Shown: positions 1 through 64,000 of the stretch, in pieces | How positions within the stretch are numbered: the stretch's first letter is position 1 | Layout of the letters: each line of letters starts with the position of its first letter | Assembly: GCF_003628755.1 (NCBI RefSeq) | Contig: NZ_CP029256.1 | Span: forward strand, 701,585-765,584 | Origin: Christensenella minuta | Lineage (GTDB): Bacteria; Bacillota; Clostridia; Christensenellales; Christensenellaceae | DNA length: 64,000 nt | Direction: 5' to 3' | The notes under the pieces: generated by a model | What the model was told of the DNA's origin: nothing | The model's input: the letters and a program-made list of their open reading frames with translations, nothing else | The model's database searches: none | Made by a program: the position numbers and the translations under genes

Positions 1-72
1 TGGAGCCATCGCGAAAATATTGAACGCTTAATGCATGGAAACGAGCGTAAATTGAGTCTATCCAAAAAGTAA
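1..72 (+). CDS. plsY: Glycerol-3-phosphate acyltransferase PlsY, C-terminal end (partial)
   Basis: Only the last 23 codons are present; the gene begins before the window. The reading frame open from base 1 ends at TAA (70-72). The visible peptide has the pattern R-E-N-I-x-R-L-x-x-G-N-E-x-K, which resembles the conserved C-terminus of the membrane acyltransferase PlsY, which acylates glycerol 3-phosphate from acyl-phosphate. The assignment rests on this short tail alone. Confidence 0.6.
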   Translation, partial: WSHRENIERLMHGNERKLSLSKK

Positions 73-79
73 AAAATAC

Positions 80-108
80 TTGCATAAACGGCGCTGTTAT
101 GGTATTCT
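80..108 (+). promoter_or_regulatory. Promoter of the rimP-nusA-infB operon
   Basis: TTGCAT (80-85) and TATTCT (103-108) are separated by 17 bases, close to the vegetative sigma consensus. They lie in the gap after plsY and upstream of the rimP leader hairpin, so they probably start the long operon. Confidence 0.6.
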
Positions 109-133
109 TAAGTAGGTTAATAAATGCTTGACT

Positions 134-161
134 AAAGAGTGGGAGTGAAAACCCACTCTTT
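134..161 (+). promoter_or_regulatory. Leader hairpin before rimP
   Basis: A perfect 10-bp stem (134-143 with 152-161) with an 8-base loop lies between the promoter and rimP. Only a short, interrupted T run follows, near 174-180. A GTGGG/CCCAC hairpin leader is common ahead of rimP in Firmicutes and may act as an attenuator; that role is inferred. Confidence 0.55.
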
Positions 162-192
162 CGCATTATGAATACTTTTTATGGGAGCTGTT

Positions 193-651
193 ATGGCAAA
201 AAATACGCGTGTCCTGGTGGAAGAGATTGCCCTGCCTGTCGTTGAGGCCTTAGGGTTCCGGTATGTGGACACAGAATATGCAAAGCAGGGGCAGGATTGG
301 CTGCTTACGGTTTATATTGATAAAGACGGCGGCGTGCTGATCGATGATTGCGAGACGGTAAGCCGGGCGCTTGAAACGATCCTCGACGAAAAGGATTTGA
401 TTGCGGATAGTTATATCCTGTGCGTTTCTTCGCCCGGGCTTGACCGGCCGCTTAAAAGCGAACGCGATTTTGCGCGTTGCATGGGCAAGAAAATAGATAT
501 AAAGCTTTACAAGCCCTTCGAGGGACGAAAGGAATATACCGGCGTATTGACAGCTTATACGCCGGCGAGCGTTACGATTGAAACGGACGAAAACGAGATC
601 ATCTTCGATTGCAAGGAAACTGCAAAAATTTGCCTGCATTTGGATTTTTGA
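193..651 (+). CDS. rimP: Ribosome maturation factor RimP
   Basis: RimP (YlxS/YhbC family) helps mature the 30S subunit in the cytosol. The protein is 152 residues, normal for the family. It has the N-terminal alpha/beta domain with the pattern D-x-E-Y-x-K near residue 30, the conserved S-S-P-G-L-D-R-P-L motif near 82-90, and a C-terminal SH3-like barrel. I chose the ATG at 193 rather than 181 because GGGAG lies six bases upstream and the protein then starts M-A-K-N. It is the first gene of the operon and is followed after 15 bases by nusA. Confidence 0.93.
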   Translation: MAKNTRVLVEEIALPVVEALGFRYVDTEYAKQGQDWLLTVYIDKDGGVLIDDCETVSRALETILDEKDLIADSYILCVSSPGLDRPLKSERDFARCMGKKIDIKLYKPFEGRKEYTGVLTAYTPASVTIETDENEIIFDCKETAKICLHLDF

Positions 652-666
652 TAAGGAGATAGAATA

Positions 667-1872
667 ATGAATACGGAATTTATGGAAGCTTTATCAGATT
701 TAGAGCATGATAAGGGAATAAAAAAGGATATTTTATTGGAGGCAATCGAGACGGCATTGATTTCGGCCTATAAACGTCATTTCGGTACGGATCAGAATGC
801 GCGTGTCGAGATTGATGGAGATACGGGCGAGATTAAGGTGTTTGCCATTAAAAATGTGGTCGATGAAGTGGAAGACGGGGAGACGGAGATTTCCGTAGCC
901 GATGCGCGTGCGATCAATGAAAAGTATGAAGCGGGCGACGTGCTCGAGACAGAGGTGACGCCGCGTGATTTCGGGCGTATTGCAGCACAGACCGCCAAGC
1001 AGGTCGTCGTACAGCGGATTCGCGAGGCGGAACGCGGCATTATTTACGATCAATATTCCGAAAAGGAAAATGAGGTGCTGACTGCGATTGTGCACAGGAT
1101 TGAGCGCGGAAACGTTTATGTAGAGCTTGGCCGTGCGGAAGGCATTATCCCCGTAAGCGAAACGGTATATTCCGAGCAGTACAATATCAACGACCGCCTG
1201 AAGGTCTACGTCCTTGAAGTAAAAAAGACGAACAAGGGGCCGCAGATCATTGTATCCCGCACCCATCCTGCGCTTATTAAGCGCCTGTTTGAGATCGAGG
1301 TGCCGGAGATTCGGCAAAATGTCGTGCAGATTAAGAGTATTGCGCGCGAAGCGGGAGGCCGTACCAAGATCGCTGTATGGAGCGATGAAAAGGACGTAGA
1401 CCCGGTAGGCGCCTGTGTAGGGCACAAAGGAACGCGCATTGAAAAGGTGGTGGAGGAACTGGGCGGCGAAAAAATAGACGTGGTTCCGTGGAGTTCGGAC
1501 CCAATCGAGTTCATCGCAAACGCGCTGCGGCCTGCAAAGGTTGTTATGGTCCAGATTAATGAAGACGAAAAGGCCGCCAAAGTGATCGTACCCGATTACC
1601 AGCTCTCGCTTGCAATCGGGAAAGAGGGACAGAATGCGCGTCTTGCCGCGAAGCTGACGGGATGGAAGATCGATATCAAGAGCCAATCCCAGACAGAGCA
1701 GGAGGTTTTCGGCGAAGCGTTTGCAAATGCGGATACAAGTTTTGATTCGATGGCTGGTGAATTTGGAATCGTAGACCAGCTGAATGAAGAAGAAGCGGTG
1801 GAAGAAGTCGAAGAAGATATCATTCTCGACAACTTTGCAGCGGATGACCAGAATCCGGAGGAAGACAAATAA
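667..1872 (+). CDS. nusA: Transcription termination/antitermination factor NusA
   Basis: NusA binds RNA polymerase and nascent RNA and controls pausing, termination and antitermination. The 401-residue protein has the N-terminal polymerase-binding domain, an S1 domain (about 135-200) and two KH domains, with GxxG loops V-G-H-K-G-T and I-G-K-E-G-Q. The C-terminus is a strongly acidic tail (about 370-401) instead of the proteobacterial AR repeats, as in other Firmicutes. A good Shine-Dalgarno, AAGGAGAT, precedes the ATG. Confidence 0.97.
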   Translation: MNTEFMEALSDLEHDKGIKKDILLEAIETALISAYKRHFGTDQNARVEIDGDTGEIKVFAIKNVVDEVEDGETEISVADARAINEKYEAGDVLETEVTPRDFGRIAAQTAKQVVVQRIREAERGIIYDQYSEKENEVLTAIVHRIERGNVYVELGRAEGIIPVSETVYSEQYNINDRLKVYVLEVKKTNKGPQIIVSRTHPALIKRLFEIEVPEIRQNVVQIKSIAREAGGRTKIAVWSDEKDVDPVGACVGHKGTRIEKVVEELGGEKIDVVPWSSDPIEFIANALRPAKVVMVQINEDEKAAKVIVPDYQLSLAIGKEGQNARLAAKLTGWKIDIKSQSQTEQEVFGEAFANADTSFDSMAGEFGIVDQLNEEEAVEEVEEDIILDNFAADDQNPEEDK

Positions 1873-1885
1873 GAAGGTGGTTGGT

Positions 1886-2149
1886 TTGAACAAAAAGCAG
1901 CCGGTTAGGATGTGCGTCGCCTGCCGTGCGGGAAAACCGAAGCGGGAGTTGGTGCGGCTTGTCCGTACCAAAGAGGGTATGCTTTCCGTTGACGAAACAG
2001 GCAAGGCCCAAGGGCGCGGCGCATATGTGTGTGCGGATGAGGCGTGTATCGAGAAGGCCAAAAAAATTTTCCCCAAGGTGATGCGCTGCGAAATGGATGA
2101 AACCATCTACGAAAAGCTCATGAGGATTGCGTGCAGGCATGGGAAATGA
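1886..2149 (+). CDS. rnpM: RNase P modulator RnpM (YlxR)
   Basis: This is a small basic RNA-binding protein of the YlxR family, reported in Bacillus as a modulator of RNase P (RnpM). The signature R-M-C-V-A-C-R follows the start and the G-R-G-A-Y-V-C motif lies mid-protein. I chose the TTG at 1886 because AAGGTGG lies five bases upstream and gives 87 residues, the family length; longer in-frame starts would run deep into nusA. It sits in its standard place between nusA and ylxQ. Confidence 0.88.
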   Translation: MNKKQPVRMCVACRAGKPKRELVRLVRTKEGMLSVDETGKAQGRGAYVCADEACIEKAKKIFPKVMRCEMDETIYEKLMRIACRHGK

Positions 2150-2474
2150 AAAGTTCCTGAGATTCCTTGGACTTGCGGCCCGGGCGGGAAAACTTGTCTA
2201 TGGAGCGCAGGGAGTCGATCAAGCGATCAAGAAAAGAAGAGCGAAGCTCGTCATTGTAGACGGGAGTGCTTCTGAAAATACGAAAAAAGAGATAGGGGAT
2301 GCCTGCACCTATTACCGCGTGAGGGTCATCGTTCTTGATGAGAGCGGGGTATTGGGCAGGAGTCTCCACAAACCAAACAATAAAGTCATAGGAATAGTGT
2401 GTCCACAGTTTGCACAAAGCGCATGGGACAAATATAACGCTATTTCCGGGGGTGAAACTATTGAGCAAGATTAG
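2139..2474 (+). CDS. ylxQ: L7Ae-family RNA-binding protein YlxQ
   Basis: This is a 111-residue L7Ae/L30e-fold protein, a family that binds kink-turns in RNA. The sequence has the expected L[12 protein letters not shown] start and an A-K-L-V-I-V-D strand. The ATG at 2139 overlaps the end of rnpM; a TTG at 2127 is possible. The locus is the usual one before infB. OLE RNA complexes elsewhere use an L7Ae-family kink-turn protein (OapC), and this window carries an OLE RNA, so a role there is possible but unproven. Confidence 0.85.
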
Positions 2475-4926
2475 AATTTTAGAAACAAACAAATCGCTTC
2501 TCGCAAATGCGCAGAATATTTTCAACCGCATTTTGGAAATGCAAACGGAGGCTGACGGCCAAATCCGTGATATAAAAGCCATCGAAGCCAAAATTCTTGA
2601 TATTGAAAAAATCAAGAATGAGAAAGCGCGTGCGGAAAAGGAAGAGCAGCAGCGCGCGGAGGAAGAGGCAAAACGTCTGGCCGAACAGGAGGCCAAGGCC
2701 GCCGAAGAGAAGGCAGCCCTGCAAAAGGCGGCAATAACGGATGTAAAGGAAGAGACGGAAACGCCTGAACCGGCAGAAGCGGCGGAAGCGCATAAGGCGG
2801 CTCCACAAAAGAAAACGGAGCAGCCCGCCCGCCCTGCCGCACGGGAGCCGCAGCAGCAACAGCAGCGTGCGCCGCAGGGGAGACGGCCGGAAGCGAAAGA
2901 GAAACCAATACCCCAGAAACAGGAAACAAAGGAAGCGCCGAAGAAGCAGGAACGCGGCGACGCCAAGCCTGTTAAGAAATTCGCGAATACGAACGCGAAG
3001 CCGGGCGGCTTTGAGCATGGGAAAAAGACGAAAAAACAGCTTGAAGAAGAGCGCATGAAGCGCCCCAAGATTAAGGAGCGCGTCTTTAATATCGACGATG
3101 ACGATTTCCCGAAAGGCTCGAGGAAGCGGCATAAAAAACAGCAACAGCCCAAAATGGTAATCGAGCCGATCAGGATTGAAAAAGCGGTGATTACCGAGGA
3201 GACGATCTCTGTAAAATTATTTTCGGAGAAGATTGGGAAACCCGTTTCCGAAATCCTGAAAAAACTGCTGCTGCTCGGGATGATGTCTACCATCAATTCT
3301 CAGATAGACTTTGACACGGCTACACTTGTTGCGGGTGAATTTGGGATTGAGCTTGAACAGAAGATAGAGAAAACGGCAGAGGATATTCTGGTCGAGGAAG
3401 CGCCCGATACGGAAGAACAGTTGCAGAAGCGTCCGCCTATCGTCACCATTATGGGCCATGTAGACCATGGCAAAACCTCACTGCTCGATAAGATCAGGCA
3501 GTCCAAGGTTACGGAAGGCGAAGCTGGCGGCATCACCCAGCATATCGGCGCCTACCAGGTGGAACTGAACGGTGAGAAGATTACGTTCATCGATACGCCC
3601 GGACATGAAGCGTTTACGGCGATGCGCGCGCGGGGGGCGCAGGTAACGGATATTGCGATTATCGTAGTTGCGGCGGACGACGGCATCATGCCTCAGACAG
3701 TGGAGGCGATCAACCATGCAAAGTCTGCGGACGTTCCGATCATTGTTGCGGTCAACAAGATCGACCGCCCGAACGCGAACATTCAAAAAATCATGCAGGA
3801 ACTGACGGAGCATGATCTTCTGCCCGAGGAATGGGGCGGCGAAACAATTGTCGTCCCGGTTTCGGCGAAGACGGGCGAAGGAATCGATAAGCTTCTGGAG
3901 ATGATCCTGCTTGTAGCAGAGGTACAGGAGCTTAAAGCAAACCCGGACCGTCTTGCGAAGGGGACCATTGTGGAAGCGCAGCTTGACAAGGGACGCGGAC
4001 CCGTTGCGACCGTTTTGGTGGAAACCGGAACGCTTCGGACCGGAGACACGATTATTGCGGGGACGGCCTATGGCCGGGTGCGTGCTATGGTCGACGACCT
4101 GGGACAGACAGTGAATGAAGCGCTTCCGTCCCAGCCGGTGGAGGTCATTGGATTCTCCGAGGTCCCGGTTGCGGGCGATATCCTGCACGCTGCTCCTGCG
4201 GATAAGCTTTCCAAGCAGGTTGCCGAGGAAAGAAAAGACCGGCAAAAGGCGGAAATGCTCAAGAAGATGTCCAAGGTTTCCCTTGACGACCTGTTCAGTC
4301 AGATCGCGGAAGGGCAGATCAAGGATCTCAATATTGTTATCAAGGCAGACGTGCAGGGATCCGTAGAGGCGGTTCGCCAATCCCTCGAAAAGCTTTCCAA
4401 CGAGGAAGTGCGCGTGCGCGCGATCCACTGTGGCGTAGGCGCGATCACGGAGACAGACGTAATGCTTGCTTCCGCCGCAAATGCGATTATCATTGGATTT
4501 AACGTCCGTCCGGATAATATGGCACAGGCGGCCGCAGAGCGGGAGAAGGTCGATATCAGGCTCTATCGTATCATTTATAAGGCAATTGAAGATATCACTG
4601 CCGCCATGAAAGGGATGCTCGAGCCTGAATTTGAAGAACTTGTGATCGGTCATGCGGAAGTGCGTCAGACCTTTAAGGTCTCGGCGGTAGGTACGATCGC
4701 GGGATGCTATGTGACGGACGGCATGATCCGCAGAAATGCACAGGCGCGTTTGCTGCGGGATAATGTGGTTATCTATGAAGGAGCACTCAGTTCTCTGAAG
4801 CGTTTTAAAGACGATGCCAAGGAAGTTGCGCAAGGATATGAATGCGGACTTTCCCTTGAACGCTTTGACGATATCAAGGAAGGCGACGTTGTTGAGTGTT
4901 TCGAGATGCATGAAATCGCACGTTAA
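2461..4926 (+). CDS. infB: Translation initiation factor IF-2
   Basis: IF-2 is the GTPase that places fMet-tRNA on the 30S subunit and promotes subunit joining. About 821 residues: a long, low-complexity N-terminal region rich in Lys/Glu/Ala/Gln (about 40-230), the IF2_N helical module (about 250-300), then the G domain with G-H-V-D-H-G-K-T near 332, D-T-P-G-H-E and N-K-I-D, followed by the tRNA-binding domains. The start is probably TTG 2461 (L-S-K-I-R), which overlaps ylxQ and sits behind GGGGGTG; GTG 2452 is the alternative. Confidence 0.95.
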
Positions 4927-4940
4927 GGAGTGAAGCGCTT

Positions 4941-5297
4941 ATGGCTACAAACCGGATTAATAGGATTGACGAAGAGGTAAAACGCGCTCTTTCCGAAATC
5001 ATAAGGAACGACGTCAAGGATGATCGACTGTCCGGCATGACAACTGTTACAAAGGTCGAGATTACGCCGGATTTGAAATTTGGCAAGGTATATGTCAGCG
5101 TATATGGAACGGAGAAAGAGAAGCGGGCTTCTATCGACGCTTTAACGCACGGCGCTTCTTTTATCCGTATGAAGCTTGCGGGAGCGGTTGATTTAAGGCG
5201 CGTCCCAGAGCTTGCTTTTGTATTGGATGATTCAATCGAATACAGCATCAAAATTTCAAAGCTGATCGATGATGTGAACAGTAAGGAAACGAAATGA
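4941..5297 (+). CDS. rbfA: 30S ribosome-binding factor RbfA
   Basis: RbfA is a cold-shock maturation factor that acts on the 16S rRNA 5' end. The 118-residue product has the family's KH-like fold and the patterns R-I-N-R-I-D-E-E-V, K-V-Y-V-S-V-Y-G and the conserved C-terminal D-D-S-I-E. AAGGAG lies eleven bases upstream of the ATG. It overlaps the next gene (nrnA) by four bases (ATGA), indicating coupling. Confidence 0.95.
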   Translation: MATNRINRIDEEVKRALSEIIRNDVKDDRLSGMTTVTKVEITPDLKFGKVYVSVYGTEKEKRASIDALTHGASFIRMKLAGAVDLRRVPELAFVLDDSIEYSIKISKLIDDVNSKETK

Positions 5298-6244
5298 AGG
5301 AAGTCGTTGCATTTTTGGAGCAGCACAATAAATTTGCGGTATTTACTCACCTGAACCCGGACGGGGATGCGTTGGGAAGCGCTTATGCGCTTGCACAAAC
5401 ATTAAATAATCTTGGCAAGTCCGCCGAGGTTATTTTATTATGTGAACCGCCTGCAAAATACAGGTTTGGACGCTTTGAGCGTTTGTACCGGATACTGGGG
5501 GACGTTTCGGCCGCATCTTATGACGCGGCGGTTGCGGTTGATTGCGCAACCGCGAAACGGCTTTCGTATGCTCAGGAGCTGTTTATGCAGTTGCCTAACT
5601 GCAACATAGACCATCATGTCTCCAACACCAATTATGCGCAAATTAATTATGTGGCGGACTTGCCGGCGACCGGAGAAATCATTTGGCAGTTAGGGGAAGA
5701 ATTAGGAGCGCGGGCGGACGAAACGGTGCGGATGGCCGTTTATATGGCGATCTCCACGGATACGGGAAATTTTACGTATTCCAATACCCAAAAAACGACT
5801 TTGGAATTATTTTCCCGGCTGGTTGCCGAGGGACTGCCACTATCCGCAATGGCAGAGCAGATTTTCAACCGGCGGTCGCTTGGGGCAACGAAGCTGATCG
5901 CGCGCTTCATTGACAAAATCCGGCTTTATGAAAACGGAATGCTGGCAGTTTCGGTCATTATGTTGGATGATATCGAACAAAGCGGTGCGGATTTATCTGA
6001 TACGGAGATATTGATTGATTATGCACGCGAGGTCGAAGGTGTGGAAATTGCCGCGTTTATTCGCGAAATGAGCCGGGATACTTACAAAATCAGCCTTCGT
6101 GCAAATATCTATGCCGACGTTGGAGAACTTGCTGCGCAATTTGGCGGCGGAGGACACGTCAAAGCAGCCGGATGTATGCTAAAGGGAAATATTTATGATG
6201 TCACGGAGACACTGATAAAAGCGGCGAGGAATTATCTGAAGTGA
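5294..6244 (+). CDS. nrnA: DHH-family oligoribonuclease/pAp phosphatase NrnA
   Basis: NrnA degrades short oligonucleotides and removes the 3' phosphate from pAp. The 316-residue protein has the DHH domain with H-L-N-P-D-G-D-A-L-G near residue 19 and the D-H-H motif near 98. The C-terminal DHHA1 domain carries G-G-G-G-H-x-x-A-A-G. These are the metal and nucleotide ligands of the family. It lies between rbfA and truB, as in many Firmicutes, and overlaps both by four bases. Confidence 0.93.
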   Translation: MKEVVAFLEQHNKFAVFTHLNPDGDALGSAYALAQTLNNLGKSAEVILLCEPPAKYRFGRFERLYRILGDVSAASYDAAVAVDCATAKRLSYAQELFMQLPNCNIDHHVSNTNYAQINYVADLPATGEIIWQLGEELGARADETVRMAVYMAISTDTGNFTYSNTQKTTLELFSRLVAEGLPLSAMAEQIFNRRSLGATKLIARFIDKIRLYENGMLAVSVIMLDDIEQSGADLSDTEILIDYAREVEGVEIAAFIREMSRDTYKISLRANIYADVGELAAQFGGGGHVKAAGCMLKGNIYDVTETLIKAARNYLK

Positions 6245-7140
6245 ACGGCGTTTTGAACATACTTAAACCTCCGGCGATGACGTCGAGCGACGTAGTTTCC
6301 CATGTGCGCAGGATTCTTATGCAGAAAAAGGCGGGTCATACGGGCACTCTTGATCCGGGGGCGGCAGGCGTGCTTCCGGTTTGTGTCGGACGCGCGACCA
6401 AGATCGCTGATTACATCATGCGCGGCGATAAGGAATATATTGCGGAAATCACCTTTGGTGCCGAAACAGATACGCAGGATAGTTATGGGAGTGTAACCCG
6501 CACTTGTGAAAGCAATATAATGAAGGAAATGCTGGCCTGTATTTTGCCGGATTTTACCGGCAAGCTTTTGCAGAGGCCACCAATGTATTCGGCGGTAAAA
6601 CACGAAGGCCGAAAACTTTACCAGCTTGCCCGCAAGGGCATTGTAGTGGAAAAGCCGCTCCGTGAAGTGCGTGTACATGAAATAGAGCTGCTTGGCGGGA
6701 CTTGCAACCGTTTCCTTTTGCGAATCCGCTGTTCCAAAGGCACTTATATCCGCACCCTGTGTGCGGATATGGGCGAGGCGCTTTCTTCTTGTGCCTACAC
6801 GTCGTTCTTGATGCGGACGGAAACGTGCGGTATTCGGATAGAGGATACGTACACGCTGCCTGAGGTCGAAATGCTGATGCAGGCGGGAGATGTAGAAAGG
6901 GCGGTACAGCCGATGGAGCAGGTGCTTTCTTTTCTGGAACCGATATATTGTGACCCATATTTATACCGCTTCCTTACTACGGGAACGCCGATCGACCTGG
7001 CAAAGGCGAAGCTGTCCGTAGAGCCGGACAAAGAATATACGGTCTACTGTAAAGGTGAGCTGATTGGGATAGGTAAAAAAGAAAGGGATACACTGAAGAT
7101 TGTATCCATGCTGAAAGAATTGGGGGATCTTCGCAGGTGA
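6241..7140 (+). CDS. truB: tRNA pseudouridine(55) synthase TruB
   Basis: TruB converts U55 of the tRNA T-loop to pseudouridine. The 299-residue protein starts at GTG 6241, overlapping the nrnA stop. It has the diagnostic G-H-T-G-T-L-D-P-x-A-x-G-V-L-P motif with catalytic Asp38, and the C-S-K-G-T-Y-I-R-T-L motif around 163-172. A small C-terminal domain completes it. The stop overlaps the ribF start, so translation is likely coupled. Confidence 0.95.
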   Translation: MNGVLNILKPPAMTSSDVVSHVRRILMQKKAGHTGTLDPGAAGVLPVCVGRATKIADYIMRGDKEYIAEITFGAETDTQDSYGSVTRTCESNIMKEMLACILPDFTGKLLQRPPMYSAVKHEGRKLYQLARKGIVVEKPLREVRVHEIELLGGTCNRFLLRIRCSKGTYIRTLCADMGEALSSCAYTSFLMRTETCGIRIEDTYTLPEVEMLMQAGDVERAVQPMEQVLSFLEPIYCDPYLYRFLTTGTPIDLAKAKLSVEPDKEYTVYCKGELIGIGKKERDTLKIVSMLKELGDLRR

Positions 7141-8057
7141 AACTGCTGACACAAAATGATTTGCCGCTCAGCGAGGAGACGGCTGTCGCGATCGGCCTGT
7201 TTGACGGCATACACGCCGGGCATATGGCGCTGATCCATGATATAGAGTGCCAAACGGGGCTGAAGTCCCTTGTCTATACGTTTGATACAAAGCCAAACCA
7301 CACAGCCTATAAGAATATTTATACGGCGGAGGAGAAGGCTTCTATTTTCGCTTCCCTGAATGTGGACATGCTCTACCAGCAGTCCTTTACCCGTGAATTT
7401 TCCAGATTGACCAAGGAAGCGTTCATGGAACGAATAGTGAAGGATATGCGTGCCAGACATATTACGGTTGGCTTCGATTTCCGTTTCGGTAGGAATGCGG
7501 AAGGAACCGCTGGGTATCTGCAGGAGCAGGCGGGGCGGTTTGGCTATACGGTATGCATTGTGCCTGCAGTAAAATGTGGAGACGGCAAAATAAGCAGCAC
7601 GTTGATCCGTGGCCATATCGAACGCGGAGAGATGGAGCAGACGGCTTCGCTGCTCGGACGCTTTTATTTCATCGACGGCAAGATTGAAAAAGGAAAGCAC
7701 CTGGGGTCGTCGATTGGGTTCCCAACGGCTAATATTTCAACGGACAAGCTGTTGCCGCGTTACGGGGTATATGCTACGATCGCTCAGATCGACGGGAAAT
7801 GTTATCCGGCGGTGACGAACGTCGGCATAAAACCTACCGTTTCGGATGCGGGCGTTCCTAATGTGGAGACCTTTATTTTTGATTTTTCCGGCGATGTTTA
7901 CAATGAATGGATGCGCGTTAATTTTGTGTCGTTCCTGCGCGGAGAACGAACGTTCCCGAACGTTGACGCACTGCAGAAGCAAATTGCGCAGGATGCGCAT
8001 TTGGCATATGAAATGCTCAGGGATTTAGAGGTTTACAAAAACCATATTCTGTGGTAA
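7137..8057 (+). CDS. ribF: Bifunctional riboflavin kinase/FAD synthetase RibF
   Basis: RibF makes FMN and FAD from riboflavin and ATP. The 306-residue protein has an N-terminal nucleotidyltransferase domain with G-L-F-D-G-I-H-A-G-H near residues 21-30 and a C-terminal riboflavin kinase domain with G-S-S-I-G-F-P-T-A-N near 190. It starts at GTG 7137 within the truB stop region. A promoter for rpsO seems to lie across its 3' end. Confidence 0.95.
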   Translation: MKLLTQNDLPLSEETAVAIGLFDGIHAGHMALIHDIECQTGLKSLVYTFDTKPNHTAYKNIYTAEEKASIFASLNVDMLYQQSFTREFSRLTKEAFMERIVKDMRARHITVGFDFRFGRNAEGTAGYLQEQAGRFGYTVCIVPAVKCGDGKISSTLIRGHIERGEMEQTASLLGRFYFIDGKIEKGKHLGSSIGFPTANISTDKLLPRYGVYATIAQIDGKCYPAVTNVGIKPTVSDAGVPNVETFIFDFSGDVYNEWMRVNFVSFLRGERTFPNVDALQKQIAQDAHLAYEMLRDLEVYKNHILW

Positions 8058-8060
8058 ACT
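8032..8060 (+). promoter_or_regulatory. Probable rpsO promoter
   Basis: TTTACA (8032-8037) and TAAACT (8055-8060) are spaced by 17 bases; a perfect TATAAT also starts at 8060 but is then 22 bases from the -35. The site spans the ribF stop codon and leaves a leader of roughly 85 bases for rpsO. Confidence 0.45.
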
Positions 8061-8065
8061 ATAAT

Positions 8066-8150
8066 ACGTATTGATTATCGGATGCTCCGATGTACGACAA
8101 CTCCGACGTCACCGTAGCATCACGAGTTTTCAAAAAAATGGAGGTAAGAA
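8066..8150 (+). promoter_or_regulatory. rpsO 5' leader, possible S15 autoregulatory RNA
   Basis: The leader contains a stem of GATGCT (8081-8086) with AGCATC (8116-8121) and a smaller CGGA/TCCG hairpin overlapping it. S15 represses its own translation through leader structures in several bacteria. I only see pairing potential here, not a recognisable known S15 site. Confidence 0.3.
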
Positions 8151-8414
8151 ATGGACAAAGCAGTTAAGACAGAAATCATTCAGAAGTATGCCCAGAAAGA
8201 AGGGGATACCGGTTCGCCGGAAGTGCAAATTGCTCTCCTGACGTACAGGATCAATCACCTGAACGAACATCTGAAACAATTTAAAAAAGACGCGCACTCG
8301 AAGCGCGGCCTGCTGAAAATGGTTGGTAAAAGGCGCAACTTGCTCAACTATCTGAAGGAAAAAGATATTGAGCGTTACAGAAGCCTGATCAGTAGCCTGA
8401 ATTTAAGAAAGTAA
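8151..8414 (+). CDS. rpsO: 30S ribosomal protein S15
   Basis: S15 is a primary 16S rRNA-binding protein of the small subunit platform. The 87-residue product is full length, with the typical [15 protein letters not shown] and the L-N-Y-L-K-E-K-D-x-x-R-Y C-terminal patterns. ATGGAGGT is the ribosome-binding site. It has its own promoter and terminator and is followed by pnp, a conserved pairing. Confidence 0.98.
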
Positions 8415-8422
8415 GCGATAAG

Positions 8423-8447
8423 GAGCGGGGCTTGTCTCGCTCTTTTT
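8423..8447 (+). terminator. Terminator after rpsO
   Basis: An 8-bp stem (8423-8430 with 8435-8442, including G-U pairs) and a 4-base loop are followed by five T. Confidence 0.7.
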
Positions 8448-8459
8448 GCATGCCAGGTG

Positions 8460-8506
8460 CCGGGACACCACCGGGCGGAGGGACGCCTGCGTGGTGTTCC
8501 GGTTTT
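8460..8506 (+). promoter_or_regulatory. Large hairpin in the rpsO-pnp gap
   Basis: A 12-bp stem (8460-8471 with 8491-8502, one G-U pair) encloses a GC-rich loop that can itself form GGCG/CGCC, then TTTT. It could be a second terminator. It could also be a pnp leader structure like those used for PNPase autoregulation elsewhere. The two cannot be told apart here. Confidence 0.5.
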
Positions 8507-8558
8507 ATCGATTCGTTACCAATAGAGGGAATATAAAGAAAGAACATAGGAGGAAACT

Positions 8559-10655
8559 ATGCAGGATCACATGTATGAAATGGAACTCGGAGGCCGTACT
8601 CTTTCGATCGAGAGCGGCAAGTATGCTTTTCAAGCGGGCGGTTCCGTCATTGTAAGGTGCGGAGATACGGCCGTTATGGTAAATGCAACGGGCTCCAAAA
8701 CGGAACGGGAAGGAATTGACTTTTTCCCGCTCAGTGTAGAGTATGAAGAGAAAATGTACGCTGCCGGTAAAATACCGGGAGGATTTATCAAGCGCGAAGG
8801 AAGGCCTGCCACTTCGGCTATTCTGGCAGCGCGTCTGATCGACCGCCCTATTCGTCCGCTTTTTCCGAAGGGATACTACAAGGATGTACAGGTGGTTGCG
8901 ACGGTCATGTCTGTAGACCTCGACAATCCGCCGGAAGTATTGGCCATGATCGGCTCGTCTGCGGCACTTTCCATTTCAGGGCTGCCGTTTGCGGGCCCAA
9001 CGGGCTCTGTCGTTGTCGGTATGGTCGATGGGGAATACATCATCAATCCAAACAGCGAACAGCGCGAAAAGAGCAGGCTGAACCTTACGGTGTCCGGTAC
9101 AAAGGACGCGGTAATGATGGTGGAAGCGGGCGCGAAGGAAGTGACCGAAGCGGAAATGCTGGACGCGATTCTGTTTGCGCATGAAGAAATTAAACGCATT
9201 TGCGCGTTCATTCAGAACATTAAAGATGAGATCGGAAAGCCGGAACAGGAAATAGAAATCCACAAGCCGGCGGAAGAAGTGGAAGCAGCAGTTCGTGAAT
9301 ATGCTGCGGACAAGGTGGTATGGAGCCTTGATACTTTCGAGCGCGACGAACGCGAAGCGCGTGAAGAACAGGTGAAGCAAGAGACGATCGAGCATTTTGC
9401 GGAACAGTTTCCTGAGAGCGCGGGCGACATTTCCGACGTGCTTTATGCAATGACTAAAGAAGTACTCCGCGGCAAGATTATGAACGACGGAATTCGCCCC
9501 GACGGACGCGGCTATGAAGACATCCGCCCGATCTGGTGTGAGACGGGGTTGTTTAAACGGACGCACGGAAGCGCGGTATTTACGCGTGGCCTGACACAGG
9601 TTATGAATATTGTAACGCTTGGCGGTCTTCGTGAAGGCCAGAACCTCGACGGAATTACGGACGAAGATTTCAAACGTTATATGCACCACTACAATATGCC
9701 GCCGTTCTCTACCGGCGAGGCAAAAATGATGCGTAGTGCTTCCCGCCGCGAAATCGGACATGGCGCGCTTGCGGAACGTGCAATCGAACCGATGCTTCCT
9801 TCGGAAGAAGAATTTCCATACGCGATCCGTGCGGTCTCTGAAGTCATCAGCTCCAATGGCTCCACATCGCAGGCGAGCGTATGTGCAAGTTCTCTTGCGC
9901 TGATGGATGCGGGTGTTCCTATGAAAAAGCCGGTGGCGGGCTGCGCAATGGGTCTGATTAAAGATCCCGACACCGGAAAGGTTGCTGTCCTTACGGATAT
10001 TCAGGGATTGGAAGATTTCATGGGCGATATGGATTTCAAGGTAGCCGGCACCAAGGACGGAATCACGGCGATCCAGATGGATATCAAAATCAAGGGAATC
10101 GATAAGGAGATTCTTGAACGTGCCTTGGCACAGGCTCTGCGCGGAAGACTTTACATACTTGACAAAATGAATGAAGTGCTTGCCGCCCCGCGCGAGCATC
10201 TCTCGCCCTATGCGCCGAAGATTGTTCAGTTCACGATTGATCCGGACAAAATACGTGAAGTAATCGGCTCGGGCGGCAAAGTTATCAACAAAATTATTGA
10301 CGACACCGGTGTGAAGATCGATATCGAAGACGATGGACGCGTTGCGATCCTGACGCCTGATGATGAAGCTGCGGCTAAGGCGCGCAAGATTATCGAAACA
10401 ATTGTAAAAGACGTAAAAGTTGGTGAAGTGTTCAATGGTAAAGTTACGCGCATCATGAACTTTGGAGCCTTTGTGGAACTTGCGCCGGGCAAGGAAGGGA
10501 TGTGCCGCATTTCCAACCTTTCCAAGGATTATGTGAAAAAGGTTGAAGATGTTTGCAATATCGGCGACACCTTGCTCGTAAAGGTCATCGAGATTGACAA
10601 GCAGGGCAGGATCAATCTGACGCACAAGGGTGTAAAACCGGAAGAATTGAACTAA
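8559..10655 (+). CDS. pnp: Polyribonucleotide nucleotidyltransferase (PNPase)
   Basis: PNPase is the phosphorolytic 3'-5' exoribonuclease of the degradosome-like machinery. The 698-residue protein has two RNase PH domains (about 1-140 and 310-540) around a helical linker, then a KH domain with I-G-S-G-G-K near 570 and an S1 domain (about 620-690). The conserved [10 protein letters not shown] and R-P-I-R-P-L-F patterns are present. AGGAGG precedes the ATG. Confidence 0.98.
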
Positions 10656-10665
10656 CACGAGTGAG

Positions 10666-10721
10666 AAAAAGCCGGCGAATGGGGGCAACGGTAACCGTTT
10701 GGGACCCATGTCGGCTTTTTT
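10666..10721 (+). terminator. Terminator after pnp
   Basis: AAAAAGCCG (10666-10674) pairs with CGGCTTTTT at the end of the element around an imperfect inner stem, and the structure runs into six T. Confidence 0.75.
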
Positions 10722-10742
10722 GTATCATGAAAGGATTTTGCT

Positions 10743-12020
10743 ATGGATGGAACATTTATCAATGAAAAGCTGGAATGCGGGGCGCGGCTGATCGCCGAAA
10801 AGCTTCCGAATTTCCATTCCGTAACCGCGGGTATCTGGGTGGGAGCGGGATCTGTAACGGAAACGCCCGAAGAAAATGGTATTTCCCATTTGATAGAACA
10901 CATGCTGTTTAAAGGAACAGAGAAGCGCACCTCTAAGCAGATCGCCGTGGATGTGGATAATATCGGAGGACAGATCAACGCTTTTACCTCCAAGGAATGT
11001 ACGTGCTATTATATCAAGGTAATCGACGAAAAGCTGTCGGACGGGCTCGAAATATTGACCGATCTTTTTTGTAACGCTACGCTGCAGACGGAGGAGCTTG
11101 ATAAGGAGCGCAATGTTGTACTGGAAGAAATCGCCATGAGCAACGACAACCCGGAGGACCTCGCGATGGATCTCATCTCAAGTACTTATTTCAACGGCTG
11201 CTCTCTTGAAAAAACGATCCTTGGCCCGGCGGAAAATATCCGTCGGTTCGGGCGCGAAGACCTTGTGGACTATATGAAGCGTTATTATACGGCCTCCAAT
11301 ATCGTTGTAGCTGTAGCAGGAAATTTTGACGAGCAGGAACTCCGGGACTGCCTGAACCGTCTGCTGCAGAACGTCAATCAAAGCGCGTTGAACGTGCCCG
11401 CGTTTGCCGACTGCGGGAAATTTGCGCCACAACGGGCCGGATTCGAGATAATTGAGCGGGACATTGAACAGGTCCACCTGTGTATGGGCATGCCCGGAAT
11501 CAAGGTGAGCGACAAAAGAAAGTATGCGCTGAACATTGTCAATAACGTAATTGGCGGTTCCATGAGTTCGCGTCTTTTCCAGAAAATCCGTGAAGAGATG
11601 GGCATGGCATATTCCGTCTTTACTTATCCCGCGCTCTATGCAAGCTCAGGTATGTACGGCGTATATGCGGGGACGATGGCGGATAATACGCTGCAAGTTG
11701 CTGAAATGATATTAAAGGAACTTAAGACCGTGAAAGAGAAAGGGATCACGGAGGAGGAATTTATCCAAAGCCGGGAACAATCCAAGGGCAACCTGATTCT
11801 TTCTTTGGAAAGCACGTCTTCCAAAATGAGCGCGATCGGGAAATCGATGATCCTCACAGGCAATGTTTATTCGGATGAAGAAGTGCTGCGGTTTATGGAA
11901 GAAGTCCGTTATCAGGACATGAAAGATATAATTGATGACTGTCTTGATTTTGAGAAGCTGACAGTGACATGCGTTGGCAGAGTCCCGGACGGAGAAGTGC
12001 TCCGCGCGGCTGTTTTCTGA
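10743..12020 (+). CDS. M16-family zinc peptidase (processing-peptidase-like)
   Basis: This is a 425-residue cytosolic metalloprotease of the M16B (pitrilysin) family, related to the YmxG/PqqL group. The inverted zinc motif H-x-x-E-H is at residues 49-53, with the downstream Glu in the V-L-E-E-I segment. The second, inactive half has the expected G-G-S-M-S-S-R-L-F-Q-x-I-R-E-E pattern. In Firmicutes this gene commonly follows pnp. It sits between two terminators, so it is probably monocistronic. The natural substrate is not known. Confidence 0.88.
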   Translation: MDGTFINEKLECGARLIAEKLPNFHSVTAGIWVGAGSVTETPEENGISHLIEHMLFKGTEKRTSKQIAVDVDNIGGQINAFTSKECTCYYIKVIDEKLSDGLEILTDLFCNATLQTEELDKERNVVLEEIAMSNDNPEDLAMDLISSTYFNGCSLEKTILGPAENIRRFGREDLVDYMKRYYTASNIVVAVAGNFDEQELRDCLNRLLQNVNQSALNVPAFADCGKFAPQRAGFEIIERDIEQVHLCMGMPGIKVSDKRKYALNIVNNVIGGSMSSRLFQKIREEMGMAYSVFTYPALYASSGMYGVYAGTMADNTLQVAEMILKELKTVKEKGITEEEFIQSREQSKGNLILSLESTSSKMSAIGKSMILTGNVYSDEEVLRFMEEVRYQDMKDIIDDCLDFEKLTVTCVGRVPDGEVLRAAVF

Positions 12021-12038
12021 TCGGTTTTATTTCGATTC

Positions 12039-12080
12039 AAAAGAACAGGTATGGAAAGGCTTTCCATATCTGTTCTTTTT
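12039..12080 (+). terminator. Terminator after the M16 peptidase gene
   Basis: A near-perfect stem of about 19 bp (12039-12057 with 12061-12080, one G-U) has a 3-base loop. Its 3' arm ends in five T. Confidence 0.85.
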
Positions 12081-12123
12081 ATAAACGATATGCGGAAGGA
12101 CAAAGTTTCCGAAGGCAAGGCAA

Positions 12124-12152
12124 TTGAAATGTGGTACGTTTGATGCTATAAT
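12124..12152 (+). promoter_or_regulatory. Promoter of ftsK
   Basis: TTGAAA (12124-12129) and a perfect TATAAT (12147-12152) are spaced by 17 bases, 36 bases before the ftsK start. Confidence 0.75.
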
Positions 12153-12188
12153 AAATAAGATTGTTATCTGGGTTTTGAAGGGGTTTTC

Positions 12189-14618
12189 ATGGCAGTTCGT
12201 AAGAAACGGAAAAGAAAGAACACCAACAAGAAAAACGAAATCGCCGGCATCATCATCATAGGGCTGGCTGTTTTTGTTGCAATCACGATTTACATGAATA
12301 TAGACAGCGTCTTTGGCAATATGATTGCGGGCGTTGTATTTGGGATGTGCGGCGCAATCGGTTATGTGGTGCCCGTAATTCTTGGCGTCATCGGCGTCCT
12401 GTTTATTGCGGCGCGAAAAAAGGCACCGAATGCGGGGAAGCTGATTCTGCTGGCTTTGGCTGTATTTTTTGTTTTTTCGCTTGCACAGCTGATTCCCATC
12501 GGCGATATTTATACAGAGGGCGGAGACTATGGCGGGTTTGTGAAAGCATCTTATGATTTTGGGGCGGCAAACCATGCGGGCGGCGGCGTGCTTGGAGCGC
12601 TGCTTACCTATTGGACCTATCGCTTCCTCGGGATGGTGGGGAGTTGTATTGTATTTATTACGGGGATTGCGGCCTGTGTGATCGCGCTTACCAATCTTTC
12701 TATTAAACGGGTGAGCAAAGAGATTGGAACCGTGGTCAAAACCACATACGATGAATACCGTACCCGCGCAGAGCAGCGGCGCGAAAAGAAACGCCTGTAT
12801 ATTGAGAGCCTCGATTTAGAGAGGGAAGAAGAACTGCGTGCGAGGCAGGAAGAGGCGGCGCGCATCCGGCAGGAAGAAGAAAACGAATTTAATATGCATG
12901 TGGAAGAGCCTCAGCCGACAGATGAAATCTATTCGGCAGAGGAGATACCGGAGCAATTTACCGATTACGATCCTGGGGAATACCGCAGGGTATTTTCGGA
13001 TACGGATATCGAGTTTGATGACGAGATACAGCCGGAACCTAAAGGAAGGCGCAAGATCGGTGTTTCTCAAGTGACGGCGGAACAGCCGAAGCTAGACCGG
13101 CAACAGACAGAGGTGCCACAGCAAACAGCGGAATTTGCTCCGGTCGGCGGAGTGCAGGGGAGCATCGCACCTGCAAAAAAATACATTAAGCCTCCACTCA
13201 ACCTCCTTACGCTGCCTGCAAAAAGCGCGAGAACGTCTTCTGCGGATCTAAAGAAAAATGTCGAAATACTCGAAAATACACTGGCCAGCTTCAATGTTAG
13301 CGCAAAAGTTGTCAATGTCAGCCGCGGCCCGGTTGTCACGCGGTATGAAGTGCAGCCTGCGCCCGGTGTAAAGGTCAGCAAAATCGTCAATCTCGCCGAC
13401 GATATTGCGATGAACCTTGCAGCGCGCGATGTGCGGATTGAAGCGCCCGTTCCCGGGAAACCAGTGGTGGGCATTGAGATACCAAATCTGGAAACAAGCT
13501 CTGTCGGGCTGCGGGAGCTTGTGGGCAATGAGGAATTTAAAGAGATCAAGAGCCCGATCGCATTCGCGCTCGGGAAAGATATCGCGGGTGCAAACGTTTA
13601 CGCGGATATTGCAAAAATGCCCCATATGTTGATTGCGGGAGCAACCGGATCAGGCAAGAGCGTGTGCATCAATTCCCTGATTGTCAGTATTTTGTACCAT
13701 GCTTCCCCGGAAGAGGTCAAAATGATTATGATTGACCCGAAGGTTGTGGAGCTTAACGTATTCAACGATATTCCGCATTTGCTGATTCCGGTAGTTACAG
13801 ATCCCAAAAAAGCAGCTTCGGCGATCAATTGGGCGGTCAATGAGATGACGATGCGCTACCGCATGTTTGCGGCCAAAGGCGCAAAAGATCTCAAAAAGTA
13901 TAATGAACTGATGCGGGCCGAAGAAGACGGGGAGACGCTCCCGCATATCCTCGTTATTATCGATGAGCTTGCGGACCTGATGATGGTTGCACCGGGAGAA
14001 GTAGAGGATGCGATCTGCCGGATCGCTCAGCTTGGGCGCGCCAGCGGGATTCACCTTGTGATTGCAACCCAGCGTCCTTCGGTGGATGTTATCACCGGGA
14101 TTATCAAGGCAAATATTCCGTCGCGGGTGGCGTTTGCCGTATCATCCCAGGTGGATTCGCGGACTATTCTCGACATGGCGGGAGCGGAGAAGCTTCTCGG
14201 GCAGGGAGATATGTTGTTTTATCCGTCGGGCGCGCCGAAACCGGTACGGTTACAGGGCTGTTTTATTTCTGACCGTGAGGTAGAAGCAGTGGCGAAATTC
14301 CTGAAAGAGCGGTTGTCCGCCGATTATGATGCAAAAGTGATTGATGGAATATCCAAAGACAGCGCAAGCCCTATCGCCGGGCAGGCGGAGACGGACGAAC
14401 TTTTTATCCGTGCGCTTGAAACAATCGTGGAATATGACCAGGCGTCAACTTCCATGCTGCAGCGCCGTCTGCGCATCGGATATGCCCGCGCTGCACGGCT
14501 GATTGACCAGCTTGAAGAGCATGGCTATATTTCGCCGATGGACGGGAGCAAAGGACGGCAGGTGCTTATTACCAAAGAGGAACTCCAAAAGGTTATGAAT
14601 CCACAGGAAGAGGAATGA
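12189..14618 (+). CDS. ftsK: DNA translocase FtsK/SpoIIIE
   Basis: This is a membrane-anchored ATPase that pumps DNA through the division septum. The 809-residue protein has a basic N-terminus, about four membrane segments (residues 15-175), a charged Glu/Gln-rich linker (about 190-330) and the motor domain. Walker A is G-A-T-G-S-G-K-S near 484 and Walker B is [11 protein letters not shown]-terminal winged-helix gamma domain (about 735-800) would read KOPS-like sites. It has its own promoter and is followed six bases later by rimO. Confidence 0.96.
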
Positions 14619-14624
14619 TAGAAA

Positions 14625-15950
14625 ATGACTGTGAAGATTGGCGTTATCTCGCTCGGATGCGTGAAAAATAGGATTGACACCGAAGAAATGCTTGCCCAGC
14701 TGCAGGATGAATATGAGTTTGTGCAGGATATGCAGGATGCGGATATCATGCTTATTAACACGTGCGCTTTTATCAGCGATGCGAAGGAAGAATCCATTAA
14801 TACAATACTCGAAGCCGAGCAGCAGAAAAAATTTGGCAAGCTCAAAGGGATTATTGTAACCGGATGTTTGCCGGAGCGTTATCATGAAAGGTTAAAGCAG
14901 ATGGTCCCGCGTGTCGATGCGTTTCTTGGAACCGCGGCATATAAGGAAATTCGCCGGGCGATCGAATCGGTAGTGGAAGGAAGCCGTTTTGACAGCTATC
15001 CGGACAAGGCAATCGACGAGAGCTTTTCACGGCGCGTATTGACGACGGTTCCGCCGACCGCTTATGTGAAAATTGCAGAAGGATGCGATAATTGCTGCAG
15101 TTATTGCGTTATTCCGTCCATACGCGGAAAATATCAGAGCAGGAAGCCCGAATATATCCTTGAGGAGATCGCGTCGCTCGCACGTGATGGTTATAATGAA
15201 ATCATTTTGATCGCACAGGATACCACCGGATATGGAAAAGATCTTAACGAAGAAATCAATCTTGCGAAGCTGATGGACCGGGCGGCCGAAATTCCGGGAG
15301 TAAAATGGCTCCGTGTGCTCTATAGCTATCCGAACGGCATTACAGATGAATTGCTTGAAGTGATGTGCAGGCACGACAATATTGTAAAATATCTTGACAT
15401 TCCGATCCAACATACGGATGATGAAATATTGCAGAAGATGCATCGCCGTAACACCTCGAAGCTACTGGACGACATTGTGCAGAAAATACGCGACGCTTCG
15501 GAGGATTTTATCATACGGTCTACGGTGATTGTAGGGTTCCCCGGGGAAAAACGTGAAAATGTGATTCATCTGTACCAGGATCTGAAAAAATATCAGTTTG
15601 ACCGTTTGGGTGTTTTTTCTTACTCGCAGGAGGAGGGAACACCCGCGGCGGAGATGGAAGGCCAGATCGACGAGGAGGAGAAGGAATTCCGGCGCGACTC
15701 TGTGCTGAATACGCAATCTTCCATTTCGCTGGACAGGAATCAGGCTCGCGTGGACAAAACATACGAAGTGTTGGTAGAGGGATATGACGAGCATTCGGGT
15801 CTTTATTACGGCAGGTCCTATGCGGAGGCGCCGGATGTGGACGGGAAAATTTTTGTGAAGACAAAGGAAGCGCTTGAAGAGGGAAAATATTATCCGGTAA
15901 AAATAACGATGGCTTACAGCTATGACTGCATGGGAGAATTGATAAAATGA
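14625..15950 (+). CDS. rimO: Ribosomal protein S12 methylthiotransferase RimO
   Basis: RimO is a radical-SAM enzyme that methylthiolates Asp of ribosomal protein S12. The 441-residue protein has the UPF0004 domain (S-L-G-C-V-K-N-R-I-D-T-E), which carries cluster cysteines. The radical-SAM motif C-D-N-C-C-S-Y-C is near 154-161, and a C-terminal TRAM domain follows. The start S-L-G-C-x-K-N-x-x-D-x-E favours RimO over MiaB. It overlaps pgsA by four bases. Confidence 0.93.
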   Translation: MTVKIGVISLGCVKNRIDTEEMLAQLQDEYEFVQDMQDADIMLINTCAFISDAKEESINTILEAEQQKKFGKLKGIIVTGCLPERYHERLKQMVPRVDAFLGTAAYKEIRRAIESVVEGSRFDSYPDKAIDESFSRRVLTTVPPTAYVKIAEGCDNCCSYCVIPSIRGKYQSRKPEYILEEIASLARDGYNEIILIAQDTTGYGKDLNEEINLAKLMDRAAEIPGVKWLRVLYSYPNGITDELLEVMCRHDNIVKYLDIPIQHTDDEILQKMHRRNTSKLLDDIVQKIRDASEDFIIRSTVIVGFPGEKRENVIHLYQDLKKYQFDRLGVFSYSQEEGTPAAEMEGQIDEEEKEFRRDSVLNTQSSISLDRNQARVDKTYEVLVEGYDEHSGLYYGRSYAEAPDVDGKIFVKTKEALEEGKYYPVKITMAYSYDCMGELIK

Positions 15951-16489
15951 AATGGAATGCGCCCAATATATTGACGATCATCCGAATTATATTAATTCCG
16001 TTTTTTGTGCTGTTTTATTTCACGGGATTACCGCATTGGAACATCTGGGCTGCTATAATATTCATAGTGGCGGCGGTGACGGACTGGCTCGATGGGTTCC
16101 TTGCCCGTAAAAACAACCAGGTTTCCAATTTCGGCAAGCTGTGGGATCCGATTGCCGATAAGCTTCTGGTACTCGCGGCGCTTTTGCTGCTTATGGATTG
16201 GGGTAAGGTTGGGTTCATTGCGGTGCTGATCTTGGAAGCACGGGAGCTCCTTATAGGCGGCATGCGTTCGGTTGCGGCCTCAAAGGGCGTTGTGATCGCA
16301 GCGGATAAATCCGGAAAGCTTAAGACGGTGGTGCAGTTTATTGCGATCATCTTGCTGATGCTCAATGATTGGCCGTTTATGTTTGTTCCCGTTTCCATCG
16401 GAACGATTCTGATTTGGGTAAGCGTCGCTTTGTCGGTCTACTCTTGCATCGAATATTTTGTAAAGAACCGCAGTGTGTTTGCAGATTGA
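15947..16489 (+). CDS. pgsA: CDP-diacylglycerol-glycerol-3-phosphate 3-phosphatidyltransferase
   Basis: This is a membrane enzyme that commits CDP-diacylglycerol to phosphatidylglycerol. The 180-residue protein has the CDP-alcohol phosphotransferase signature spread over about residues 46-72 (D-W-L-D-G-x-x-A-R, then G, D and D-K at the usual spacing). About four to five hydrophobic helices are visible. The rimO-pgsA-recA order is common in Firmicutes. Confidence 0.94.
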   Translation: MKWNAPNILTIIRIILIPFFVLFYFTGLPHWNIWAAIIFIVAAVTDWLDGFLARKNNQVSNFGKLWDPIADKLLVLAALLLLMDWGKVGFIAVLILEARELLIGGMRSVAASKGVVIAADKSGKLKTVVQFIAIILLMLNDWPFMFVPVSIGTILIWVSVALSVYSCIEYFVKNRSVFAD

Positions 16490-16507
16490 TAATGGAAAGG
16501 AAAAAGT

Positions 16508-17548
16508 ATGGATAATAAAGGAAAAGCTTTAGACGCGGCTCTCGCGCAGATTGAGAAACAATTTGGAAAGGGCGCGGTCATGAAGCTGGGCGACGCGTCG
16601 AAAAATATGAATATTGAAGCAATCCCGACGGGCTGCCTGGAATTGGATGTTGCGCTCGGAATCGGGGGTGTGCCGCGCGGGCGGATCATCGAGGTATATG
16701 GACCGGAATCTTCCGGTAAAACGACTGTGGCACTGCATATGATTGCAGAGGCACAAAAACTCGGCGGCGCGGCAGCGTTTATCGACGCCGAGCACGCGCT
16801 TGATCCGGTTTATGCTAAGAATCTCGGTGTAGATATTGACAATCTGTACGTTTCCCAGCCCAGTACGGGTGAAGAAGCGCTCGAAATTACAGATATGCTC
16901 ACGCGCAGCGGAGCGATCGATATTGTGGTTGTGGACTCGGTCGCGGCGCTGGTCCCGAAATCTGAGATCGAAGGATTGATGGGCGACTCGTCGGTAGGCG
17001 TTCAGGCCCGCCTGATGTCGCAGGCTTTGCGTAAACTGGCAGGTGCGATCAATAAAACCAATACAGTCGTTGTCTTCATCAACCAGTTGCGTGAGAAGAT
17101 CGGCGTTATGTTCGGCAATCCGGAAACGACAACAGGCGGCAAGGCGCTTAAGTTCTATGCGTCTGTGCGTCTCGATGTGCGGCGGATTGAAACGATCAAG
17201 GTGGGCGACCAAATGATCGGTAACCGGACCCGTATCAAGGTTGTGAAAAACAAAGTGGCGCCGCCTTTTAAAACGGCTGAATTTGAGATTTATTATGGAG
17301 AAGGCATCAGCGAACCGGCAAGCGTCCTGAACCTCGGAACCCAGCTTGGCCTGATCGTAAAGTCCGGCGCGTGGTTCTCTTATCAGGGAGAACATATCGG
17401 ACAAGGCCGCGATAATGCGCGGCAGTACCTCATGGCGAATCCGGAAATCATGGAAGAGGTGAAACAGCAGGTCCTCAAAACGTATGGGCTTGGTAAATAT
17501 AAGAATGAGGCTCCGGCGGAGGAACCGGAGGCAGAGGAAAAAAAGTAA
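16508..17548 (+). CDS. recA: Recombinase RecA
   Basis: RecA is the strand-exchange ATPase and LexA coprotease. The 346-residue protein has Walker [10 protein letters not shown] near 65-73, the V-V-V-D-S-V-A-A-L strand, the L2 loop with G-N-P-E-T-T-T-G-G, and an acidic C-terminal tail. It follows pgsA by 18 bases. I see no SOS-type operator immediately upstream, so it may be read from the pgsA transcript. Confidence 0.99.
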
Positions 17549-17584
17549 TTGCGTTTACCGTGACTACGGTATGCGCATGATAAG

Positions 17585-18175
17585 TTTTGGTGGTGCAGTA
17601 TTCTAGTCGGTACTGCCGATTCCGAAGACGGGCCTAAAAATCCGTTATAGGGCACATCGATGAAGTTTCTGGTGTTGGCCGCTGACGCCCCGTCGGGAGC
17701 TGATGCTGGGAGTTAAGAAAGAAGGGCGATCCATAAGGGCATATGGGCGTTGACCCAGCTTTCGCGGAGACCTGTTGCGGTGGTGGCTTGCCATTACTGG
17801 ACAGGGAAAAACCTGCTATGCGGTACTAAGCTGTGTACAGAGTAGCCTGCCTTGAGTTGGCATGGTGGAAATGCGGGATAATTTGCAAGCCATTTGCAGC
17901 GTACGGGCAATGGCGAGCACGACTGTAAAAAACCATGCTGGCAAAAGAGACTAGGAATTGGATTTGTGCTGTTGAGGAAAGCTCCTAGACTGTATTTCAG
18001 GCAATAAGGGGATTATAGTGTGGTTTGAACAGGCAATCCGGTCGTGCGTGTGGTAACACCGCACCGGAGGCTTCAAAGGGAAACCGCTCCTTTCGGCGAC
18101 GGGGAGTAGCTTCCGGGGAAATCCTACCGGACCATATACTGCAAGGTCTACTCTTATTGTCACCACCAATTTTTT
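17585..18175 (+). ncRNA. ole: OLE RNA (ornate, large, extremophilic RNA)
   Basis: A gene-free interval of more than 600 bases lies between recA and a small membrane-protein gene. Its ends pair: TTGGTGGTG (17587-17595) with CACCACCAA (18161-18169), closing a domain of about 583 bases. Inner stems include CTAGGA (17951-17956) with TCCTAG (17983-17988), and CCGGAGGCT (18064-18072) with AGCTTCCGG (18108-18116). Size, complex structure and above all position directly before an OapA-like gene and near tlyA, argR and recN match OLE RNA. OLE RNA forms membrane-bound ribonucleoprotein complexes in anaerobic and extremophilic Firmicutes. The identification is from context and structure, not from a covariance model. 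No convincing promoter is visible, so it may be processed from a longer transcript. Confidence 0.85.
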
Positions 18176-18212
18176 AATACCGGCCGCAATATTAGGCCGC
18201 AGTGAGGATTCG

Positions 18213-18761
18213 ATGAAGGTAATCAAGCACTGGACGATTAAGATATTTTTTATTACGCTTTTTATTTCCGCAGGCGTTTCCGTGGCTGCGGAATATTTTA
18301 TTTCCAATCTGTCGCTTCCTGCATCCGTGGGGATATTGGCGGCGCTGATTGCGATTGGCGTACTGTTCGATATTGTGGGAGTAGCCTTCGCAAGCTGCGA
18401 CCAGGCCCCGTTTATCGCGATGTCCGCAAAAAAAAATACGAAAGCGCATTATGCACTCAAGATGCTCAAGAATGCGGATGTAGTTTCCAATTTTTGCAAT
18501 GACGTGATTGGGGATATTTGTGGAATTGTGAGCGGGGCGGCCGGGGCCGCCATCACCCTGAAAGCGCTGGTATTTGAGTTTCCGTTTCCAGATCTTATGG
18601 TATCGATTGCGATTTCAGCCCTGATTGCAGCGGCGACAGTCGCAGGGAAAGCATGGGGAAAAACAATCGCGCTCAAAAGAAATAAAGATATTGTTCTTTC
18701 CATCGGTACGGTCGCAAACTTTTTCAATGGAGGCAGGAAAAAGAATGAAAAAGAGAATTGA
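18213..18761 (+). CDS. oapA: OLE-associated membrane protein OapA
   Basis: This is a 182-residue integral membrane protein with about four hydrophobic segments (roughly 10-32, 38-65, 105-125 and 128-148). A conserved-looking polar stretch of charged and Cys/Asn/Asp residues (about 66-103) lies between the second and third. OapA binds OLE RNA and holds it at the membrane. The call rests on the position 44 bases after the RNA, the size, the topology and the basic C-terminus (G-G-R-K-K). It overlaps tlyA by 17 bases. Its biochemical activity is not fully known even in the model organisms. Confidence 0.8.
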   Translation: MKVIKHWTIKIFFITLFISAGVSVAAEYFISNLSLPASVGILAALIAIGVLFDIVGVAFASCDQAPFIAMSAKKNTKAHYALKMLKNADVVSNFCNDVIGDICGIVSGAAGAAITLKALVFEFPFPDLMVSIAISALIAAATVAGKAWGKTIALKRNKDIVLSIGTVANFFNGGRKKNEKEN

Positions 18762-19530
18762 CGTGCTGATTGCAGAAAAAGGCCTTGCGCAAAGCCGGGA
18801 AAAGGCCAAGACCCTTATTATTGCCGGACAGGTGAAGGCGGATGGGAGAGCTGTTAAAAGCCCGTCTGAGCAATTTGAGGAGGATGTTAAGCTTGAAGTA
18901 GAAGGACATGCCTGCCCTTACGTCAGCAGGGGCGGCCTGAAGCTTGAAAAAGCGGTAAAAGAGTTTGGACTCATTTTGGAGGGAAGCGTTTGCATGGATA
19001 TCGGCGCTTCGACCGGAGGATTTACGGACTGTATGTTACAGAATGGTGCGCAGTTTGTATATGCGGTGGATGTTGGTTATGGCCAGTTTGACTGGCGCCT
19101 TAGGAATGACAAGCGCATAAAGCTGATGGAACGCACAAATGCCAGATATTTGGAGAAGCAGGATCGTCCGGTCGATTTTGTAAGCGTGGACGTATCCTTT
19201 ATTTCATTAAAACTTATTTTTCCGGCTATTATGCGTATTATTGGAGAAAATGCCCGAATAGTCACACTGATTAAACCGCAATTTGAGGCAGGGCGGGAGT
19301 TTGTTGGGAAAAAAGGCGTTGTGAGAGATGCAAAGGTACATGAAGCAGTAATCCGGCAGACGGTAGAAAACGCGCTTTCCTGCGGATTTTTTCTGCATGG
19401 TCTCACGTATTCGCCGGTAAAAGGACCCAATGGAAACATCGAATACCTTGCACTTTTCTCAATCGAGCCGCGGGAATACCCGCTTGACACCGAACAGGTC
19501 GTGGAAGATGCGCATGGAAAACTAAATTAA
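18745..19530 (+). CDS. tlyA: TlyA-family 16S/23S rRNA 2'-O-methyltransferase
   Basis: This is a cytosolic rRNA methyltransferase of the TlyA (YqxC, 'hemolysin A') family. The 261-residue protein has an N-terminal S4 RNA-binding domain (about 1-60) and an RrmJ-like methyltransferase domain with the SAM-binding D-I-G-A-S-T-G-G-F-T-D near 83. The ATG at 18745 gives the canonical M-K-K-R-I-D-V-L start and lies inside the end of oapA; an upstream extension is not needed. tlyA-nadK-argR-recN is a conserved Firmicutes block. Confidence 0.92.
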   Translation: MKKRIDVLIAEKGLAQSREKAKTLIIAGQVKADGRAVKSPSEQFEEDVKLEVEGHACPYVSRGGLKLEKAVKEFGLILEGSVCMDIGASTGGFTDCMLQNGAQFVYAVDVGYGQFDWRLRNDKRIKLMERTNARYLEKQDRPVDFVSVDVSFISLKLIFPAIMRIIGENARIVTLIKPQFEAGREFVGKKGVVRDAKVHEAVIRQTVENALSCGFFLHGLTYSPVKGPNGNIEYLALFSIEPREYPLDTEQVVEDAHGKLN

Positions 19531-19592
19531 CTTGTATATCTATGCATATTTATGTATAATGAAACGGGAAATGGATTGGTGCGGAGGCTCAT

Positions 19593-20435
19593 ATGCTGAA
19601 AATCGGTATTTATACAAATAAGGGCAAAGATCCCGGCCTTCAGGCGACGGACAGGGTGATCGGCGCGCTCGAGGAAGCCGGCTGCAGTGTTTGCTATGAT
19701 TCGGATACGGCCGCATTGTTGGGGCTTTCCGAATATAAGGATGCTGGCGAGGCAGACGCACTTTTTATTCTGGGCGGAGACGGAACCATTCTGCGCGCGG
19801 CGCGCAAGTATGTTTCATTTGGCTTTCCGTTGATAGGAATCAATATTGGGCACCTTGGATTTATGAGTGAAATCAACCTTCCCGATATAGAGCGTATGAT
19901 TGACCATATCAAGCGCGGAGATTATGTGATCGACGAACGGATGATGCTTGAAGCGAGGATCAATGGGGCGGGCAGTCCGTTTATTGCGCTCAATGATTTT
20001 ATTATTACGAAGATCAACCGTACGCGGATGGTACAGCTTGACCTTTACGTGAACGGAACGTTAGCGGAGCTTTATAATGGGGATGGGCTTATCGTTGCGA
20101 CTCCTACCGGATCGACGGCATATTCTTTATCGGCCGGAGGCCCCATCATTGCCCCGAACGTAAGCTGCATACTGATTACGCCGATGTGCCCGCATTCGCT
20201 GTATGCGCGGAGTATCGTGACTAAGTACAGCGATACGATTACGGTTCGTCCGCATGAAGGAGAGGAAAACGTGACTTTCTCGGCGGACGGACAGGAACTG
20301 CATTACTTGAGTGATGCGGACGAGGTAATTATTCAGCGTTCGGAAATGAAAGCGAAGTTTTTGCGCTTTACCAACGACATGTTTTTCCCGCAGCTGAAAG
20401 ATAAGCTTGCCCAATGGAGCGGCCCGAAGAAATAG
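19593..20435 (+). CDS. nadK: NAD kinase
   Basis: NAD kinase phosphorylates NAD to NADP. The 280-residue protein contains the catalytic G-G-D-G-T motif near residues 62-66 and the nucleotide-binding N-G-D-G-L-x-x-A-T-P-T-G-S-T-A-Y-S segment near 153-170. GGTGCGGAGG precedes the ATG. It lies between tlyA and argR, as in Bacillus and Clostridia. Confidence 0.96.
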   Translation: MLKIGIYTNKGKDPGLQATDRVIGALEEAGCSVCYDSDTAALLGLSEYKDAGEADALFILGGDGTILRAARKYVSFGFPLIGINIGHLGFMSEINLPDIERMIDHIKRGDYVIDERMMLEARINGAGSPFIALNDFIITKINRTRMVQLDLYVNGTLAELYNGDGLIVATPTGSTAYSLSAGGPIIAPNVSCILITPMCPHSLYARSIVTKYSDTITVRPHEGEENVTFSADGQELHYLSDADEVIIQRSEMKAKFLRFTNDMFFPQLKDKLAQWSGPKK

Positions 20436-20445
20436 GAGTTTTGCC

Positions 20446-20898
20446 ATGAAATCCAAAAGACAGAATAAAATTCTAGAGATCATTGAAAATAACGAAGTAG
20501 AGACGCAGGAGGAGCTTGTAGCGCTTCTTAATGAAGCAGGTTATAAGGTAACGCAGGCTACTATTTCCCGGGATATCAAGGAACTCCATCTTATCAAAGT
20601 ACAGGCTTCGTCGGGAGCGTATAAATATGCAGACAACAAAAAAAGCAAGGGGAACGATATGGACATCCTGATGCGCATTTTCCGTGATACTGTTGTTTCG
20701 ATTGAAAGTGCGGTCAACCTTGTAGTAATCAAGACGCTTTCCGGAAGCGCAAGCGCAGCGGCGGAAGTTGTGGACAGCATGCACTATAACGGAGTTCTTG
20801 GGACACTCGCGGGCGACAATACGATTTTCGTCGCTACAACCAGCGAGCAAGCTGCGGAAGAAATTGTGGAGCGGTTTTCTAAAATGCTGAATAGATAA
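20446..20898 (+). CDS. argR: Arginine repressor ArgR/AhrC
   Basis: ArgR is the arginine-responsive hexameric regulator. The 150-residue protein has an N-terminal winged-helix domain with the pattern T-Q-A-T-I-S-R-D-I-K-E-L and a C-terminal domain with the L-x-x-x-V-L-G-T-L-A-G-D-N-T-I arginine-binding/oligomerisation segment. I chose ATG 20446, behind AGGAG, which gives the standard N-terminus M-K-S-K-R-Q. Confidence 0.95.
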   Translation: MKSKRQNKILEIIENNEVETQEELVALLNEAGYKVTQATISRDIKELHLIKVQASSGAYKYADNKKSKGNDMDILMRIFRDTVVSIESAVNLVVIKTLSGSASAAAEVVDSMHYNGVLGTLAGDNTIFVATTSEQAAEEIVERFSKMLNR

Positions 20899-20913
20899 GA
20901 AAGCGATACACGA

Positions 20914-22623
20914 ATGATACAAAGCCTGGCGGTGAAGAATATCGCCCTGATAGATGAACTGAATATCGAATTTGAGGCGGGACTCAACGTTCTTTCGGGA
21001 GAAACCGGCGCGGGAAAATCAATTCTGGTCGATTCAATGAATCTTCTTTTGGGTGAACGAGCCGACCGGGAGCTTATACGAAGCGGACAGGAAAAAGCGC
21101 ATGTTGAAGCGAATATTTGCATTGATCCTGCGGTATTCGCGGATTTTTTCGATGCAAACGAGCTTGATGCGGAGGATGAATTGATCGTTTCGCGGGATCT
21201 TTCTGCATCCGGTAAAAATATATGCCGGATCAATGGGACGGTGGTAAGTCTTTCCGCGCTCAAAGCATTGATGGACCGGATTGTGGACCTTCACGGGCAA
21301 CACGAGCACCAGTCCCTGCTATATGCGAAGAATCATCTGGCTTTCCTCGATAATTACTGCGGCCAGGAGGTGGGCGAGGCAAAAGAACGGATTGCGAAGC
21401 TAGCTTCACAATTAAAAAAGGTGCAGGAGCAGCTTGAGGATACGGGCGGAGACGAAAAAGAACGTGCGCGCAGCATGGACCTGCTGTCTTTTCAAATACA
21501 GGAGATCACAGATGCGCAAATTTTTGCAGGGGAGGAGGACGTTCTGCGCGAGGAGCGAAACAAGCTTAATAATGCGCAGACGATTGCGCAGAACCTTTCC
21601 GCGTGCTATACGGAGATATACCTCGGCGGGGAAGAGGGCGGGAGCGCACTTTCCCTTATACAGGATACGGTTCGTTTGATGTCGCAAATTTCCATGTATG
21701 ACGAGGCCTATGAAAAAACGGAGGAGCGCTTGCAGGAGAGCGTCTTTGCTTTAGAGGAATGTGCCCACGACCTGCGGAACTATCTGGAAGCCGTCGTATT
21801 CGACGAGCAGCGGCAGGCCGAAATTGAAGAGCGAATTGACCTGATTGCCGGGCTGAAGAGGAAATATGGAAATTCGGAAGAAGATATTTTGAACTTTTGT
21901 GCGGAGGCGCAGAAAAAGCTTGAAAGGTTGCAGAATGCAGAACTGGATGCGGCCCGCCTGACGAATGAAATTGAGACGCTTAAAGATCAGTTGTATGGGG
22001 AATATCAGAACCTGTCCGGCCTGCGGCGCAAGGCGGCGGAAAAATTTTCCGCCGCCATTTTGAGAGAACTCGGCGATCTCGGGATGGCGGGCGCACAGTT
22101 TGAGGCGCGGTTTTCTGCGCTGCCTGGACGTGAGGAAGCACCATGGCGCAGAGACGGAATTGATGAAATGGAATTTTATCTCTCAACAAACGAAGGAGAG
22201 CCATTAAAACCGCTTTCCAGAATCGCATCCGGCGGAGAAATGTCACGGGTCATGCTGGCTTTTAAAAATATATCGGCAGGGCTGGAAGACATTTCTACCT
22301 TGATATTTGATGAGATTGATACCGGAATCAGCGGACGGATGGCGCTTGTGGTTTCTGAAAAAATGGCTTCTATTTCGCGATCCAGACAGGTTATTTGCGT
22401 AACCCACCTTCCGCAAATTGCGGCAATGGCGGATGCAAATTTTCTGATCCAAAAACATTCTGCGGACGGAGCGACGCATACGGCGGTTACACGGCTTGAG
22501 GGGAACGGCGTGATTGATGAAATTGCGCGCCTTGCTGGCGGGATCGAAACCGAAAGCTCGCGGATATACGCAGCGGAGTTGCGCCAAAACGCGGAGAAGA
22601 TTAAAAAAGCATTCGGAGGGTAA
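20914..22623 (+). CDS. recN: DNA repair protein RecN
   Basis: RecN is an SMC-like ATPase acting early in double-strand-break repair. The 569-residue protein has N-terminal Walker A G-E-T-G-A-G-K-S near 30-37, a central coiled coil (about 155-350), the signature S-G-G-E-M-S-R and Walker B L-I-F-D-E-I-D-T-G-I-S-G near 465. It follows argR by 15 bases. In spore formers spoIVB normally comes next; here it is missing. Confidence 0.97.
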   Translation: MIQSLAVKNIALIDELNIEFEAGLNVLSGETGAGKSILVDSMNLLLGERADRELIRSGQEKAHVEANICIDPAVFADFFDANELDAEDELIVSRDLSASGKNICRINGTVVSLSALKALMDRIVDLHGQHEHQSLLYAKNHLAFLDNYCGQEVGEAKERIAKLASQLKKVQEQLEDTGGDEKERARSMDLLSFQIQEITDAQIFAGEEDVLREERNKLNNAQTIAQNLSACYTEIYLGGEEGGSALSLIQDTVRLMSQISMYDEAYEKTEERLQESVFALEECAHDLRNYLEAVVFDEQRQAEIEERIDLIAGLKRKYGNSEEDILNFCAEAQKKLERLQNAELDAARLTNEIETLKDQLYGEYQNLSGLRRKAAEKFSAAILRELGDLGMAGAQFEARFSALPGREEAPWRRDGIDEMEFYLSTNEGEPLKPLSRIASGGEMSRVMLAFKNISAGLEDISTLIFDEIDTGISGRMALVVSEKMASISRSRQVICVTHLPQIAAMADANFLIQKHSADGATHTAVTRLEGNGVIDEIARLAGGIETESSRIYAAELRQNAEKIKKAFGG

Positions 22624-22638
22624 GGGCGGAGGTTTGCA

Positions 22639-23385
22639 TTGGCAAGGTTCAGGCGCACATTAATTGTTGAACAAAAAGATGATTATGTAAAACAGATCAA
22701 AGAGATGCTCCGGGAAGAATCGGCATCTTTTTTATGTACGACCGACGGCGGGGAGGCGCTTGAACTTTATGATAGGTATCATCCGGACCTGGTCCTTGTG
22801 GAGGCGATCCTTCCCGGATACGACGGTTTTGAACTTATGGAGCATATGCTTCCCGAAAGGGACGTGGTTAAAATTGTGCTGACCGCGATGAACCGGAAGC
22901 TCATTATCAAAAAAGCGTTTGAGTTGGGAGCCGCATATGTTATCGTCAAGCCTTATGTGAAAAAATATTTTGTACAACGAGTCCTTGAGGCGGCAGACAC
23001 CCTGAAAAAACGACAGAATATCCGTGCGGAGAGCGACCAGCTGATTGCGGGGAAAATATCCGTTGCATTGAAAAGACTGGGGATCCCGGTGAATATCAAG
23101 GGATATAAATTGCTGCGTGAGGCGCTGCTGACCGCTTGCATGGAGCCGGCAAAGATGCGCCCGTTTAATGTGAATATTTATATGCCGCTTGCAAAAAAAT
23201 ATGGATCCACGGCCAAATGTGTGGAACGTAACATCAGGCATGCGATTGAAACGGCAGCTATACGCGGCGACGCGGAAGCCTTTTACGAATATTTCGGCTA
23301 TACGATCAGCTCTGAAAAGGGGAAACCCACGAATGGAGAATTCATTGCGACACTCGCGGAAAAAATACTTTCGCGGTATGAATAG
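22639..23385 (+). CDS. spo0A: Spo0A-like response regulator with a degenerate receiver
   Basis: The 248-residue protein starts at TTG, eight bases after GGAGG. The C-terminal half (about 135-248) is a clear Spo0A DNA-binding domain: G-I-P-V-N-I-K-G-Y, V-E-R-N-I-R-H-A-I-E and the G-K-P-T-N-x-E-F-I-A end. The N-terminal receiver has lost its phosphorylation site. The acidic pair that binds Mg is Gln-Lys by my alignment, and the phospho-acceptor Asp is Glu (L-V-L-V-E-A-I-L-P). The switch Thr (V-L-T-A) and Lys (V-K-P) remain. It therefore probably works without phosphorylation. It occupies the standard place after recN. Confidence 0.9.
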   Translation: MARFRRTLIVEQKDDYVKQIKEMLREESASFLCTTDGGEALELYDRYHPDLVLVEAILPGYDGFELMEHMLPERDVVKIVLTAMNRKLIIKKAFELGAAYVIVKPYVKKYFVQRVLEAADTLKKRQNIRAESDQLIAGKISVALKRLGIPVNIKGYKLLREALLTACMEPAKMRPFNVNIYMPLAKKYGSTAKCVERNIRHAIETAAIRGDAEAFYEYFGYTISSEKGKPTNGEFIATLAEKILSRYE

Positions 23386-23400
23386 GAAAGGAAGAATAGT

Positions 23401-24216
23401 ATGAAAGAACGGTTGACTATTGCAAAAAATTATATCGAATCCAAAACAAATTTCCGGCCGGAGGCCGTCATTGTGCTGGGTTCCGGGCTTGGCGATTATG
23501 GAAATACGGTAGAGGACATTGTGATCGAATTTCCTTATGCCGAAATTCCGGGATTCCCGGTCTCGACGGCGCCCGGCCATGCGGGAAAGTTAACGTTCGG
23601 ATGCAAGGAGGGGAAAAAAGTCGCCTTGCTTTCCGGGCGGTTCCATTGCTACGAAGGTTACCGGGCGGCGGAGACGGTCGTACCGCTGCGCACGATGCTG
23701 ATGCTTGGCGCGAAATACGTTATACTCACGAATGCTGCCGGGGGCATCAATAAGGAATTTTCCGCCGGAGACCTTATGGTAATTACGGATCACATTAATT
23801 TTTCCGCGCATAACGCACTTACCGGCCCGAATATCGACGAACTTGGGCCGCGTTTTCCCGATATGTCTTTCGCGTACTCGAAGCGGCTGAACAAAATAAT
23901 CGATGAAGTGGCGCGGCAGGAAGGGATTGCATTGCGGCACGGAGTTTACGGATATATGGTGGGCCCTTCCTATGAAACACCGGCAGAGATTCGCGCCCTG
24001 CGCGTACTTGGTGCGGATGCGGTGGGAATGTCTACTGTGCACGAGGTGGTTGCCGCATCGCATGCAGGGGCAGAGACCGTAGCGGTTTCCTGCATCAGCA
24101 ATTTAGCGGCGGGCGTTGCAAAGCATGCCCTCACCATGGAGGAAGTTCTCGAAGCAGGAAAAAAGGTTGCATCCAGGATGTGCGCTTTAGTCGATGGTTT
24201 CCTCCAAAAATTGTGA
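23401..24216 (+). CDS. Purine nucleoside phosphorylase
   Basis: This is a trimeric-type PNP (PunA/DeoD2-like) that cleaves inosine and guanosine to base plus ribose 1-phosphate. The 271-residue protein has G-S-G-L-G near 27, the phosphate-binding P-G-H-x-G-K and the G-R-F-H-x-Y-E-G motif. It also has T-N-A-A-G-G-I and the base-binding Y-E-T-P-A-E-I-R followed by G-M-S-T-V-x-E. It follows the spo0A-like gene by 15 bases and has AGGAAAG GAAG as ribosome site. Confidence 0.93.
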   Translation: MKERLTIAKNYIESKTNFRPEAVIVLGSGLGDYGNTVEDIVIEFPYAEIPGFPVSTAPGHAGKLTFGCKEGKKVALLSGRFHCYEGYRAAETVVPLRTMLMLGAKYVILTNAAGGINKEFSAGDLMVITDHINFSAHNALTGPNIDELGPRFPDMSFAYSKRLNKIIDEVARQEGIALRHGVYGYMVGPSYETPAEIRALRVLGADAVGMSTVHEVVAASHAGAETVAVSCISNLAAGVAKHALTMEEVLEAGKKVASRMCALVDGFLQKL

Positions 24217-24218
24217 TA

Positions 24219-24290
24219 GCTTAACTGCTGTAAAAGTGTTAAAATTAATTCATATGCTTAAAATCTAAAGAGCGGTTAAGCATGTTAAGC
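24219..24290 (+). promoter_or_regulatory. Overlapping inverted repeats before the M50 protease gene
   Basis: GCTTAACTGCT (24219-24229) pairs with AGCGGTTAAGC (24271-24281, one G-U). The alternatives GTTAAGC (24284-24290) and ATGCTTAA/TTAAGCAT compete for the same bases. Mutually exclusive pairing suggests an attenuator or an operator; neither can be settled here. Confidence 0.3.
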
Positions 24291-24315
24291 AGCAAAGAGA
24301 CAAGGAGCCCGAAAT

Positions 24316-25005
24316 ATGTTTAGTTACTTTACAAGCCCAAGCTACTGGATGATGCTTCTTTACAGCATACCGGCAGTACTTTTGGCGCTTTCGATCCACG
24401 AATATTCCCATGCGTTCGCCGCTTATAAGTGCGGCGACCCGACCGCAAGGAACCTTGGGCGCATGACGCTTGATCCGGTCAAACATCTTGATCCGATCGG
24501 GCTGATCTGCCTGCTTTTGTTTCGTTTTGGATGGGCGAAGCCGGTACCTGTCAATTCCCGCAATTTCAAGCATCCGAAAAAGGACAACATTATCGTTTCG
24601 TTATCGGGTATCATTGCGAATTTTATCCTGTCCTTTATTGCGGCGGCGGTTTTGTTCATCGCGATAGGACTTGGGGTTACAAATGGGATATTCATTCATA
24701 TCATGGTGCCAATCATTACTCTGAATATTACTTTGGGGATATTCAACCTAATACCGATCCCTCCGCTCGACGGTTTTCAGTTTCTGAGCAGTTTCCTCAC
24801 CCGTAAAGCCTCTGCGGTTATCAACGTTTTATACCGCTACGGATTTATTATTCTGCTGATCTTGATTATCAGCGGTTTTACAGGATGGCTTCTAGGAAAC
24901 TTTACTTATTGGCTGATTGGAACCTACGATTCGTTTTTCAGTGTATTCGCTCCGGGAATGAAAGGAATTTTGCAGCAGGCATATGTCTTCTCATATACTT
25001 ATTAA
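24316..25005 (+). CDS. Site-2 protease family (M50) membrane metalloprotease
   Basis: This is an integral membrane zinc protease of the short M50 group (YwhC/FtsH-like site-2 proteases). The 229-residue protein has the zinc motif H-E-Y-S-H at residues 28-32 inside a membrane helix. The distal P-P-L-D-G metal ligand is near 155, and about five to six hydrophobic segments are visible. Such proteins cut membrane-spanning substrates, but the substrate here is unknown. It overlaps scpA by 23 bases, as commonly seen in Clostridia. Confidence 0.9.
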   Translation: MFSYFTSPSYWMMLLYSIPAVLLALSIHEYSHAFAAYKCGDPTARNLGRMTLDPVKHLDPIGLICLLLFRFGWAKPVPVNSRNFKHPKKDNIIVSLSGIIANFILSFIAAAVLFIAIGLGVTNGIFIHIMVPIITLNITLGIFNLIPIPPLDGFQFLSSFLTRKASAVINVLYRYGFIILLILIISGFTGWLLGNFTYWLIGTYDSFFSVFAPGMKGILQQAYVFSYTY

Positions 25006-25729
25006 GCTCGCTCAATTCGAAGGGCCGCTCGATCTGCTCCTGCATTTGATCAGCAAGGCAAAAATTGACCTGCAGGATATTTTTGTCTCCGAGATCACCG
25101 AGCAGTATCTGGTCTATATGGACCAGATCGGCGAACTCGATATGGATCGGGCAAGCGAATTCCTCAATATGGCGGCAACGCTTTTGTATATCAAATCCCG
25201 TGCACTTTTACCAGCAAAACGTGAAGAGCTCGAGGATACAGATTTTATTGATCCGGAAACTGAGTTGATTGAGAGGCTGCGCGCATATAAGCTGTATAAA
25301 GAGGCGGGCGAACGGCTTGCGGAGATGGAGAGCGGCGCAAAGGATATCTATTATAAACTGCCGGAAGAACTTGTAGATATCGATCAGGAGTTGGTCATAG
25401 AAGGCAGCGATGCGGATACGCTTTATATGGCATTTCTTGACTTGCTGAGGAACCGGGAAAAAGAACCGGAAGAACGGCGGCGGGTGGAAATCCGTCAGGA
25501 TACGTTTAGTATCCGGGTACAAAAAAAGAAGATATTGGAACGGTTAAAACGGGAAAAAAGGATTTCCTTTTTTTCGTTGTTTGAGGTACAAGCGACCCAT
25601 ATGGAGGTTGCGGTAACCTTTGTTGCGCTTTTAGAGCTTTGGCATGCAGGCAAGCTTGCGGTGCGCCAGAAAAAAGCGTTTTCGGATATTGCGCTTATGT
25701 ATCAGGAGGGAGGAATGCAGGGTGAATAA
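24983..25729 (+). CDS. scpA: Segregation and condensation protein A
   Basis: ScpA is the kleisin that joins the SMC ATPase heads. The 248-residue protein has the family start F-E-G-P-L-D-L-L-L-H-L-I and the D-x-A-S-E-F-L-x-M-A-A-T-L-L-x-I-K-S-R segment. A C-terminal winged helix ends near V-V-x-x-L-E-L-type residues. Its end overlaps the scpB start by eight bases, so the two subunits are probably made by coupled translation. Confidence 0.95.
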   Translation: MSSHILIKLAQFEGPLDLLLHLISKAKIDLQDIFVSEITEQYLVYMDQIGELDMDRASEFLNMAATLLYIKSRALLPAKREELEDTDFIDPETELIERLRAYKLYKEAGERLAEMESGAKDIYYKLPEELVDIDQELVIEGSDADTLYMAFLDLLRNREKEPEERRRVEIRQDTFSIRVQKKKILERLKREKRISFFSLFEVQATHMEVAVTFVALLELWHAGKLAVRQKKAFSDIALMYQEGGMQGE

Positions 25730-26258
25730 GAATGAAATATGCGGGGCTGTTATGGCTGCGTTATTCGTTTCCGGCGATGCCGTTGAGATTCGGGCGTTTG
25801 CGGAATTGTTCGGTATGGATCCCGATGAACTGGATATCCTCCTGCAGGAAATCATAGAAGAAAAAAAGAACCGCGGGGAGGGCTTACTGTTCGTTCGTTT
25901 GGGAGACAAGATACAGCTTTGCACAAATCCCAAATATGCGGATTATATCAAAGCGCTGCTTGTCCCGGATGAGCACACTTCCCTTTCAAAATCCGTGCTG
26001 GAAACGCTGAGCATCGTAGCCTATAAACAGCCGGTGACACGCTCTGAGATTGATGAAATCCGGGGGGTTCGATCGAATTACGCGGTCACCACACTGGTGG
26101 AAAAGGGGCTGATTCATGTAGTTGGGAAAAAAGATGTCCTTGGACGGCCGTCACTTTTTGCAACGACGGACGAGTTTTTAAGGCATTTTGGGATATCCTC
26201 CTTAGAAGAGCTTCCCAAAATAGATTTTGAGGAATTGGAAAAAGGCAGCCTGGAGTAA
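25722..26258 (+). CDS. scpB: Segregation and condensation protein B
   Basis: ScpB dimers bind ScpA in the SMC complex. From GTG 25722 the product has 178 residues, the usual length, with the first winged helix giving A-A-L-F-V-S-G and the second V-L-E-T-L-S-I-V-A-Y-K-Q-P-V-T-R-S-E-I. The GTG is preferred to upstream ATGs because it sits behind GGAGGAATGCAGG and gives the family N-terminus. Confidence 0.94.
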   Translation: MNKNEICGAVMAALFVSGDAVEIRAFAELFGMDPDELDILLQEIIEEKKNRGEGLLFVRLGDKIQLCTNPKYADYIKALLVPDEHTSLSKSVLETLSIVAYKQPVTRSEIDEIRGVRSNYAVTTLVEKGLIHVVGKKDVLGRPSLFATTDEFLRHFGISSLEELPKIDFEELEKGSLE

Positions 26259-26283
26259 GGGCTGTTTTTTATGGGGGAAAATC

Positions 26284-27003
26284 ATGAGACTGCAAAAATT
26301 TTTAGCGGATGCGGGTATTGCTTCACGCCGGAAAGCGGAGGAACTGATTGCCGCTGGCAGGGTAGAGGTTAATGGAAAAACCATACGAGAGATGGGCTTT
26401 CTTGTCGATCCGGAAAAAGATGAGATAAAATATTTGAACCGAGTCGTAAAACCCGCGAAGAAGAAAATCTATTTAATGCTCAATAAGCCGGCGGGATGCG
26501 TGTCCACCTGCCATGATGAAAGCGGCCGGAAAACCGTTATGCAATATGTGAAGGATGTAAAAGAGCGGCTTTATCCCGTGGGCAGGCTGGACTTTACAAC
26601 GGAAGGCCTTTTGCTGATGACAAATGACGGCGCACTTACCAACGCGCTTACCCATCCGCGGCATAACGTCTCCAAAAAATATCTGGCGGTGATAGATTCA
26701 GAAGTAACGGATGAAGAGCTTGAAAAGCTGGCCAAAGGAGTAGTTCTTGACGACGGGTATAAAACGGCTCCTTGTATTTTAAAGCTTTTATCGGAGGCAA
26801 AGGACCGCAGCGAGGTGCTTTGTATTATTACCGAGGGGAAAAATCGGCAGGTAAGGCGGATGTTTGCGGCAATTGAGAAAAATGTATGCTATTTGAAGCG
26901 AGTTGCTGTCGGAGATATCAAATTGGGAAACCTGCGGAAGGGAACTTATCGAATGCTGACGGATGAAGAGGTGGCCTATTTAAAAAAATTTATTTCTTTA
27001 TAA
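26284..27003 (+). CDS. rluB: 23S rRNA pseudouridine synthase RluB
   Basis: This RsuA/RluB-family enzyme makes pseudouridine in 23S rRNA helix 89-90. The 239-residue protein has an N-terminal S4 domain (about 1-60) with M-R-L-Q-K-F-L-A-D-A-G-I-A-S-R-R-K-A. The catalytic motif is G-R-L-D-x-x-T-E-G-L-L-L near 100, and N-R-Q-V-R-R-M-F lies near the end. ATG 26284 gives the standard start. It follows scpB, a conserved Firmicutes order. Confidence 0.94.
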   Translation: MRLQKFLADAGIASRRKAEELIAAGRVEVNGKTIREMGFLVDPEKDEIKYLNRVVKPAKKKIYLMLNKPAGCVSTCHDESGRKTVMQYVKDVKERLYPVGRLDFTTEGLLLMTNDGALTNALTHPRHNVSKKYLAVIDSEVTDEELEKLAKGVVLDDGYKTAPCILKLLSEAKDRSEVLCIITEGKNRQVRRMFAAIEKNVCYLKRVAVGDIKLGNLRKGTYRMLTDEEVAYLKKFISL

Positions 27004-27202
27004 AAAAATGTTTTTTTGGCAGGGAAATAAAGGCCACATGTTGAATTTGTATAAGTAGGATAAGTTTTTAATTACACGGAATAATTATCGCTCCTTGTAT
27101 TTTATGCTTTCTTTGCACGCATATGCATCGGGTGATTCGTGCGAAAGCATGGAAACGTGTAACCTTGTTTTTATTTTAAATTTTTAATATGGAGGTATCA
27201 TA

Positions 27203-28708
27203 ATGGGCAAACTGGAAGAGCTCAGGCAAAAGAACGCAGAAGTTCTTGCGGGTAATGAGCAGAATGTTCAGGCTCAGCACGCCGCTGGAAAAAAGACTGC
27301 GCGTGAGAGAATCAGCAGCCTGCTCGACAAGGGCAGCTTCGTTGAAATCGAAAAGTTTGTAAAGCGTACGTTGGCGACCCCGGGTTTTGAGGCCGCAAGC
27401 GAAACAGGCGAGGGCGTAGTATGTGGATACGGGACGGTTGCAGACCGGGCGGTATTTATCTACGCACAGGATTATACGGTCCTTTCGGGGTCGCTTTCCG
27501 CGGCGCATGCGTCTAAGATTATCAAGGTCATGGACATGGCTGCCAAAAACGGTGTTCCGGTCATTGGCGTGCTCGACTCAGGCGGTGCGCGTATCTCGGA
27601 AGGGATTGCGGCGATTGACAGTACGGCGGCGATCCTGAACAAATATAATGAAATTTCGGGCGTGGTGCCCACGGTTACGATCGTGGCGGGGCCGTGCATT
27701 GGCACAGCAGCCTATATTACAGCGGTATCCGATTTTACACTGATGGTAGACGGTATTTCCGCTGTTGCGCTTCATGGACCGCAGATATATGCGTCTGCAC
27801 TTGGCAAGGGCATTGAGGCGAAGGAATTTTTCGGTGCCAGGAATCACGCTGAAAAGACCGGACTTGCACAATTTGTATGTGCGAATGAAGACGAATGCGC
27901 TGGGACCGTAAAAAAGCTTATTTCGTTCCTGCCGTCCAACAACTTGGACGAAGCGCCCTACGAAGTTACGGCAGACGACCTTAATCGTCAGCTTCCGTTT
28001 ACGGGAGAAGAGAAGTACGATGCAAAAGCGGTAATAGCTGCGGTTTGCGATGGAGGCGATTTGCTTGAACTTCAGTCTGCTTACGCTGCGGATATAATTC
28101 TTGCCTTTGGCAGGATCAACGGCAATGTATGCGGTTTTATCGCCAATTCGGATACGGATATTACGGGCGCAGGCGCGAAGAAAGCGGCGCGGTTCGTGGA
28201 ACTGCTGGATGCCTTTAATATACCGGTTGTTACGCTTGCTAATTGCGGCGGTACGAAATTCGACGTGGAAGCGGAGCAGGATTCTCTGATCCGGGATGCG
28301 GCGCGCCTGATCTCTGCCTATGCGCAGGCGGGAATCCCCAAACTTACCCTGATTACGGGCAAAGCAGTGGGAGATGGATTCGCTGTAATGTGCCCTAAAG
28401 CGCTTGGCGCTGATATGGTTTATGCGTGGCCGAATGCGGAGATATCCTCTATGCCCTCCGAAGCAGGCGCGCTCGTTTTGTATGAGGATGAAATTGATAA
28501 AGCAGAAGACGGTGTTGCTGCAAAGGCCCAGATGAAAGACAAATATATCGCGGAATACGCGAATCCGTGGCAGGCAGCGGCTCAGGGCGTGATCGACGAT
28601 GTGATCGAGCCCGCGCATACCCGCCAGATTCTTGTGGCCGCACTCGAAATGACGATTTCAAAACGGGAAAACAAGCTGCCGAAGAAGCACGGCGTGCTTC
28701 CGCTCTAG
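27203..28708 (+). CDS. Carboxyltransferase subunit, MmdA/12S type, of a biotin-dependent decarboxylase or transcarboxylase
   Basis: This is a 501-residue acyl-CoA carboxyltransferase of the MmdA/PccB crotonase-like fold. The N-terminal half has K-K-T-A-R-E-R-I and the oxyanion motif D-S-G-G-A-R-I-S-E-G near 117-126. The C-terminal half has the A-W-P-N-A-E-I segment. The usual P-G-x-x-Q-E loop of propionyl-CoA carboxylases is not recognisable, so the acyl-CoA substrate is uncertain. It is the first gene of an operon with OadG-like, biotin carrier, OadB-like and OadA-like subunits. GGAGG precedes the ATG. Confidence 0.85.
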   Translation: MGKLEELRQKNAEVLAGNEQNVQAQHAAGKKTARERISSLLDKGSFVEIEKFVKRTLATPGFEAASETGEGVVCGYGTVADRAVFIYAQDYTVLSGSLSAAHASKIIKVMDMAAKNGVPVIGVLDSGGARISEGIAAIDSTAAILNKYNEISGVVPTVTIVAGPCIGTAAYITAVSDFTLMVDGISAVALHGPQIYASALGKGIEAKEFFGARNHAEKTGLAQFVCANEDECAGTVKKLISFLPSNNLDEAPYEVTADDLNRQLPFTGEEKYDAKAVIAAVCDGGDLLELQSAYAADIILAFGRINGNVCGFIANSDTDITGAGAKKAARFVELLDAFNIPVVTLANCGGTKFDVEAEQDSLIRDAARLISAYAQAGIPKLTLITGKAVGDGFAVMCPKALGADMVYAWPNAEISSMPSEAGALVLYEDEIDKAEDGVAAKAQMKDKYIAEYANPWQAAAQGVIDDVIEPAHTRQILVAALEMTISKRENKLPKKHGVLPL

Positions 28709-28723
28709 GAAAGGTGGATCGTC

Positions 28724-29089
28724 ATGAACAGTGGACTTAGTTTAGCTGAAAAATTTTCCATAGCTGGTGAAACGACGGCGCTAGGGCTTGTAGTCGTATT
28801 TACGTGCCTGATCCTGCTGATCGTTGTAATCATAGTCCTTTCAGCCATACTGAAGGAACGTAAAAAACCGGAATCGAGGCTTGAAAAGGTAATGAAAGAG
28901 CCTCTGCCGGAAGTACCGACAGTGCAGGTACAGGACGATGAACTTCTTGCGGTCCTTACTGCGGCAGTCGCAGCGGCAATGGAAAGTGAAGGGAGTTCAA
29001 CACCTTTCGTCATCCGTTCCTACAAAAGGACGGGCGGATCTCGGGCATGGAACCGTGCCGGACGGGATTCGCAGATCACGAACTGGTAA
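28724..29089 (+). CDS. Small membrane subunit, OadG/MmdD type
   Basis: This is a 121-residue protein with one N-terminal membrane helix (about 18-42), a charged linker and a short C-terminal tail ending in a W-x-x-A-G-R-like element. This matches the gamma/delta subunit (OadG_1 type) that assembles sodium-pumping decarboxylases. Sequence conservation in this family is low, so the call depends on position between the carboxyltransferase and biotin carrier genes. Confidence 0.75.
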   Translation: MNSGLSLAEKFSIAGETTALGLVVVFTCLILLIVVIIVLSAILKERKKPESRLEKVMKEPLPEVPTVQVQDDELLAVLTAAVAAAMESEGSSTPFVIRSYKRTGGSRAWNRAGRDSQITNW

Positions 29090-29115
29090 TCAAATTTATT
29101 TCGGAGGTAACAAAC

Positions 29116-29508
29116 ATGCGCAGATTTATTATTAATGTCAATGGAAATTCTTATAACGTAGATGTAGAAGAGGTTGGTGCACCCGCGCCCCAGGCCGCCC
29201 CGGTTGCTGCTCCTGCAGCGGCGCCTGCCGCTCCGCCGGCTCCGGCACCTCAGGCTGCTCCGCCGGCACCCGCTCCTACAGCAGCGCCCGCCGACGGCAT
29301 TAAAGTCACGGCGCCGATGCCGGGGAACATTCTCGATATTCAAGTAACGGAAGGCCAGCAGGTTGCGGAAGGCGACATACTGGTCATTCTTGAAGCAATG
29401 AAAATGGAAAATGAAATTATGGCTCCTCATGCAGGGACAGTCAAAACGATTTCAGTTGCAAAAGGAGCTTCCGTAGAAACCGGAGACCTTCTTGTGGTAA
29501 TTGGTTAA
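29116..29508 (+). CDS. Biotin carboxyl carrier subunit
   Basis: This is a 130-residue carrier that shuttles CO2 on biotin between carboxyltransferase and membrane pump. A short N-terminal beta segment is followed by an Ala/Pro-rich flexible linker (about 22-63) and a biotinyl domain. That domain has the biotin-accepting motif E-A-M-K-M-E-N near residues 95-101. ATG 29116 is chosen because GGAGG lies ten bases upstream. It corresponds to the 1.3S subunit or MmdC. Confidence 0.93.
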   Translation: MRRFIINVNGNSYNVDVEEVGAPAPQAAPVAAPAAAPAAPPAPAPQAAPPAPAPTAAPADGIKVTAPMPGNILDIQVTEGQQVAEGDILVILEAMKMENEIMAPHAGTVKTISVAKGASVETGDLLVVIG

Positions 29509-29541
29509 AACGACTAAAACTATTGAGGAGGTTGATTCATT

Positions 29542-30714
29542 TTGGAAAATTTTGGAGAGACATTATCCAATTTCTTGCAATCGACCGGGTTTTTTAATGC
29601 TAGTGACTGGCAGCAGTGGGTAATGATAGGTATAGCATGCGTATTGCTTTACCTGGCCATTGTTAAAAAATTCGAGCCGTTGTTGCTCTTGCCGATTGCA
29701 TTCGGCATGCTGTTGACAAATCTGCCGATTGCGGAAATGTACCATACGGAGCTTTTTGCCGGCGGACATGTAGACTGGACGAACTTCCAGGGGACAGCCG
29801 GTTTGCTGGATTATTTGTATCTCGGGGTAAAGCTTGGCATCTATCCGCCGCTTATTTTCCTTGGCGTCGGCGCGATGACAGATTTTGGACCGTTGATTGC
29901 AAACCCAAAGAGTTTGCTCCTTGGGGCTGCGGCACAGCTTGGCATCTTTATTGCGCTTATTTTGGCCCTGCTCGTCGGGTTCGATCCGAATGTCGCGGCG
30001 TCGATTGGTATTATCGGAGGTGCGGACGGACCGACGGCAATTTATGTTACGTCAAAGCTGGCGCCTGAGTTCCTGGGGCCGATTGCGGTGGCGGCATATA
30101 CATATATGGCACTCGTGCCTGTTATACAGCCGCCGATCATGAAGCTGTGCACGACAAAAAAAGAGCGTTCCATCAAGATGGAACAGCTTCGCCACGTATC
30201 GAAGCGCGAGAAGATCATCTTCCCGATCGCAGTTACAATTTTCGTATCCCTGCTTGTACCTGCAGCGGCGCCGCTTGTCGGCATGCTGATGCTTGGCAAC
30301 CTGATGCGTGAATCCGGCGTGGTGGACAGGCTGTCCAACACAGCCCAGAACGAACTGATGAACATCGTCACGATCTTCCTTGGCGTATCGGTCGGCGCAA
30401 CGACAAACGGATCTGTATTCCTTTCCGGAACGACAGTCGGCATTATCATCCTCGGCGTAATTGCCTTTGGGTGCGGTACACTTGGCGGTGTGCTGCTTGG
30501 AAAACTTATGTGCAAACTGACGCACGGCAAGGTGAACCCGTTGATTGGTTCCGCCGGCGTGTCCGCGGTGCCTATGGCCGCGCGCGTATCCCAGAAGGTC
30601 GGTCAGGCGGAGAACCCTTCCAACTTCCTGCTCATGCACGCAATGGGTCCGAACGTGGCAGGCGTAATCGGCTCGGCAGTGGCGGCAGGCGTGCTGCTCT
30701 CGCTGTTTGGCTAA
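29542..30714 (+). CDS. Sodium-ion-translocating decarboxylase beta subunit (OadB/MmdB)
   Basis: This is the polytopic membrane subunit that decarboxylates carboxybiotin and exports Na+. The 390-residue protein has about nine to eleven hydrophobic segments. It has the conserved motif [13 protein letters not shown] near residues 155-167, whose Asp is essential in known OadB proteins, and the C-terminal N-V-A-G-V-I-G-S. It starts at TTG 29542 behind GAGGAGG. Confidence 0.95.
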
Positions 30715-30735
30715 TGAACTGAAGGAGAAACAACT

Positions 30736-32133
30736 ATGGCAAAAGTAAATATTATGGATACAATCATGAGGGACGCGCACCAGTCGCAGGCGGCGACGCG
30801 CATGACGACGGAAGAAATGCTTCCAGTCGCGCCCCTTATGGACAGCATCGGCTATTGGTCGATCGAATGCTGGGGCGGCGCAACGTTTGACGCGTGCCTC
30901 CGTTTTCTGAATGAAGACCCGTGGGAGCGCTTGCGCAAGCTCAGGAAGGCGATGCCCAACACAAAACTGCAAATGCTTCTGCGCGGACAGAATCTTCTCG
31001 GATATAAACATTATGCAGACGACGTCGTTGACTTCTTTGTAAAGATGGCATGCAAAAACGGGATTGATGTCATCCGTATTTTCGATGCGCTTAACGACAC
31101 GCGCAATCTGCGCCAGTCGATCGAATCGACTAACCGTTACGGCGGATGGCCGGAGGTCGCGCTTTCCTATACGACAAGCCCGGTGCATACGCTGGATTAC
31201 TTTATTGAACTTTCCCAGGAGCTTGAACAGATGGGTGCGAAATCCATCTGTATCAAGGACATGGCAAACCTGTTGCTGCCTTACGAGGCCTATAATCTCG
31301 TTTCGGCAATGAAAAAGCATGTCAAGGTTCCGATCCACCTGCACACGCATAACACCAGCGGCGTGGGGGATATGACCTATCTGAAGGCGATCGAAGCGGG
31401 TGTCGACATCATTGATACGGCGCTTTCGCCGCTTGGAAACGGCACGTCCCAGCCGGCAACGGAATCCATGGTCGCAACGCTTGCGGGGACCGAATACGAT
31501 ACGGGACTTGATCTGAAAAAGCTGACGGAAGCGGCGAAATATTTTACCAAGGTTGCGGACAGGCTGAAAGCCGATGGATTCCTTGATCCTAAGGTTTTGG
31601 GCATCGACATCAACACGCTTCTGTACCAAGTTCCGGGTGGAATGCTCTCAAACCTGATCAGCCAGCTTAAACAGTCGGGCGCGGAAGATAAACTTATGGA
31701 CGTGCTGGCCGAAGTACCGCGCGTACGTGAAGACTTTGGCTACCCGCCGCTGGTTACGCCTTCAAGCCAGATCGTCGGCACACAGGCTGTGCTGAATGTT
31801 CTTTCCGGCGAACGCTATAAGATGGTGACAAAGGAATCCAAGGCAATGCTGCGTGGCGAATATGGCAGACTGCCTGCGCCGGTCAACGAAGAAGTGCGGA
31901 AAAAATGCATCGGAGACGATGAGATCATCACGGTTCGGCCGGCAGACCTCCTTCCTCCTGAAATGGATAAATACAGGGAAGAAGTCAAAGGATGGATGGA
32001 GCAGGAAGAAGATATCGTAACTTACGCAATGTTCCCGCAGGTAGCACCGAAGTTCTTTGAATTCCGGCGCGCGAACCAGTACAAGCTAGATTCGGAAATG
32101 CTGGATAAGGATAACATGATCCACCCGGTATAA
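30736..32133 (+). CDS. Carboxyltransferase alpha subunit, OadA/5S type, without biotin domain
   Basis: This is a 465-residue HMGL-like TIM-barrel carboxyltransferase acting on pyruvate/oxaloacetate. Motifs: D-T-x-x-R-D-A-H-Q-S near residues 8-17 and H-L-H-T-H-N-T-S-G near 207 (metal ligands), then a PYC_OADA conserved C-terminal region. The usual C-terminal biotinyl domain of OadA (total about 590) is absent; the separate carrier gene upstream supplies it. A terminator follows. Confidence 0.93.
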   Translation: MAKVNIMDTIMRDAHQSQAATRMTTEEMLPVAPLMDSIGYWSIECWGGATFDACLRFLNEDPWERLRKLRKAMPNTKLQMLLRGQNLLGYKHYADDVVDFFVKMACKNGIDVIRIFDALNDTRNLRQSIESTNRYGGWPEVALSYTTSPVHTLDYFIELSQELEQMGAKSICIKDMANLLLPYEAYNLVSAMKKHVKVPIHLHTHNTSGVGDMTYLKAIEAGVDIIDTALSPLGNGTSQPATESMVATLAGTEYDTGLDLKKLTEAAKYFTKVADRLKADGFLDPKVLGIDINTLLYQVPGGMLSNLISQLKQSGAEDKLMDVLAEVPRVREDFGYPPLVTPSSQIVGTQAVLNVLSGERYKMVTKESKAMLRGEYGRLPAPVNEEVRKKCIGDDEIITVRPADLLPPEMDKYREEVKGWMEQEEDIVTYAMFPQVAPKFFEFRRANQYKLDSEMLDKDNMIHPV

Positions 32134-32135
32134 TG

Positions 32136-32175
32136 AAAAAAAAGAAGCCGCATAGAACTTGCGGCTTCTTTTTTG
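32136..32175 (+). terminator. Terminator of the decarboxylase operon
   Basis: A perfect 14-bp stem (AAAAAAGAAGCCGC with GCGGCTTCTTTTTT) has a 9-base loop and a six-T tail within the 3' arm. Confidence 0.9.
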
Positions 32176-32203
32176 TTATAATGAATGCAGGAGGAGAGAT
32201 GCA

Positions 32204-32995
32204 ATGAATGTTCTGATTACAAATGACGACGGAATCCATGCGTGCGGAATCCGCGCACTGGCAGAGGCGGTAGCGGATATCGGTCATCGCGTGACGGTGG
32301 TCGCGCCCGACCGTGAAAAAAGCGCGTGTGCGCATGCGCTTACTATGGATATGCCGCTTACAGTAAAACCTGTAGATGGATTTGGGATGCCGGCTTACGC
32401 TGTCGCGGGCACTCCGGCGGACTGCGTAAAAATCGGCATGGCGCACCTGCTGGATAAAAAAGCGGACATAGTGCTTTCAGGGATCAATATAGGGGCAAAT
32501 CTGGGTTCCGACATCGTATATTCGGGAACGGTGAATGCCGCTTTGGAAGCAAACATGCTCGGTATCCCGGCGGTTGCATTTTCCCAGTCGCTTCTCAGGA
32601 CACAAGATGAAGACAGTTCCGCGTATTTTAGGGAAGCGGCCAATCTTTCGGTGCAGCTGATGCAGGCATTTGCGGTGGAAGAACTAAAAGAGTGTATTTA
32701 TAATGTCAATTTTCCAGCCGCCGCTGGAAGCGCTATCCGGGGCATTAGGTTTTGCGAGCAGGGGATCAGCGCCTATGACGATACCTATGAGAAACGAACG
32801 GATCCCTTTGGAAGAGAATATTTTTGGATTAGCGGACATTTGATGGAGGATGAATATAACGAAAAACACCAGACCGATATCAAGTGGAACCGGGAGGGAT
32901 ACATCACGATAACGCCCCTAAAATGGAATCAAACCGCCCGGGACGAGCTGACTTCTTTAAAATGCAAGATGAAAGAGATAAAATTGCATTTCTAA
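32204..32995 (+). CDS. surE: 5'-nucleotidase SurE
   Basis: SurE is a metal-dependent nucleotidase/exopolyphosphatase. The 263-residue protein has the N-terminal metal-binding I-T-N-D-D-G-I (Asp8-Asp9), the S-G-I-N-x-G-x-N-L-G motif near 89 and the Y-S-G-T-V-x-A-A-x-E motif near 106. ATG 32204 follows GAGGAGAG; upstream in-frame codons lie in the terminator. A TATAAT occurs at 32177 but no good -35 is visible. Confidence 0.94.
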   Translation: MNVLITNDDGIHACGIRALAEAVADIGHRVTVVAPDREKSACAHALTMDMPLTVKPVDGFGMPAYAVAGTPADCVKIGMAHLLDKKADIVLSGINIGANLGSDIVYSGTVNAALEANMLGIPAVAFSQSLLRTQDEDSSAYFREAANLSVQLMQAFAVEELKECIYNVNFPAAAGSAIRGIRFCEQGISAYDDTYEKRTDPFGREYFWISGHLMEDEYNEKHQTDIKWNREGYITITPLKWNQTARDELTSLKCKMKEIKLHF

Positions 32996-33012
32996 GCATT
33001 TTTTGTTATAAT
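32984..33012 (+). promoter_or_regulatory. Promoter of the RpiR-family regulator gene
   Basis: TTGCAT (32984-32989) and a perfect TATAAT (33007-33012) are spaced by 17 bases. The -35 overlaps the end of surE. Confidence 0.75.
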
Positions 33013-33051
33013 AAAGACCATTAAATGTATTATGTGTAATTGGAGGAGAGA

Positions 33052-33942
33052 ATGGTCGGTAATGTGATAGACCGTATCAACAGCGAATATGCCAAAATGT
33101 CCAAAGGACAAAAGCTGATTGCGGATTATATTTTGAAGGAATATGATAAAGCCGCCTTTATGACGGCAGCGACCCTGAGCAAATTGGTGGGGGTAAGCGA
33201 ATCCACGGTCGTGCGCTTTGCATATGCACTCGGGTACGACGGATATCCGAAGCTTCAAAAGGATTTACAGGAAGTCATCCAGACCAAATTAACGACGGCG
33301 CAGCGGCTTAACATGATGGAGGGCTTAACCTCAGATGAAGTCGTGAACGCATCCTTTAAAACAGATATCAACAATCTGCGCGTCACGCGGGAGCATATCA
33401 ATACGGAGAATTTGGAACGTATTGTAGACAGTATTGACAAGGCAAGAAAAATTTATATTCTGGGCACCCGCTCGAGTGGCCCGCTGGCGGAATTTCTGCG
33501 GTATTATATGAACTATATGAATGAAAATATCCGTCTGATCCGTTTTGACGGCAGTGACATTTTCAGCCAGATACTTACGGCTAACGAGCAGGATGTGGCA
33601 ATCGCGATCAGTTTTCCGCGCTATTCCATGCGCACGATCGAGGGAATGACATATCTAAAAAACTGCGGCTGTAAGGTTGTTGCTATTACAGACAACGAAG
33701 CTTCTCCGCCCGCTCAGATTGCAGACTATACTCTGACGGCTAAAAGTTATATGAACTCATTTGTAGATTCTTTTGTGGCACCGCTGGCGGTGATCAACCT
33801 GCTCATCATTATGCTGGGATTGCGCAAGAAAGACGTATTATTTGCGAATTTCAACCGCCTTGAAGAACTGTGGCAGACAAATGATGTATATGCAACAAAA
33901 GAGCTCGACGCGCAGATAACCGACGAGGATATCTATGAATAA
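33052..33942 (+). CDS. MurR/RpiR-family transcriptional regulator
   Basis: This is a 296-residue DNA-binding regulator with an N-terminal HTH_6 domain (about 1-77; T-L-S-K-L-V-G-V-S-E-S-T-V-V-R-F). Its C-terminal SIS sugar-phosphate-isomerase-fold domain (about 115-250) has I-L-G-T-R-S-S-G. Members sense phosphosugars. The ATG at 33052 lies behind GGAGGAG. It overlaps the next gene by eight bases, so they are co-transcribed. No sugar gene is adjacent, so its target is unclear. Confidence 0.88.
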   Translation: MVGNVIDRINSEYAKMSKGQKLIADYILKEYDKAAFMTAATLSKLVGVSESTVVRFAYALGYDGYPKLQKDLQEVIQTKLTTAQRLNMMEGLTSDEVVNASFKTDINNLRVTREHINTENLERIVDSIDKARKIYILGTRSSGPLAEFLRYYMNYMNENIRLIRFDGSDIFSQILTANEQDVAIAISFPRYSMRTIEGMTYLKNCGCKVVAITDNEASPPAQIADYTLTAKSYMNSFVDSFVAPLAVINLLIIMLGLRKKDVLFANFNRLEELWQTNDVYATKELDAQITDEDIYE

Positions 33943-35164
33943 ACTGATTGTTATTGGAGCTGGGGCTGCGGGCATGATGGGGGCTTATGCGGCTGCGTCA
34001 CGCGGGGTTTCCACAACTATAATTGAAAAGAACGAAAAGGCGGGCAAGAAACTTTTTATCACGGGGAAGGGGCGCTGCAACATTACCAATAACTGTGATA
34101 TCAGTGATTTTTTCCCACAGATCGTGCATAATAGTAAATTTCTTATGAGCGCGCTTTATACGCTCGGCAACGAGGGACTTATTACCCTCTTAAACGAGAA
34201 CGGACTGCAGACCAGGGTTGAGCGCGGGGGGCGGGTGTTTCCGCAAAGCGATCGCTCGAATGACGTTATTAAGACTATGCTCCGCCTTGTACGAACAGCC
34301 GGAGCGCATCTTCGGCTGGATACCGCGGTGAAGCGGATCGAAAAACAGGAAGAGACATTTATCGTGTCTTTGGGAGACGGCACTGATTTGCATGCGGACG
34401 CGGTATTGATCGCTACGGGTGGAAAATCTTATCCGCGGACCGGGTCAACGGGCGACGGATACCGGTTTGCGCAGGAGTTCGGCCACCGCATCGTGCCGCC
34501 GCACCCGGCATTGGTTCCGCTTGAAGATGTACATCATGTTTGTCCTAAGATGCAGGGGCTGACCCTTAAGAATATAAATTTTTCCCTCTTCCAAAACGAT
34601 AAAAGGATATATTCCGAGCAGGGCGAGCTTCTGTTCACACATTTTGGGATATCCGGACCGGTAGTATTATCTGCAAGCAGCCTCATCAATCATGAGGAAC
34701 AGCCGCTTGTCCTGCGTGCGGAGATCGACTTGAAACCGGCCCTCAGCTTGGAACAACTGGACGCAAGACTTTTACGCGAATTTGAAGAGGCGAAAAACAA
34801 GCAGCTTAAGAATGTTATGCTTGAGCTTTTGCCGGGAAAAATGGTGCATCCGTTTTTAGTGGAAAGCGGACTCGATCCGGAAAAAGCGGTCCACAGCGTT
34901 ACGCGACAAGAAAGGGAGCGCCTTTGCAGGAGCCTGAAGGCTTTTTCTATTGCGATTGCCGATACGCGGCCGATAGAGGAAGGGATCATTACTGCCGGGG
35001 GCGTATGTGTGAAGGAAATCAACCCGTCGACAATGGAGTCGAAATTGGTGCGAAATCTCTACTTTGCGGGCGAGGTAATGGATGTAGACGCGAAAACAGG
35101 CGGTTTTAACCTTCAAATCGCATTTTCCACCGGATTTCTTGCCGGGACAAGCGTATTTAATTGA
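33935..35164 (+). CDS. HI0933/YhiN-family FAD-dependent oxidoreductase
   Basis: This is a 409-residue flavoprotein of the BaiN/YhiN (HI0933) family. The N-terminal Rossmann motif is G-A-G-A-A-G-M-M near 8, followed by the Glu of the dinucleotide fold. It has the family-specific G-K-G-R-C-N-I-T-N motif near 45 and a C-terminal A-G-E-V-x-D-V-D-A-x-T-G-G-F-N. Reported members reduce flavin or act on bile acids or aminoacetone, but the function of most is unsettled. Confidence 0.88.
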   Translation: MNKLIVIGAGAAGMMGAYAAASRGVSTTIIEKNEKAGKKLFITGKGRCNITNNCDISDFFPQIVHNSKFLMSALYTLGNEGLITLLNENGLQTRVERGGRVFPQSDRSNDVIKTMLRLVRTAGAHLRLDTAVKRIEKQEETFIVSLGDGTDLHADAVLIATGGKSYPRTGSTGDGYRFAQEFGHRIVPPHPALVPLEDVHHVCPKMQGLTLKNINFSLFQNDKRIYSEQGELLFTHFGISGPVVLSASSLINHEEQPLVLRAEIDLKPALSLEQLDARLLREFEEAKNKQLKNVMLELLPGKMVHPFLVESGLDPEKAVHSVTRQERERLCRSLKAFSIAIADTRPIEEGIITAGGVCVKEINPSTMESKLVRNLYFAGEVMDVDAKTGGFNLQIAFSTGFLAGTSVFN

Positions 35165-35189
35165 CATTGGCCCCAAATAAAGATACAAT
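35161..35189 (+). promoter_or_regulatory. Promoter of rny
   Basis: Perfect TTGACA (35161-35166) and TACAAT (35184-35189) have a 17-base spacer. The -35 overlaps the stop codon of the upstream gene. A leader of about 80 bases follows. Confidence 0.8.
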
Positions 35190-35278
35190 ATATATTGGTT
35201 ATATTTGTTATTATTACAAACTTGCCAAGTTGAAATTTGAAAACAGAATTATGGAAGAATGGGAGGTGAATTTGCTAA

Positions 35279-36820
35279 GTGGATGTGATAATTCCTATCC
35301 TCGTAGGCGTAGGCGGCCTCGTGATTGGCCTCATTGTCGGCTACTTTTACAGGCGCAACATTGCAGAGTCAAAAATCGGCCGTGCCGAGGATTCCGTTAA
35401 AAAATTGATCGACGAAGCGCAAAAACGTGCCGAGGTCATCAAAAAAGAGACGGTGCTCGAGGCTCAGGAAGAAGTTCACAAGCTGCGTAGCGAATTTGAC
35501 AAGGAATCAAGAGAAAGACGAAACGAAATTACAAAGATTGAAAAGAGACTTGTGCAAAGGGAAGAACTGCTGGATAAGAAGTTAGACAGTATTGAGCAGA
35601 AAGAAGAACAGGTCAACAGAAAGACGAAAGAAATCGCAAAAGCAAAAGAAGACCTTGCAAACGTCCATGCTCAGCAGCTTGAGCAATTAGAGCATATTTC
35701 TGGCATGACGATTGATGAAGCCAAGGGCCTCCTGCTTGAAAAGGTTGAGCACGAAGCGCGCCATGATATGGCGGTGATGCTGCGTGATATTGAGCAAAAG
35801 GCAAAGGATGAGGCAGATAAAAAGGCAAGGAACATTCTGTCGCTTGCGATTCAAAAATGTGCCGCCGACCATGTGGCGGAGAGTACGGTGTCCGTGGTTA
35901 ATCTGCCCAACGACGAAATGAAAGGCAGGATCATTGGCAGAGAAGGCCGGAACATCCGGACGCTGGAAACGGCAACGGGGATCGATCTTATCATAGACGA
36001 TACTCCTGAAGCGGTCATTCTTTCCGGATTCGATCCGGTAAGGCGCGAGGTTGCAAGAATCGCACTTGAGAAACTGATTGTGGACGGACGGATTCATCCC
36101 GCGCGTATTGAGGAAATGGTGCATAAGGCCCAGAAAGAAGTCGATACGCAGATCCGGGAAGCCGGTGAGCAGGCCGTATTCGACGTTGGGATTCATTCTC
36201 TGCATCCAGAGCTTGTCCGCTTGCTGGGCAGGTTGAAATACCGTACCAGCTACGGTCAAAATGTTTTAAAACATTCGATAGAAGTTGCGCATCTAGCTTC
36301 CCTGATGGCTGCCGAAATCGGAGCAAACGCAAAATTTGCGAAGCGTGCGGGTCTGTTGCACGATATTGGAAAGGCGGTCGACCACGAAGTGGAAGGGCCG
36401 CACATCCAAATCGGCGCTGATCTTGCAAAGAAATATAAGGAAAACGCAGATATCATCAATGCAATCGCGGCTCACCACGGAGATGTGGAGCCCAAGACGG
36501 TGGAAGCCGTTCTGGTGCAGGCTGCCGATGCGGTTTCCGCTGCAAGACCGGGCGCACGAAGAGAATCTTTGGAAAATTACATTAAACGTCTTGAAAATCT
36601 TGAGGAAATTGCAAATTCATTTGCAGGCGTTGATAAATCTTACGCAATTCAGGCCGGCCGCGAGGTCAGGATCATTGTAAAGCCTGATGAGATAGACGAC
36701 GCAGGAACAACTTTACTGGCACGAGACATCGTGAAAAAGATCGAGGCCGAACTTGATTATCCCGGACAGATTAAAGTCAATGTAATTCGGGAAACGAGAA
36801 CGACGGATTATGCAAAATAG
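35279..36820 (+). CDS. rny: Ribonuclease Y
   Basis: RNase Y is the membrane-bound endoribonuclease that starts mRNA decay in Firmicutes. The 513-residue protein has an N-terminal membrane helix (about 3-22), a long coiled coil (about 30-180), a KH domain with [10 protein letters not shown] near 220 and an HD domain with H-D-I-G-K near 361. The start is GTG 35279, ten bases after GGGAGGTG. Confidence 0.96.
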
Positions 36821-36821
36821 T

Positions 36822-36853
36822 AAAGAGGCGGTTTTATAACCGCTTCTTTTTTT
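36822..36853 (+). terminator. Terminator after rny
   Basis: An 11-bp stem (36823-36833 with 36838-36848, one G-U) and a 4-base loop end in seven T. Confidence 0.85.
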
Positions 36854-36887
36854 AACTGCGGGCAGGGGAAAAACATGGTTGCCTGCC

Positions 36888-36916
36888 TTGAAAACAAAGG
36901 ATAAAACCGATACAAT
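36888..36916 (+). promoter_or_regulatory. Promoter of purB
   Basis: TTGAAA (36888-36893) and TACAAT (36911-36916) are spaced by 17 bases, 40 bases before the chosen ATG. Confidence 0.7.
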
Positions 36917-36956
36917 AATAAAGTATGATCTTAAACGAAAAGGCGGTATTGATTCA

Positions 36957-38384
36957 ATGAAGGACGTTTACGAAAATCCACTAATCACAAGATATTCCAG
37001 CCGGGAAATGGCGCACATTTTTTCCGACGATATGAAATTTAAAACTTGGCGGAGGCTGTGGGTTGCGTTGGCGGAAGCCGAGCATGAAATGGGGCTTCCC
37101 ATCTCGCAGGAACAGATCGATGAGTTGAAGAGATATGCGGAGGACATCAATTATGATGTGGCACAGGCGCGTGAACGAGAAGTGCGCCACGATGTGATGT
37201 CGCATGTTTATGCCTATGGCGTGCAATGCCCGAAGGCCAAGGGAATCATCCATCTCGGTGCGACGAGCTGCTATGTGGGGGATAATACGGATATCATCGT
37301 AATGGACCAGGCGCTCTCTATGATCGAGAAAAAGCTTGTAAACGTTATTGCGCGCCTGAAAGAATTCGCCCTGAATTATAAGGATATGCCGACGCTTGGT
37401 TTTACGCATTACCAGCCCGCACAACTGACGACGGTGGGCAAGCGCGCTACGCTGTGGATGCAGGACCTAGTGATGGACTATGAGCAGCTTCAGTTTGTAA
37501 AATCTCAAGTAAGGCTTCGCGGCGTAAAGGGAACGACCGGTACGCAGGCGAGCTTCCTAACGCTCTTTGAGGGAGACGCGAATAAGGTCAAAGAGCTTGA
37601 GCGCAAGGTGGCGCGGAAACTGGGCTATGAAAAAGTATACGCGGTCACCGGACAGACCTATCCGCGCAAATTTGATAGTATCGTTGCCGACCTGCTTTCC
37701 TCTATCGCTCAAAGCGCATATAAATTTGCAAACGATCTTCGTCTGCTGCAGAACCTGAAGGAAATCGAAGAGCCTTTCGAGAAAAAACAGATTGGATCAT
37801 CCGCAATGGCATATAAGCGCAATCCAATGCGTTCTGAGCGGATATGTTCGCTCGCCCGGTATATTATCAGCCTCGCGTCCAGCCCGGCGATTACGGCTTC
37901 TACGCAGTGGTTCGAGCGGACGCTTGACGATAGTGCAAATAAGCGGCTCGTGATCCCGCAGGCTTTTATGGCGCTTGACGCAGTACTGAACATCTACCTC
38001 AATGTTTCGAGCGGTATGGTCGTTTATCCGAAGGTCATCGAAAAGCGTATTCGTGAGGAACTCCCTTTCATGGCGACGGAAACAATCCTGATGGATGCCG
38101 TCAAACGCGGAGGAGACCGGCAGGTGCTGCATGAAAAAATTCGTGAATATTCCATGCAGGCGGGCGCGCGTGTAAAAGAAGAAGGAAAGGCCAATAATTT
38201 GATCGAGCTGATTAAAGCGGATGTGGCCTTCCGCATGAAGCCAGAGGAGATCGATGACATTATGGACCCGCGTAATTTTACCGGACTTGCGGAGGTGCAA
38301 ACAGAAGATTTTATCCGGGAAGTAGCGGACCCTGTTCTTGGAAAGTACAGCGATCTCTCTATGCAGGGAGAAATAAACGTATAA
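36957..38384 (+). CDS. purB: Adenylosuccinate lyase
   Basis: PurB releases fumarate from SAICAR and adenylosuccinate in purine synthesis. The 475-residue protein is of the longer eukaryote-like type. It has H-L-G-A-T-S-C-Y-V-G-D-N near 98, the T-H-Y-Q-P-A-Q motif with catalytic His near 159, and the signature G-S-S-A-M-A-Y-K-R-N-P near 280. I start at ATG 36957 (M-K-D-V-Y) because earlier in-frame codons precede or overlap the promoter. Confidence 0.94.
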   Translation: MKDVYENPLITRYSSREMAHIFSDDMKFKTWRRLWVALAEAEHEMGLPISQEQIDELKRYAEDINYDVAQAREREVRHDVMSHVYAYGVQCPKAKGIIHLGATSCYVGDNTDIIVMDQALSMIEKKLVNVIARLKEFALNYKDMPTLGFTHYQPAQLTTVGKRATLWMQDLVMDYEQLQFVKSQVRLRGVKGTTGTQASFLTLFEGDANKVKELERKVARKLGYEKVYAVTGQTYPRKFDSIVADLLSSIAQSAYKFANDLRLLQNLKEIEEPFEKKQIGSSAMAYKRNPMRSERICSLARYIISLASSPAITASTQWFERTLDDSANKRLVIPQAFMALDAVLNIYLNVSSGMVVYPKVIEKRIREELPFMATETILMDAVKRGGDRQVLHEKIREYSMQAGARVKEEGKANNLIELIKADVAFRMKPEEIDDIMDPRNFTGLAEVQTEDFIREVADPVLGKYSDLSMQGEINV

Positions 38385-38473
38385 AGCGGACAAAAAGTGT
38401 TTAAATTTTTGTCATGAGTTTATTAATTAACCATCCGAGTTATTGATAAATCATGAAAAGGAGTATGTATTTT

Positions 38474-39019
38474 ATGAAAGATTTAAAGGGAACGAAAACA
38501 GAAAAATGTTTACAGGATGCCTTTGCAGGTGAATCCATGGCGCACATGAAATATCTCTATTATTCTTCACAAGCAAAAAAGGACGGTTACGTTCAGATAT
38601 CCAATATTTTTGCGGAAACGTCTGCCAATGAAAAAGAGCATGCAAAATTGTGGTTCAAATGGTTGCATCCGGACAATAAAGTGCCGGATACAATTACCAA
38701 CCTGAAGGACGCCGCTGCGGGCGAGCATTATGAAACGTCCGAGATGTATCCTTCCTTCGCCAAGATTGCGGAAGAAGAAGGCTTCGCGGAAATTGCCCGC
38801 GAGTTCAGAGGCGCTGCCGCTGTTGAAAAAGAGCATGAGGACAGATACCGCAAGCTGACGGACAACCTTACGGACGGCAAGGTGTTTGAGCGCGATACGG
38901 AAGTGCTTTGGCAGTGCATCAATTGCGGTCACATCCAGAAATCCAAAGCGGCTCCGGAGAAGTGCCCGGTTTGCCAGCATCCGAAGGCATATTTCCAGCT
39001 CAAGGAAGACAATTATTGA
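38474..39019 (+). CDS. rbr: Rubrerythrin
   Basis: Rubrerythrin is a peroxide-reducing non-haem iron protein of anaerobes. The 181-residue protein has a four-helix ferritin-like di-iron domain with E-S-M-A-H near 20, E-K-E-H near 52 and E-K-E-H-E-D-R near 120. A C-terminal rubredoxin-like domain with C-I-N-C-G and C-P-V-C binds one iron. The ATG at 38474 is preferred because AAAAGGAG lies ten bases upstream. It has its own terminator. Confidence 0.95.
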
Positions 39020-39033
39020 TTTTAGACAACAGG

Positions 39034-39065
39034 AAAACGGGAAACAAGCGTTTCCCGTTTTTTCT
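39034..39065 (+). terminator. Terminator after rubrerythrin
   Basis: A perfect 12-bp stem (39034-39045 with 39050-39061) and a 4-base loop lead into a T-rich tail. Confidence 0.9.
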
Positions 39066-39149
39066 TTCCGCAAATAAAAAAGAACAAGCCTTTTTTTTTA
39101 CCGATATTCGTGATAAATTAGATAGGGAATTCAGGAGCGGAGGAAAACG

Positions 39150-40067
39150 ATGGTCGACATATTGCTTGCAACCTATAATGGGGAAGCCTATCTTAAGGAA
39201 ATGCTGGACTCCCTGTTGGGCCAGACCATGCAGGATTTTCATGTCTATATAAGGGATGACGGGTCAACCGACGGTACTCCTGTTATTCTCGAAGGGTTCC
39301 GGCAGGCTTATCCGGATAAGTTTACCGTGATTCATGACGACCAATCCATCGGAAATGCACGTGATAATTTTTTTGCCCTTCTTTCTTATGCAAAGCGGGA
39401 CTATGTTATGTTTGCCGACCAAGACGATATTTGGCAACCGGATAAAATTGCGCTCACGGCAGCGACCATGAAAATTGCGGAGGACGATCTGGGAGAAGGC
39501 CCGCTTCTTGCGCATTCCGATCTTACGGTGGTGGATGGGGACGACCGCGTGCTCTATCCCTCGCTGTTTGCCTTGCAGAAATTGGATCCGGAGCGTTTAT
39601 ATCTGAATCAATTGCTTCCGCAGAATAATATTACCGGCTGTACGGTGATGATGAACCGTGCGCTTGTACGGATCGTTCGGACAAGGAAGGAAGCGTTGAT
39701 GCATGACTGGTGGATCGGGCTTGCCGCCGCTGCGTTCGGTCATATCGTGGTCGCGCCCAACCGCATCCATTACCGCCAGCATCAGGCCAATGCGGTGGGA
39801 GCCAAGGACGTGAAAAGCGCCTCCTATTTCAGGCAAAAATTGTCTAACACCGGAGGGATACGCGAATCGATCGCCGCGACCTACCGGCAAGCGGAAGCGT
39901 TTTTGGAAATCTATCAGGATATGCTGAGCGACGAACAGAAGGAGCTGATTCGCGTGTTCACGAGCCTTGGGGAATGTAACGCGCTGAAAAGAATGCGCTT
40001 GCTCTCAAAATATAAATTATATAAAAGCGGTGTTTACCGCAAAATTGGACAGATAATCTATGGATAA
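39150..40067 (+). CDS. Family 2 glycosyltransferase, rhamnosyltransferase-like
   Basis: This is a 305-residue GT-A-fold transferase acting on cell-surface glycans, probably at the inner face of the membrane. It starts directly with the fold's first strand (D-I-L-L-A-T-Y-N-G) and has D-D-G-S-T-D-G near 36 and the F-A-D-Q-D-D-I-W metal/nucleotide motif near 90. Later D-W-W and H-Y-R-Q-H elements are typical of the group. No other polysaccharide genes are adjacent, so the acceptor is unknown. Confidence 0.86.
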   Translation: MVDILLATYNGEAYLKEMLDSLLGQTMQDFHVYIRDDGSTDGTPVILEGFRQAYPDKFTVIHDDQSIGNARDNFFALLSYAKRDYVMFADQDDIWQPDKIALTAATMKIAEDDLGEGPLLAHSDLTVVDGDDRVLYPSLFALQKLDPERLYLNQLLPQNNITGCTVMMNRALVRIVRTRKEALMHDWWIGLAAAAFGHIVVAPNRIHYRQHQANAVGAKDVKSASYFRQKLSNTGGIRESIAATYRQAEAFLEIYQDMLSDEQKELIRVFTSLGECNALKRMRLLSKYKLYKSGVYRKIGQIIYG

Positions 40068-40081
40068 GGAAGTAATGGAAC

Positions 40082-41329
40082 ATGAAAGCTGAAATTTTAT
40101 GCGTGGGGACAGAGCTGCTGCTGGGAGATATTATCAACACCAACGCAGCCTATATTGCCAGAGAGCTTGCCGCAATCGGTATTGACGTTTATTATCAAAC
40201 TGTTGTAGGAGACAACGACGGAAGATTGAAAGACAGCCTTACGCTCGCTTTTTCACGGGCGGACGTCGTTGTGATGACAGGAGGGCTCGGCCCAACCTAT
40301 GATGACCTTACCAAAGAGACGGTGGCGGAATATTTCCATAAGGAAATGGTCATGGATACGGCATCGCTGGGAAGTATAGAAGGCTTCTTTAAACGCCTGA
40401 AGCGGCCTATGACGGAAAATAATAGGAAACAGGCGATGATGCCGGAGGGGGCGACTATTTTTCCGAACAGCAACGGAACGGCGCCCGGACTCGCGGTTTC
40501 GGAAAATGGAAAGACGGCGATCCTGCTCCCCGGACCGCCTTCGGAGATGCAGCCGATGTTCCAGAGCTCGGTGCTTCCTTATTTGATGGGATTCTCAGAT
40601 AAAGTTTTGATTTCACACAATGTACGGGTATTTGGCATGGGAGAATCGCGTGTGGAAGACGCGCTGCATGATCTGATGAAAAACAGCACCAATCCCACCA
40701 TCGCCCCATATGCGAAAGAAGGAGAGGTTACCCTGCGCGTGACCGCCTCTGCGGATACGAAAGAAAAATGCGAAGAAATGATTGCGCCTGTGATCGGACG
40801 GATACGCGAGGTATTGGGCCAGTATATCTATGGGATCGATGTACCGAATCTTCAAACTGCCGCTGTGACGGAATTGATTAAAAAGAAGGTAACGGTCGCA
40901 ACGGCAGAAAGCTGTACGGGCGGGCTTGTATCGGAACGAATCACGCAGGTACCGGGAGCAAGTGAAATTTTTGGTTGTGGGATATGCTCGTATGCAAATG
41001 AAATTAAGCACCGTGTCCTCGGCGTTTCCAAAGAAACGCTTGCCAAGCATGGAGCGGTCTCCGAGCAGACGGCAGAGGAGATGGCGCGTGGTGTGAGAAA
41101 GCTTTCCGGGGCCGATATTGGCGTTTCCACTACGGGAATCGCGGGGCCCGGAGGCGGAACGCCTGAAAAACCGGTAGGGCTCGTGTATATCGGAATTGAC
41201 AGCGAGAAGCTTACAACGGTACTGAGGCTTAATATTAATTACCACAAGGCGGATGAACGGATGTATATTCGCCATATGACGGCGCAGAACGTGTTTAAAC
41301 TGGTACTGAGGGCACTGGAAAACTACTGA
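40082..41329 (+). CDS. cinA: CinA: competence/damage-inducible protein, nicotinamide-nucleotide amidohydrolase
   Basis: This is a 415-residue fusion. The N-terminal MoCF-like domain (about 1-170), with G-T-E-L-L-L-G-D-I-I-N-T-N and T-G-G-L-G-P-T-x-D-D, is an ADP-ribose pyrophosphatase in known homologues. The C-terminal PncC domain (about 255-410), with A-E-S-C-T-G-G and G-I-A-G-P-G-G-G-T, deamidates NMN. Both halves look intact. The stop overlaps the end of the convergent transporter gene by seven bases. Confidence 0.94.
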   Translation: MKAEILCVGTELLLGDIINTNAAYIARELAAIGIDVYYQTVVGDNDGRLKDSLTLAFSRADVVVMTGGLGPTYDDLTKETVAEYFHKEMVMDTASLGSIEGFFKRLKRPMTENNRKQAMMPEGATIFPNSNGTAPGLAVSENGKTAILLPGPPSEMQPMFQSSVLPYLMGFSDKVLISHNVRVFGMGESRVEDALHDLMKNSTNPTIAPYAKEGEVTLRVTASADTKEKCEEMIAPVIGRIREVLGQYIYGIDVPNLQTAAVTELIKKKVTVATAESCTGGLVSERITQVPGASEIFGCGICSYANEIKHRVLGVSKETLAKHGAVSEQTAEEMARGVRKLSGADIGVSTTGIAGPGGGTPEKPVGLVYIGIDSEKLTTVLRLNINYHKADERMYIRHMTAQNVFKLVLRALENY

Positions 41330-42216
41330 CGCGGAAGGGCTTTTTTTCTCCGAAAATCGGCTTCAAGGATCACGATTGATCCCATGATAATCGCGCCGCC
41401 CGCTATGAGTGACCAGGTGAGGGCTTCAAGCCCAAGAAGCACGGAAATAATGCTTGCGAACATTCCTTCGAGGGAAATAATGAGGGCGGACCGCGCCGCC
41501 GGAATATATTTTTGCGCCGTACACTCGAGCCAATAGGGAAGCGCCGTGCATACCACGCCAAGATACAGGGTGATCCATACGGCTGCTCCTAACATAGGCA
41601 TTGATGAGGCTTTTTGTTCAAAGAGAAGGAAATAAACGAGCGCAACGACACCCGTTACTGTGATCTGAACGAAAGAGAAAGATGCTGCTTCCGACTCCTT
41701 GGCCGCATATCCGATATATGCAATCTGCATTGCGTAAGAGGCGGCACACAAGAGGGAGAGAATATCTCCGAGACTGAAAGAGATTGTCGTATCGAGCGCC
41801 CGAGTCAGGATGGAAATGCCGAAGAAGCCAATCGCGACCGCGAGGAAAGTTTTAAGGGGCGGACGTTTTTTTAATAGCAGCCAGCTGATAAACGGGACAA
41901 AAATAACGTTTGTCGTTGTCAGAAAGGCATTGTTCGAGACGTCGGTATACTGCATGCCGATCGTCTGCAACAGGAACCCGGCTGACATAAATATGCCGGC
42001 AATTACACCGTGTTTGATCTGGACTTTCGTGAGCCGCCCGATCTGGGGAAAAAAGATTATCAGCATAGCGGCGGACGCAAAAAGCATGCGGAATACAACG
42101 ATCAGGGAAGAAGACATTCCATAATCCTGCGCGTATTTTGTGCCGATAAATCCGGTGCTCCATGTAAGTGCCACAACCAGCAGCATGAGGTCGTACTTAA
42201 AAGTGGATTTTCCCAC
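41323..42216 (-). CDS. EamA/DMT-superfamily exporter
   Basis: This is a 297-residue membrane transporter with ten predicted helices in two EamA repeats. The first begins with the V-A-L-T-W-S-T-G-F motif near 17. The second carries the E-G-M-F-A pattern. Substrates in this family are amino acids, metabolites or drugs, and no partner gene helps here. The GTG at 42216 is chosen because TCTCCTTTT on the + strand gives an AAAAGGAGA site eight bases upstream. It is the only minus-strand gene I see. Confidence 0.87.
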   Translation of the reverse strand: MGKSTFKYDLMLLVVALTWSTGFIGTKYAQDYGMSSSLIVVFRMLFASAAMLIIFFPQIGRLTKVQIKHGVIAGIFMSAGFLLQTIGMQYTDVSNNAFLTTTNVIFVPFISWLLLKKRPPLKTFLAVAIGFFGISILTRALDTTISFSLGDILSLLCAASYAMQIAYIGYAAKESEAASFSFVQITVTGVVALVYFLLFEQKASSMPMLGAAVWITLYLGVVCTALPYWLECTAQKYIPAARSALIISLEGMFASIISVLLGLEALTWSLIAGGAIIMGSIVILEADFRRKKALPRQ

Positions 42217-42305
42217 GAGAATATCTCCTTTTATTTTTTTGTAAACAAATTTTATCTTAACACAATTTTTGCATGACCACAATCGGTTAGAAAGGGAGGA
42301 CAAAA

Positions 42306-43019
42306 ATGTCTGGAATTCAAAAACTGAGGGATATGATTGATGCAAGCGGCAGGATCGTCTTCTTCGGCGGTGCGGGAGTATCTACGGAAAGCGGAATACC
42401 GGATTTCCGCAGTGTTGACGGTCTTTACCACCAGACATACCGTTATCCGCCCGAGGTGATACTTAGCCATGAATTTTTTATGACACATACGGAAGAATTT
42501 TATGAATTCTACCGGGCGAAGATGCTTGCCCTTGATGCGCAGCCGAATGCCGCTCATAAGAAGCTGGCTGAATGGGAGCATGAGGGAAAGCTTACCGCAG
42601 TCGTTACGCAAAATATCGACGGACTCCACCAAAAAGCGGGATCAAAAAATGTGCTTGAACTGCATGGATCGGTCTATCGGAACCATTGCATGAATTGCGG
42701 GAAAAGCTATGATGTGAAGCGGATCGCTGAGGGAGAAGGGATTCCGCGTTGCTCCTGCGGCGGTGTGATAAAGCCCGACGTAGTCCTGTATGGAGAACCG
42801 CTCGATAATGGGACCGTTGAGCGATCCATACAGAATATTTCGCAGGCCGACATGCTTGTGATTGGCGGAACATCGCTTGCTGTTTATCCGGCTGCTGGCC
42901 TGATTGATTATTACCGGGGAGACAGGCTGGTTCTCATCAACCAGTCGCCGACTCAATATGACCACAATGCGGATCTCCTGCTGCAGGAAAAGATTGGCAG
43001 CGTTTTTTCTGAGGTATAA
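42306..43019 (+). CDS. cobB: NAD-dependent protein deacylase (sirtuin)
   Basis: This sirtuin removes acyl groups from lysines using NAD. The 237-residue protein has G-A-G-V-S-T-E-S-G-I-P-D-F-R near 18-31, the T-Q-N-I-D-G-L-H motif near 101 with catalytic His in E-L-H-G-S near 120, and a zinc ribbon C-M-N-C ... C-S-C. The second zinc pair is C-x-C instead of C-x-x-C. It is transcribed away from the EamA gene. Confidence 0.93.
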   Translation: MSGIQKLRDMIDASGRIVFFGGAGVSTESGIPDFRSVDGLYHQTYRYPPEVILSHEFFMTHTEEFYEFYRAKMLALDAQPNAAHKKLAEWEHEGKLTAVVTQNIDGLHQKAGSKNVLELHGSVYRNHCMNCGKSYDVKRIAEGEGIPRCSCGGVIKPDVVLYGEPLDNGTVERSIQNISQADMLVIGGTSLAVYPAAGLIDYYRGDRLVLINQSPTQYDHNADLLLQEKIGSVFSEV

Positions 43020-43119
43020 GCCGGAAAGACATTTCCCCCTGTTTTAGTATGACAATATTTTGTTTATCTATAATACGATAGAGAAAATATTGGAGTTAAC
43101 AGCAGGGGGAGGTTTTTTG

Positions 43120-44292
43120 ATGGACTATGAAAAAAAAGCGCTCGAAATGCATAAAAAATGGCAGGGTAAAATAGAAGTGACGAGCAGAGTACCGCTTGAA
43201 AATAAAGAGGACCTGTCTATTGCCTATACGCCTGGCGTTGCGGCGCCTTGCCTTGAGATTGAAAAGGATACTTCGCTTTCTTACGAATATACCCGCCGTC
43301 ACAATCTTGTTGCGGTAGTAACGGACGGCTCGGCAGTTCTCGGCCTGGGGGATATTGGCCCGGAGGCAGGAATGCCCGTTATGGAAGGCAAATGCGTGCT
43401 TTTTAAAACGTTCGGTGGGGTAGACGCATTCCCGCTCTGTATTCGCAGCAAGAATGCCGACGAGATTGTCAATACTGTGGCGTTGCTGGCCGGAAGCTTT
43501 GGCGGAATCAATCTTGAAGATATCAGCGCGCCGCGCTGCTTTGAGATAGAAAAAAAACTCAAGGAGAAATGCGATATCCCGGTGTTTCACGATGACCAGC
43601 ATGGAACGGCCATTGTCACGCTGGCAGCGCTTTTAAATGCGCTGAAACTCGTAAAAAAGGACATTCATGATATCAGCGTCGTCACATCGGGCGCGGGCGC
43701 TGCGGGAATTGCCATTATCAAACTTTTGATGGCTATGGGACTCGAGGATGTGGTTATGTGCGACCGTCATGGAGCAATTTATCAGGGCCGTGGCGATTTG
43801 AACGAAGAAAAGACGGAAATGGCCGCGATCTCGAATGGAAAAAAGAAAAAAGGAAGCCTCGAGGAGGTTATGAAGGGTGCGGACGTATTTATCGGAGTTT
43901 CCGCACCGGGAACCGTGACGGAAGATATGGTTCGTTCTATGGCTAAAGATGCGATCCTTTTCCCGATGGCGAACCCGGTCCCGGAAATTATGCCTGATCT
44001 TGCCGTAAAGGCAGGTGCGGCAGTCGTGGGTACGGGACGCAGCGATTTCCCGAATCAGATCAATAATGTACTTGCTTTCCCGGGTATTTTCCGGGGGGCA
44101 CTCGACGTGCGCGCCAGCGACATCAACGACGAGATGAAAATTGCTGCTGCACGCGCTATCGCGGCCCTGATTCCCGAAGAGGAGCTAACTTCTGAATATG
44201 TGATCCCGTCGCCATTCGATCAGCGGGTTGCTCCTGCGGTCGCCAAAGCAGTCGCGCAGGCAGCGAAAGACACAAAGGTAAACCGGATTTAA
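43120..44292 (+). CDS. NAD(P)-dependent malic enzyme, short form
   Basis: Malic enzyme converts malate to pyruvate and CO2. The 390-residue protein is the short bacterial form without a phosphotransacetylase domain. It has Y-T-P-G-V-A-A-P-C near residue 26, the metal-binding F-H-D-D-Q-H-G-T-A near 155 and a Rossmann V-x-x-G-A-G-A-A-G near 191. ATG 43120 follows GGGGGAGG. Together with the sodium-pump operon and citrate synthase it points to a branched dicarboxylate metabolism. Confidence 0.94.
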   Translation: MDYEKKALEMHKKWQGKIEVTSRVPLENKEDLSIAYTPGVAAPCLEIEKDTSLSYEYTRRHNLVAVVTDGSAVLGLGDIGPEAGMPVMEGKCVLFKTFGGVDAFPLCIRSKNADEIVNTVALLAGSFGGINLEDISAPRCFEIEKKLKEKCDIPVFHDDQHGTAIVTLAALLNALKLVKKDIHDISVVTSGAGAAGIAIIKLLMAMGLEDVVMCDRHGAIYQGRGDLNEEKTEMAAISNGKKKKGSLEEVMKGADVFIGVSAPGTVTEDMVRSMAKDAILFPMANPVPEIMPDLAVKAGAAVVGTGRSDFPNQINNVLAFPGIFRGALDVRASDINDEMKIAAARAIAALIPEEELTSEYVIPSPFDQRVAPAVAKAVAQAAKDTKVNRI

Positions 44293-44308
44293 TCCGGATA
44301 CGAAGATT

Positions 44309-44348
44309 AAAAAAGCGTCCAAAATTATAGTTTTGGACGCTTTTTTTT
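44309..44348 (+). terminator. Terminator after malic enzyme
   Basis: A perfect 14-bp stem (44311-44324 with 44331-44344) has a 6-base loop and an eight-T run. Confidence 0.9.
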
Positions 44349-44650
44349 GTATGCTTAGTGTTTTTTAAAAAAGAAAAACCGTGTGTGCAAAAGGATTTTT
44401 ACAAACTGGGCAATAAAAAAAGCGTTACATGAGGCCGTTTTTGTAGTATAATAAAATTATTAACAATTTGTTACCCGTTTATTAGGAAATCGTGAACTGT
44501 GATTAATTGTGGGAAGCAAAATCAGCCATGGATCATCCGATGCATGACAGAGTGTTTGTTCTATCATAAGGGGTAGAATGGAGAAGGGGGCAGTGAAGCA
44601 AAACGCTGCCGGCGAATCAATATAAAATACTGGAAAGAGGAGGAAAGTGA
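44349..44650 (+). promoter_or_regulatory. Promoter and long leader of the citrate synthase gene
   Basis: TTACAT (44425-44430) and TATAAT (44447-44452) are spaced by 16 bases. The predicted leader is about 190 bases, long for one gene. It contains a small GGCAG/CTGCC hairpin near 44590-44611 and a good AGAGGAGG site before the ATG. I recognise no known riboswitch and no open reading frame in it. Confidence 0.5.
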
Positions 44651-46018
44651 ATGGAAAATAAAAATATTTCTGAAATCACGCCGGAAATCTACGAACTAAC
44701 GGAACGAATCTATCAGACAGGCACTATTGATCCTGAATTATATACAAAATATGAGGTCAAGCGTGGGTTGCGCGATATCAGCGGCAAGGGCGTTTTGGCA
44801 GGCCTTACCCGAATATCGGATATCCAGTCTTTTATCGAAAAGGATGGCGAACGCATTCCATGCGAAGGAAAACTGTTCTATCGCGGAATCAATATCAAAG
44901 AGATTGTGCGGGGATTTATGCAGGAAAAACGTCACGGCTTTGAAGAGGTCGTATATCTTCTGTTGATGGGAAACCTGCCCGATAAGAAGCAGCTTTCCGA
45001 TTTCACGAAGCTTTTGGCGCATTACCGCACCCTGCCGACCAGTTTTGTTCGTGACATTATCATGAAGGCGCCGAGCCCGGATATGATGAATACTCTCGCG
45101 CGAAGCGTGCTCACGCTTTACTCCTATGACGACAAGGCAAACGATATTTCGATCCCGAACGTGCTGCGCCAATCACTGCAGCTGATCGCCCTGTTCCCAT
45201 TATTGTCGGTGTATGGCTATCAGGCATACCGCCATTATCACGACGGGCAAAGCCTTTTTATTCATGTACCGGATCCGGAACTTTCGACTGCGGAGAATAT
45301 TCTGCATTTGCTCCGGCCGGACAGTAAATATACCGAACTGGAAGCAAAAATCCTTGACGTGTCACTGGTGCTCCATGCAGAGCATGGCGGCGGCAACAAC
45401 TCAACTTTTACGACGCATGTCGTTTCTTCTTCGGGGACAGACACCTATTCCACGGTGGCGGCATCCCTTGGGTCGCTGAAAGGCCCGAAGCATGGCGGCG
45501 CGAATATCAAGGTTGTCCAAATGGTCGAGGATATGAAAAAAAATCTTTCCGATTGGACCAGCGAGAGCGAGGTGCGGGATTACCTTACTAAGCTGCTCAA
45601 TAAGCAGGCGTTTGATAAAGCTGGGCTTATTTACGGCATGGGCCATGCGGTTTATTCGCTGTCCGATCCGCGTGCGGATATATTCAAAAGTTTTGTCGAA
45701 AACCTTTCGGAGGCAAAGGGGCTTTCCGATGAATTTAAGCTTTATACACTGGTAGAACGGCTTGCGCCTGAAGTGATTGCCAAAGAACGCAGGATATATA
45801 AGGGCGTCAGCGCAAATGTAGACTTCTACAGCGGATTCGTATACAATATGCTTAAGCTGCCTACAGAGCTCTTTACGCCGATCTTTGCGATTGCGCGTAT
45901 TGCAGGCTGGAGCGCGCACCGCATTGAAGAACTTTCCAATGCGGGTAAAATTATTCGTCCAGCTTATAAGAATATCCAGGACGAGCGGCCGTATATCGCG
46001 CTGGATGAGCGTAATTGA
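44651..46018 (+). CDS. Citrate synthase family protein
   Basis: This enzyme condenses acetyl-CoA (or propionyl-CoA) with oxaloacetate. The 455-residue protein is longer than the usual 370-430. It has the catalytic-region motifs L-H-A-E-H-G-G-G-N-N-S-T-F near 241 (His), G-P-K-H-G-G-A-N near 279 and G-M-G-H-A-V-Y near 333, with the D-F-Y-S-G-F Asp segment near 394. Citrate versus 2-methylcitrate use cannot be decided. A strong terminator follows. Confidence 0.92.
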   Translation: MENKNISEITPEIYELTERIYQTGTIDPELYTKYEVKRGLRDISGKGVLAGLTRISDIQSFIEKDGERIPCEGKLFYRGINIKEIVRGFMQEKRHGFEEVVYLLLMGNLPDKKQLSDFTKLLAHYRTLPTSFVRDIIMKAPSPDMMNTLARSVLTLYSYDDKANDISIPNVLRQSLQLIALFPLLSVYGYQAYRHYHDGQSLFIHVPDPELSTAENILHLLRPDSKYTELEAKILDVSLVLHAEHGGGNNSTFTTHVVSSSGTDTYSTVAASLGSLKGPKHGGANIKVVQMVEDMKKNLSDWTSESEVRDYLTKLLNKQAFDKAGLIYGMGHAVYSLSDPRADIFKSFVENLSEAKGLSDEFKLYTLVERLAPEVIAKERRIYKGVSANVDFYSGFVYNMLKLPTELFTPIFAIARIAGWSAHRIEELSNAGKIIRPAYKNIQDERPYIALDERN

Positions 46019-46031
46019 CCAATTAAAGAAT

Positions 46032-46062
46032 AAAAACCGCTTTATCAAAAAGCGGTTTTTTT
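46032..46062 (+). terminator. Terminator after citrate synthase
   Basis: A 10-bp stem (46032-46041 with 46051-46060) ends in seven T. Confidence 0.85.
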
Positions 46063-46074
46063 GTAGGAAAGTAA

Positions 46075-46103
46075 TTGACGCAAGACGGGGTTTCGGGTAT
46101 AAT
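46075..46103 (+). promoter_or_regulatory. Promoter of tRNA-Trp
   Basis: TTGACG (46075-46080) and a perfect TATAAT (46098-46103) are spaced by 17 bases, directly before the tRNA. Confidence 0.85.
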
Positions 46104-46126
46104 TTAATATGTTGCTTTTGGTAAAT

Positions 46127-46200
46127 AGGGGTGTAGTATAATGGTAGTGCATTGGTCTCCAAAACCAATTGTGGGAGTTCGATCCTCTCCACCCCTGCCA
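46127..46200 (+). tRNA. trnW: tRNA-Trp (anticodon CCA)
   Basis: The cloverleaf is complete. Acceptor AGGGGTG (46127-46133) pairs with CACCCCT (46190-46196). The anticodon stem TTGGT/ACCAA encloses loop CTCCAAA with anticodon CCA at 46159-46161. The T-arm is GGGAG-TTCGATC-CTCTC. The discriminator is G and the 3' CCA is encoded. Promoter and terminator flank it, so it is a single-gene unit. Confidence 0.97.
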
Positions 46201-46212
46201 CTCTGAAAGCGG

Positions 46213-46241
46213 GCACCGGCGTTTTTACCGGTGCTTTTTTT
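46213..46241 (+). terminator. Terminator after tRNA-Trp
   Basis: GCACCGG (46213-46219) pairs with CCGGTGC (46228-46234), followed by seven T. Confidence 0.9.
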
Positions 46242-46250
46242 GTCAGCGCA

Positions 46251-46279
46251 TTGTTTTTTGGCGTGCCTTACAGTATAAT
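46251..46279 (+). promoter_or_regulatory. Promoter of the first ROK regulator
   Basis: TTGTTT (46251-46256) and TATAAT (46274-46279) are spaced by 17 bases, 25 bases before the ATG. Confidence 0.6.
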
Positions 46280-46304
46280 GGGCTAATATAGGGAGAAAAA
46301 ACAA

Positions 46305-47519
46305 ATGCCGACCTATTCAACTATCAGTGAACGACACAAGAATATGCTCAATATTCTGCGTTACATTATGCATACGGGCGAAGTCTCAGCGAACGATATT
46401 ACACAAGCGACCGGTCTTAGCTTTGCGACGATCAGCCGCGTGCTTGCTTCACTTCTGGAAGCGAAGTTTATTGTGAAGTGCGGGAAAACGTGTATCGAAA
46501 TGGGACGCCATCCGGAGCTGTTTTCTTTCAACGGAAAATGCGGATACCTGGTGCATTTTTTTATCGAAACAGACTCAGTTTCGGCGTGGATTGCTGACTT
46601 TGGGAAACATATTATCGCAAAAGCGGCGAGAAAAATTGCGCGTGATATCACGCTTGAGGAATTGGCGGATAAATTCGCCGAGCTTGTTTTTTCGCTGACG
46701 GCAAAACTTTCTCTCGATAAGGATCAGGTATTGGCTGCCAGTATAGCGGTTCCGGGCGTTGTAGACGACAAGAACCATGTGATTCGGCGTATTCCGAACC
46801 TCTCCGGTCTGAATGACAAGAATTTGCGCAGGCAGATCATGGAGGGACTGAACATTCCGGTCCTCATTTCAAATGAGGCGCGGTTCTGTGCTCTTGGGGA
46901 AAAAATTTGTCGTTTTCCCTATGTAGATGATATTGTTTATGTAGATATCACCAAGTACAGCGGAATCGGCGCAGGTATTCTGCTCAACGGCGGGATTTTC
47001 AATGGGAAGAACGGTGTGGCCGGAGAGCTTGGAGATATTATTATTGACACCCATAACCTTGATTACGAATACCGGGAGCAGGAGGGCTGTCTCGAAACGC
47101 TTGCCGGCCTTGCGACTCTTTACCGGAAGTGTGAGCATTTGATTGCGGAAGGGAAGGCTCCTGCACTGGGGCGGGAACTGAAGAATGGCCTCCTTGATTT
47201 TGATATGATCGAACGCGCCATATCGGAAGACCGGGCAGTGGAAGCCGTATATGACGAAACCGTGAGGATGTGGAGCATTGCGATCATCAATATCATATCG
47301 ATCCTGAACCCGGAACTTGTCATATTGGGTGGCGTACTTGACGGCAGGAACAGGAAAACACTGGAACGGATTGACCACTATGTAAAAAAAGCTATCTATC
47401 ATGATGTACATATCCGGCTTACGACATTGGGCGAGAAGGCCCAGCTTTTTGGCGGCCTTGATATGCTTACGTCCTATACGTTCGATACCATTATCACAGA
47501 AAAAATTATCCAAATCTAA
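46305..47519 (+). CDS. ROK-family (NagC-like) transcriptional regulator 1
   Basis: The 404-residue protein has an N-terminal winged helix (about 8-70; I-T-Q-A-T-G-L-S-F-A-T-I-S-R-V) joined to a ROK kinase-fold domain. The sugar-site segment has S-N-E-A-R in place of the usual N-D-A-N. The ROK zinc cluster C-x-C-G-x-x-G-C-L-E is reduced to one Cys (Q-E-G-C-L-E). It is therefore a sensor rather than a kinase and may not bind zinc. It heads the sugar island and probably controls the promoter at 47530. Confidence 0.87.
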   Translation: MPTYSTISERHKNMLNILRYIMHTGEVSANDITQATGLSFATISRVLASLLEAKFIVKCGKTCIEMGRHPELFSFNGKCGYLVHFFIETDSVSAWIADFGKHIIAKAARKIARDITLEELADKFAELVFSLTAKLSLDKDQVLAASIAVPGVVDDKNHVIRRIPNLSGLNDKNLRRQIMEGLNIPVLISNEARFCALGEKICRFPYVDDIVYVDITKYSGIGAGILLNGGIFNGKNGVAGELGDIIIDTHNLDYEYREQEGCLETLAGLATLYRKCEHLIAEGKAPALGRELKNGLLDFDMIERAISEDRAVEAVYDETVRMWSIAIINIISILNPELVILGGVLDGRNRKTLERIDHYVKKAIYHDVHIRLTTLGEKAQLFGGLDMLTSYTFDTIITEKIIQI

Positions 47520-47529
47520 ATTTTAGGGA

Positions 47530-47559
47530 TTGACAAATGCCTGACTATTGTGTTATTAA
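47530..47559 (+). promoter_or_regulatory. Promoter of the first sugar operon
   Basis: A perfect TTGACA (47530-47535) is followed after 17 or 18 bases by TTATTA/TATTAA (47553-47559). The following leader, up to 47680, is very AT-rich and could hold an operator, but I see no clear palindrome. Confidence 0.6.
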
Positions 47560-47680
47560 TATAAATATAGTTTATAATTTTTTTGTAGATACTTCTTTTC
47601 AAACTGAAAAAAACTAACTCAACGGCGAGATAATTGAATAAAGAAAAATTCCTTGTAGCTTACAGATGAAAGGAGAGAAT

Positions 47681-48517
47681 ATGTTTTATCCGAACATTGT
47701 GGATGTAATTCCCGAAAAAAATATTGTATGTATTTCACCGCATTATGATGACTTTCTGTTTTTCTTGGGCGGTTATCTTCTCGAACTAAAGGAACACGGT
47801 CTTCTTGGAAGCAAGAAGCTGACTAATATCAGCACTTTTTCGCGCTCGAATTATCAGGAACGCGATTCGGAGGGCAATAAGGACGCAAGCCTCAAGCGCG
47901 TGCAATACGCGACCGGCATTCGCCTGATCGAGGATTTGGAATGCCTTGACGCGCTGCTTGGACCTCATAATTATTTCTACCGTGTCATGGGCGAAGAAGA
48001 AAGCCAGGTGCGGGGGAAGATATTGAACGAGGGAGAAGGCGAGATGGAGATGGCCTTTGGAAGCTATGAAAACATGGACGGTCACGACCGGGAGATTCTC
48101 GCCCGCATGAAAGATGCGGCCATGGACTATATGGCCCAGGAGGATACGGCCGTTATTTTGCCGCTTTCCATGAAAGGGCATATCGATCATTTCATTGTCC
48201 GCGAAGCGGGGCTTACCGCCGCCAAAGAGGCCGGAAGCTCGCGGCGCGCAGCTGTGTATTTTGCCGAAGATAAACCCTATGCGGGAATGATGGACGGTGT
48301 TGAGAGCAAAATAAACGATGATTTTATAGCCGCGAACGGTCTTGCAGATAAGGCCTTTGCGCACCATCCCGAGGAAATACTGGAGCTTGCGTTCAAACAT
48401 TACCCCAGCCAGGTGGATGAAGTCTACAATACAGGGATACGCGATCGCAGCCGCTATTTAAAGGAGCTGTATAATGTATCCTGTGAATGCGACAGAATAT
48501 ATCAATATAATAAATAA
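47681..48517 (+). CDS. PIG-L/LmbE-family deacetylase 1
   Basis: This is a 278-residue zinc hydrolase of the family that removes N-acetyl groups from GlcNAc-containing molecules. The metal motif P-H-Y-D-D is at residues 20-24 and the distal H-I-D-H near 167-170. No signal peptide is visible, so it acts in the cytosol on an imported compound. ATG 47681 follows AAGGAGAG. It is 13 bases upstream of the NagB-like gene. Its exact substrate is unknown. Confidence 0.86.
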   Translation: MFYPNIVDVIPEKNIVCISPHYDDFLFFLGGYLLELKEHGLLGSKKLTNISTFSRSNYQERDSEGNKDASLKRVQYATGIRLIEDLECLDALLGPHNYFYRVMGEEESQVRGKILNEGEGEMEMAFGSYENMDGHDREILARMKDAAMDYMAQEDTAVILPLSMKGHIDHFIVREAGLTAAKEAGSSRRAAVYFAEDKPYAGMMDGVESKINDDFIAANGLADKAFAHHPEEILELAFKHYPSQVDEVYNTGIRDRSRYLKELYNVSCECDRIYQYNK

Positions 48518-48530
48518 ACGGAGGTAATTG

Positions 48531-49490
48531 ATGATGGAACTGAACATGATGAGCACAATCAAGGGCTCGATGCTGGAAAATTTCTTCCCGGCAGGATGGG
48601 ACTTGCAGAAAATAGAAGATTGCTGTGCGACTCCCCCGGAACATGCACTTGACCGGATGCCGCACTGGAACAAGGATTTTAGGACAGAAGAATGTGAAGA
48701 CGTTGCAAGTTTCAATATGCAAATGGGATATGAAATCGCAAAGCAGATCAAGCGCGTGCGCGACGCGGGCAAACAGATGGCGCTCATTCTGTCGGTAGGA
48801 CCAATGGGGATGTATCAGTGGGCGGTCTACTTCCTCAGGGATTGGAACTGTAGCTGTGATCACGTGTGGGGCTTTAATATGGATGAATGGTCGGACGCGG
48901 AAGGAAATACGCTTCCCTCCGACGACCCTGGAGCGTTCCAGAACGCTATGGAACAGAATTTTTACGGGCCTTTGGGCGACCTGACGGTTCCACCAAGCCA
49001 ACGTAATTTTGCAACGAAAGATAATCTACCGCTGTATCCTGAAAAAATTCAGAAAATTAAAGACGGCGGCGGCGAGTTGATTACTATTTACGGTATTGGG
49101 CGGTGTTTCCACATCGCGTTTTGGGAACCGCATTTCGCGGCAGACTATGCGAATGTCGAGGAATGGAAAAAGGCGCCTTACCGTGTAGGAGCAAAATTGC
49201 ATCCCATGACGATCGAACAGAATTCGCTTATCAGCTTCAAAAGCCGCGTTACGCTGATCCCGGCGCGTGCGAATACCATCGGCCCCGGCCTGTTCCTGAA
49301 TTCCGATTATTGCATCGGCGGCGTGGACGGTGCGGTCGGCCGCGGTATGAACTGGCAGGGAATGACATTTTTCGTTACGCTCAAGTATGGCCCGGATATG
49401 TGGGTTCCCTCAAGCTGGATGCCGACTCTGCCCGGGAAATTCTTTGTTGTCAAAGAGCTGGAAGGGCCGCTCGTTCCCGAGTGCAACTGA
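48531..49490 (+). CDS. NagB-like (glucosamine-6-phosphate deaminase fold) protein 1
   Basis: This is a 319-residue protein resembling glucosamine-6-phosphate deaminase. F-N-M-D-E-W matches the F-N-M-D-E-Y catalytic Asp. G-I-G-R-C-F-H-I-A-F-W-E-P matches G-V-G-x-D-G-H-I-A-F-N-E-P, so the triad His and Glu remain while the triad Asp is Cys. The G-G-T-P-type phosphate loop is replaced by V-G-P-M-G. The reaction is therefore probably not the standard one and the substrate may lack a phosphate. GGAGG lies six bases before ATG 48531. A paralogue starts at 63901. Confidence 0.72.
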   Translation: MMELNMMSTIKGSMLENFFPAGWDLQKIEDCCATPPEHALDRMPHWNKDFRTEECEDVASFNMQMGYEIAKQIKRVRDAGKQMALILSVGPMGMYQWAVYFLRDWNCSCDHVWGFNMDEWSDAEGNTLPSDDPGAFQNAMEQNFYGPLGDLTVPPSQRNFATKDNLPLYPEKIQKIKDGGGELITIYGIGRCFHIAFWEPHFAADYANVEEWKKAPYRVGAKLHPMTIEQNSLISFKSRVTLIPARANTIGPGLFLNSDYCIGGVDGAVGRGMNWQGMTFFVTLKYGPDMWVPSSWMPTLPGKFFVVKELEGPLVPECN

Positions 49491-49524
49491 CCAGTAATTA
49501 AAATAACCTCTCTTAGTTCAAAGG

Positions 49525-49629
49525 CCGGCGGGAATGCGCGGATACTGAGCATTCCCGGTTCGCCGGCAGGGTCTGTGACTTTTATTATTGTTCACAGGCG
49601 TCCTGTATTTGCTAGTTTCTAAAGGACGC
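49525..49629 (+). promoter_or_regulatory. Three consecutive hairpins after the NagB-like gene 1
   Basis: CCGGCG/CGCCGG (49525-49530, 49561-49566) encloses GGAATGC/GCATTCC (49531-49537, 49549-49555). Next comes CTGTGA/TCACAG (49573-49578, 49592-49597), then GCGTCCT/AGGACGC (49598-49604, 49623-49629). None has a classic T tail immediately after. They may protect the upstream mRNA or form a structured leader. Confidence 0.55.
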
Positions 49630-49643
49630 CGGATATCGTATTT

Positions 49644-49673
49644 TTGCACTCTTTTTGGCCATATCAATATAAA
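49644..49673 (+). promoter_or_regulatory. Possible promoter before the flavoenzyme gene
   Basis: TTGCAC (49644-49649) and TATAAA (49668-49673) have an 18-base spacer, 56 bases before the ATG. Confidence 0.4.
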
Positions 49674-49729
49674 AAATCTAAAGCGTAAAAACCTAAATAC
49701 GAACGATTAAGAATGAAGGGGATTTTCAA

Positions 49730-51850
49730 ATGAAAGAGTATTACAAGCACTTGTTTGAACCAATCGAGATCGGGAATATGGTGGTACCCAACCGCATTTG
49801 CCATGTCCCGACGGATATCGGTGCGTCTTACTCCAATGGGGAGGCAAGCGAAAGGGACGTATATCACCATTCCCAGCTTGCAAAAGGTGGCACGGGGCTT
49901 ATTATTGTAGGCGCGACTACTCCGGAAATGGAAACGGGGAAATCGACCGTTAACTGCACGGCGGCAGATGGAGACCAGTTGATTCCCGGCCTGAACAGGC
50001 TGGCACAGGGAATCCAGCGTTATGGCGCAAAAGCCTGCATCCAGCTCGAGCATCCGGGACGGCAGGGGGCTATGCCCCGCTATCCCGTATATTCCGCCAG
50101 CGATATGGTCATGAGCATGCCGTGGTCCCAAAGCCATGAAATACTTTATGAAAACGAAGAGGCGAAAGGCAAAGCGGTCCGCCAGATGAGCACAGAGGAT
50201 ATTATTAACCTTGTCGGGAAATTCTCGGATGCGGCATGGCGGTGCCAAGCGGCCGGATTTGATTCGGTAGGCCTGCACGCGGCACATGGCTATTTAATTT
50301 CACAATTCATGAGTCCTTACCTCAACAGGAGGACGGACCGGTATGGCGGCAGCCTAGAAAACAGGATGCGTTTCGTTCTTGAAATCATTTCTTCGATCCA
50401 GCGGAAATGCGGCCATGAATTCCCGATCATCGTGCGTTATTCGGCAGACGAATGGGTAGCGGGCGGCCGGGAGCTTGACGAGTCCATCAAGGTGGCGCAG
50501 ATATTGCAGGCGGCAGGCGTTGCCGCACTTGACGTCAGCCAGTGCATACAGGAAAGCCCCGGCGCGGGTTTTGATCCGATGTACTATCCCGAGGGATGGA
50601 CGACTTATGCGTCTGAAGCCATTAAAAAGGTCGTGGATATTCCGGTTATCATCAGCCACTCGCTTCGTACTCCTGCATTTTGCGACAAGATTATCGGGGA
50701 AGGCTTGACGGACATGGTGGGGCTTTCGCGTCAGCTGCTGTGCGACCCATATTGGCCGGTAAAAGCAAAATATGGAAAAGACGATGATATCCGTAAGTGT
50801 ATTTCCTGTCTGACAGGGTGCTGGCAGGAATCGCACATGGCAAAACGCCAGGTTACCTGTGCGATCAATCCGGCCATGGGTGATGAAAGCTTCGCAAAGA
50901 TGAAAAAAGCGGATAAACCGTGCAGCATCGCGGTGGTCGGCGGCGGCCCTGCCGGTATGGAGGCAGCGCGGCATGCGGCGCTGCGCGGGCACGAAGTTAC
51001 CATTTTTGAACGGAAAGGCGAATTGGGCGGCGCTATTCTGGGAGACTGCCTGGTGCAGGGAAAAGAAAAAATGAAATGGTATGCCGACTGGATTCGGAAT
51101 CAGCTTCGCAAGCTTGACAATGTAAAAGTAGTGCTGAACCATACGCCGTCTGTTGAAGAACTCAAAAAATTCGATATTGTGGCGAATGCGACGGGTGCGT
51201 CTTCCTATGTTCCTCCTGTATTTGGTAATGCAGAAGCGGTCGTGCCATTTGAAGAAGTACTGGCCTGTCCCAAGGTAAACTGCGAATTCAATCCGGGCGG
51301 ACGCAAAATGGCCAAAGTGGGCGAGAAAGTCCTGGTATGGGGGGATCATTATGCAGCCGCGGACACCGCGCAATTCCTGGCTTCTATTGGTAAAGAAGTT
51401 ACCGTTGTAACGGAACAGCCGCAATTTGCAGCCAAGGTAGAAACGATTCATATGTATGTAGCGCGTAAACGCTTCAATCTGGAGGAGGCAGAAGCCCTTA
51501 CTCCGCATCCGTATAAGCACAAGGTTGAAATCCTTGAGGGCGCGACCGTGCTAGAAGTTGGAAACGGGAAAGTAATTGTGCAGGACAAAGAATTCAGCAG
51601 AATTGAGCTTGCGGTTGATACGGTTGTTACATGCCATGTAAAACCCAATGTGGAATTTCTCGAAGAAGCGATTGAAGCTGGATTGCAGATTGTCAATATC
51701 GGCGACTCTGTACGGCCGCGGAACTTACATGCCGCGGTAATCGAGGGTGCGGTATTCGGCAAGAATGTAGATGGCGATGCGCTTACTAATCCAAATAATG
51801 CGCCAATTAACGATCTGCCGATCGACGTTTTAGAACAGCTGACAAGATAA
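49730..51850 (+). CDS. OYE/2,4-dienoyl-CoA reductase-like FMN-FeS-FAD enzyme
   Basis: The 706-residue protein has an N-terminal old-yellow-enzyme TIM barrel (about 1-370; H-A-A-H-G-Y-L near 184, R-T-D-R-Y-G-G-S-L-E-N-R near 203). A [4Fe-4S] cluster motif C-I-S-C-x-x-G-C ... C-A-I-N-P spans about 358-380. A C-terminal FAD/NAD(P) domain has V-G-G-G-P-A-G-M-E near 403. The layout is that of FadH and BaiCD-type reductases, which reduce conjugated C=C bonds or cleave C-N bonds (trimethylamine dehydrogenase group). Its place inside a sugar operon is unusual and hints at an unsaturated, keto or amino intermediate. Confidence 0.88.
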   Translation: MKEYYKHLFEPIEIGNMVVPNRICHVPTDIGASYSNGEASERDVYHHSQLAKGGTGLIIVGATTPEMETGKSTVNCTAADGDQLIPGLNRLAQGIQRYGAKACIQLEHPGRQGAMPRYPVYSASDMVMSMPWSQSHEILYENEEAKGKAVRQMSTEDIINLVGKFSDAAWRCQAAGFDSVGLHAAHGYLISQFMSPYLNRRTDRYGGSLENRMRFVLEIISSIQRKCGHEFPIIVRYSADEWVAGGRELDESIKVAQILQAAGVAALDVSQCIQESPGAGFDPMYYPEGWTTYASEAIKKVVDIPVIISHSLRTPAFCDKIIGEGLTDMVGLSRQLLCDPYWPVKAKYGKDDDIRKCISCLTGCWQESHMAKRQVTCAINPAMGDESFAKMKKADKPCSIAVVGGGPAGMEAARHAALRGHEVTIFERKGELGGAILGDCLVQGKEKMKWYADWIRNQLRKLDNVKVVLNHTPSVEELKKFDIVANATGASSYVPPVFGNAEAVVPFEEVLACPKVNCEFNPGGRKMAKVGEKVLVWGDHYAAADTAQFLASIGKEVTVVTEQPQFAAKVETIHMYVARKRFNLEEAEALTPHPYKHKVEILEGATVLEVGNGKVIVQDKEFSRIELAVDTVVTCHVKPNVEFLEEAIEAGLQIVNIGDSVRPRNLHAAVIEGAVFGKNVDGDALTNPNNAPINDLPIDVLEQLTR

Positions 51851-51885
51851 AACGGCATATGGTATAAATTGGGAATCAGGGTATT

Positions 51886-51910
51886 CCGCGCAGCGGAAAA
51901 TGCTGCGCGG
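51886..51910 (+). promoter_or_regulatory. Hairpin before the first binding-protein gene
   Basis: CCGCGCAGC (51886-51894) pairs perfectly with GCTGCGCGG (51902-51910). Outer GGGT/ACCC bases can extend it. There is no T tail, so mRNA stabilisation is more likely than termination. Confidence 0.5.
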
Positions 51911-51996
51911 GACACCCGGTTTGATTGGTGTACGAAAAAACGGAATTTTAAGCGGGAATGCTTGAAATAGAAAATGAAATAATAAGGAGGAATATT

Positions 51997-53055
51997 ATGA
52001 TGAAAAAGTCTGGAATCCTGGCACTGGTTGCCGTACTATTGGTAGCGGTACTTGTATTTGCTGCCTGCTCTCCGGCTACACCGGCAGCAGAATCATCGGC
52101 CCCGGCTGACGATGCTTCCCCGGCATCTTCCGGCGAAGCATCCGCGTCTGCCGCTGACAGCGGAAAAAAATTGAAGTTTGGTGAAATTGCACACGATCGT
52201 GCTTTGGAATGGGTAAACTACGGTGTTCAGAACTTTGAATATACCTGTGAGCAGCTGGGCGTAGAACCTGTGGTAATTGATGCGCAGAACGATATGGAAA
52301 AAGTACTCGCCGGCATGGAAGACCTGCTCTCCCAAGATGTAGATGCGGTTTCGGTATACTCCTTCAGCCCGGATCTAGATGCGCGTGTGGCGCAGATGGC
52401 ACGTGATGCCGGCATTCCGATTGTGTTTGAAAACGCGGTTCCGGCCGACTCTGTGGACCGTGACGCCGTGACCTGCTGCACCTATTATGATATCGGCTAT
52501 GCGGCGGCTAAAATGATCGGCGACAAATACCCCGGCTCTAAATTCGTATATATTATGGGACAGCCGGGAATGAACATTACGGAGCCGTACAATGATGGTA
52601 TTGCGGCGGCGATCGCGGATGGCGCGGATACGGAAATGGTAGAGTCGGCTCCTACAAACTGGACGGCCGAAGAAGGCATGAACGCTACGCAGAATTTGAT
52701 CCAGTCCGGAAAAGAATTTGATGTGATTTTTGCCAACAACGAGCAAATTGCGCAGGGCGTTGTAAAGGCGCTGGATGCAGCAGGCCTCAAAGACAAGATT
52801 CCGATCATCGCGACAGGCGGAAGCCCGCTGGGGGTGGAAATGCTCGAATCGGGAGACCTCTATGGAACAATCGCGGCCCCGACGTCGTATATGGGCGCGC
52901 TTTCGGCAAAGAAGCTCTATGACCTTACGAACGGGAAAGCTGTAGAAGAGATGACGTATCTGCCGCTGCTTCCCGCAACTAAGGAAGAGATCGACCAGAT
53001 TATTCCGTGGACCCCGGGCGCGGAGGTTATCGAAGCGATTGGCGGTCTTGACTGA
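51997..53055 (+). CDS. Sugar ABC transporter substrate-binding lipoprotein 1 (RbsB-like)
   Basis: This is a 352-residue extracytoplasmic lipoprotein. A signal peptide with lipobox V-F-A-A-C anchors it. A Ser/Ala/Pro-rich linker (to about residue 55) precedes a type-I periplasmic-binding fold of the Peripla_BP_4/ribose group, with I-I-A-T-G-G-S-P near 270. It starts at ATG 51997 behind AAGGAGG. It is followed by ATPase and permease genes and is similar in layout to the protein at 59439. The ligand is unknown but a pentose, hexose or derivative is expected. Confidence 0.9.
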   Translation: MMKKSGILALVAVLLVAVLVFAACSPATPAAESSAPADDASPASSGEASASAADSGKKLKFGEIAHDRALEWVNYGVQNFEYTCEQLGVEPVVIDAQNDMEKVLAGMEDLLSQDVDAVSVYSFSPDLDARVAQMARDAGIPIVFENAVPADSVDRDAVTCCTYYDIGYAAAKMIGDKYPGSKFVYIMGQPGMNITEPYNDGIAAAIADGADTEMVESAPTNWTAEEGMNATQNLIQSGKEFDVIFANNEQIAQGVVKALDAAGLKDKIPIIATGGSPLGVEMLESGDLYGTIAAPTSYMGALSAKKLYDLTNGKAVEEMTYLPLLPATKEEIDQIIPWTPGAEVIEAIGGLD

Positions 53056-53090
53056 CAAAATGACTGATTGACATGAAGGATAGGGGATAA

Positions 53091-53110
53091 CGGGCAGGGT
53101 GTCCTGCCCG
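53091..53110 (+). promoter_or_regulatory. Intercistronic hairpin between binding-protein and ATPase genes, cassette 1
   Basis: CGGGCAGG (53091-53098) pairs with CCTGCCCG (53103-53110) around a 4-base loop, with GGGG/CCCC able to extend the stem. No T run follows. The matching hairpin in cassette 2 supports a role in keeping the lipoprotein mRNA more abundant than the rest. Confidence 0.6.
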
Positions 53111-53137
53111 TACCCCATCTTTGGTAAAGGAGAAGCC

Positions 53138-54637
53138 ATGGTGGAAAAGACGGGTAATTATTTGATAGAGGCAAAAGGCATTTCCAAAATATTCGGCGGG
53201 ACCCGGGTGTTGGATAATGTTTCGATCACTCTTAAGCCCGGCGAAATACACAGCCTATGCGGCGAAAACGGCGCGGGCAAATCTACGCTTATCAAAGTTC
53301 TGTCCGGCGCATACAAGCCGGAAGAGGGAGTAGTCGCCATCGGCGGGAAGGAATATCCGCATTTAACGCCGCTTATTGCGAAAAGGAAGGGCGTAGAGGT
53401 AATTCATCAGGAAATCATTCTGGTTCCGCAGCTTACGGTAGCAGAGAATATTTATACGGATGTGCCATATAGGACGGCAGGCTTTTTTTCCATGAAAAAA
53501 ACCTGCGAGGCCGCGAAACAACTGATGGACGAGATCGGGATTCAGCTTGATCCTTATGAAACGGTGGAACGCCTGAGCGCCGCGGATCAACAATTTGTCA
53601 AAATATTAAAAGCGCTTGCGCCAAGTCCCAAAGTGCTTATTATGGACGAACCGACCGCGATGTTCAACATGAAGGATACCGATATGGTTCTCGACCTTGT
53701 GAAGAATATTAGTCGGAAGGGGATCGGTATTATTTATATTTCACACCATTTAAAGGAAGTGGCGAAGATTGCCGATACGATCAGTGTATTGCGCGACGGG
53801 AAGCTGATTTCCACTTATCATGCCAAGGATGGCGCGGTAAATATGGAACAGGTGACCTGCGATATGGTTGGACGCCCTGTCGACATGTTTTATAAACGGG
53901 AAAAATCGAACACTGGCGAAGTGTTTTTTGAAGTAAAAGGACTGAAACTGAAGGATGAAGATGCACCCATTGACCTGTCCCTGAGAAAAGGAGAAATACT
54001 GGGCCTCACCGGTATGGTGGGATCTGGACGGACGGAGATTATACGGGCAATATACGGACTTGACCAGCGCGCTGCGGGTGAAATCAAAAAAGATGGGAAA
54101 CCGCTTCATATCAATAGCCCTCACGACTCGATCCAAAATGGAATCGGGTATGTCAGCGAAGATCGGCAGAAATCCGGGTTGGTGCTGCCGCTTTCCGTGC
54201 TGCGCAACCTGACTTTTTTGAAGCTTCCCCTGAAAAATGGGTTTATCAGTACCAAAAAGGAGATGGATATTTCCGAAGAAATGATCCGAACGTTGGATAT
54301 TAAAACACCGAGCATGTTTAAGGAAACGGGGATGCTTTCGGGTGGCAACCAGCAAAAGGTGATTATCGGAAAATGGCTGCATAAGGGCTTTGATATTCTG
54401 ATTCTTGACGAACCTACCAAGGGGATAGACGTCAATGCGAAATTTGAAATTTACAAATTGCTGCACGATTTGACAAAGCAGGGGAAATCACTTTTGGTCG
54501 TTTCCTCCGACATGCCGGAAGTCATCTCGCTTTGCGACCGTGTGATGGTCGTGCGGAACGGTAAAATTGTCGGCGAATTCGCGGGCGGCGAAATCACGGA
54601 AGAAAACGTTATTAAATCTGCATTAGAGGTGAAGTGA
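53138..54637 (+). CDS. Sugar ABC transporter double ATPase 1 (RbsA-like)
   Basis: This 499-residue cytosolic protein has two fused ABC domains. The first has Walker A G-E-N-G-A-G-K-S-T near 41 and Walker B L-I-M-D-E-P-T near 178. The second has a degenerate Walker A (V-G-S-G-R-T) near 295, signature S-G-G-N-Q-Q-K near 407 and L-I-L-D-E-P-T-K-G-I. This asymmetric pattern is normal for RbsA/MglA. ATG 53138 follows AAAGGAG. Confidence 0.94.
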   Translation: MVEKTGNYLIEAKGISKIFGGTRVLDNVSITLKPGEIHSLCGENGAGKSTLIKVLSGAYKPEEGVVAIGGKEYPHLTPLIAKRKGVEVIHQEIILVPQLTVAENIYTDVPYRTAGFFSMKKTCEAAKQLMDEIGIQLDPYETVERLSAADQQFVKILKALAPSPKVLIMDEPTAMFNMKDTDMVLDLVKNISRKGIGIIYISHHLKEVAKIADTISVLRDGKLISTYHAKDGAVNMEQVTCDMVGRPVDMFYKREKSNTGEVFFEVKGLKLKDEDAPIDLSLRKGEILGLTGMVGSGRTEIIRAIYGLDQRAAGEIKKDGKPLHINSPHDSIQNGIGYVSEDRQKSGLVLPLSVLRNLTFLKLPLKNGFISTKKEMDISEEMIRTLDIKTPSMFKETGMLSGGNQQKVIIGKWLHKGFDILILDEPTKGIDVNAKFEIYKLLHDLTKQGKSLLVVSSDMPEVISLCDRVMVVRNGKIVGEFAGGEITEENVIKSALEVK

Positions 54638-54638
54638 A

Positions 54639-55586
54639 GTGAAAGAGAAAACTTTGAGAACCAGGGCCAAAATTGGAAATGAAATGATTTTTCTGCCGGT
54701 CGTTATAATCGCCCTGTGTGTAATATCCGGGCTGATTAATCCGCGTTTTTTCACAGTGGCGAATTTTCTGACGATATTCCAGCAGGTAGCGGTATTAGGA
54801 ATCCTTACAAGCGCTATGCTGATGCTGCTCGTTATGGGGGCGATCGATCTTTCCTACGGCGCCCTGATCGGTCTGTGCAGCGTTATACTGTGCAACCTTA
54901 TCAGCGTGCAGGGGGTAAATCCGTGGCTCGCGCTCCTGATTATGTTTGCCACGGCCCTCGGCGCGGGAGCATTGAACGGCCTGATTATCACAAAATTTAA
55001 ATGTGAACCGCTGATTGTGACCATAGGTACAAGTTATATCTACCTTGGTTTCGCGCAGGTAATATCGCAAGGGACTTATCAATCCATCGGGGGTGCGTTT
55101 CCGTTTATTGGAACGGGAAAAATTGGCTTGATTCCAATGCCGATGATTGTACTTGTGATCGTTATGCTCTTGATGTTCGTTTTCCTGCGGTATACGCCTT
55201 TTGGCCGCAAGCTGCATATTATCGGCGGTAATTCCGAGGTGGCGTTCCTTTCCGGGATTCCGGTAAAGGCATATAAGCTGCTCGCGTTTGTTCTGGGCGG
55301 CGGTATCTGTGGTTTGGCGGCCTTCGTTCTTACCTCGCGCATTGGCTCGGCCTTGCCCACCAACGGATCGGGATATGAATTAAACGCCCTCGCGGCGGCT
55401 ATTATTGGCGGCGCGTCTTTTTCCGGGGCGAGGGGAACTGTCCTCGGTGCATTTTTCGGTGTGCTGCTTCTTGGCATTGTGAATAATGCACTCAATATTT
55501 TGGGAGTGGATGCATTTTATCAAACGGTTGTTTTGGGTGTTATAATCGTGATAGCGGTTATATTTAGTAATATCAAGAGCAGATAA
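54639..55586 (+). CDS. Sugar ABC transporter permease 1 (RbsC-like)
   Basis: This is a 315-residue membrane permease with eight to ten hydrophobic helices. It has the family pattern G-A-I-D-L-S-Y-G near 66 and the C-terminal L-N-A-L-A-A-A-I-I-G-G segment near 249. Starting at GTG 54639, two bases after the ATPase stop, it is translationally coupled. Only one permease is encoded, so it should work as a homodimer. Confidence 0.93.
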   Translation: MKEKTLRTRAKIGNEMIFLPVVIIALCVISGLINPRFFTVANFLTIFQQVAVLGILTSAMLMLLVMGAIDLSYGALIGLCSVILCNLISVQGVNPWLALLIMFATALGAGALNGLIITKFKCEPLIVTIGTSYIYLGFAQVISQGTYQSIGGAFPFIGTGKIGLIPMPMIVLVIVMLLMFVFLRYTPFGRKLHIIGGNSEVAFLSGIPVKAYKLLAFVLGGGICGLAAFVLTSRIGSALPTNGSGYELNALAAAIIGGASFSGARGTVLGAFFGVLLLGIVNNALNILGVDAFYQTVVLGVIIVIAVIFSNIKSR

Positions 55587-55617
55587 AATATCGAAGTTAT
55601 TATATGAGGTGTCGATT

Positions 55618-56886
55618 ATGAAAAAGGTTACAGCAGTTTTGATAGGCGCGGGAGACCGCGGTGCAAATGCGTATGCATCTTATGCCATCAATAATCCGGG
55701 AACAATTCAGTTTGTTGCCGTTGCAGAAAAAAACGACGAAAAAAGAAAGCATTTCCAGAAAGTGCACCATATTCCGGATGAAATGGCTTTTTCCAACTGG
55801 GACGATCTGTTTGCAAAGGGAAAGCTGGCAGATGCAATCCTGATCTGCACAAATGAAAATTATCATTATGAACCGGCCAAAAAGGCGATGGAGCAGGGAT
55901 ATCACATCCTCCTTGAAAAACCTATCACACAGGAGCCGGTTACAAGCGTGGAAATTGGCGACATGGCCGCAAGCTATGATAAAGTATTCATGCTGTGCTA
56001 TGTTCTTCGCTACACTCCCTTTTTCGCAGAAATCAAACGTGTGCTGGATGAAGGGACGATTGGTGAACTGAAAACGATCGTGCATTGCGAGAATACGGGG
56101 ATCGCACATTTTTCCCATAGCTATGTGCGCGGTATGTTCTCAAAGGAAGAAAATGCCGGCCCAATGATTCTTTCCAAGTGCTGCCATGATATGGATATTT
56201 TAAATTGGTTGACGGGGTCTCGTTGCGTTCGGTTGTCTAGCTATTCGACGCCTACATATTTTAACGCGGAAAATGCACCGGAAGACGCGCCGCTTCGCTG
56301 CACGGATGGCTGTCCCTATTCGGATTCCTGCTACTTTTATGCGCCGAAGATGTATTCTGTCCCAAGGTCGGGATTCAATGTGGATATGATTTCTCTCGAT
56401 ACGAGCCCGGAAGGGAAGATGAAAGCGCTCGAAAACGGTCCGTTTGGACGCTGCGTATACCATTGTGATAATGATGTAGTGGATACGCAGGTGATTAATA
56501 TGAAATATGAGAACGGAGTGACGGTGGCTTTTTCGATGACGGCTTATTCCGAAGAATGTTACCGGACAATCCGCCTTACGGGCACCAGAGGCGAAATTGA
56601 AGGGAATTTGGAAAAAAGCGAATTTGTCGTCAAAGATTTCGCGACCGGGCGGCATGATACCATACGGGTTTCTACGGTATTAGACAGGCATTCGGGTGGA
56701 GATTATTTTATCATGACCGATTTTATCAAGTTGGTACGCGAAGGCAGGGAAGGCGGCAGGACAAGCACAAAGGGTGCCGTCGATAGCCACGTCATGTGTT
56801 TTGCGGCAGAAAAATCCCGCAAAGAAGGCCAGGAAATCGATCTGGAGGAATACAAAGAAGAGCTTCGGTCGGAAGTTGGAAAATAA
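55618..56886 (+). CDS. Gfo/Idh/MocA-family NAD(P)-dependent dehydrogenase
   Basis: This is a 422-residue sugar or cyclitol oxidoreductase. The N-terminal Rossmann fold has L-I-G-A-G-D-R-G near 9. The signature E-K-P-I-T near 98 contains the catalytic Lys. The C-terminal domain has C-C-H-D-M-D near 180 and a Cys-rich stretch C-T-D-G-C-P-Y-S-D-S-C that may bind metal. ATG 55618 follows ATGAGG. Such enzymes often oxidise sugar carbon 3 or an inositol hydroxyl. Confidence 0.89.
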   Translation: MKKVTAVLIGAGDRGANAYASYAINNPGTIQFVAVAEKNDEKRKHFQKVHHIPDEMAFSNWDDLFAKGKLADAILICTNENYHYEPAKKAMEQGYHILLEKPITQEPVTSVEIGDMAASYDKVFMLCYVLRYTPFFAEIKRVLDEGTIGELKTIVHCENTGIAHFSHSYVRGMFSKEENAGPMILSKCCHDMDILNWLTGSRCVRLSSYSTPTYFNAENAPEDAPLRCTDGCPYSDSCYFYAPKMYSVPRSGFNVDMISLDTSPEGKMKALENGPFGRCVYHCDNDVVDTQVINMKYENGVTVAFSMTAYSEECYRTIRLTGTRGEIEGNLEKSEFVVKDFATGRHDTIRVSTVLDRHSGGDYFIMTDFIKLVREGREGGRTSTKGAVDSHVMCFAAEKSRKEGQEIDLEEYKEELRSEVGK

Positions 56887-56918
56887 AAAGACAGGAACGC
56901 CCCTTTTCATCAATCGGC

Positions 56919-56947
56919 TTGACATACTTCGCAGAGCGTGATAGAAT
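56919..56947 (+). promoter_or_regulatory. Promoter of a short transcript upstream of ROK regulator 2
   Basis: Perfect TTGACA (56919-56924) and TAGAAT (56942-56947) are spaced by 17 bases. A terminator begins only 26 bases downstream of the -10, so the predicted RNA is about 50 bases. Confidence 0.65.
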
Positions 56948-56972
56948 CGTTGTAATCAAAGTTGTAGTGAAC

Positions 56973-57004
56973 AAGGGCGTTTACAGAGATGTAAACGCCC
57001 TTTT
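56973..57004 (+). terminator. Terminator or attenuator hairpin upstream of ROK regulator 2
   Basis: A perfect 10-bp core (GGGCGTTTAC with GTAAACGCCC), extended by AA/TT, has a 6-base loop and runs into TTTT. It ends the short transcript from the promoter at 56919. Confidence 0.75.
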
Positions 57005-57162
57005 CGATTGTAATGGCAAAAGATAGATTAATTGCAAAGTGGGATGACTAATCGCGTTGGGAACCTTGAAAATTGAATCAGTCGGGAAAAAGTTCCAAAA
57101 GCACCTCTGTTTTCGCGAACAATATGCAAAAATAAAAAAATTTGCTTTTTGAAAAAAAATAG

Positions 57163-57191
57163 TTGACGGGATGGAAGTTTGGGAGTAATAT
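57163..57191 (+). promoter_or_regulatory. Promoter of ROK regulator 2
   Basis: TTGACG (57163-57168) and TAATAT (57186-57191) have a 17-base spacer. The leader to the ATG at 57281 is AT-rich. Apart from these sites and the short unit above, I see no gene in the 394-base gap 56887-57280. Confidence 0.6.
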
Positions 57192-57280
57192 TAAATCAAT
57201 AAGACAACCCACTTTACTAATTATTCAAAAAGCTACAATTAAAATATTGGACCGTTACTGAGAGCAGCGAGGAAATTCTG

Positions 57281-58540
57281 ATGTTTGTATATGGAGACCA
57301 GGGCACAGCCGATACTGAATTGGTGAACCAGCAACAGCTCAAATCATATCATTTGCGCCAGTTGTTTGATTTGGTGCTTGAAAACAAACGCGTGTCGCGC
57401 ACTTGGCTTGCGCGCTATATGAGACTCAGCACCACCGCTGTTTCTTCCCTGGTTGACGAATTACTTGAAAATGAGGTCCTCGTGTCCGTCGGGCAGGGGG
57501 TATCCAAAACGGCGGGGCGAAAGCCCATCATGCTGGAGGTCAACAGGAACTGGCGCCAAATCGTAACCTTCCGGCTCGACCTTGACGGCATTGAGTATGT
57601 ACTTTACGATATGGTCTGCCAGCCATTGGAAAAGATAAAACGCCGCATTAAGGGAAACGATTATGTCACTGAAATGGATGCGATCCTCAAACAATCCGAA
57701 GCACTGAGCCGGGAGAATGTTATCTCCATGTGCGTTGCTGTTCCGGCGATTGCGGATTGCGGCAGTCAGCGCTTGTTACTGAATATACTTGAGATTGAGG
57801 ATGAAGGGAAATTCCTTGCGGATATGTCCGCGCTTTTCCCCAGGGCCGTCCTTCTGATTGGAAACGACTCCGCTGCTTACGCATATGGAGAAAAAGAATT
57901 TGCCTCGGCAGATGGGATCGAAAATTTAATTTATATCAATTATACGCATGGTATCGGCGCCGGAATTATTATCGATGGCAAGATATTTAATGATACAAAG
58001 CACAACACCGGTGAAATCGGCCATATGTCGATTGATATGAACGGCCCGCAATGCGTTTGTGGCAACCGGGGCTGTCTCGAACGAATGATTAGCATTCCTG
58101 CCATTGTGCGGGAAACAAGACGAAAGATAGACGGCGGAAGCTATTCCATTATTACCGAGCTTTGCGGAAGCGATTTGAGCAGGCTGGATATAGAAATGGT
58201 TATTTATGCGTTTCTTCATGACGATATGATGGTTTGCCAGATCATAAAGGATATGGCGTCCAAGCTGTCTTTCGGGATCCGCAATATCTTCAGCATGTTT
58301 CACCCCCAGGAAGTTGTGATCGGGGGAATCGCCCACAGGTTTGGGGAACGGTTTCTTAAAATGCTGGTCCAATATACGAAGGGATCATCTTATTGGGAAT
58401 CCCTGTATGAGACGAAGATACGCTATACGCAAATACAGGAATTTGGGGCCAACCTGGGAATGGCAAAATATTATCTGGACAGTGTAATGTCGCTTGACAG
58501 AAACGAAGCGGTACAGAAATGCACGATGACTCTATTCTAA
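57281..58540 (+). CDS. ROK-family (NagC-like) transcriptional regulator 2
   Basis: This is a 419-residue regulator with an N-terminal winged helix (about 20-80; L-S-T-T-A-V-S-S-L-V) and a full ROK domain. The zinc cluster C-V-C-G-N-R-G-C-L-E near 264-273 is intact, and G-N-D-S-A-A-Y-A-Y-G-E keeps the ROK Asp near 194. It differs from ROK regulator 1 in both features. It heads the second cassette and probably senses the substrate or its phosphate. Confidence 0.88.
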   Translation: MFVYGDQGTADTELVNQQQLKSYHLRQLFDLVLENKRVSRTWLARYMRLSTTAVSSLVDELLENEVLVSVGQGVSKTAGRKPIMLEVNRNWRQIVTFRLDLDGIEYVLYDMVCQPLEKIKRRIKGNDYVTEMDAILKQSEALSRENVISMCVAVPAIADCGSQRLLLNILEIEDEGKFLADMSALFPRAVLLIGNDSAAYAYGEKEFASADGIENLIYINYTHGIGAGIIIDGKIFNDTKHNTGEIGHMSIDMNGPQCVCGNRGCLERMISIPAIVRETRRKIDGGSYSIITELCGSDLSRLDIEMVIYAFLHDDMMVCQIIKDMASKLSFGIRNIFSMFHPQEVVIGGIAHRFGERFLKMLVQYTKGSSYWESLYETKIRYTQIQEFGANLGMAKYYLDSVMSLDRNEAVQKCTMTLF

Positions 58541-58558
58541 AAAGGAGGAAGGATAAAC

Positions 58559-59386
58559 ATGGACAACAAAATTGCAGTGCTGACCAACACGTATCATGGG
58601 TTTACTCTGGATGAAGCGCTTAATGGTATTGCTGCCGCCGGATTCCGGTATGTAGAGCTTGCGGCCGTACGCGGCTGGACGGAACATGTCTCTTCCGATA
58701 TGACGGATGCGCAGATCGAAGAGGTTAAGCAAAAACTTGCTTCGCTTGGGCTTACGGCAATCGGTATGAGCGGACATTGCAACCTGATGGAAGAGGAGCG
58801 GCTGGATGATTTTCGTAAAAATATTGAGCTCGCCTCCAAATTGGGGTGCCAATACATTATCAGTTCTACCGGAGAGGCCCATTTTGGAAAAGGGGAAAGC
58901 TTTTCCGACGAGATTCTCGCTAAGCATTTGAAAGACCTGGTGCCGGAACTTGAGCGGTATCATATGACAATGGTCCTTGAAGTTCACGGAGAATACGGTA
59001 CAGGCGAATCTCTTTACAAGGTGACAAGAATGGTTGATTCTCCCCATGTGGCCATCAATTATGATACAGCCAATGTCGTCTTTTACGGCGGCAAATATCC
59101 GGAAGAAGAAATAAAATGCTGTGTCGGCGATGTGAAATATGTGCATCTGAAGGATAAAGCCGGGGAGATGAAGGAATGGAACTTTCCGGGAGTTGGCTCC
59201 GGCAATTTGAAATTGAAGAAGTTTATGGAATATATGGATTCGGAAGGGTATACGGGACCATACAGCATTGAGATCGAATATACGGAAGATTTCTGTATGC
59301 GTGATAAAAAGCCCGAGGACCTTGCGGTCGCAAACAAGGCTGTAAAGGATAGTTATGACTATCTGAAATCGATTGGAAGAATCTAA
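58559..59386 (+). CDS. Sugar phosphate isomerase/epimerase-like TIM-barrel protein
   Basis: This 275-residue protein belongs to the xylose-isomerase-like/AP-endonuclease-2 superfamily. The pattern of metal ligands is visible: E in V-L-E-V-H near 140, D-T-A-N near 169, H-L-K-D-K near 198 and a C-terminal E in I-E-I-E near 238. Homologues include IolE, hydroxypyruvate isomerase, tagatose epimerases and 3-keto-glycoside-processing enzymes. AAGGAGGAAGG precedes the ATG. Confidence 0.88.
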   Translation: MDNKIAVLTNTYHGFTLDEALNGIAAAGFRYVELAAVRGWTEHVSSDMTDAQIEEVKQKLASLGLTAIGMSGHCNLMEEERLDDFRKNIELASKLGCQYIISSTGEAHFGKGESFSDEILAKHLKDLVPELERYHMTMVLEVHGEYGTGESLYKVTRMVDSPHVAINYDTANVVFYGGKYPEEEIKCCVGDVKYVHLKDKAGEMKEWNFPGVGSGNLKLKKFMEYMDSEGYTGPYSIEIEYTEDFCMRDKKPEDLAVANKAVKDSYDYLKSIGRI

Positions 59387-59438
59387 AGTTTTGGCAGGAG
59401 TTCTGCTAAATAAACTATATCTAAATGGAGGTACGAAA

Positions 59439-60533
59439 ATGAAAAAAATCTTACTGACAATTCTTGCGGTAGTACTGGTTGTCGCCTTAGGCGCAACGAT
59501 GGTTGGTTGCTCGGCGCCCGCTGCTGAGCCTTCCGAATCCGCTTCCGCTGAAGCGTCCACAGCTCCGGAATCCTCGGCACCTGCTGAAGAATCCCCTGAA
59601 GCCGGTGCGAAAGATAGCTATACATTTGGCTATATCGCATACAACACGGCTGACATCTGGAACGACTATTCCCAGAAAGCTTTCGAGTATGCCGCGTCGC
59701 AGGCTGACGTAAATGTCGAAGTAGTGGCGCTCGATTCCAAAAACAGTGTTGAGGAATCCGTTAAGGCAATGGAATCTCTTATTCAGCAGGAAGTTGACGG
59801 GATCTCAATCTTCCCGATTTCCATCGAGCAGGGCGCACAGCTCGTTAAGATGGCAAATGACGCAGGGATTCCTGTAACGATTGAGAACTTTGAAATGGAT
59901 ACGCCTGATCCGGGCGACTACATTGCGGCTGTTGCATGCAAATATGACGACATCGGATATGCTGCGATCAATTATATCGCAGAACAGAAGCCGGGCGCGA
60001 AAATTTTCTTCTGCGCAGGACAGGAAGGCGCAGGCGTTTACGAGAAGTATCAGGAAGGCGTCGACAAAGCTATGGCTGAACTTGGCGATAAAGTAGAGAT
60101 CGTAGGCACGGAGCATGGCGATTGGGAAACTGAAAAAGCTATGAACGTAACCCAGAACTTCATCCAGAGCGGTGCGGAATTCGATTATATCTTTGCGAAC
60201 AACGGTTTGATGGCCAAAGGCTGCTACCAGGCTCTGAAAGAAGCGGGTATGGAAGATATTCCGATCGTTTCCACCGGTGGGTCTCCGGACGATTATCAGA
60301 TGCTCGTTGACGGTGTCGAAGCTGCAAACATGACGGCTCCGGTTTCCATCCAGGGTATCCAGACGTTCAAGAACCTGTATGACTCCGTTGTATTGGGTCA
60401 GGCTCCTACGGATACGTTCCAGCCTCTGCCGGTTATCGCGGTTTCCGCTGACGACATGGGCAAGTTCATCGCATGGGACGACTATGAAGCGGCTTACAAT
60501 TATGTATATGGCGGCGCAGATATTGCAAAATAA
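59439..60533 (+). CDS. Sugar ABC transporter substrate-binding lipoprotein 2 (RbsB-like)
   Basis: This 364-residue lipoprotein has signal peptide and lipobox M-V-G-C, a Ser/Glu/Ala/Pro-rich linker (about 25-60) and a type-I binding fold with I-V-S-T-G-G-S-P near 278. The overall plan and many motifs match the protein at 51997, so the two importers are paralogous. ATG 59439 follows TGGAGG; the upstream in-frame extension overlaps the preceding gene and lacks a signal peptide. Confidence 0.91.
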   Translation: MKKILLTILAVVLVVALGATMVGCSAPAAEPSESASAEASTAPESSAPAEESPEAGAKDSYTFGYIAYNTADIWNDYSQKAFEYAASQADVNVEVVALDSKNSVEESVKAMESLIQQEVDGISIFPISIEQGAQLVKMANDAGIPVTIENFEMDTPDPGDYIAAVACKYDDIGYAAINYIAEQKPGAKIFFCAGQEGAGVYEKYQEGVDKAMAELGDKVEIVGTEHGDWETEKAMNVTQNFIQSGAEFDYIFANNGLMAKGCYQALKEAGMEDIPIVSTGGSPDDYQMLVDGVEAANMTAPVSIQGIQTFKNLYDSVVLGQAPTDTFQPLPVIAVSADDMGKFIAWDDYEAAYNYVYGGADIAK

Positions 60534-60544
60534 GTAATCTCTCT

Positions 60545-60580
60545 TATTTACCGGGCTTCCGCAAGGGAGCCCGGTAAATA
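60545..60580 (+). promoter_or_regulatory. Intercistronic hairpin between binding-protein and ATPase genes, cassette 2
   Basis: A perfect 13-bp stem (60545-60557 with 60568-60580) has a 10-base loop and an A-rich rather than T-rich tail. It occupies the same place as the hairpin at 53091 but differs in sequence. Confidence 0.65.
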
Positions 60581-60605
60581 AATAAAAGGGAAAAGGTTGT
60601 TGCGT

Positions 60606-62126
60606 ATGAGTATTGATTATGAAAACAATAAGCCTGTCATTGAAATGAAAGACATCATCAAAGAGTTTTCGGGAGTACGCGCCCTCTCCGGTATCACGTT
60701 TGACCTTTACAAAGGCGAAATCCATTGTCTGGTCGGCGAGAACGGTGCGGGAAAAAGTACGCTGATGAAGGTTTTGAGCGGTGCATACAAACCTGATGGG
60801 GGCTCTATTGTTGTTGGAGAGAAGAGTTATAAGACGCTTGATCCCAACCTGTCGCAGGAGCTGGGCATCAATATTGTATATCAGGAAAACGATCTGGTTC
60901 CGACCATGAATGTTGTTGAAAATATTTTTGTCGGAAGTGAAAAGACAAAGAGATTTGGTTTTGTCGATTTTAAGGCGATGTTTCAGGAAACAGAAGCTGA
61001 AATGAAGGACCTGGGGATCGATATCGACCTTAATAAGACGATTGAGAATTTATCTGTTGCCGAACAGCAGTTTGTTAAAATTTTAAAAGCGATTTCTACA
61101 CATCCCAAAATATTGATTATGGACGAGCCGACTTCCATGTTTAATGTGGAAGACGCGGGAAAAGTGCTGGCTCTGGCGCAGACCATTGCCGCGCGGGGAA
61201 TCAGCATCATCTATATTTCCCACTTCCTGAACGAGGTAGTGCAGATCGCAGACCGTATTACGGTGATCCGCGACGGTGCGGTAGTCAGTACGTATTCAAA
61301 CGAGAAAAAGGATATTCCGCTTGAAACCATTACCCGGGATATGGTCGGGCGCCCGGTCGATATGTTCTATACAAAGGAGGAGCATGAGATCGGCGATGTT
61401 ATGTTTGAGGTCAAGGGCCTTAAACTGACAAAGGATTCTCCGGAAATCAGCTTTAATGTCCGCAAAGGAGAGATTCTGGGATTCTCCGGCATGGTCGGTT
61501 CCGGCCGTACGGAGATCATCCGCGCAGTATCGGGTGCGGACAGAAGATACGCCGGAGATATCTACCTGCATGGAAAGAAGCTGGATATCCACAATCCTGC
61601 AGATGGAATCGACGCAGGGATTGCTCATATTACAGAAGACCGCCAGAAGCTCGGCCTGATGCTGGGAGGCTCTGTTTTAGAGAATACCACAATCGTGGGA
61701 CTTCGCAACAAGATTAAGGGCTTTTTTATCAATGTGAAAAAGGAACCGCCGCTGATTGAAGGGATTATCAAGGACCTGAATGTGAAGACTCCGTCCGTGA
61801 TGCAGGAGGTTAAGTACCTTTCGGGCGGCAACCAGCAAAAGGTTGTTCTCGGAAAATGGCTTTTTGCGGATCAGGAAGTTTATATTTTCGATGAACCGAC
61901 CCGCGGAATTGATGTGAATGCCAAGGTTGAATTCTATAAACAGATGTCCAACCTGACGAAACAAGGAAAATGCATTATCATGATCTCTTCGGATATGCCC
62001 GAGCTTATTTCCATGAGTGACAGAGTATTGGTTGTACGAAACGGTGAAATTACCGGGGAACTGCAGAAAGATGAGATTACGGAAGAAGAGATAATCAAGA
62101 GAGCACTGGGGGTAAACAAATCATGA
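60606..62126 (+). CDS. Sugar ABC transporter double ATPase 2 (RbsA-like)
   Basis: This is a 506-residue tandem ABC ATPase. The first domain has G-E-N-G-A-G-K-S-T near 43 and I-L-I-M-D-E-P-T near 178. The second has the degenerate V-G-S-G-R-T near 298 and S-G-G-N-Q-Q-K near 410. It shares the M-V-G-R-P-V-D-M-F-Y element with the ATPase at 53138, supporting common descent. ATG 60606 follows AAAAGG. It overlaps the permease start by four bases. Confidence 0.94.
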   Translation: MSIDYENNKPVIEMKDIIKEFSGVRALSGITFDLYKGEIHCLVGENGAGKSTLMKVLSGAYKPDGGSIVVGEKSYKTLDPNLSQELGINIVYQENDLVPTMNVVENIFVGSEKTKRFGFVDFKAMFQETEAEMKDLGIDIDLNKTIENLSVAEQQFVKILKAISTHPKILIMDEPTSMFNVEDAGKVLALAQTIAARGISIIYISHFLNEVVQIADRITVIRDGAVVSTYSNEKKDIPLETITRDMVGRPVDMFYTKEEHEIGDVMFEVKGLKLTKDSPEISFNVRKGEILGFSGMVGSGRTEIIRAVSGADRRYAGDIYLHGKKLDIHNPADGIDAGIAHITEDRQKLGLMLGGSVLENTTIVGLRNKIKGFFINVKKEPPLIEGIIKDLNVKTPSVMQEVKYLSGGNQQKVVLGKWLFADQEVYIFDEPTRGIDVNAKVEFYKQMSNLTKQGKCIIMISSDMPELISMSDRVLVVRNGEITGELQKDEITEEEIIKRALGVNKS

Positions 62127-63088
62127 GTGAAGAAAGAGCTTTGAAAAAGAAATCCGGCCTTAACTTCAAAGATCAGCGCATATTGCTTGCGTTCGTCATT
62201 GTAGGCATTGTGATTGTTGTTTCAATTATCAATCCGAAATTTATCGAACTGAAGAATATTATCCAGATATTCCAGCAGATTTCCGTTATGGGCATCCTGA
62301 CGATGGCCATGGCGCTGCTTCTAATCAGCGGAGGGATCGACCTTTCTATCGGCAACTTGATGGTCCTTTCCGCGATTTGCATGTCAACGCTGATTGCCAG
62401 CGGAGTTGCGCTTCCGCTCGCTATTCTGGTAGGTATTATCGTAGCGATTGCCTGCGGTGCGCTCAACGGGTTTATCATTGCAAAAAGCAAATGCGTACCG
62501 CTCATCATCTCGCTTGGTACCAGCCAAATCTTTTACGGTATTTCATTGACAATCTCCGGCGGGCGCATCATGAGCTTCAACGGAACGCTTGATGCAATCG
62601 GCAGCACGAAAATTGCGGACGTGTTTCCGGTCATGTTATTTTTCCTGATTGCAATGATCTTCGTGGCCTATGTTCTGCTTAACCGCACAAAATACGGAAG
62701 GCGTTTGGTAGCGATCGGCGGAAACGAAAAGAACGCTTATCTATCGGGTATTAATGTCGATATGCATAAAATCGGGATTTATATTATCAGCGGATTGTTC
62801 TGCGGAGTCGCGGCAATCGTTTTTTCCGCGAGACTTGATTCGGTCAGCGCGAGCGCGGGTTCCGGCTATGAGCTGAATGCGCTTACGGCGGCTATCATCG
62901 GCGGAATTACCTTCGAGGGTGGGCGCGGGACTATTTCCGGCGCGTTCCTCGGCTGCTTGTTCATGGGTGTTGTTACAAACGCAATGAATATCCTGCGGGT
63001 AGAATCCTATACGCAGACGATCGTTACCGGTATCATCATTGTAATTGCAGTTGTACTGAGCAATATCAACAATTTGAGAAAGAACTAA
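62123..63088 (+). CDS. Sugar ABC transporter permease 2 (RbsC-like)
   Basis: This is a 321-residue membrane permease with the pattern S-G-G-I-D-L-S-I-G near 70 and L-N-A-L-T-A-A-I-I-G-G near 252, about eight to ten helices. ATG 62123 overlaps the ATPase stop (ATGA), so the two are coupled. A single permease again implies a homodimer. Confidence 0.93.
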   Translation: MSEERALKKKSGLNFKDQRILLAFVIVGIVIVVSIINPKFIELKNIIQIFQQISVMGILTMAMALLLISGGIDLSIGNLMVLSAICMSTLIASGVALPLAILVGIIVAIACGALNGFIIAKSKCVPLIISLGTSQIFYGISLTISGGRIMSFNGTLDAIGSTKIADVFPVMLFFLIAMIFVAYVLLNRTKYGRRLVAIGGNEKNAYLSGINVDMHKIGIYIISGLFCGVAAIVFSARLDSVSASAGSGYELNALTAAIIGGITFEGGRGTISGAFLGCLFMGVVTNAMNILRVESYTQTIVTGIIIVIAVVLSNINNLRKN

Positions 63089-63109
63089 CGTAAGAGGGAA
63101 GTGAGCAGA

Positions 63110-63841
63110 ATGAATATACTTGCAATTGGTTGTCATCCCGACGATCTTGAGATCGCGTGCGCAGGTACGCTCGCAAAATATGCGAAGCGTGGAGATGAGG
63201 TCATTATGTGCCATGTTGCCAACGGCAATCTGGGACATGCTATCATCATGCCTGACGAGCTGCGCGATATCAGGACAAAAGAAGCGGAAAATGCGGCGAA
63301 AATTATTGGCGCGGAGTCTGTCAATATCGATGTAGGGGATATGAATGTCGAAGCTTCGAACCGTGATACGATTGAAAAGGTTGTCGAGGTGATCCGCTAC
63401 GCGAAACCAGATCTTATTATTACGCATAATCCGGACGATTATATGAGGGACCATATGCAAACGAGCCAGTTGGCATTTCATGCAAGCTTTGGCGCGACGG
63501 TTCCGCATATGAAAGGGGCGATCCTTCCGGGGATCAGCGAAGCGGCGGAAGCCTTTGGCACGATTGTTCCCATTTTCTTTATGGATACTCTTGCAGGCAT
63601 CAACTTTATTCCCACGGAGTACGTAGATGTTACGGATACGATCGAACTGAAGCTTGAAGCGCTTGCTTGCCACGAAAGCCAAATCAAATGGATGCTGGAT
63701 CACGACAAGATCGATTTTATTGATTTTGTACGCACCTGCTCTAAATACAGAGGCCTCCAATGCAGCGTGCCTTATGCAGAGGGATTCCGCCAGTACGCAG
63801 GGTGGCCGCGTTTTGCGACGAAACGCCTGCTGCCGGAATGA
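63110..63841 (+). CDS. PIG-L/LmbE-family deacetylase 2
   Basis: This 243-residue zinc-dependent deacetylase has the motif H-P-D-D-L-E at residues 9-14 and the distal R-D-H near 116. No signal peptide is present. It is nearer to the classical MshB/BshB-type motif than the first PIG-L protein (47681), so the two are not a recent copy. ATG 63110 fits AGAGGG better than the GTG at 63101. It is followed 59 bases later by a second NagB-like gene. Confidence 0.88.
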   Translation: MNILAIGCHPDDLEIACAGTLAKYAKRGDEVIMCHVANGNLGHAIIMPDELRDIRTKEAENAAKIIGAESVNIDVGDMNVEASNRDTIEKVVEVIRYAKPDLIITHNPDDYMRDHMQTSQLAFHASFGATVPHMKGAILPGISEAAEAFGTIVPIFFMDTLAGINFIPTEYVDVTDTIELKLEALACHESQIKWMLDHDKIDFIDFVRTCSKYRGLQCSVPYAEGFRQYAGWPRFATKRLLPE

Positions 63842-63900
63842 GCAAGTTAAATATTATAGTTTACTGTTGCGTTTGACGATACAGCGGTGAGGAGGCCGAG

Positions 63901-64000
63901 ATGGATTTACTATCAACAATCAAGAATTCAAATATGGAGCATTTCTACCCTGCCGGATGGGATCTTAAAAAAATTGACGAGTGCTGTTCGCATAGGCCGG
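63901..64000 (+). CDS. NagB-like protein 2, N-terminal part (cut by the window end)
   Basis: Only 33 codons are visible, starting at ATG behind GAGGAGG. The segment matches the N-terminus of the NagB-like protein at 48531: in a gap-free hand alignment of 26 positions, 17 are identical, including S-T-I-K, P-A-G-W-D-L and C-C. This shows that PIG-L plus NagB-like occurs twice in the island. Catalytic residues lie outside the window. Confidence 0.75.
   Translation, partial: MDLLSTIKNSNMEHFYPAGWDLKKIDECCSHRP

Follow-up and report, generated by a model that had tools for sequence, protein, structure and literature searches.

Two adjacent gene sets of Christensenella minuta, probably under separate control, have in our estimate an even chance of serving the catabolism of N-acetylated amino sugars or their derivatives. 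Common to both is a PIG-L deacetylase gene paired with a gene for a NagB-fold protein without the phosphate-site elements, designated NAGX. The analysed window comprised 64,000 nt of the forward strand (GCF_003628755.1, NZ_CP029256.1, 701,585–765,584). The DNA past its end (L002) carries the rest of NAGX-B and the genes beyond (Table 1).

Organization of the gene sets

A preliminary description of this DNA had listed two ribose-type ABC importers, an OYE-type flavoenzyme, a Gfo/Idh/MocA dehydrogenase and a xylose-isomerase-like barrel, and all these genes are present (the importers at 51958–55586 and 59433–63088). Two ROK regulators had been placed in the interval 47681–64000; ROK B lies inside it and ROK A just upstream. 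Nothing unusual was found in the base composition of the region, and the word "island" therefore denotes a gene cluster only.

Table 1. Features of sets A and B. Positions refer to the window or, with the prefix L002, to the DNA past its end.
Feature	Position	Strand	Profile match or remark
ROK-family regulator A	46305–47519	+	PF00480, 109.9 bits
PIG-L A, divergent PIG-L/LmbE-type deacetylase	47666–48517	+	PF02585, 20.9 bits (cut-off 28.2)
NAGX-A, NagB-fold protein without phosphate-site elements	48528–49490	+	
Strong hairpin between NAGX-A and OYE	49524–49568	+	no T-run after it
OYE/2,4-dienoyl-CoA-reductase-type flavoenzyme, 706 aa	49730–51850	+	PF00724, 224.6 bits; PF07992, 53 bits
Substrate-binding protein 1, ribose-type importer	51958–53055	+	PF13407, 140.8 bits
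ABC ATPase 1, RbsA-like, two ABC stretches	53099–54637	+	PF00005, 177.9 bits
Permease 1, RbsC-like	54639–55586	+	PF02653, 128 bits
Gfo/Idh/MocA dehydrogenase A (Gfo A), with Cys-rich stretch	55609–56886	+	PF01408, 63.3 bits
Conserved promoter-like site, then hairpin	56919–57002	+	site 56919–56947; hairpin 56973–57002
ROK-family regulator B, first gene of operon B	57281–58540	+	PF00480, 112.7 bits
Xylose-isomerase-like TIM barrel 1	58559–59386	+	PF01261, 110.5 bits
Substrate-binding protein 2	59433–60533	+	PF13407, 122.4 bits
ABC ATPase 2, RbsA-like	60597–62126	+	PF00005, 159.7 bits
Permease 2, RbsC-like	62123–63088	+	PF02653, 144 bits
PIG-L B deacetylase	63101–63841	+	PF02585, 95.4 bits (cut-off 28.2)
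NAGX-B	63901–64000 (start), continuing past the window (L002:485–1435)	+	
Gfo dehydrogenase after NAGX-B (Gfo B)	L002:1474–2475	+	
BadF/NagK-type kinase	L002:2472–3488	+	PF01869, 83.3 bits (cut-off 31.5)
TIM barrel 2	L002:3499–4338	+	
Classical NagB closing operon B	L002:4359–5072	+	
Terminator-like hairpin after classical NagB	L002:5111–5143	+	15 pairs

ROK A shares 34% identity with the ROK protein of the third NAGX locus and 24% with ROK B. An alternative start of PIG-L A is possible at an in-frame ATG (47681). The OYE protein contains a CxxCxxxC motif and a pyridine-nucleotide domain, and its closest PDB entries are 6qkg and 1ps9. Its scores were below the curated cut-offs for BaiCD (346.2 bits, cut-off 825), bilirubin reductase (359.2, 750) and mycofactocin OYE 2 (391.7, 793).

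The earlier remark that no sugar kinase is visible reflects the window edge, which cut operon B at 64000: past NAGX-B, the second gene encodes the BadF/NagK-type kinase and the fourth the classical NagB. The closest solved relatives of this kinase are MurNAc/GlcNAc kinase, hexokinase and NAGK, and it remained below the NagK model NF046058 (57.7 bits, cut-off 370).

PIG-L deacetylases

The genome contains three PIG-L genes. PIG-L B and PIG-L C (43.6 bits) exceeded the PF02585 cut-off, and PIG-L A was below it. Both copies of the window possess HxDD and a downstream xDH, which we take to be the metal/base motif of PIG-L/LmbE deacetylases (HYDD and HIDH in PIG-L A, HPDD in PIG-L B). Of 61 PIG-L rows, 58 had HxDD among their first 70 residues. 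The sole PDB sequence match of PIG-L A was 3dfi, the pseudoaglycone deacetylase Dbv21 (E 8e-5). PIG-L B was related to BshB and diacetylchitobiose deacetylases (closest PDB entries 2ixd and 8bgn) and scored 125.2 bits with the BshB1 model TIGR04001, under its cut-off of 182.5. The repeated PIG-L and NagB-like pair reported previously was found again in both places. Its origin by tandem duplication was ruled out: BLAST detected no similarity between PIG-L A and PIG-L B at E ≤ 1, and NAGX-A and NAGX-B fall in different clades.

NAGX, a group of NagB relatives without phosphate-site elements

NAGX is predicted to adopt the NagB fold. All 73 members matched TIGR00502 at E ≤ 0.01 (best E 1.4e-13), NAGX-A with 41.3 bits, under the cut-off of 236.9; none of the 73 matched any Pfam family, PF01182 included, at E ≤ 0.01. 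The alignment (A3) omits L062, L077, L084, L086, L087 and L090, which were partial or frame-broken matches. Asp72, His143 and Glu148 of E. coli NagB, which we take to be catalytic, His143 in ring opening, correspond to D119, H195 and E200, invariant in 73 of 73 rows. Presumably, the phosphate site of E. coli NagB is formed by the TG[GS]TP loop, Arg172 and Lys208. These elements are missing in NAGX-A, NAGX-B, NAGX-C and four proteins of a second branch, NAGX2, whereas E. coli NagB and the two classical NagB proteins of the C. minuta genome retain them. In the 73-row alignment, the relevant columns are 88–94 and 232–240. The loss of D141 was dropped as evidence, since B. subtilis NagB has Asn at this position of the alignment.

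The lost elements suggest that NAGX would not bind phosphate as NagB does; this wording is cautious because the invariant Arg272, or Lys238 (70/73) together with Arg240 (71/73), might bind an anion elsewhere. Trp276 is also invariant. In the structure comparison, where the PDB list was a second look at the matches of Foldseek, 6-phosphogluconolactonases scored high too, and the common fold alone is no proof of NAGX function.

Gene neighbourhoods of NAGX

Genes of related loci were called with a custom script, and clustering supplied the profiles from which families were named. Pfam was consulted for representatives of the main clusters, whereas AKR, XylB and some further names were assigned by visual judgement. 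No anchor was obtained for L090, and at least one unassigned ORF was present in 57 of 78 runs.

PIG-L was located directly upstream of NAGX in 49 of 77 loci, counts that are not independent because L015 and L044 lie on a single contig, L034 overlaps L079, and L015 and L044 contain close counterparts of sets A and B; clusters at 80% identity were therefore counted, and the arrangement was found in 24 of 36. This adjacency is more than chance, although the C. minuta genome has just three PIG-L genes. PIG-L and NAGX were coupled in most of the Bacillota loci seen. A directly upstream PIG-L was absent from 28 of 77 NAGX genes; in one clade, made up of 10 rows from Hydrogenedentota, Verrucomicrobiota, Armatimonadota, KSB1 and others, PIG-L was missing within three genes, and NAGX-C, the third copy in the C. 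minuta genome, is in an operon without PIG-L. A DegT aminotransferase occurred in 15 of 78 runs, where it could be what actually removes the nitrogen. The proposed co-occurrence of PIG-L, NagB-like and OYE genes was borne out for the first two and failed for OYE, found among 78 loci only in the window and in its sister species C. intestinihominis (L015). A third OYE (L064) was rejected as a 17-bit hit to another FAD enzyme, which reduced the count from three to two, and OYE cannot be regarded as a conserved pathway member.

No match to NagA was found in the C. minuta genome. Together with the classical NagB at the end of operon B, the nearest relatives of the kinase and the diacetylchitobiose deacetylases among the closest solved relatives of PIG-L B, this is consistent with ordinary GlcNAc-type salvage in the archaeal order. 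PIG-L B would deacetylate GlcNAc or a chitobiose-like sugar, the kinase would phosphorylate GlcN and the classical NagB would deaminate GlcN-6-P, with NAGX assisting, e.g., in ring opening or isomerising. The kinase and the classical NagB alone could indeed handle GlcN, leaving NAGX unexplained. We consider this salvage unlikely: a kinase-like gene was present in only 13 and NagB in only 3 of 78 co-directional NAGX runs vs. 54 with PIG-L, and the Gfo dehydrogenase and the barrels find no explanation either.

Dehydrogenases and barrels

Among solved structures, Gfo B was closest to an unnamed dehydrogenase (3ezy), YjhC and DgpA-type enzymes; inositol dehydrogenases ranked lower. The IolG model TIGR04380 (cut-off 355) gave 90.8, 169.7 and 153.6 bits for Gfo A, Gfo B and Gfo C, respectively. 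Gfo A had 32.9 and 38.6 bits with the glycoside/disaccharide 3-dehydrogenase models NF058561 (cut-off 750) and NF058563 (cut-off 650). The weak scores of Gfo B with these models and its closest solved relatives would fit a 3-keto route acting on an amino-sugar glycoside or pseudo-disaccharide. After oxidation of C3 by Gfo, the aglycone would be eliminated by a barrel and the GlcNAc unit deacetylated by PIG-L, leaving an enone or keto product for OYE or NAGX. PIG-L enzymes act on GlcNAc-containing compounds, one of them on an acetylated aminoglycoside precursor (PMC4101496). The 3-keto route is nevertheless rather improbable, as Gfo B is far under the same cut-offs (NF058561/BT_2158, 40.0 against 750; NF058563/BT_2159, 39.1 against 650), barrel 2 has its top scores with L-ribulose-5-phosphate 3-epimerase models, themselves under cut-off, and OYE is not conserved alongside the gene set.

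Regulatory elements

The region 49500–49600 around the first hairpin had a folding energy of −38.5 kcal/mol (z −3.66; 1 of 200 shuffles as good). For the hairpin between the sets, z was −5.19 over 56950–57030, and one pair was changed on both sides in C. intestinihominis. Both hairpins (49524–49568 and 56973–57002) were absent from the list of the terminator scan. In 46000–64000, terminator-like sites numbered 22 (shuffles 19.4, sd 4.7) and promoter-like sites 44 (shuffles 27.7, sd 5.2); in L002 1–6600, the counts were 4 vs. 6.4 and 10 vs. 10.5. Since terminators as a class were at chance level, the hairpin after the classical NagB was judged by its 15 pairs. A search of 45900–64000 at Rfam gathering thresholds gave only tRNA and no riboswitch, and no operator common to both sets was found by eye.

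Conserved stretches precede PIG-L A and, separately, ROK B. ROK genes and conserved upstream stretches are thus separate for the two halves, which a hairpin divides; this lends no support to the single pathway assumed earlier for the whole stretch. With the different clades of NAGX-A and NAGX-B, the same facts would suit two unrelated sugar operons that are mere neighbours: set A, comprising PIG-L A, NAGX-A, OYE, importer 1 and Gfo A, and set B (operon B). We doubt strongly that the sets are unrelated: they have the PIG-L/NAGX pair in common, their importers are paralogues (38% identity for binding proteins, 53% for ATPases and 44% for permeases), and L016, a relative of set A, has a single run that comprises NAGX, a barrel, Gfo, importer genes and an A-type PIG-L.

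Proposed pathway

Two neighbouring sets for acetylated amino sugars would operate as follows; we infer the substrate class and all catalytic steps. Ribose-type importers would bring the N-acetylated amino sugar in unphosphorylated, and deacetylation would fall to the PIG-L metalloamidase, an uncommon enzyme type for this step, instead of NagA. The resulting amino sugar would pass to NAGX, a little-studied NagB relative that may isomerise and deaminate it unphosphorylated or with another group at that position, because Asp72, His143 and Glu148 are kept and the phosphate loop, Arg172 and Lys208 are lost. The Gfo/Idh/MocA dehydrogenases and epimerase-like barrels would account for changes of stereochemistry or oxidation state, and entry of the product into glycolysis would depend on the operon B kinase and classical NagB. 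The import, de-N-acetylation and non-classical handling suggested before are supported by the PIG-L/NAGX coupling, the absence of a NagA match and the phosphate-site losses. The cyclitol or pseudo-disaccharide considered before may likewise be the substrate.

Discussion

In the gut, the amino sugars of bacterial glycans, chitin and mucin serve as important nutrients; their textbook use relies on NagA and NagB acting on 6-phosphates. In contrast to this GlcNAc-6-P deacetylase and GlcN-6-P deaminase, the deacetylase here is PIG-L, the phosphate loop is missing from NAGX together with Arg172 and Lys208, the importer is a ribose-type ABC system, and Gfo and barrel enzymes are additional. NagB and PIG-L are also joined in PRK02122/NF002557, the "glucosamine-6-phosphate deaminase-like protein", presumably a fusion of an N-terminal NagB and a C-terminal PIG-L/LmbE part. 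NAGX-A matched its N-terminal part (35–179 of 653), and its C-terminal part (370–424) gave a weak match of 19.9 bits with the PIG-L adjacent to NAGX in L031; here, however, the genes are separate, and NAGX-A reached 24.8 bits vs. the cut-off of 384. Archaeal chitin catabolism likewise uses a PIG-L enzyme, diacetylchitobiose deacetylase, for amino sugars (PMC4101496), and PIG-L B is sequence-related to it, but the present system is bacterial, no exo-glucosaminidase was noticed among its operon genes, and NAGX and Gfo are additions. Inositol, levoglucosan and 3-keto-glycoside catabolism also has Gfo/Idh/MocA and AP_endonuc_2 barrel genes beside ribose-type importers, whereas the three Gfo proteins here miss all curated cut-offs and PIG-L and NagB-fold genes are added. 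No published account of the same gene set was found in the open-licence PMC literature, which, being the only papers covered, gives weak evidence of novelty.

Tentatively, and with the balance somewhat against it, NAGX and NAGX2 (11 loci picked from hits, two of which seeded the amidohydrolase profile) may be two branches of an undescribed NagB-fold family that deaminates or isomerises unphosphorylated amino sugars. Combined with Gfo dehydrogenases, ribose-type importers and deacetylases of the PIG-L or NagA-like kind, both branches would make up a widespread route for acetylated amino sugars that avoids phosphorylation and would serve a Christensenella in whose genome NagA was not found. The genus is studied for links to leanness and metabolic health (PMC12692188). 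The conserved pair, with PIG-L in place of NagA and a NagB-fold partner without phosphate-site elements, would mean a different order of steps in a gut-dwelling genus, and NAGX, a family without a Pfam match and with weak matches to NCBIfam models, gains a testable function.

Organization of the two gene sets

The window represents bases 701585–765584 of a genome assembled as a single contig (2,969,292 bases). Two neighbouring gene sets were found, each with a PIG-L/LmbE-type deacetylase paired with a member of NAGX, the NagB-fold family lacking phosphate-site elements, and every cluster gene lies on the + strand. The importers of the two sets are paralogues. In set A, the 239 bases between NAGX-A and the 2,4-dienoyl-CoA-reductase-type flavoenzyme (OYE) contain a strong hairpin. 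Set B comprises eleven genes in a row (ROK, xylose-isomerase-like barrel, binding protein, ATPase, permease, PIG-L, NAGX, Gfo/Idh/MocA dehydrogenase (Gfo), kinase, barrel, NagB) with intergenic gaps of at most 63 bases, given the gene starts used here. The base composition of the region did not depart from its surroundings. Among named relatives, Christensenella intestinihominis is the closest (96–97% identity for NAGX-A).

Location of the features. Plain coordinates are window positions; L002 (the extract running past the 3′ edge of the window) and L152 (another locus of the same genome) have local coordinates
Feature	Location	Strand	Position in cluster
ROK A	46305–47519	+	set A
PIG-L A	47666–48517	+	set A
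NAGX-A	48528–49490	+	set A
OYE, binding protein 1, ATPase 1, permease 1, Gfo A (in this order)	49730–56886	+	set A
Conserved promoter-like site, with hairpin about 25 bases later	56919–57002	+	upstream of ROK B
Set B	ROK B at 57281, through window end, to L002:5072	+	set B
NAGX-B (second NagB-like gene)	L002:485–1435	+	set B
PIG-L C run: importer, ribokinase-like kinase, PIG-L, classical NagB, Gfo, HAD phosphatase	L152:2392–10671		

The preliminary description had noted that no sugar kinase was visible, which holds within the window but not for the operon, as a BadF/BcrA-type kinase lies just past the window end; a kinase-free route was thus not upheld. Among solved structures, this kinase is closest to a MurNAc/GlcNAc kinase, a hexokinase and NAGK. 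It follows the Gfo gene downstream of NAGX-B and precedes the second barrel, whose top curated match was an L-ribulose-5-phosphate 3-epimerase model, below cut-off, and whose closest solved relatives (MJ1311 and TM_0416) are both named uncharacterized. The classical NagB at the end of the run matched PF01182 (74.8 bits; cut-off 27) and was borderline on TIGR00502 (cut-off 236.9), with 238.2 bits as a protein and 236.0 in the genome search. A 15-pair terminator-like hairpin lies 3′ of it, with a proC-type gene beyond (P5CR_dimer, 126.9 bits). At L044 of C. intestinihominis, gene calling yielded only short reverse ORFs, and no Gfo, in the interval from NAGX to the kinase; the Gfo may be broken there or have been overlooked by the gene caller.

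Flanking and regulatory elements

Each set has one gene of the ROK regulator family. Stretches conserved with C. intestinihominis were detected between ROK A and PIG-L A (84% over 129 bases) and 5′ of ROK B (73% over 329 bases). In the hairpin 5′ of ROK B, both partners of one base pair differ in C. intestinihominis, and the promoter-like site together with this hairpin is possibly an attenuator or a very short RNA. Inspection by eye revealed no operator common to sets A and B, so a single regulon is not established. A tRNA-Trp (CCA) gene (46127–46200) lies immediately 5′ of ROK A. A phage-integrase-family gene (110.2 bits; L002:6624–7763) is located just beyond the cluster end; since a relative also occurs near proC in L034/L037-type loci, it need not be a cluster member.

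Deacetylases adjacent to NAGX

A deacetylase gene of the PIG-L (46) or PIG-L A type (3) lies directly upstream of NAGX in 49 of the 77 loci whose sequence extends far enough and, after clustering at 80% identity, in 24 of 36 clusters. On the tree of 73 NAGX proteins, the label "PIG-L within three genes" required 9 changes, at least 6 of them forced by well-supported branches, vs. a mean of 19.8 with shuffled labels. PIG-L A and B had no mutual BLAST match at E ≤ 1, nor did PIG-L C match either at E ≤ 0.01; all three were recovered by one Pfam model. In NAGX2, a putative sister branch, a NagA-like amidohydrolase occurs within three genes in 5 of 11 selected loci (L113, L114, L139, L143, and L146). 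The recurring theme is a deacetylase of either family beside the NAGX/NAGX2 fold, although 28 of 77 NAGX genes have no PIG-L directly upstream.

L113 also encodes (4605–6053, minus strand) a 482-residue apparent fusion of a cluster c12 domain to a NAGX2 domain; as a whole, it had no Pfam match. In several PIG-L/NAGX loci, c12 stands alone as its own gene.

Among 78 loci, the run of NAGX included Gfo in 47, DegT aminotransferase in 15, sugar kinases in 13, barrels in 12, and NagB in 3. DegT and NagB loci did not overlap in the maps, a pattern confounded by kinship. OYE was present in two loci only (the window and C. intestinihominis) and scored far below cut-off with the BaiCD and bilirubin-reductase models; its proposed part in the pathway is not upheld. 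Six loci (L031, L039, L041, L046, L053, and L089) share a larger conserved PIG-L/NAGX set with DegT aminotransferase and ceramidase-like genes, most of them also with NagA, DapA-like, AKR, SDR, and Gfo genes.

NagA in the genus

The NagA model TIGR00221 gave no matches in this genome at E ≤ 0.001; control genomes had matches in 14 of 14 cases, seven over cut-off. Among six genus genomes, long NagA-like matches were found in one (G001; 179.9 and 165 bits, neither reaching the cut-off of 225.65), both adjoining its NAGX2 genes. G002 and G003 contained only pieces of about 19 bits, and G000, G004, and G005 no NagA-like matches.

Each of the three PIG-L genes of this genome abuts a NagB-fold gene. 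The Gfo of the PIG-L C run shares 56% identity with its counterpart at the NAGX-C locus. PIG-L adjoined a NagB-fold gene in 3/3, 2/3, 3/3, and 2/2 cases in the four genus genomes with NAGX vs. 0/3 and 0/1 in the two without it.

No published description of this gene set was found in the available portions of the open-licence PMC literature, PMC4101496 included. The earlier idea of import and de-N-acetylation stands in outline, with a cyclitol or pseudo-disaccharide as a possible substrate; its kinase-free route and the role of OYE do not. The coupling of PIG-L to NAGX, the predicted NAGX fold and the residue losses are established by the data. The best-supported reading places PIG-L in the position of NagA and NAGX in that of NagB; here NAGX would act on an amino sugar without phosphate at the usual position, and we infer the reaction, the step order, and the substrate.
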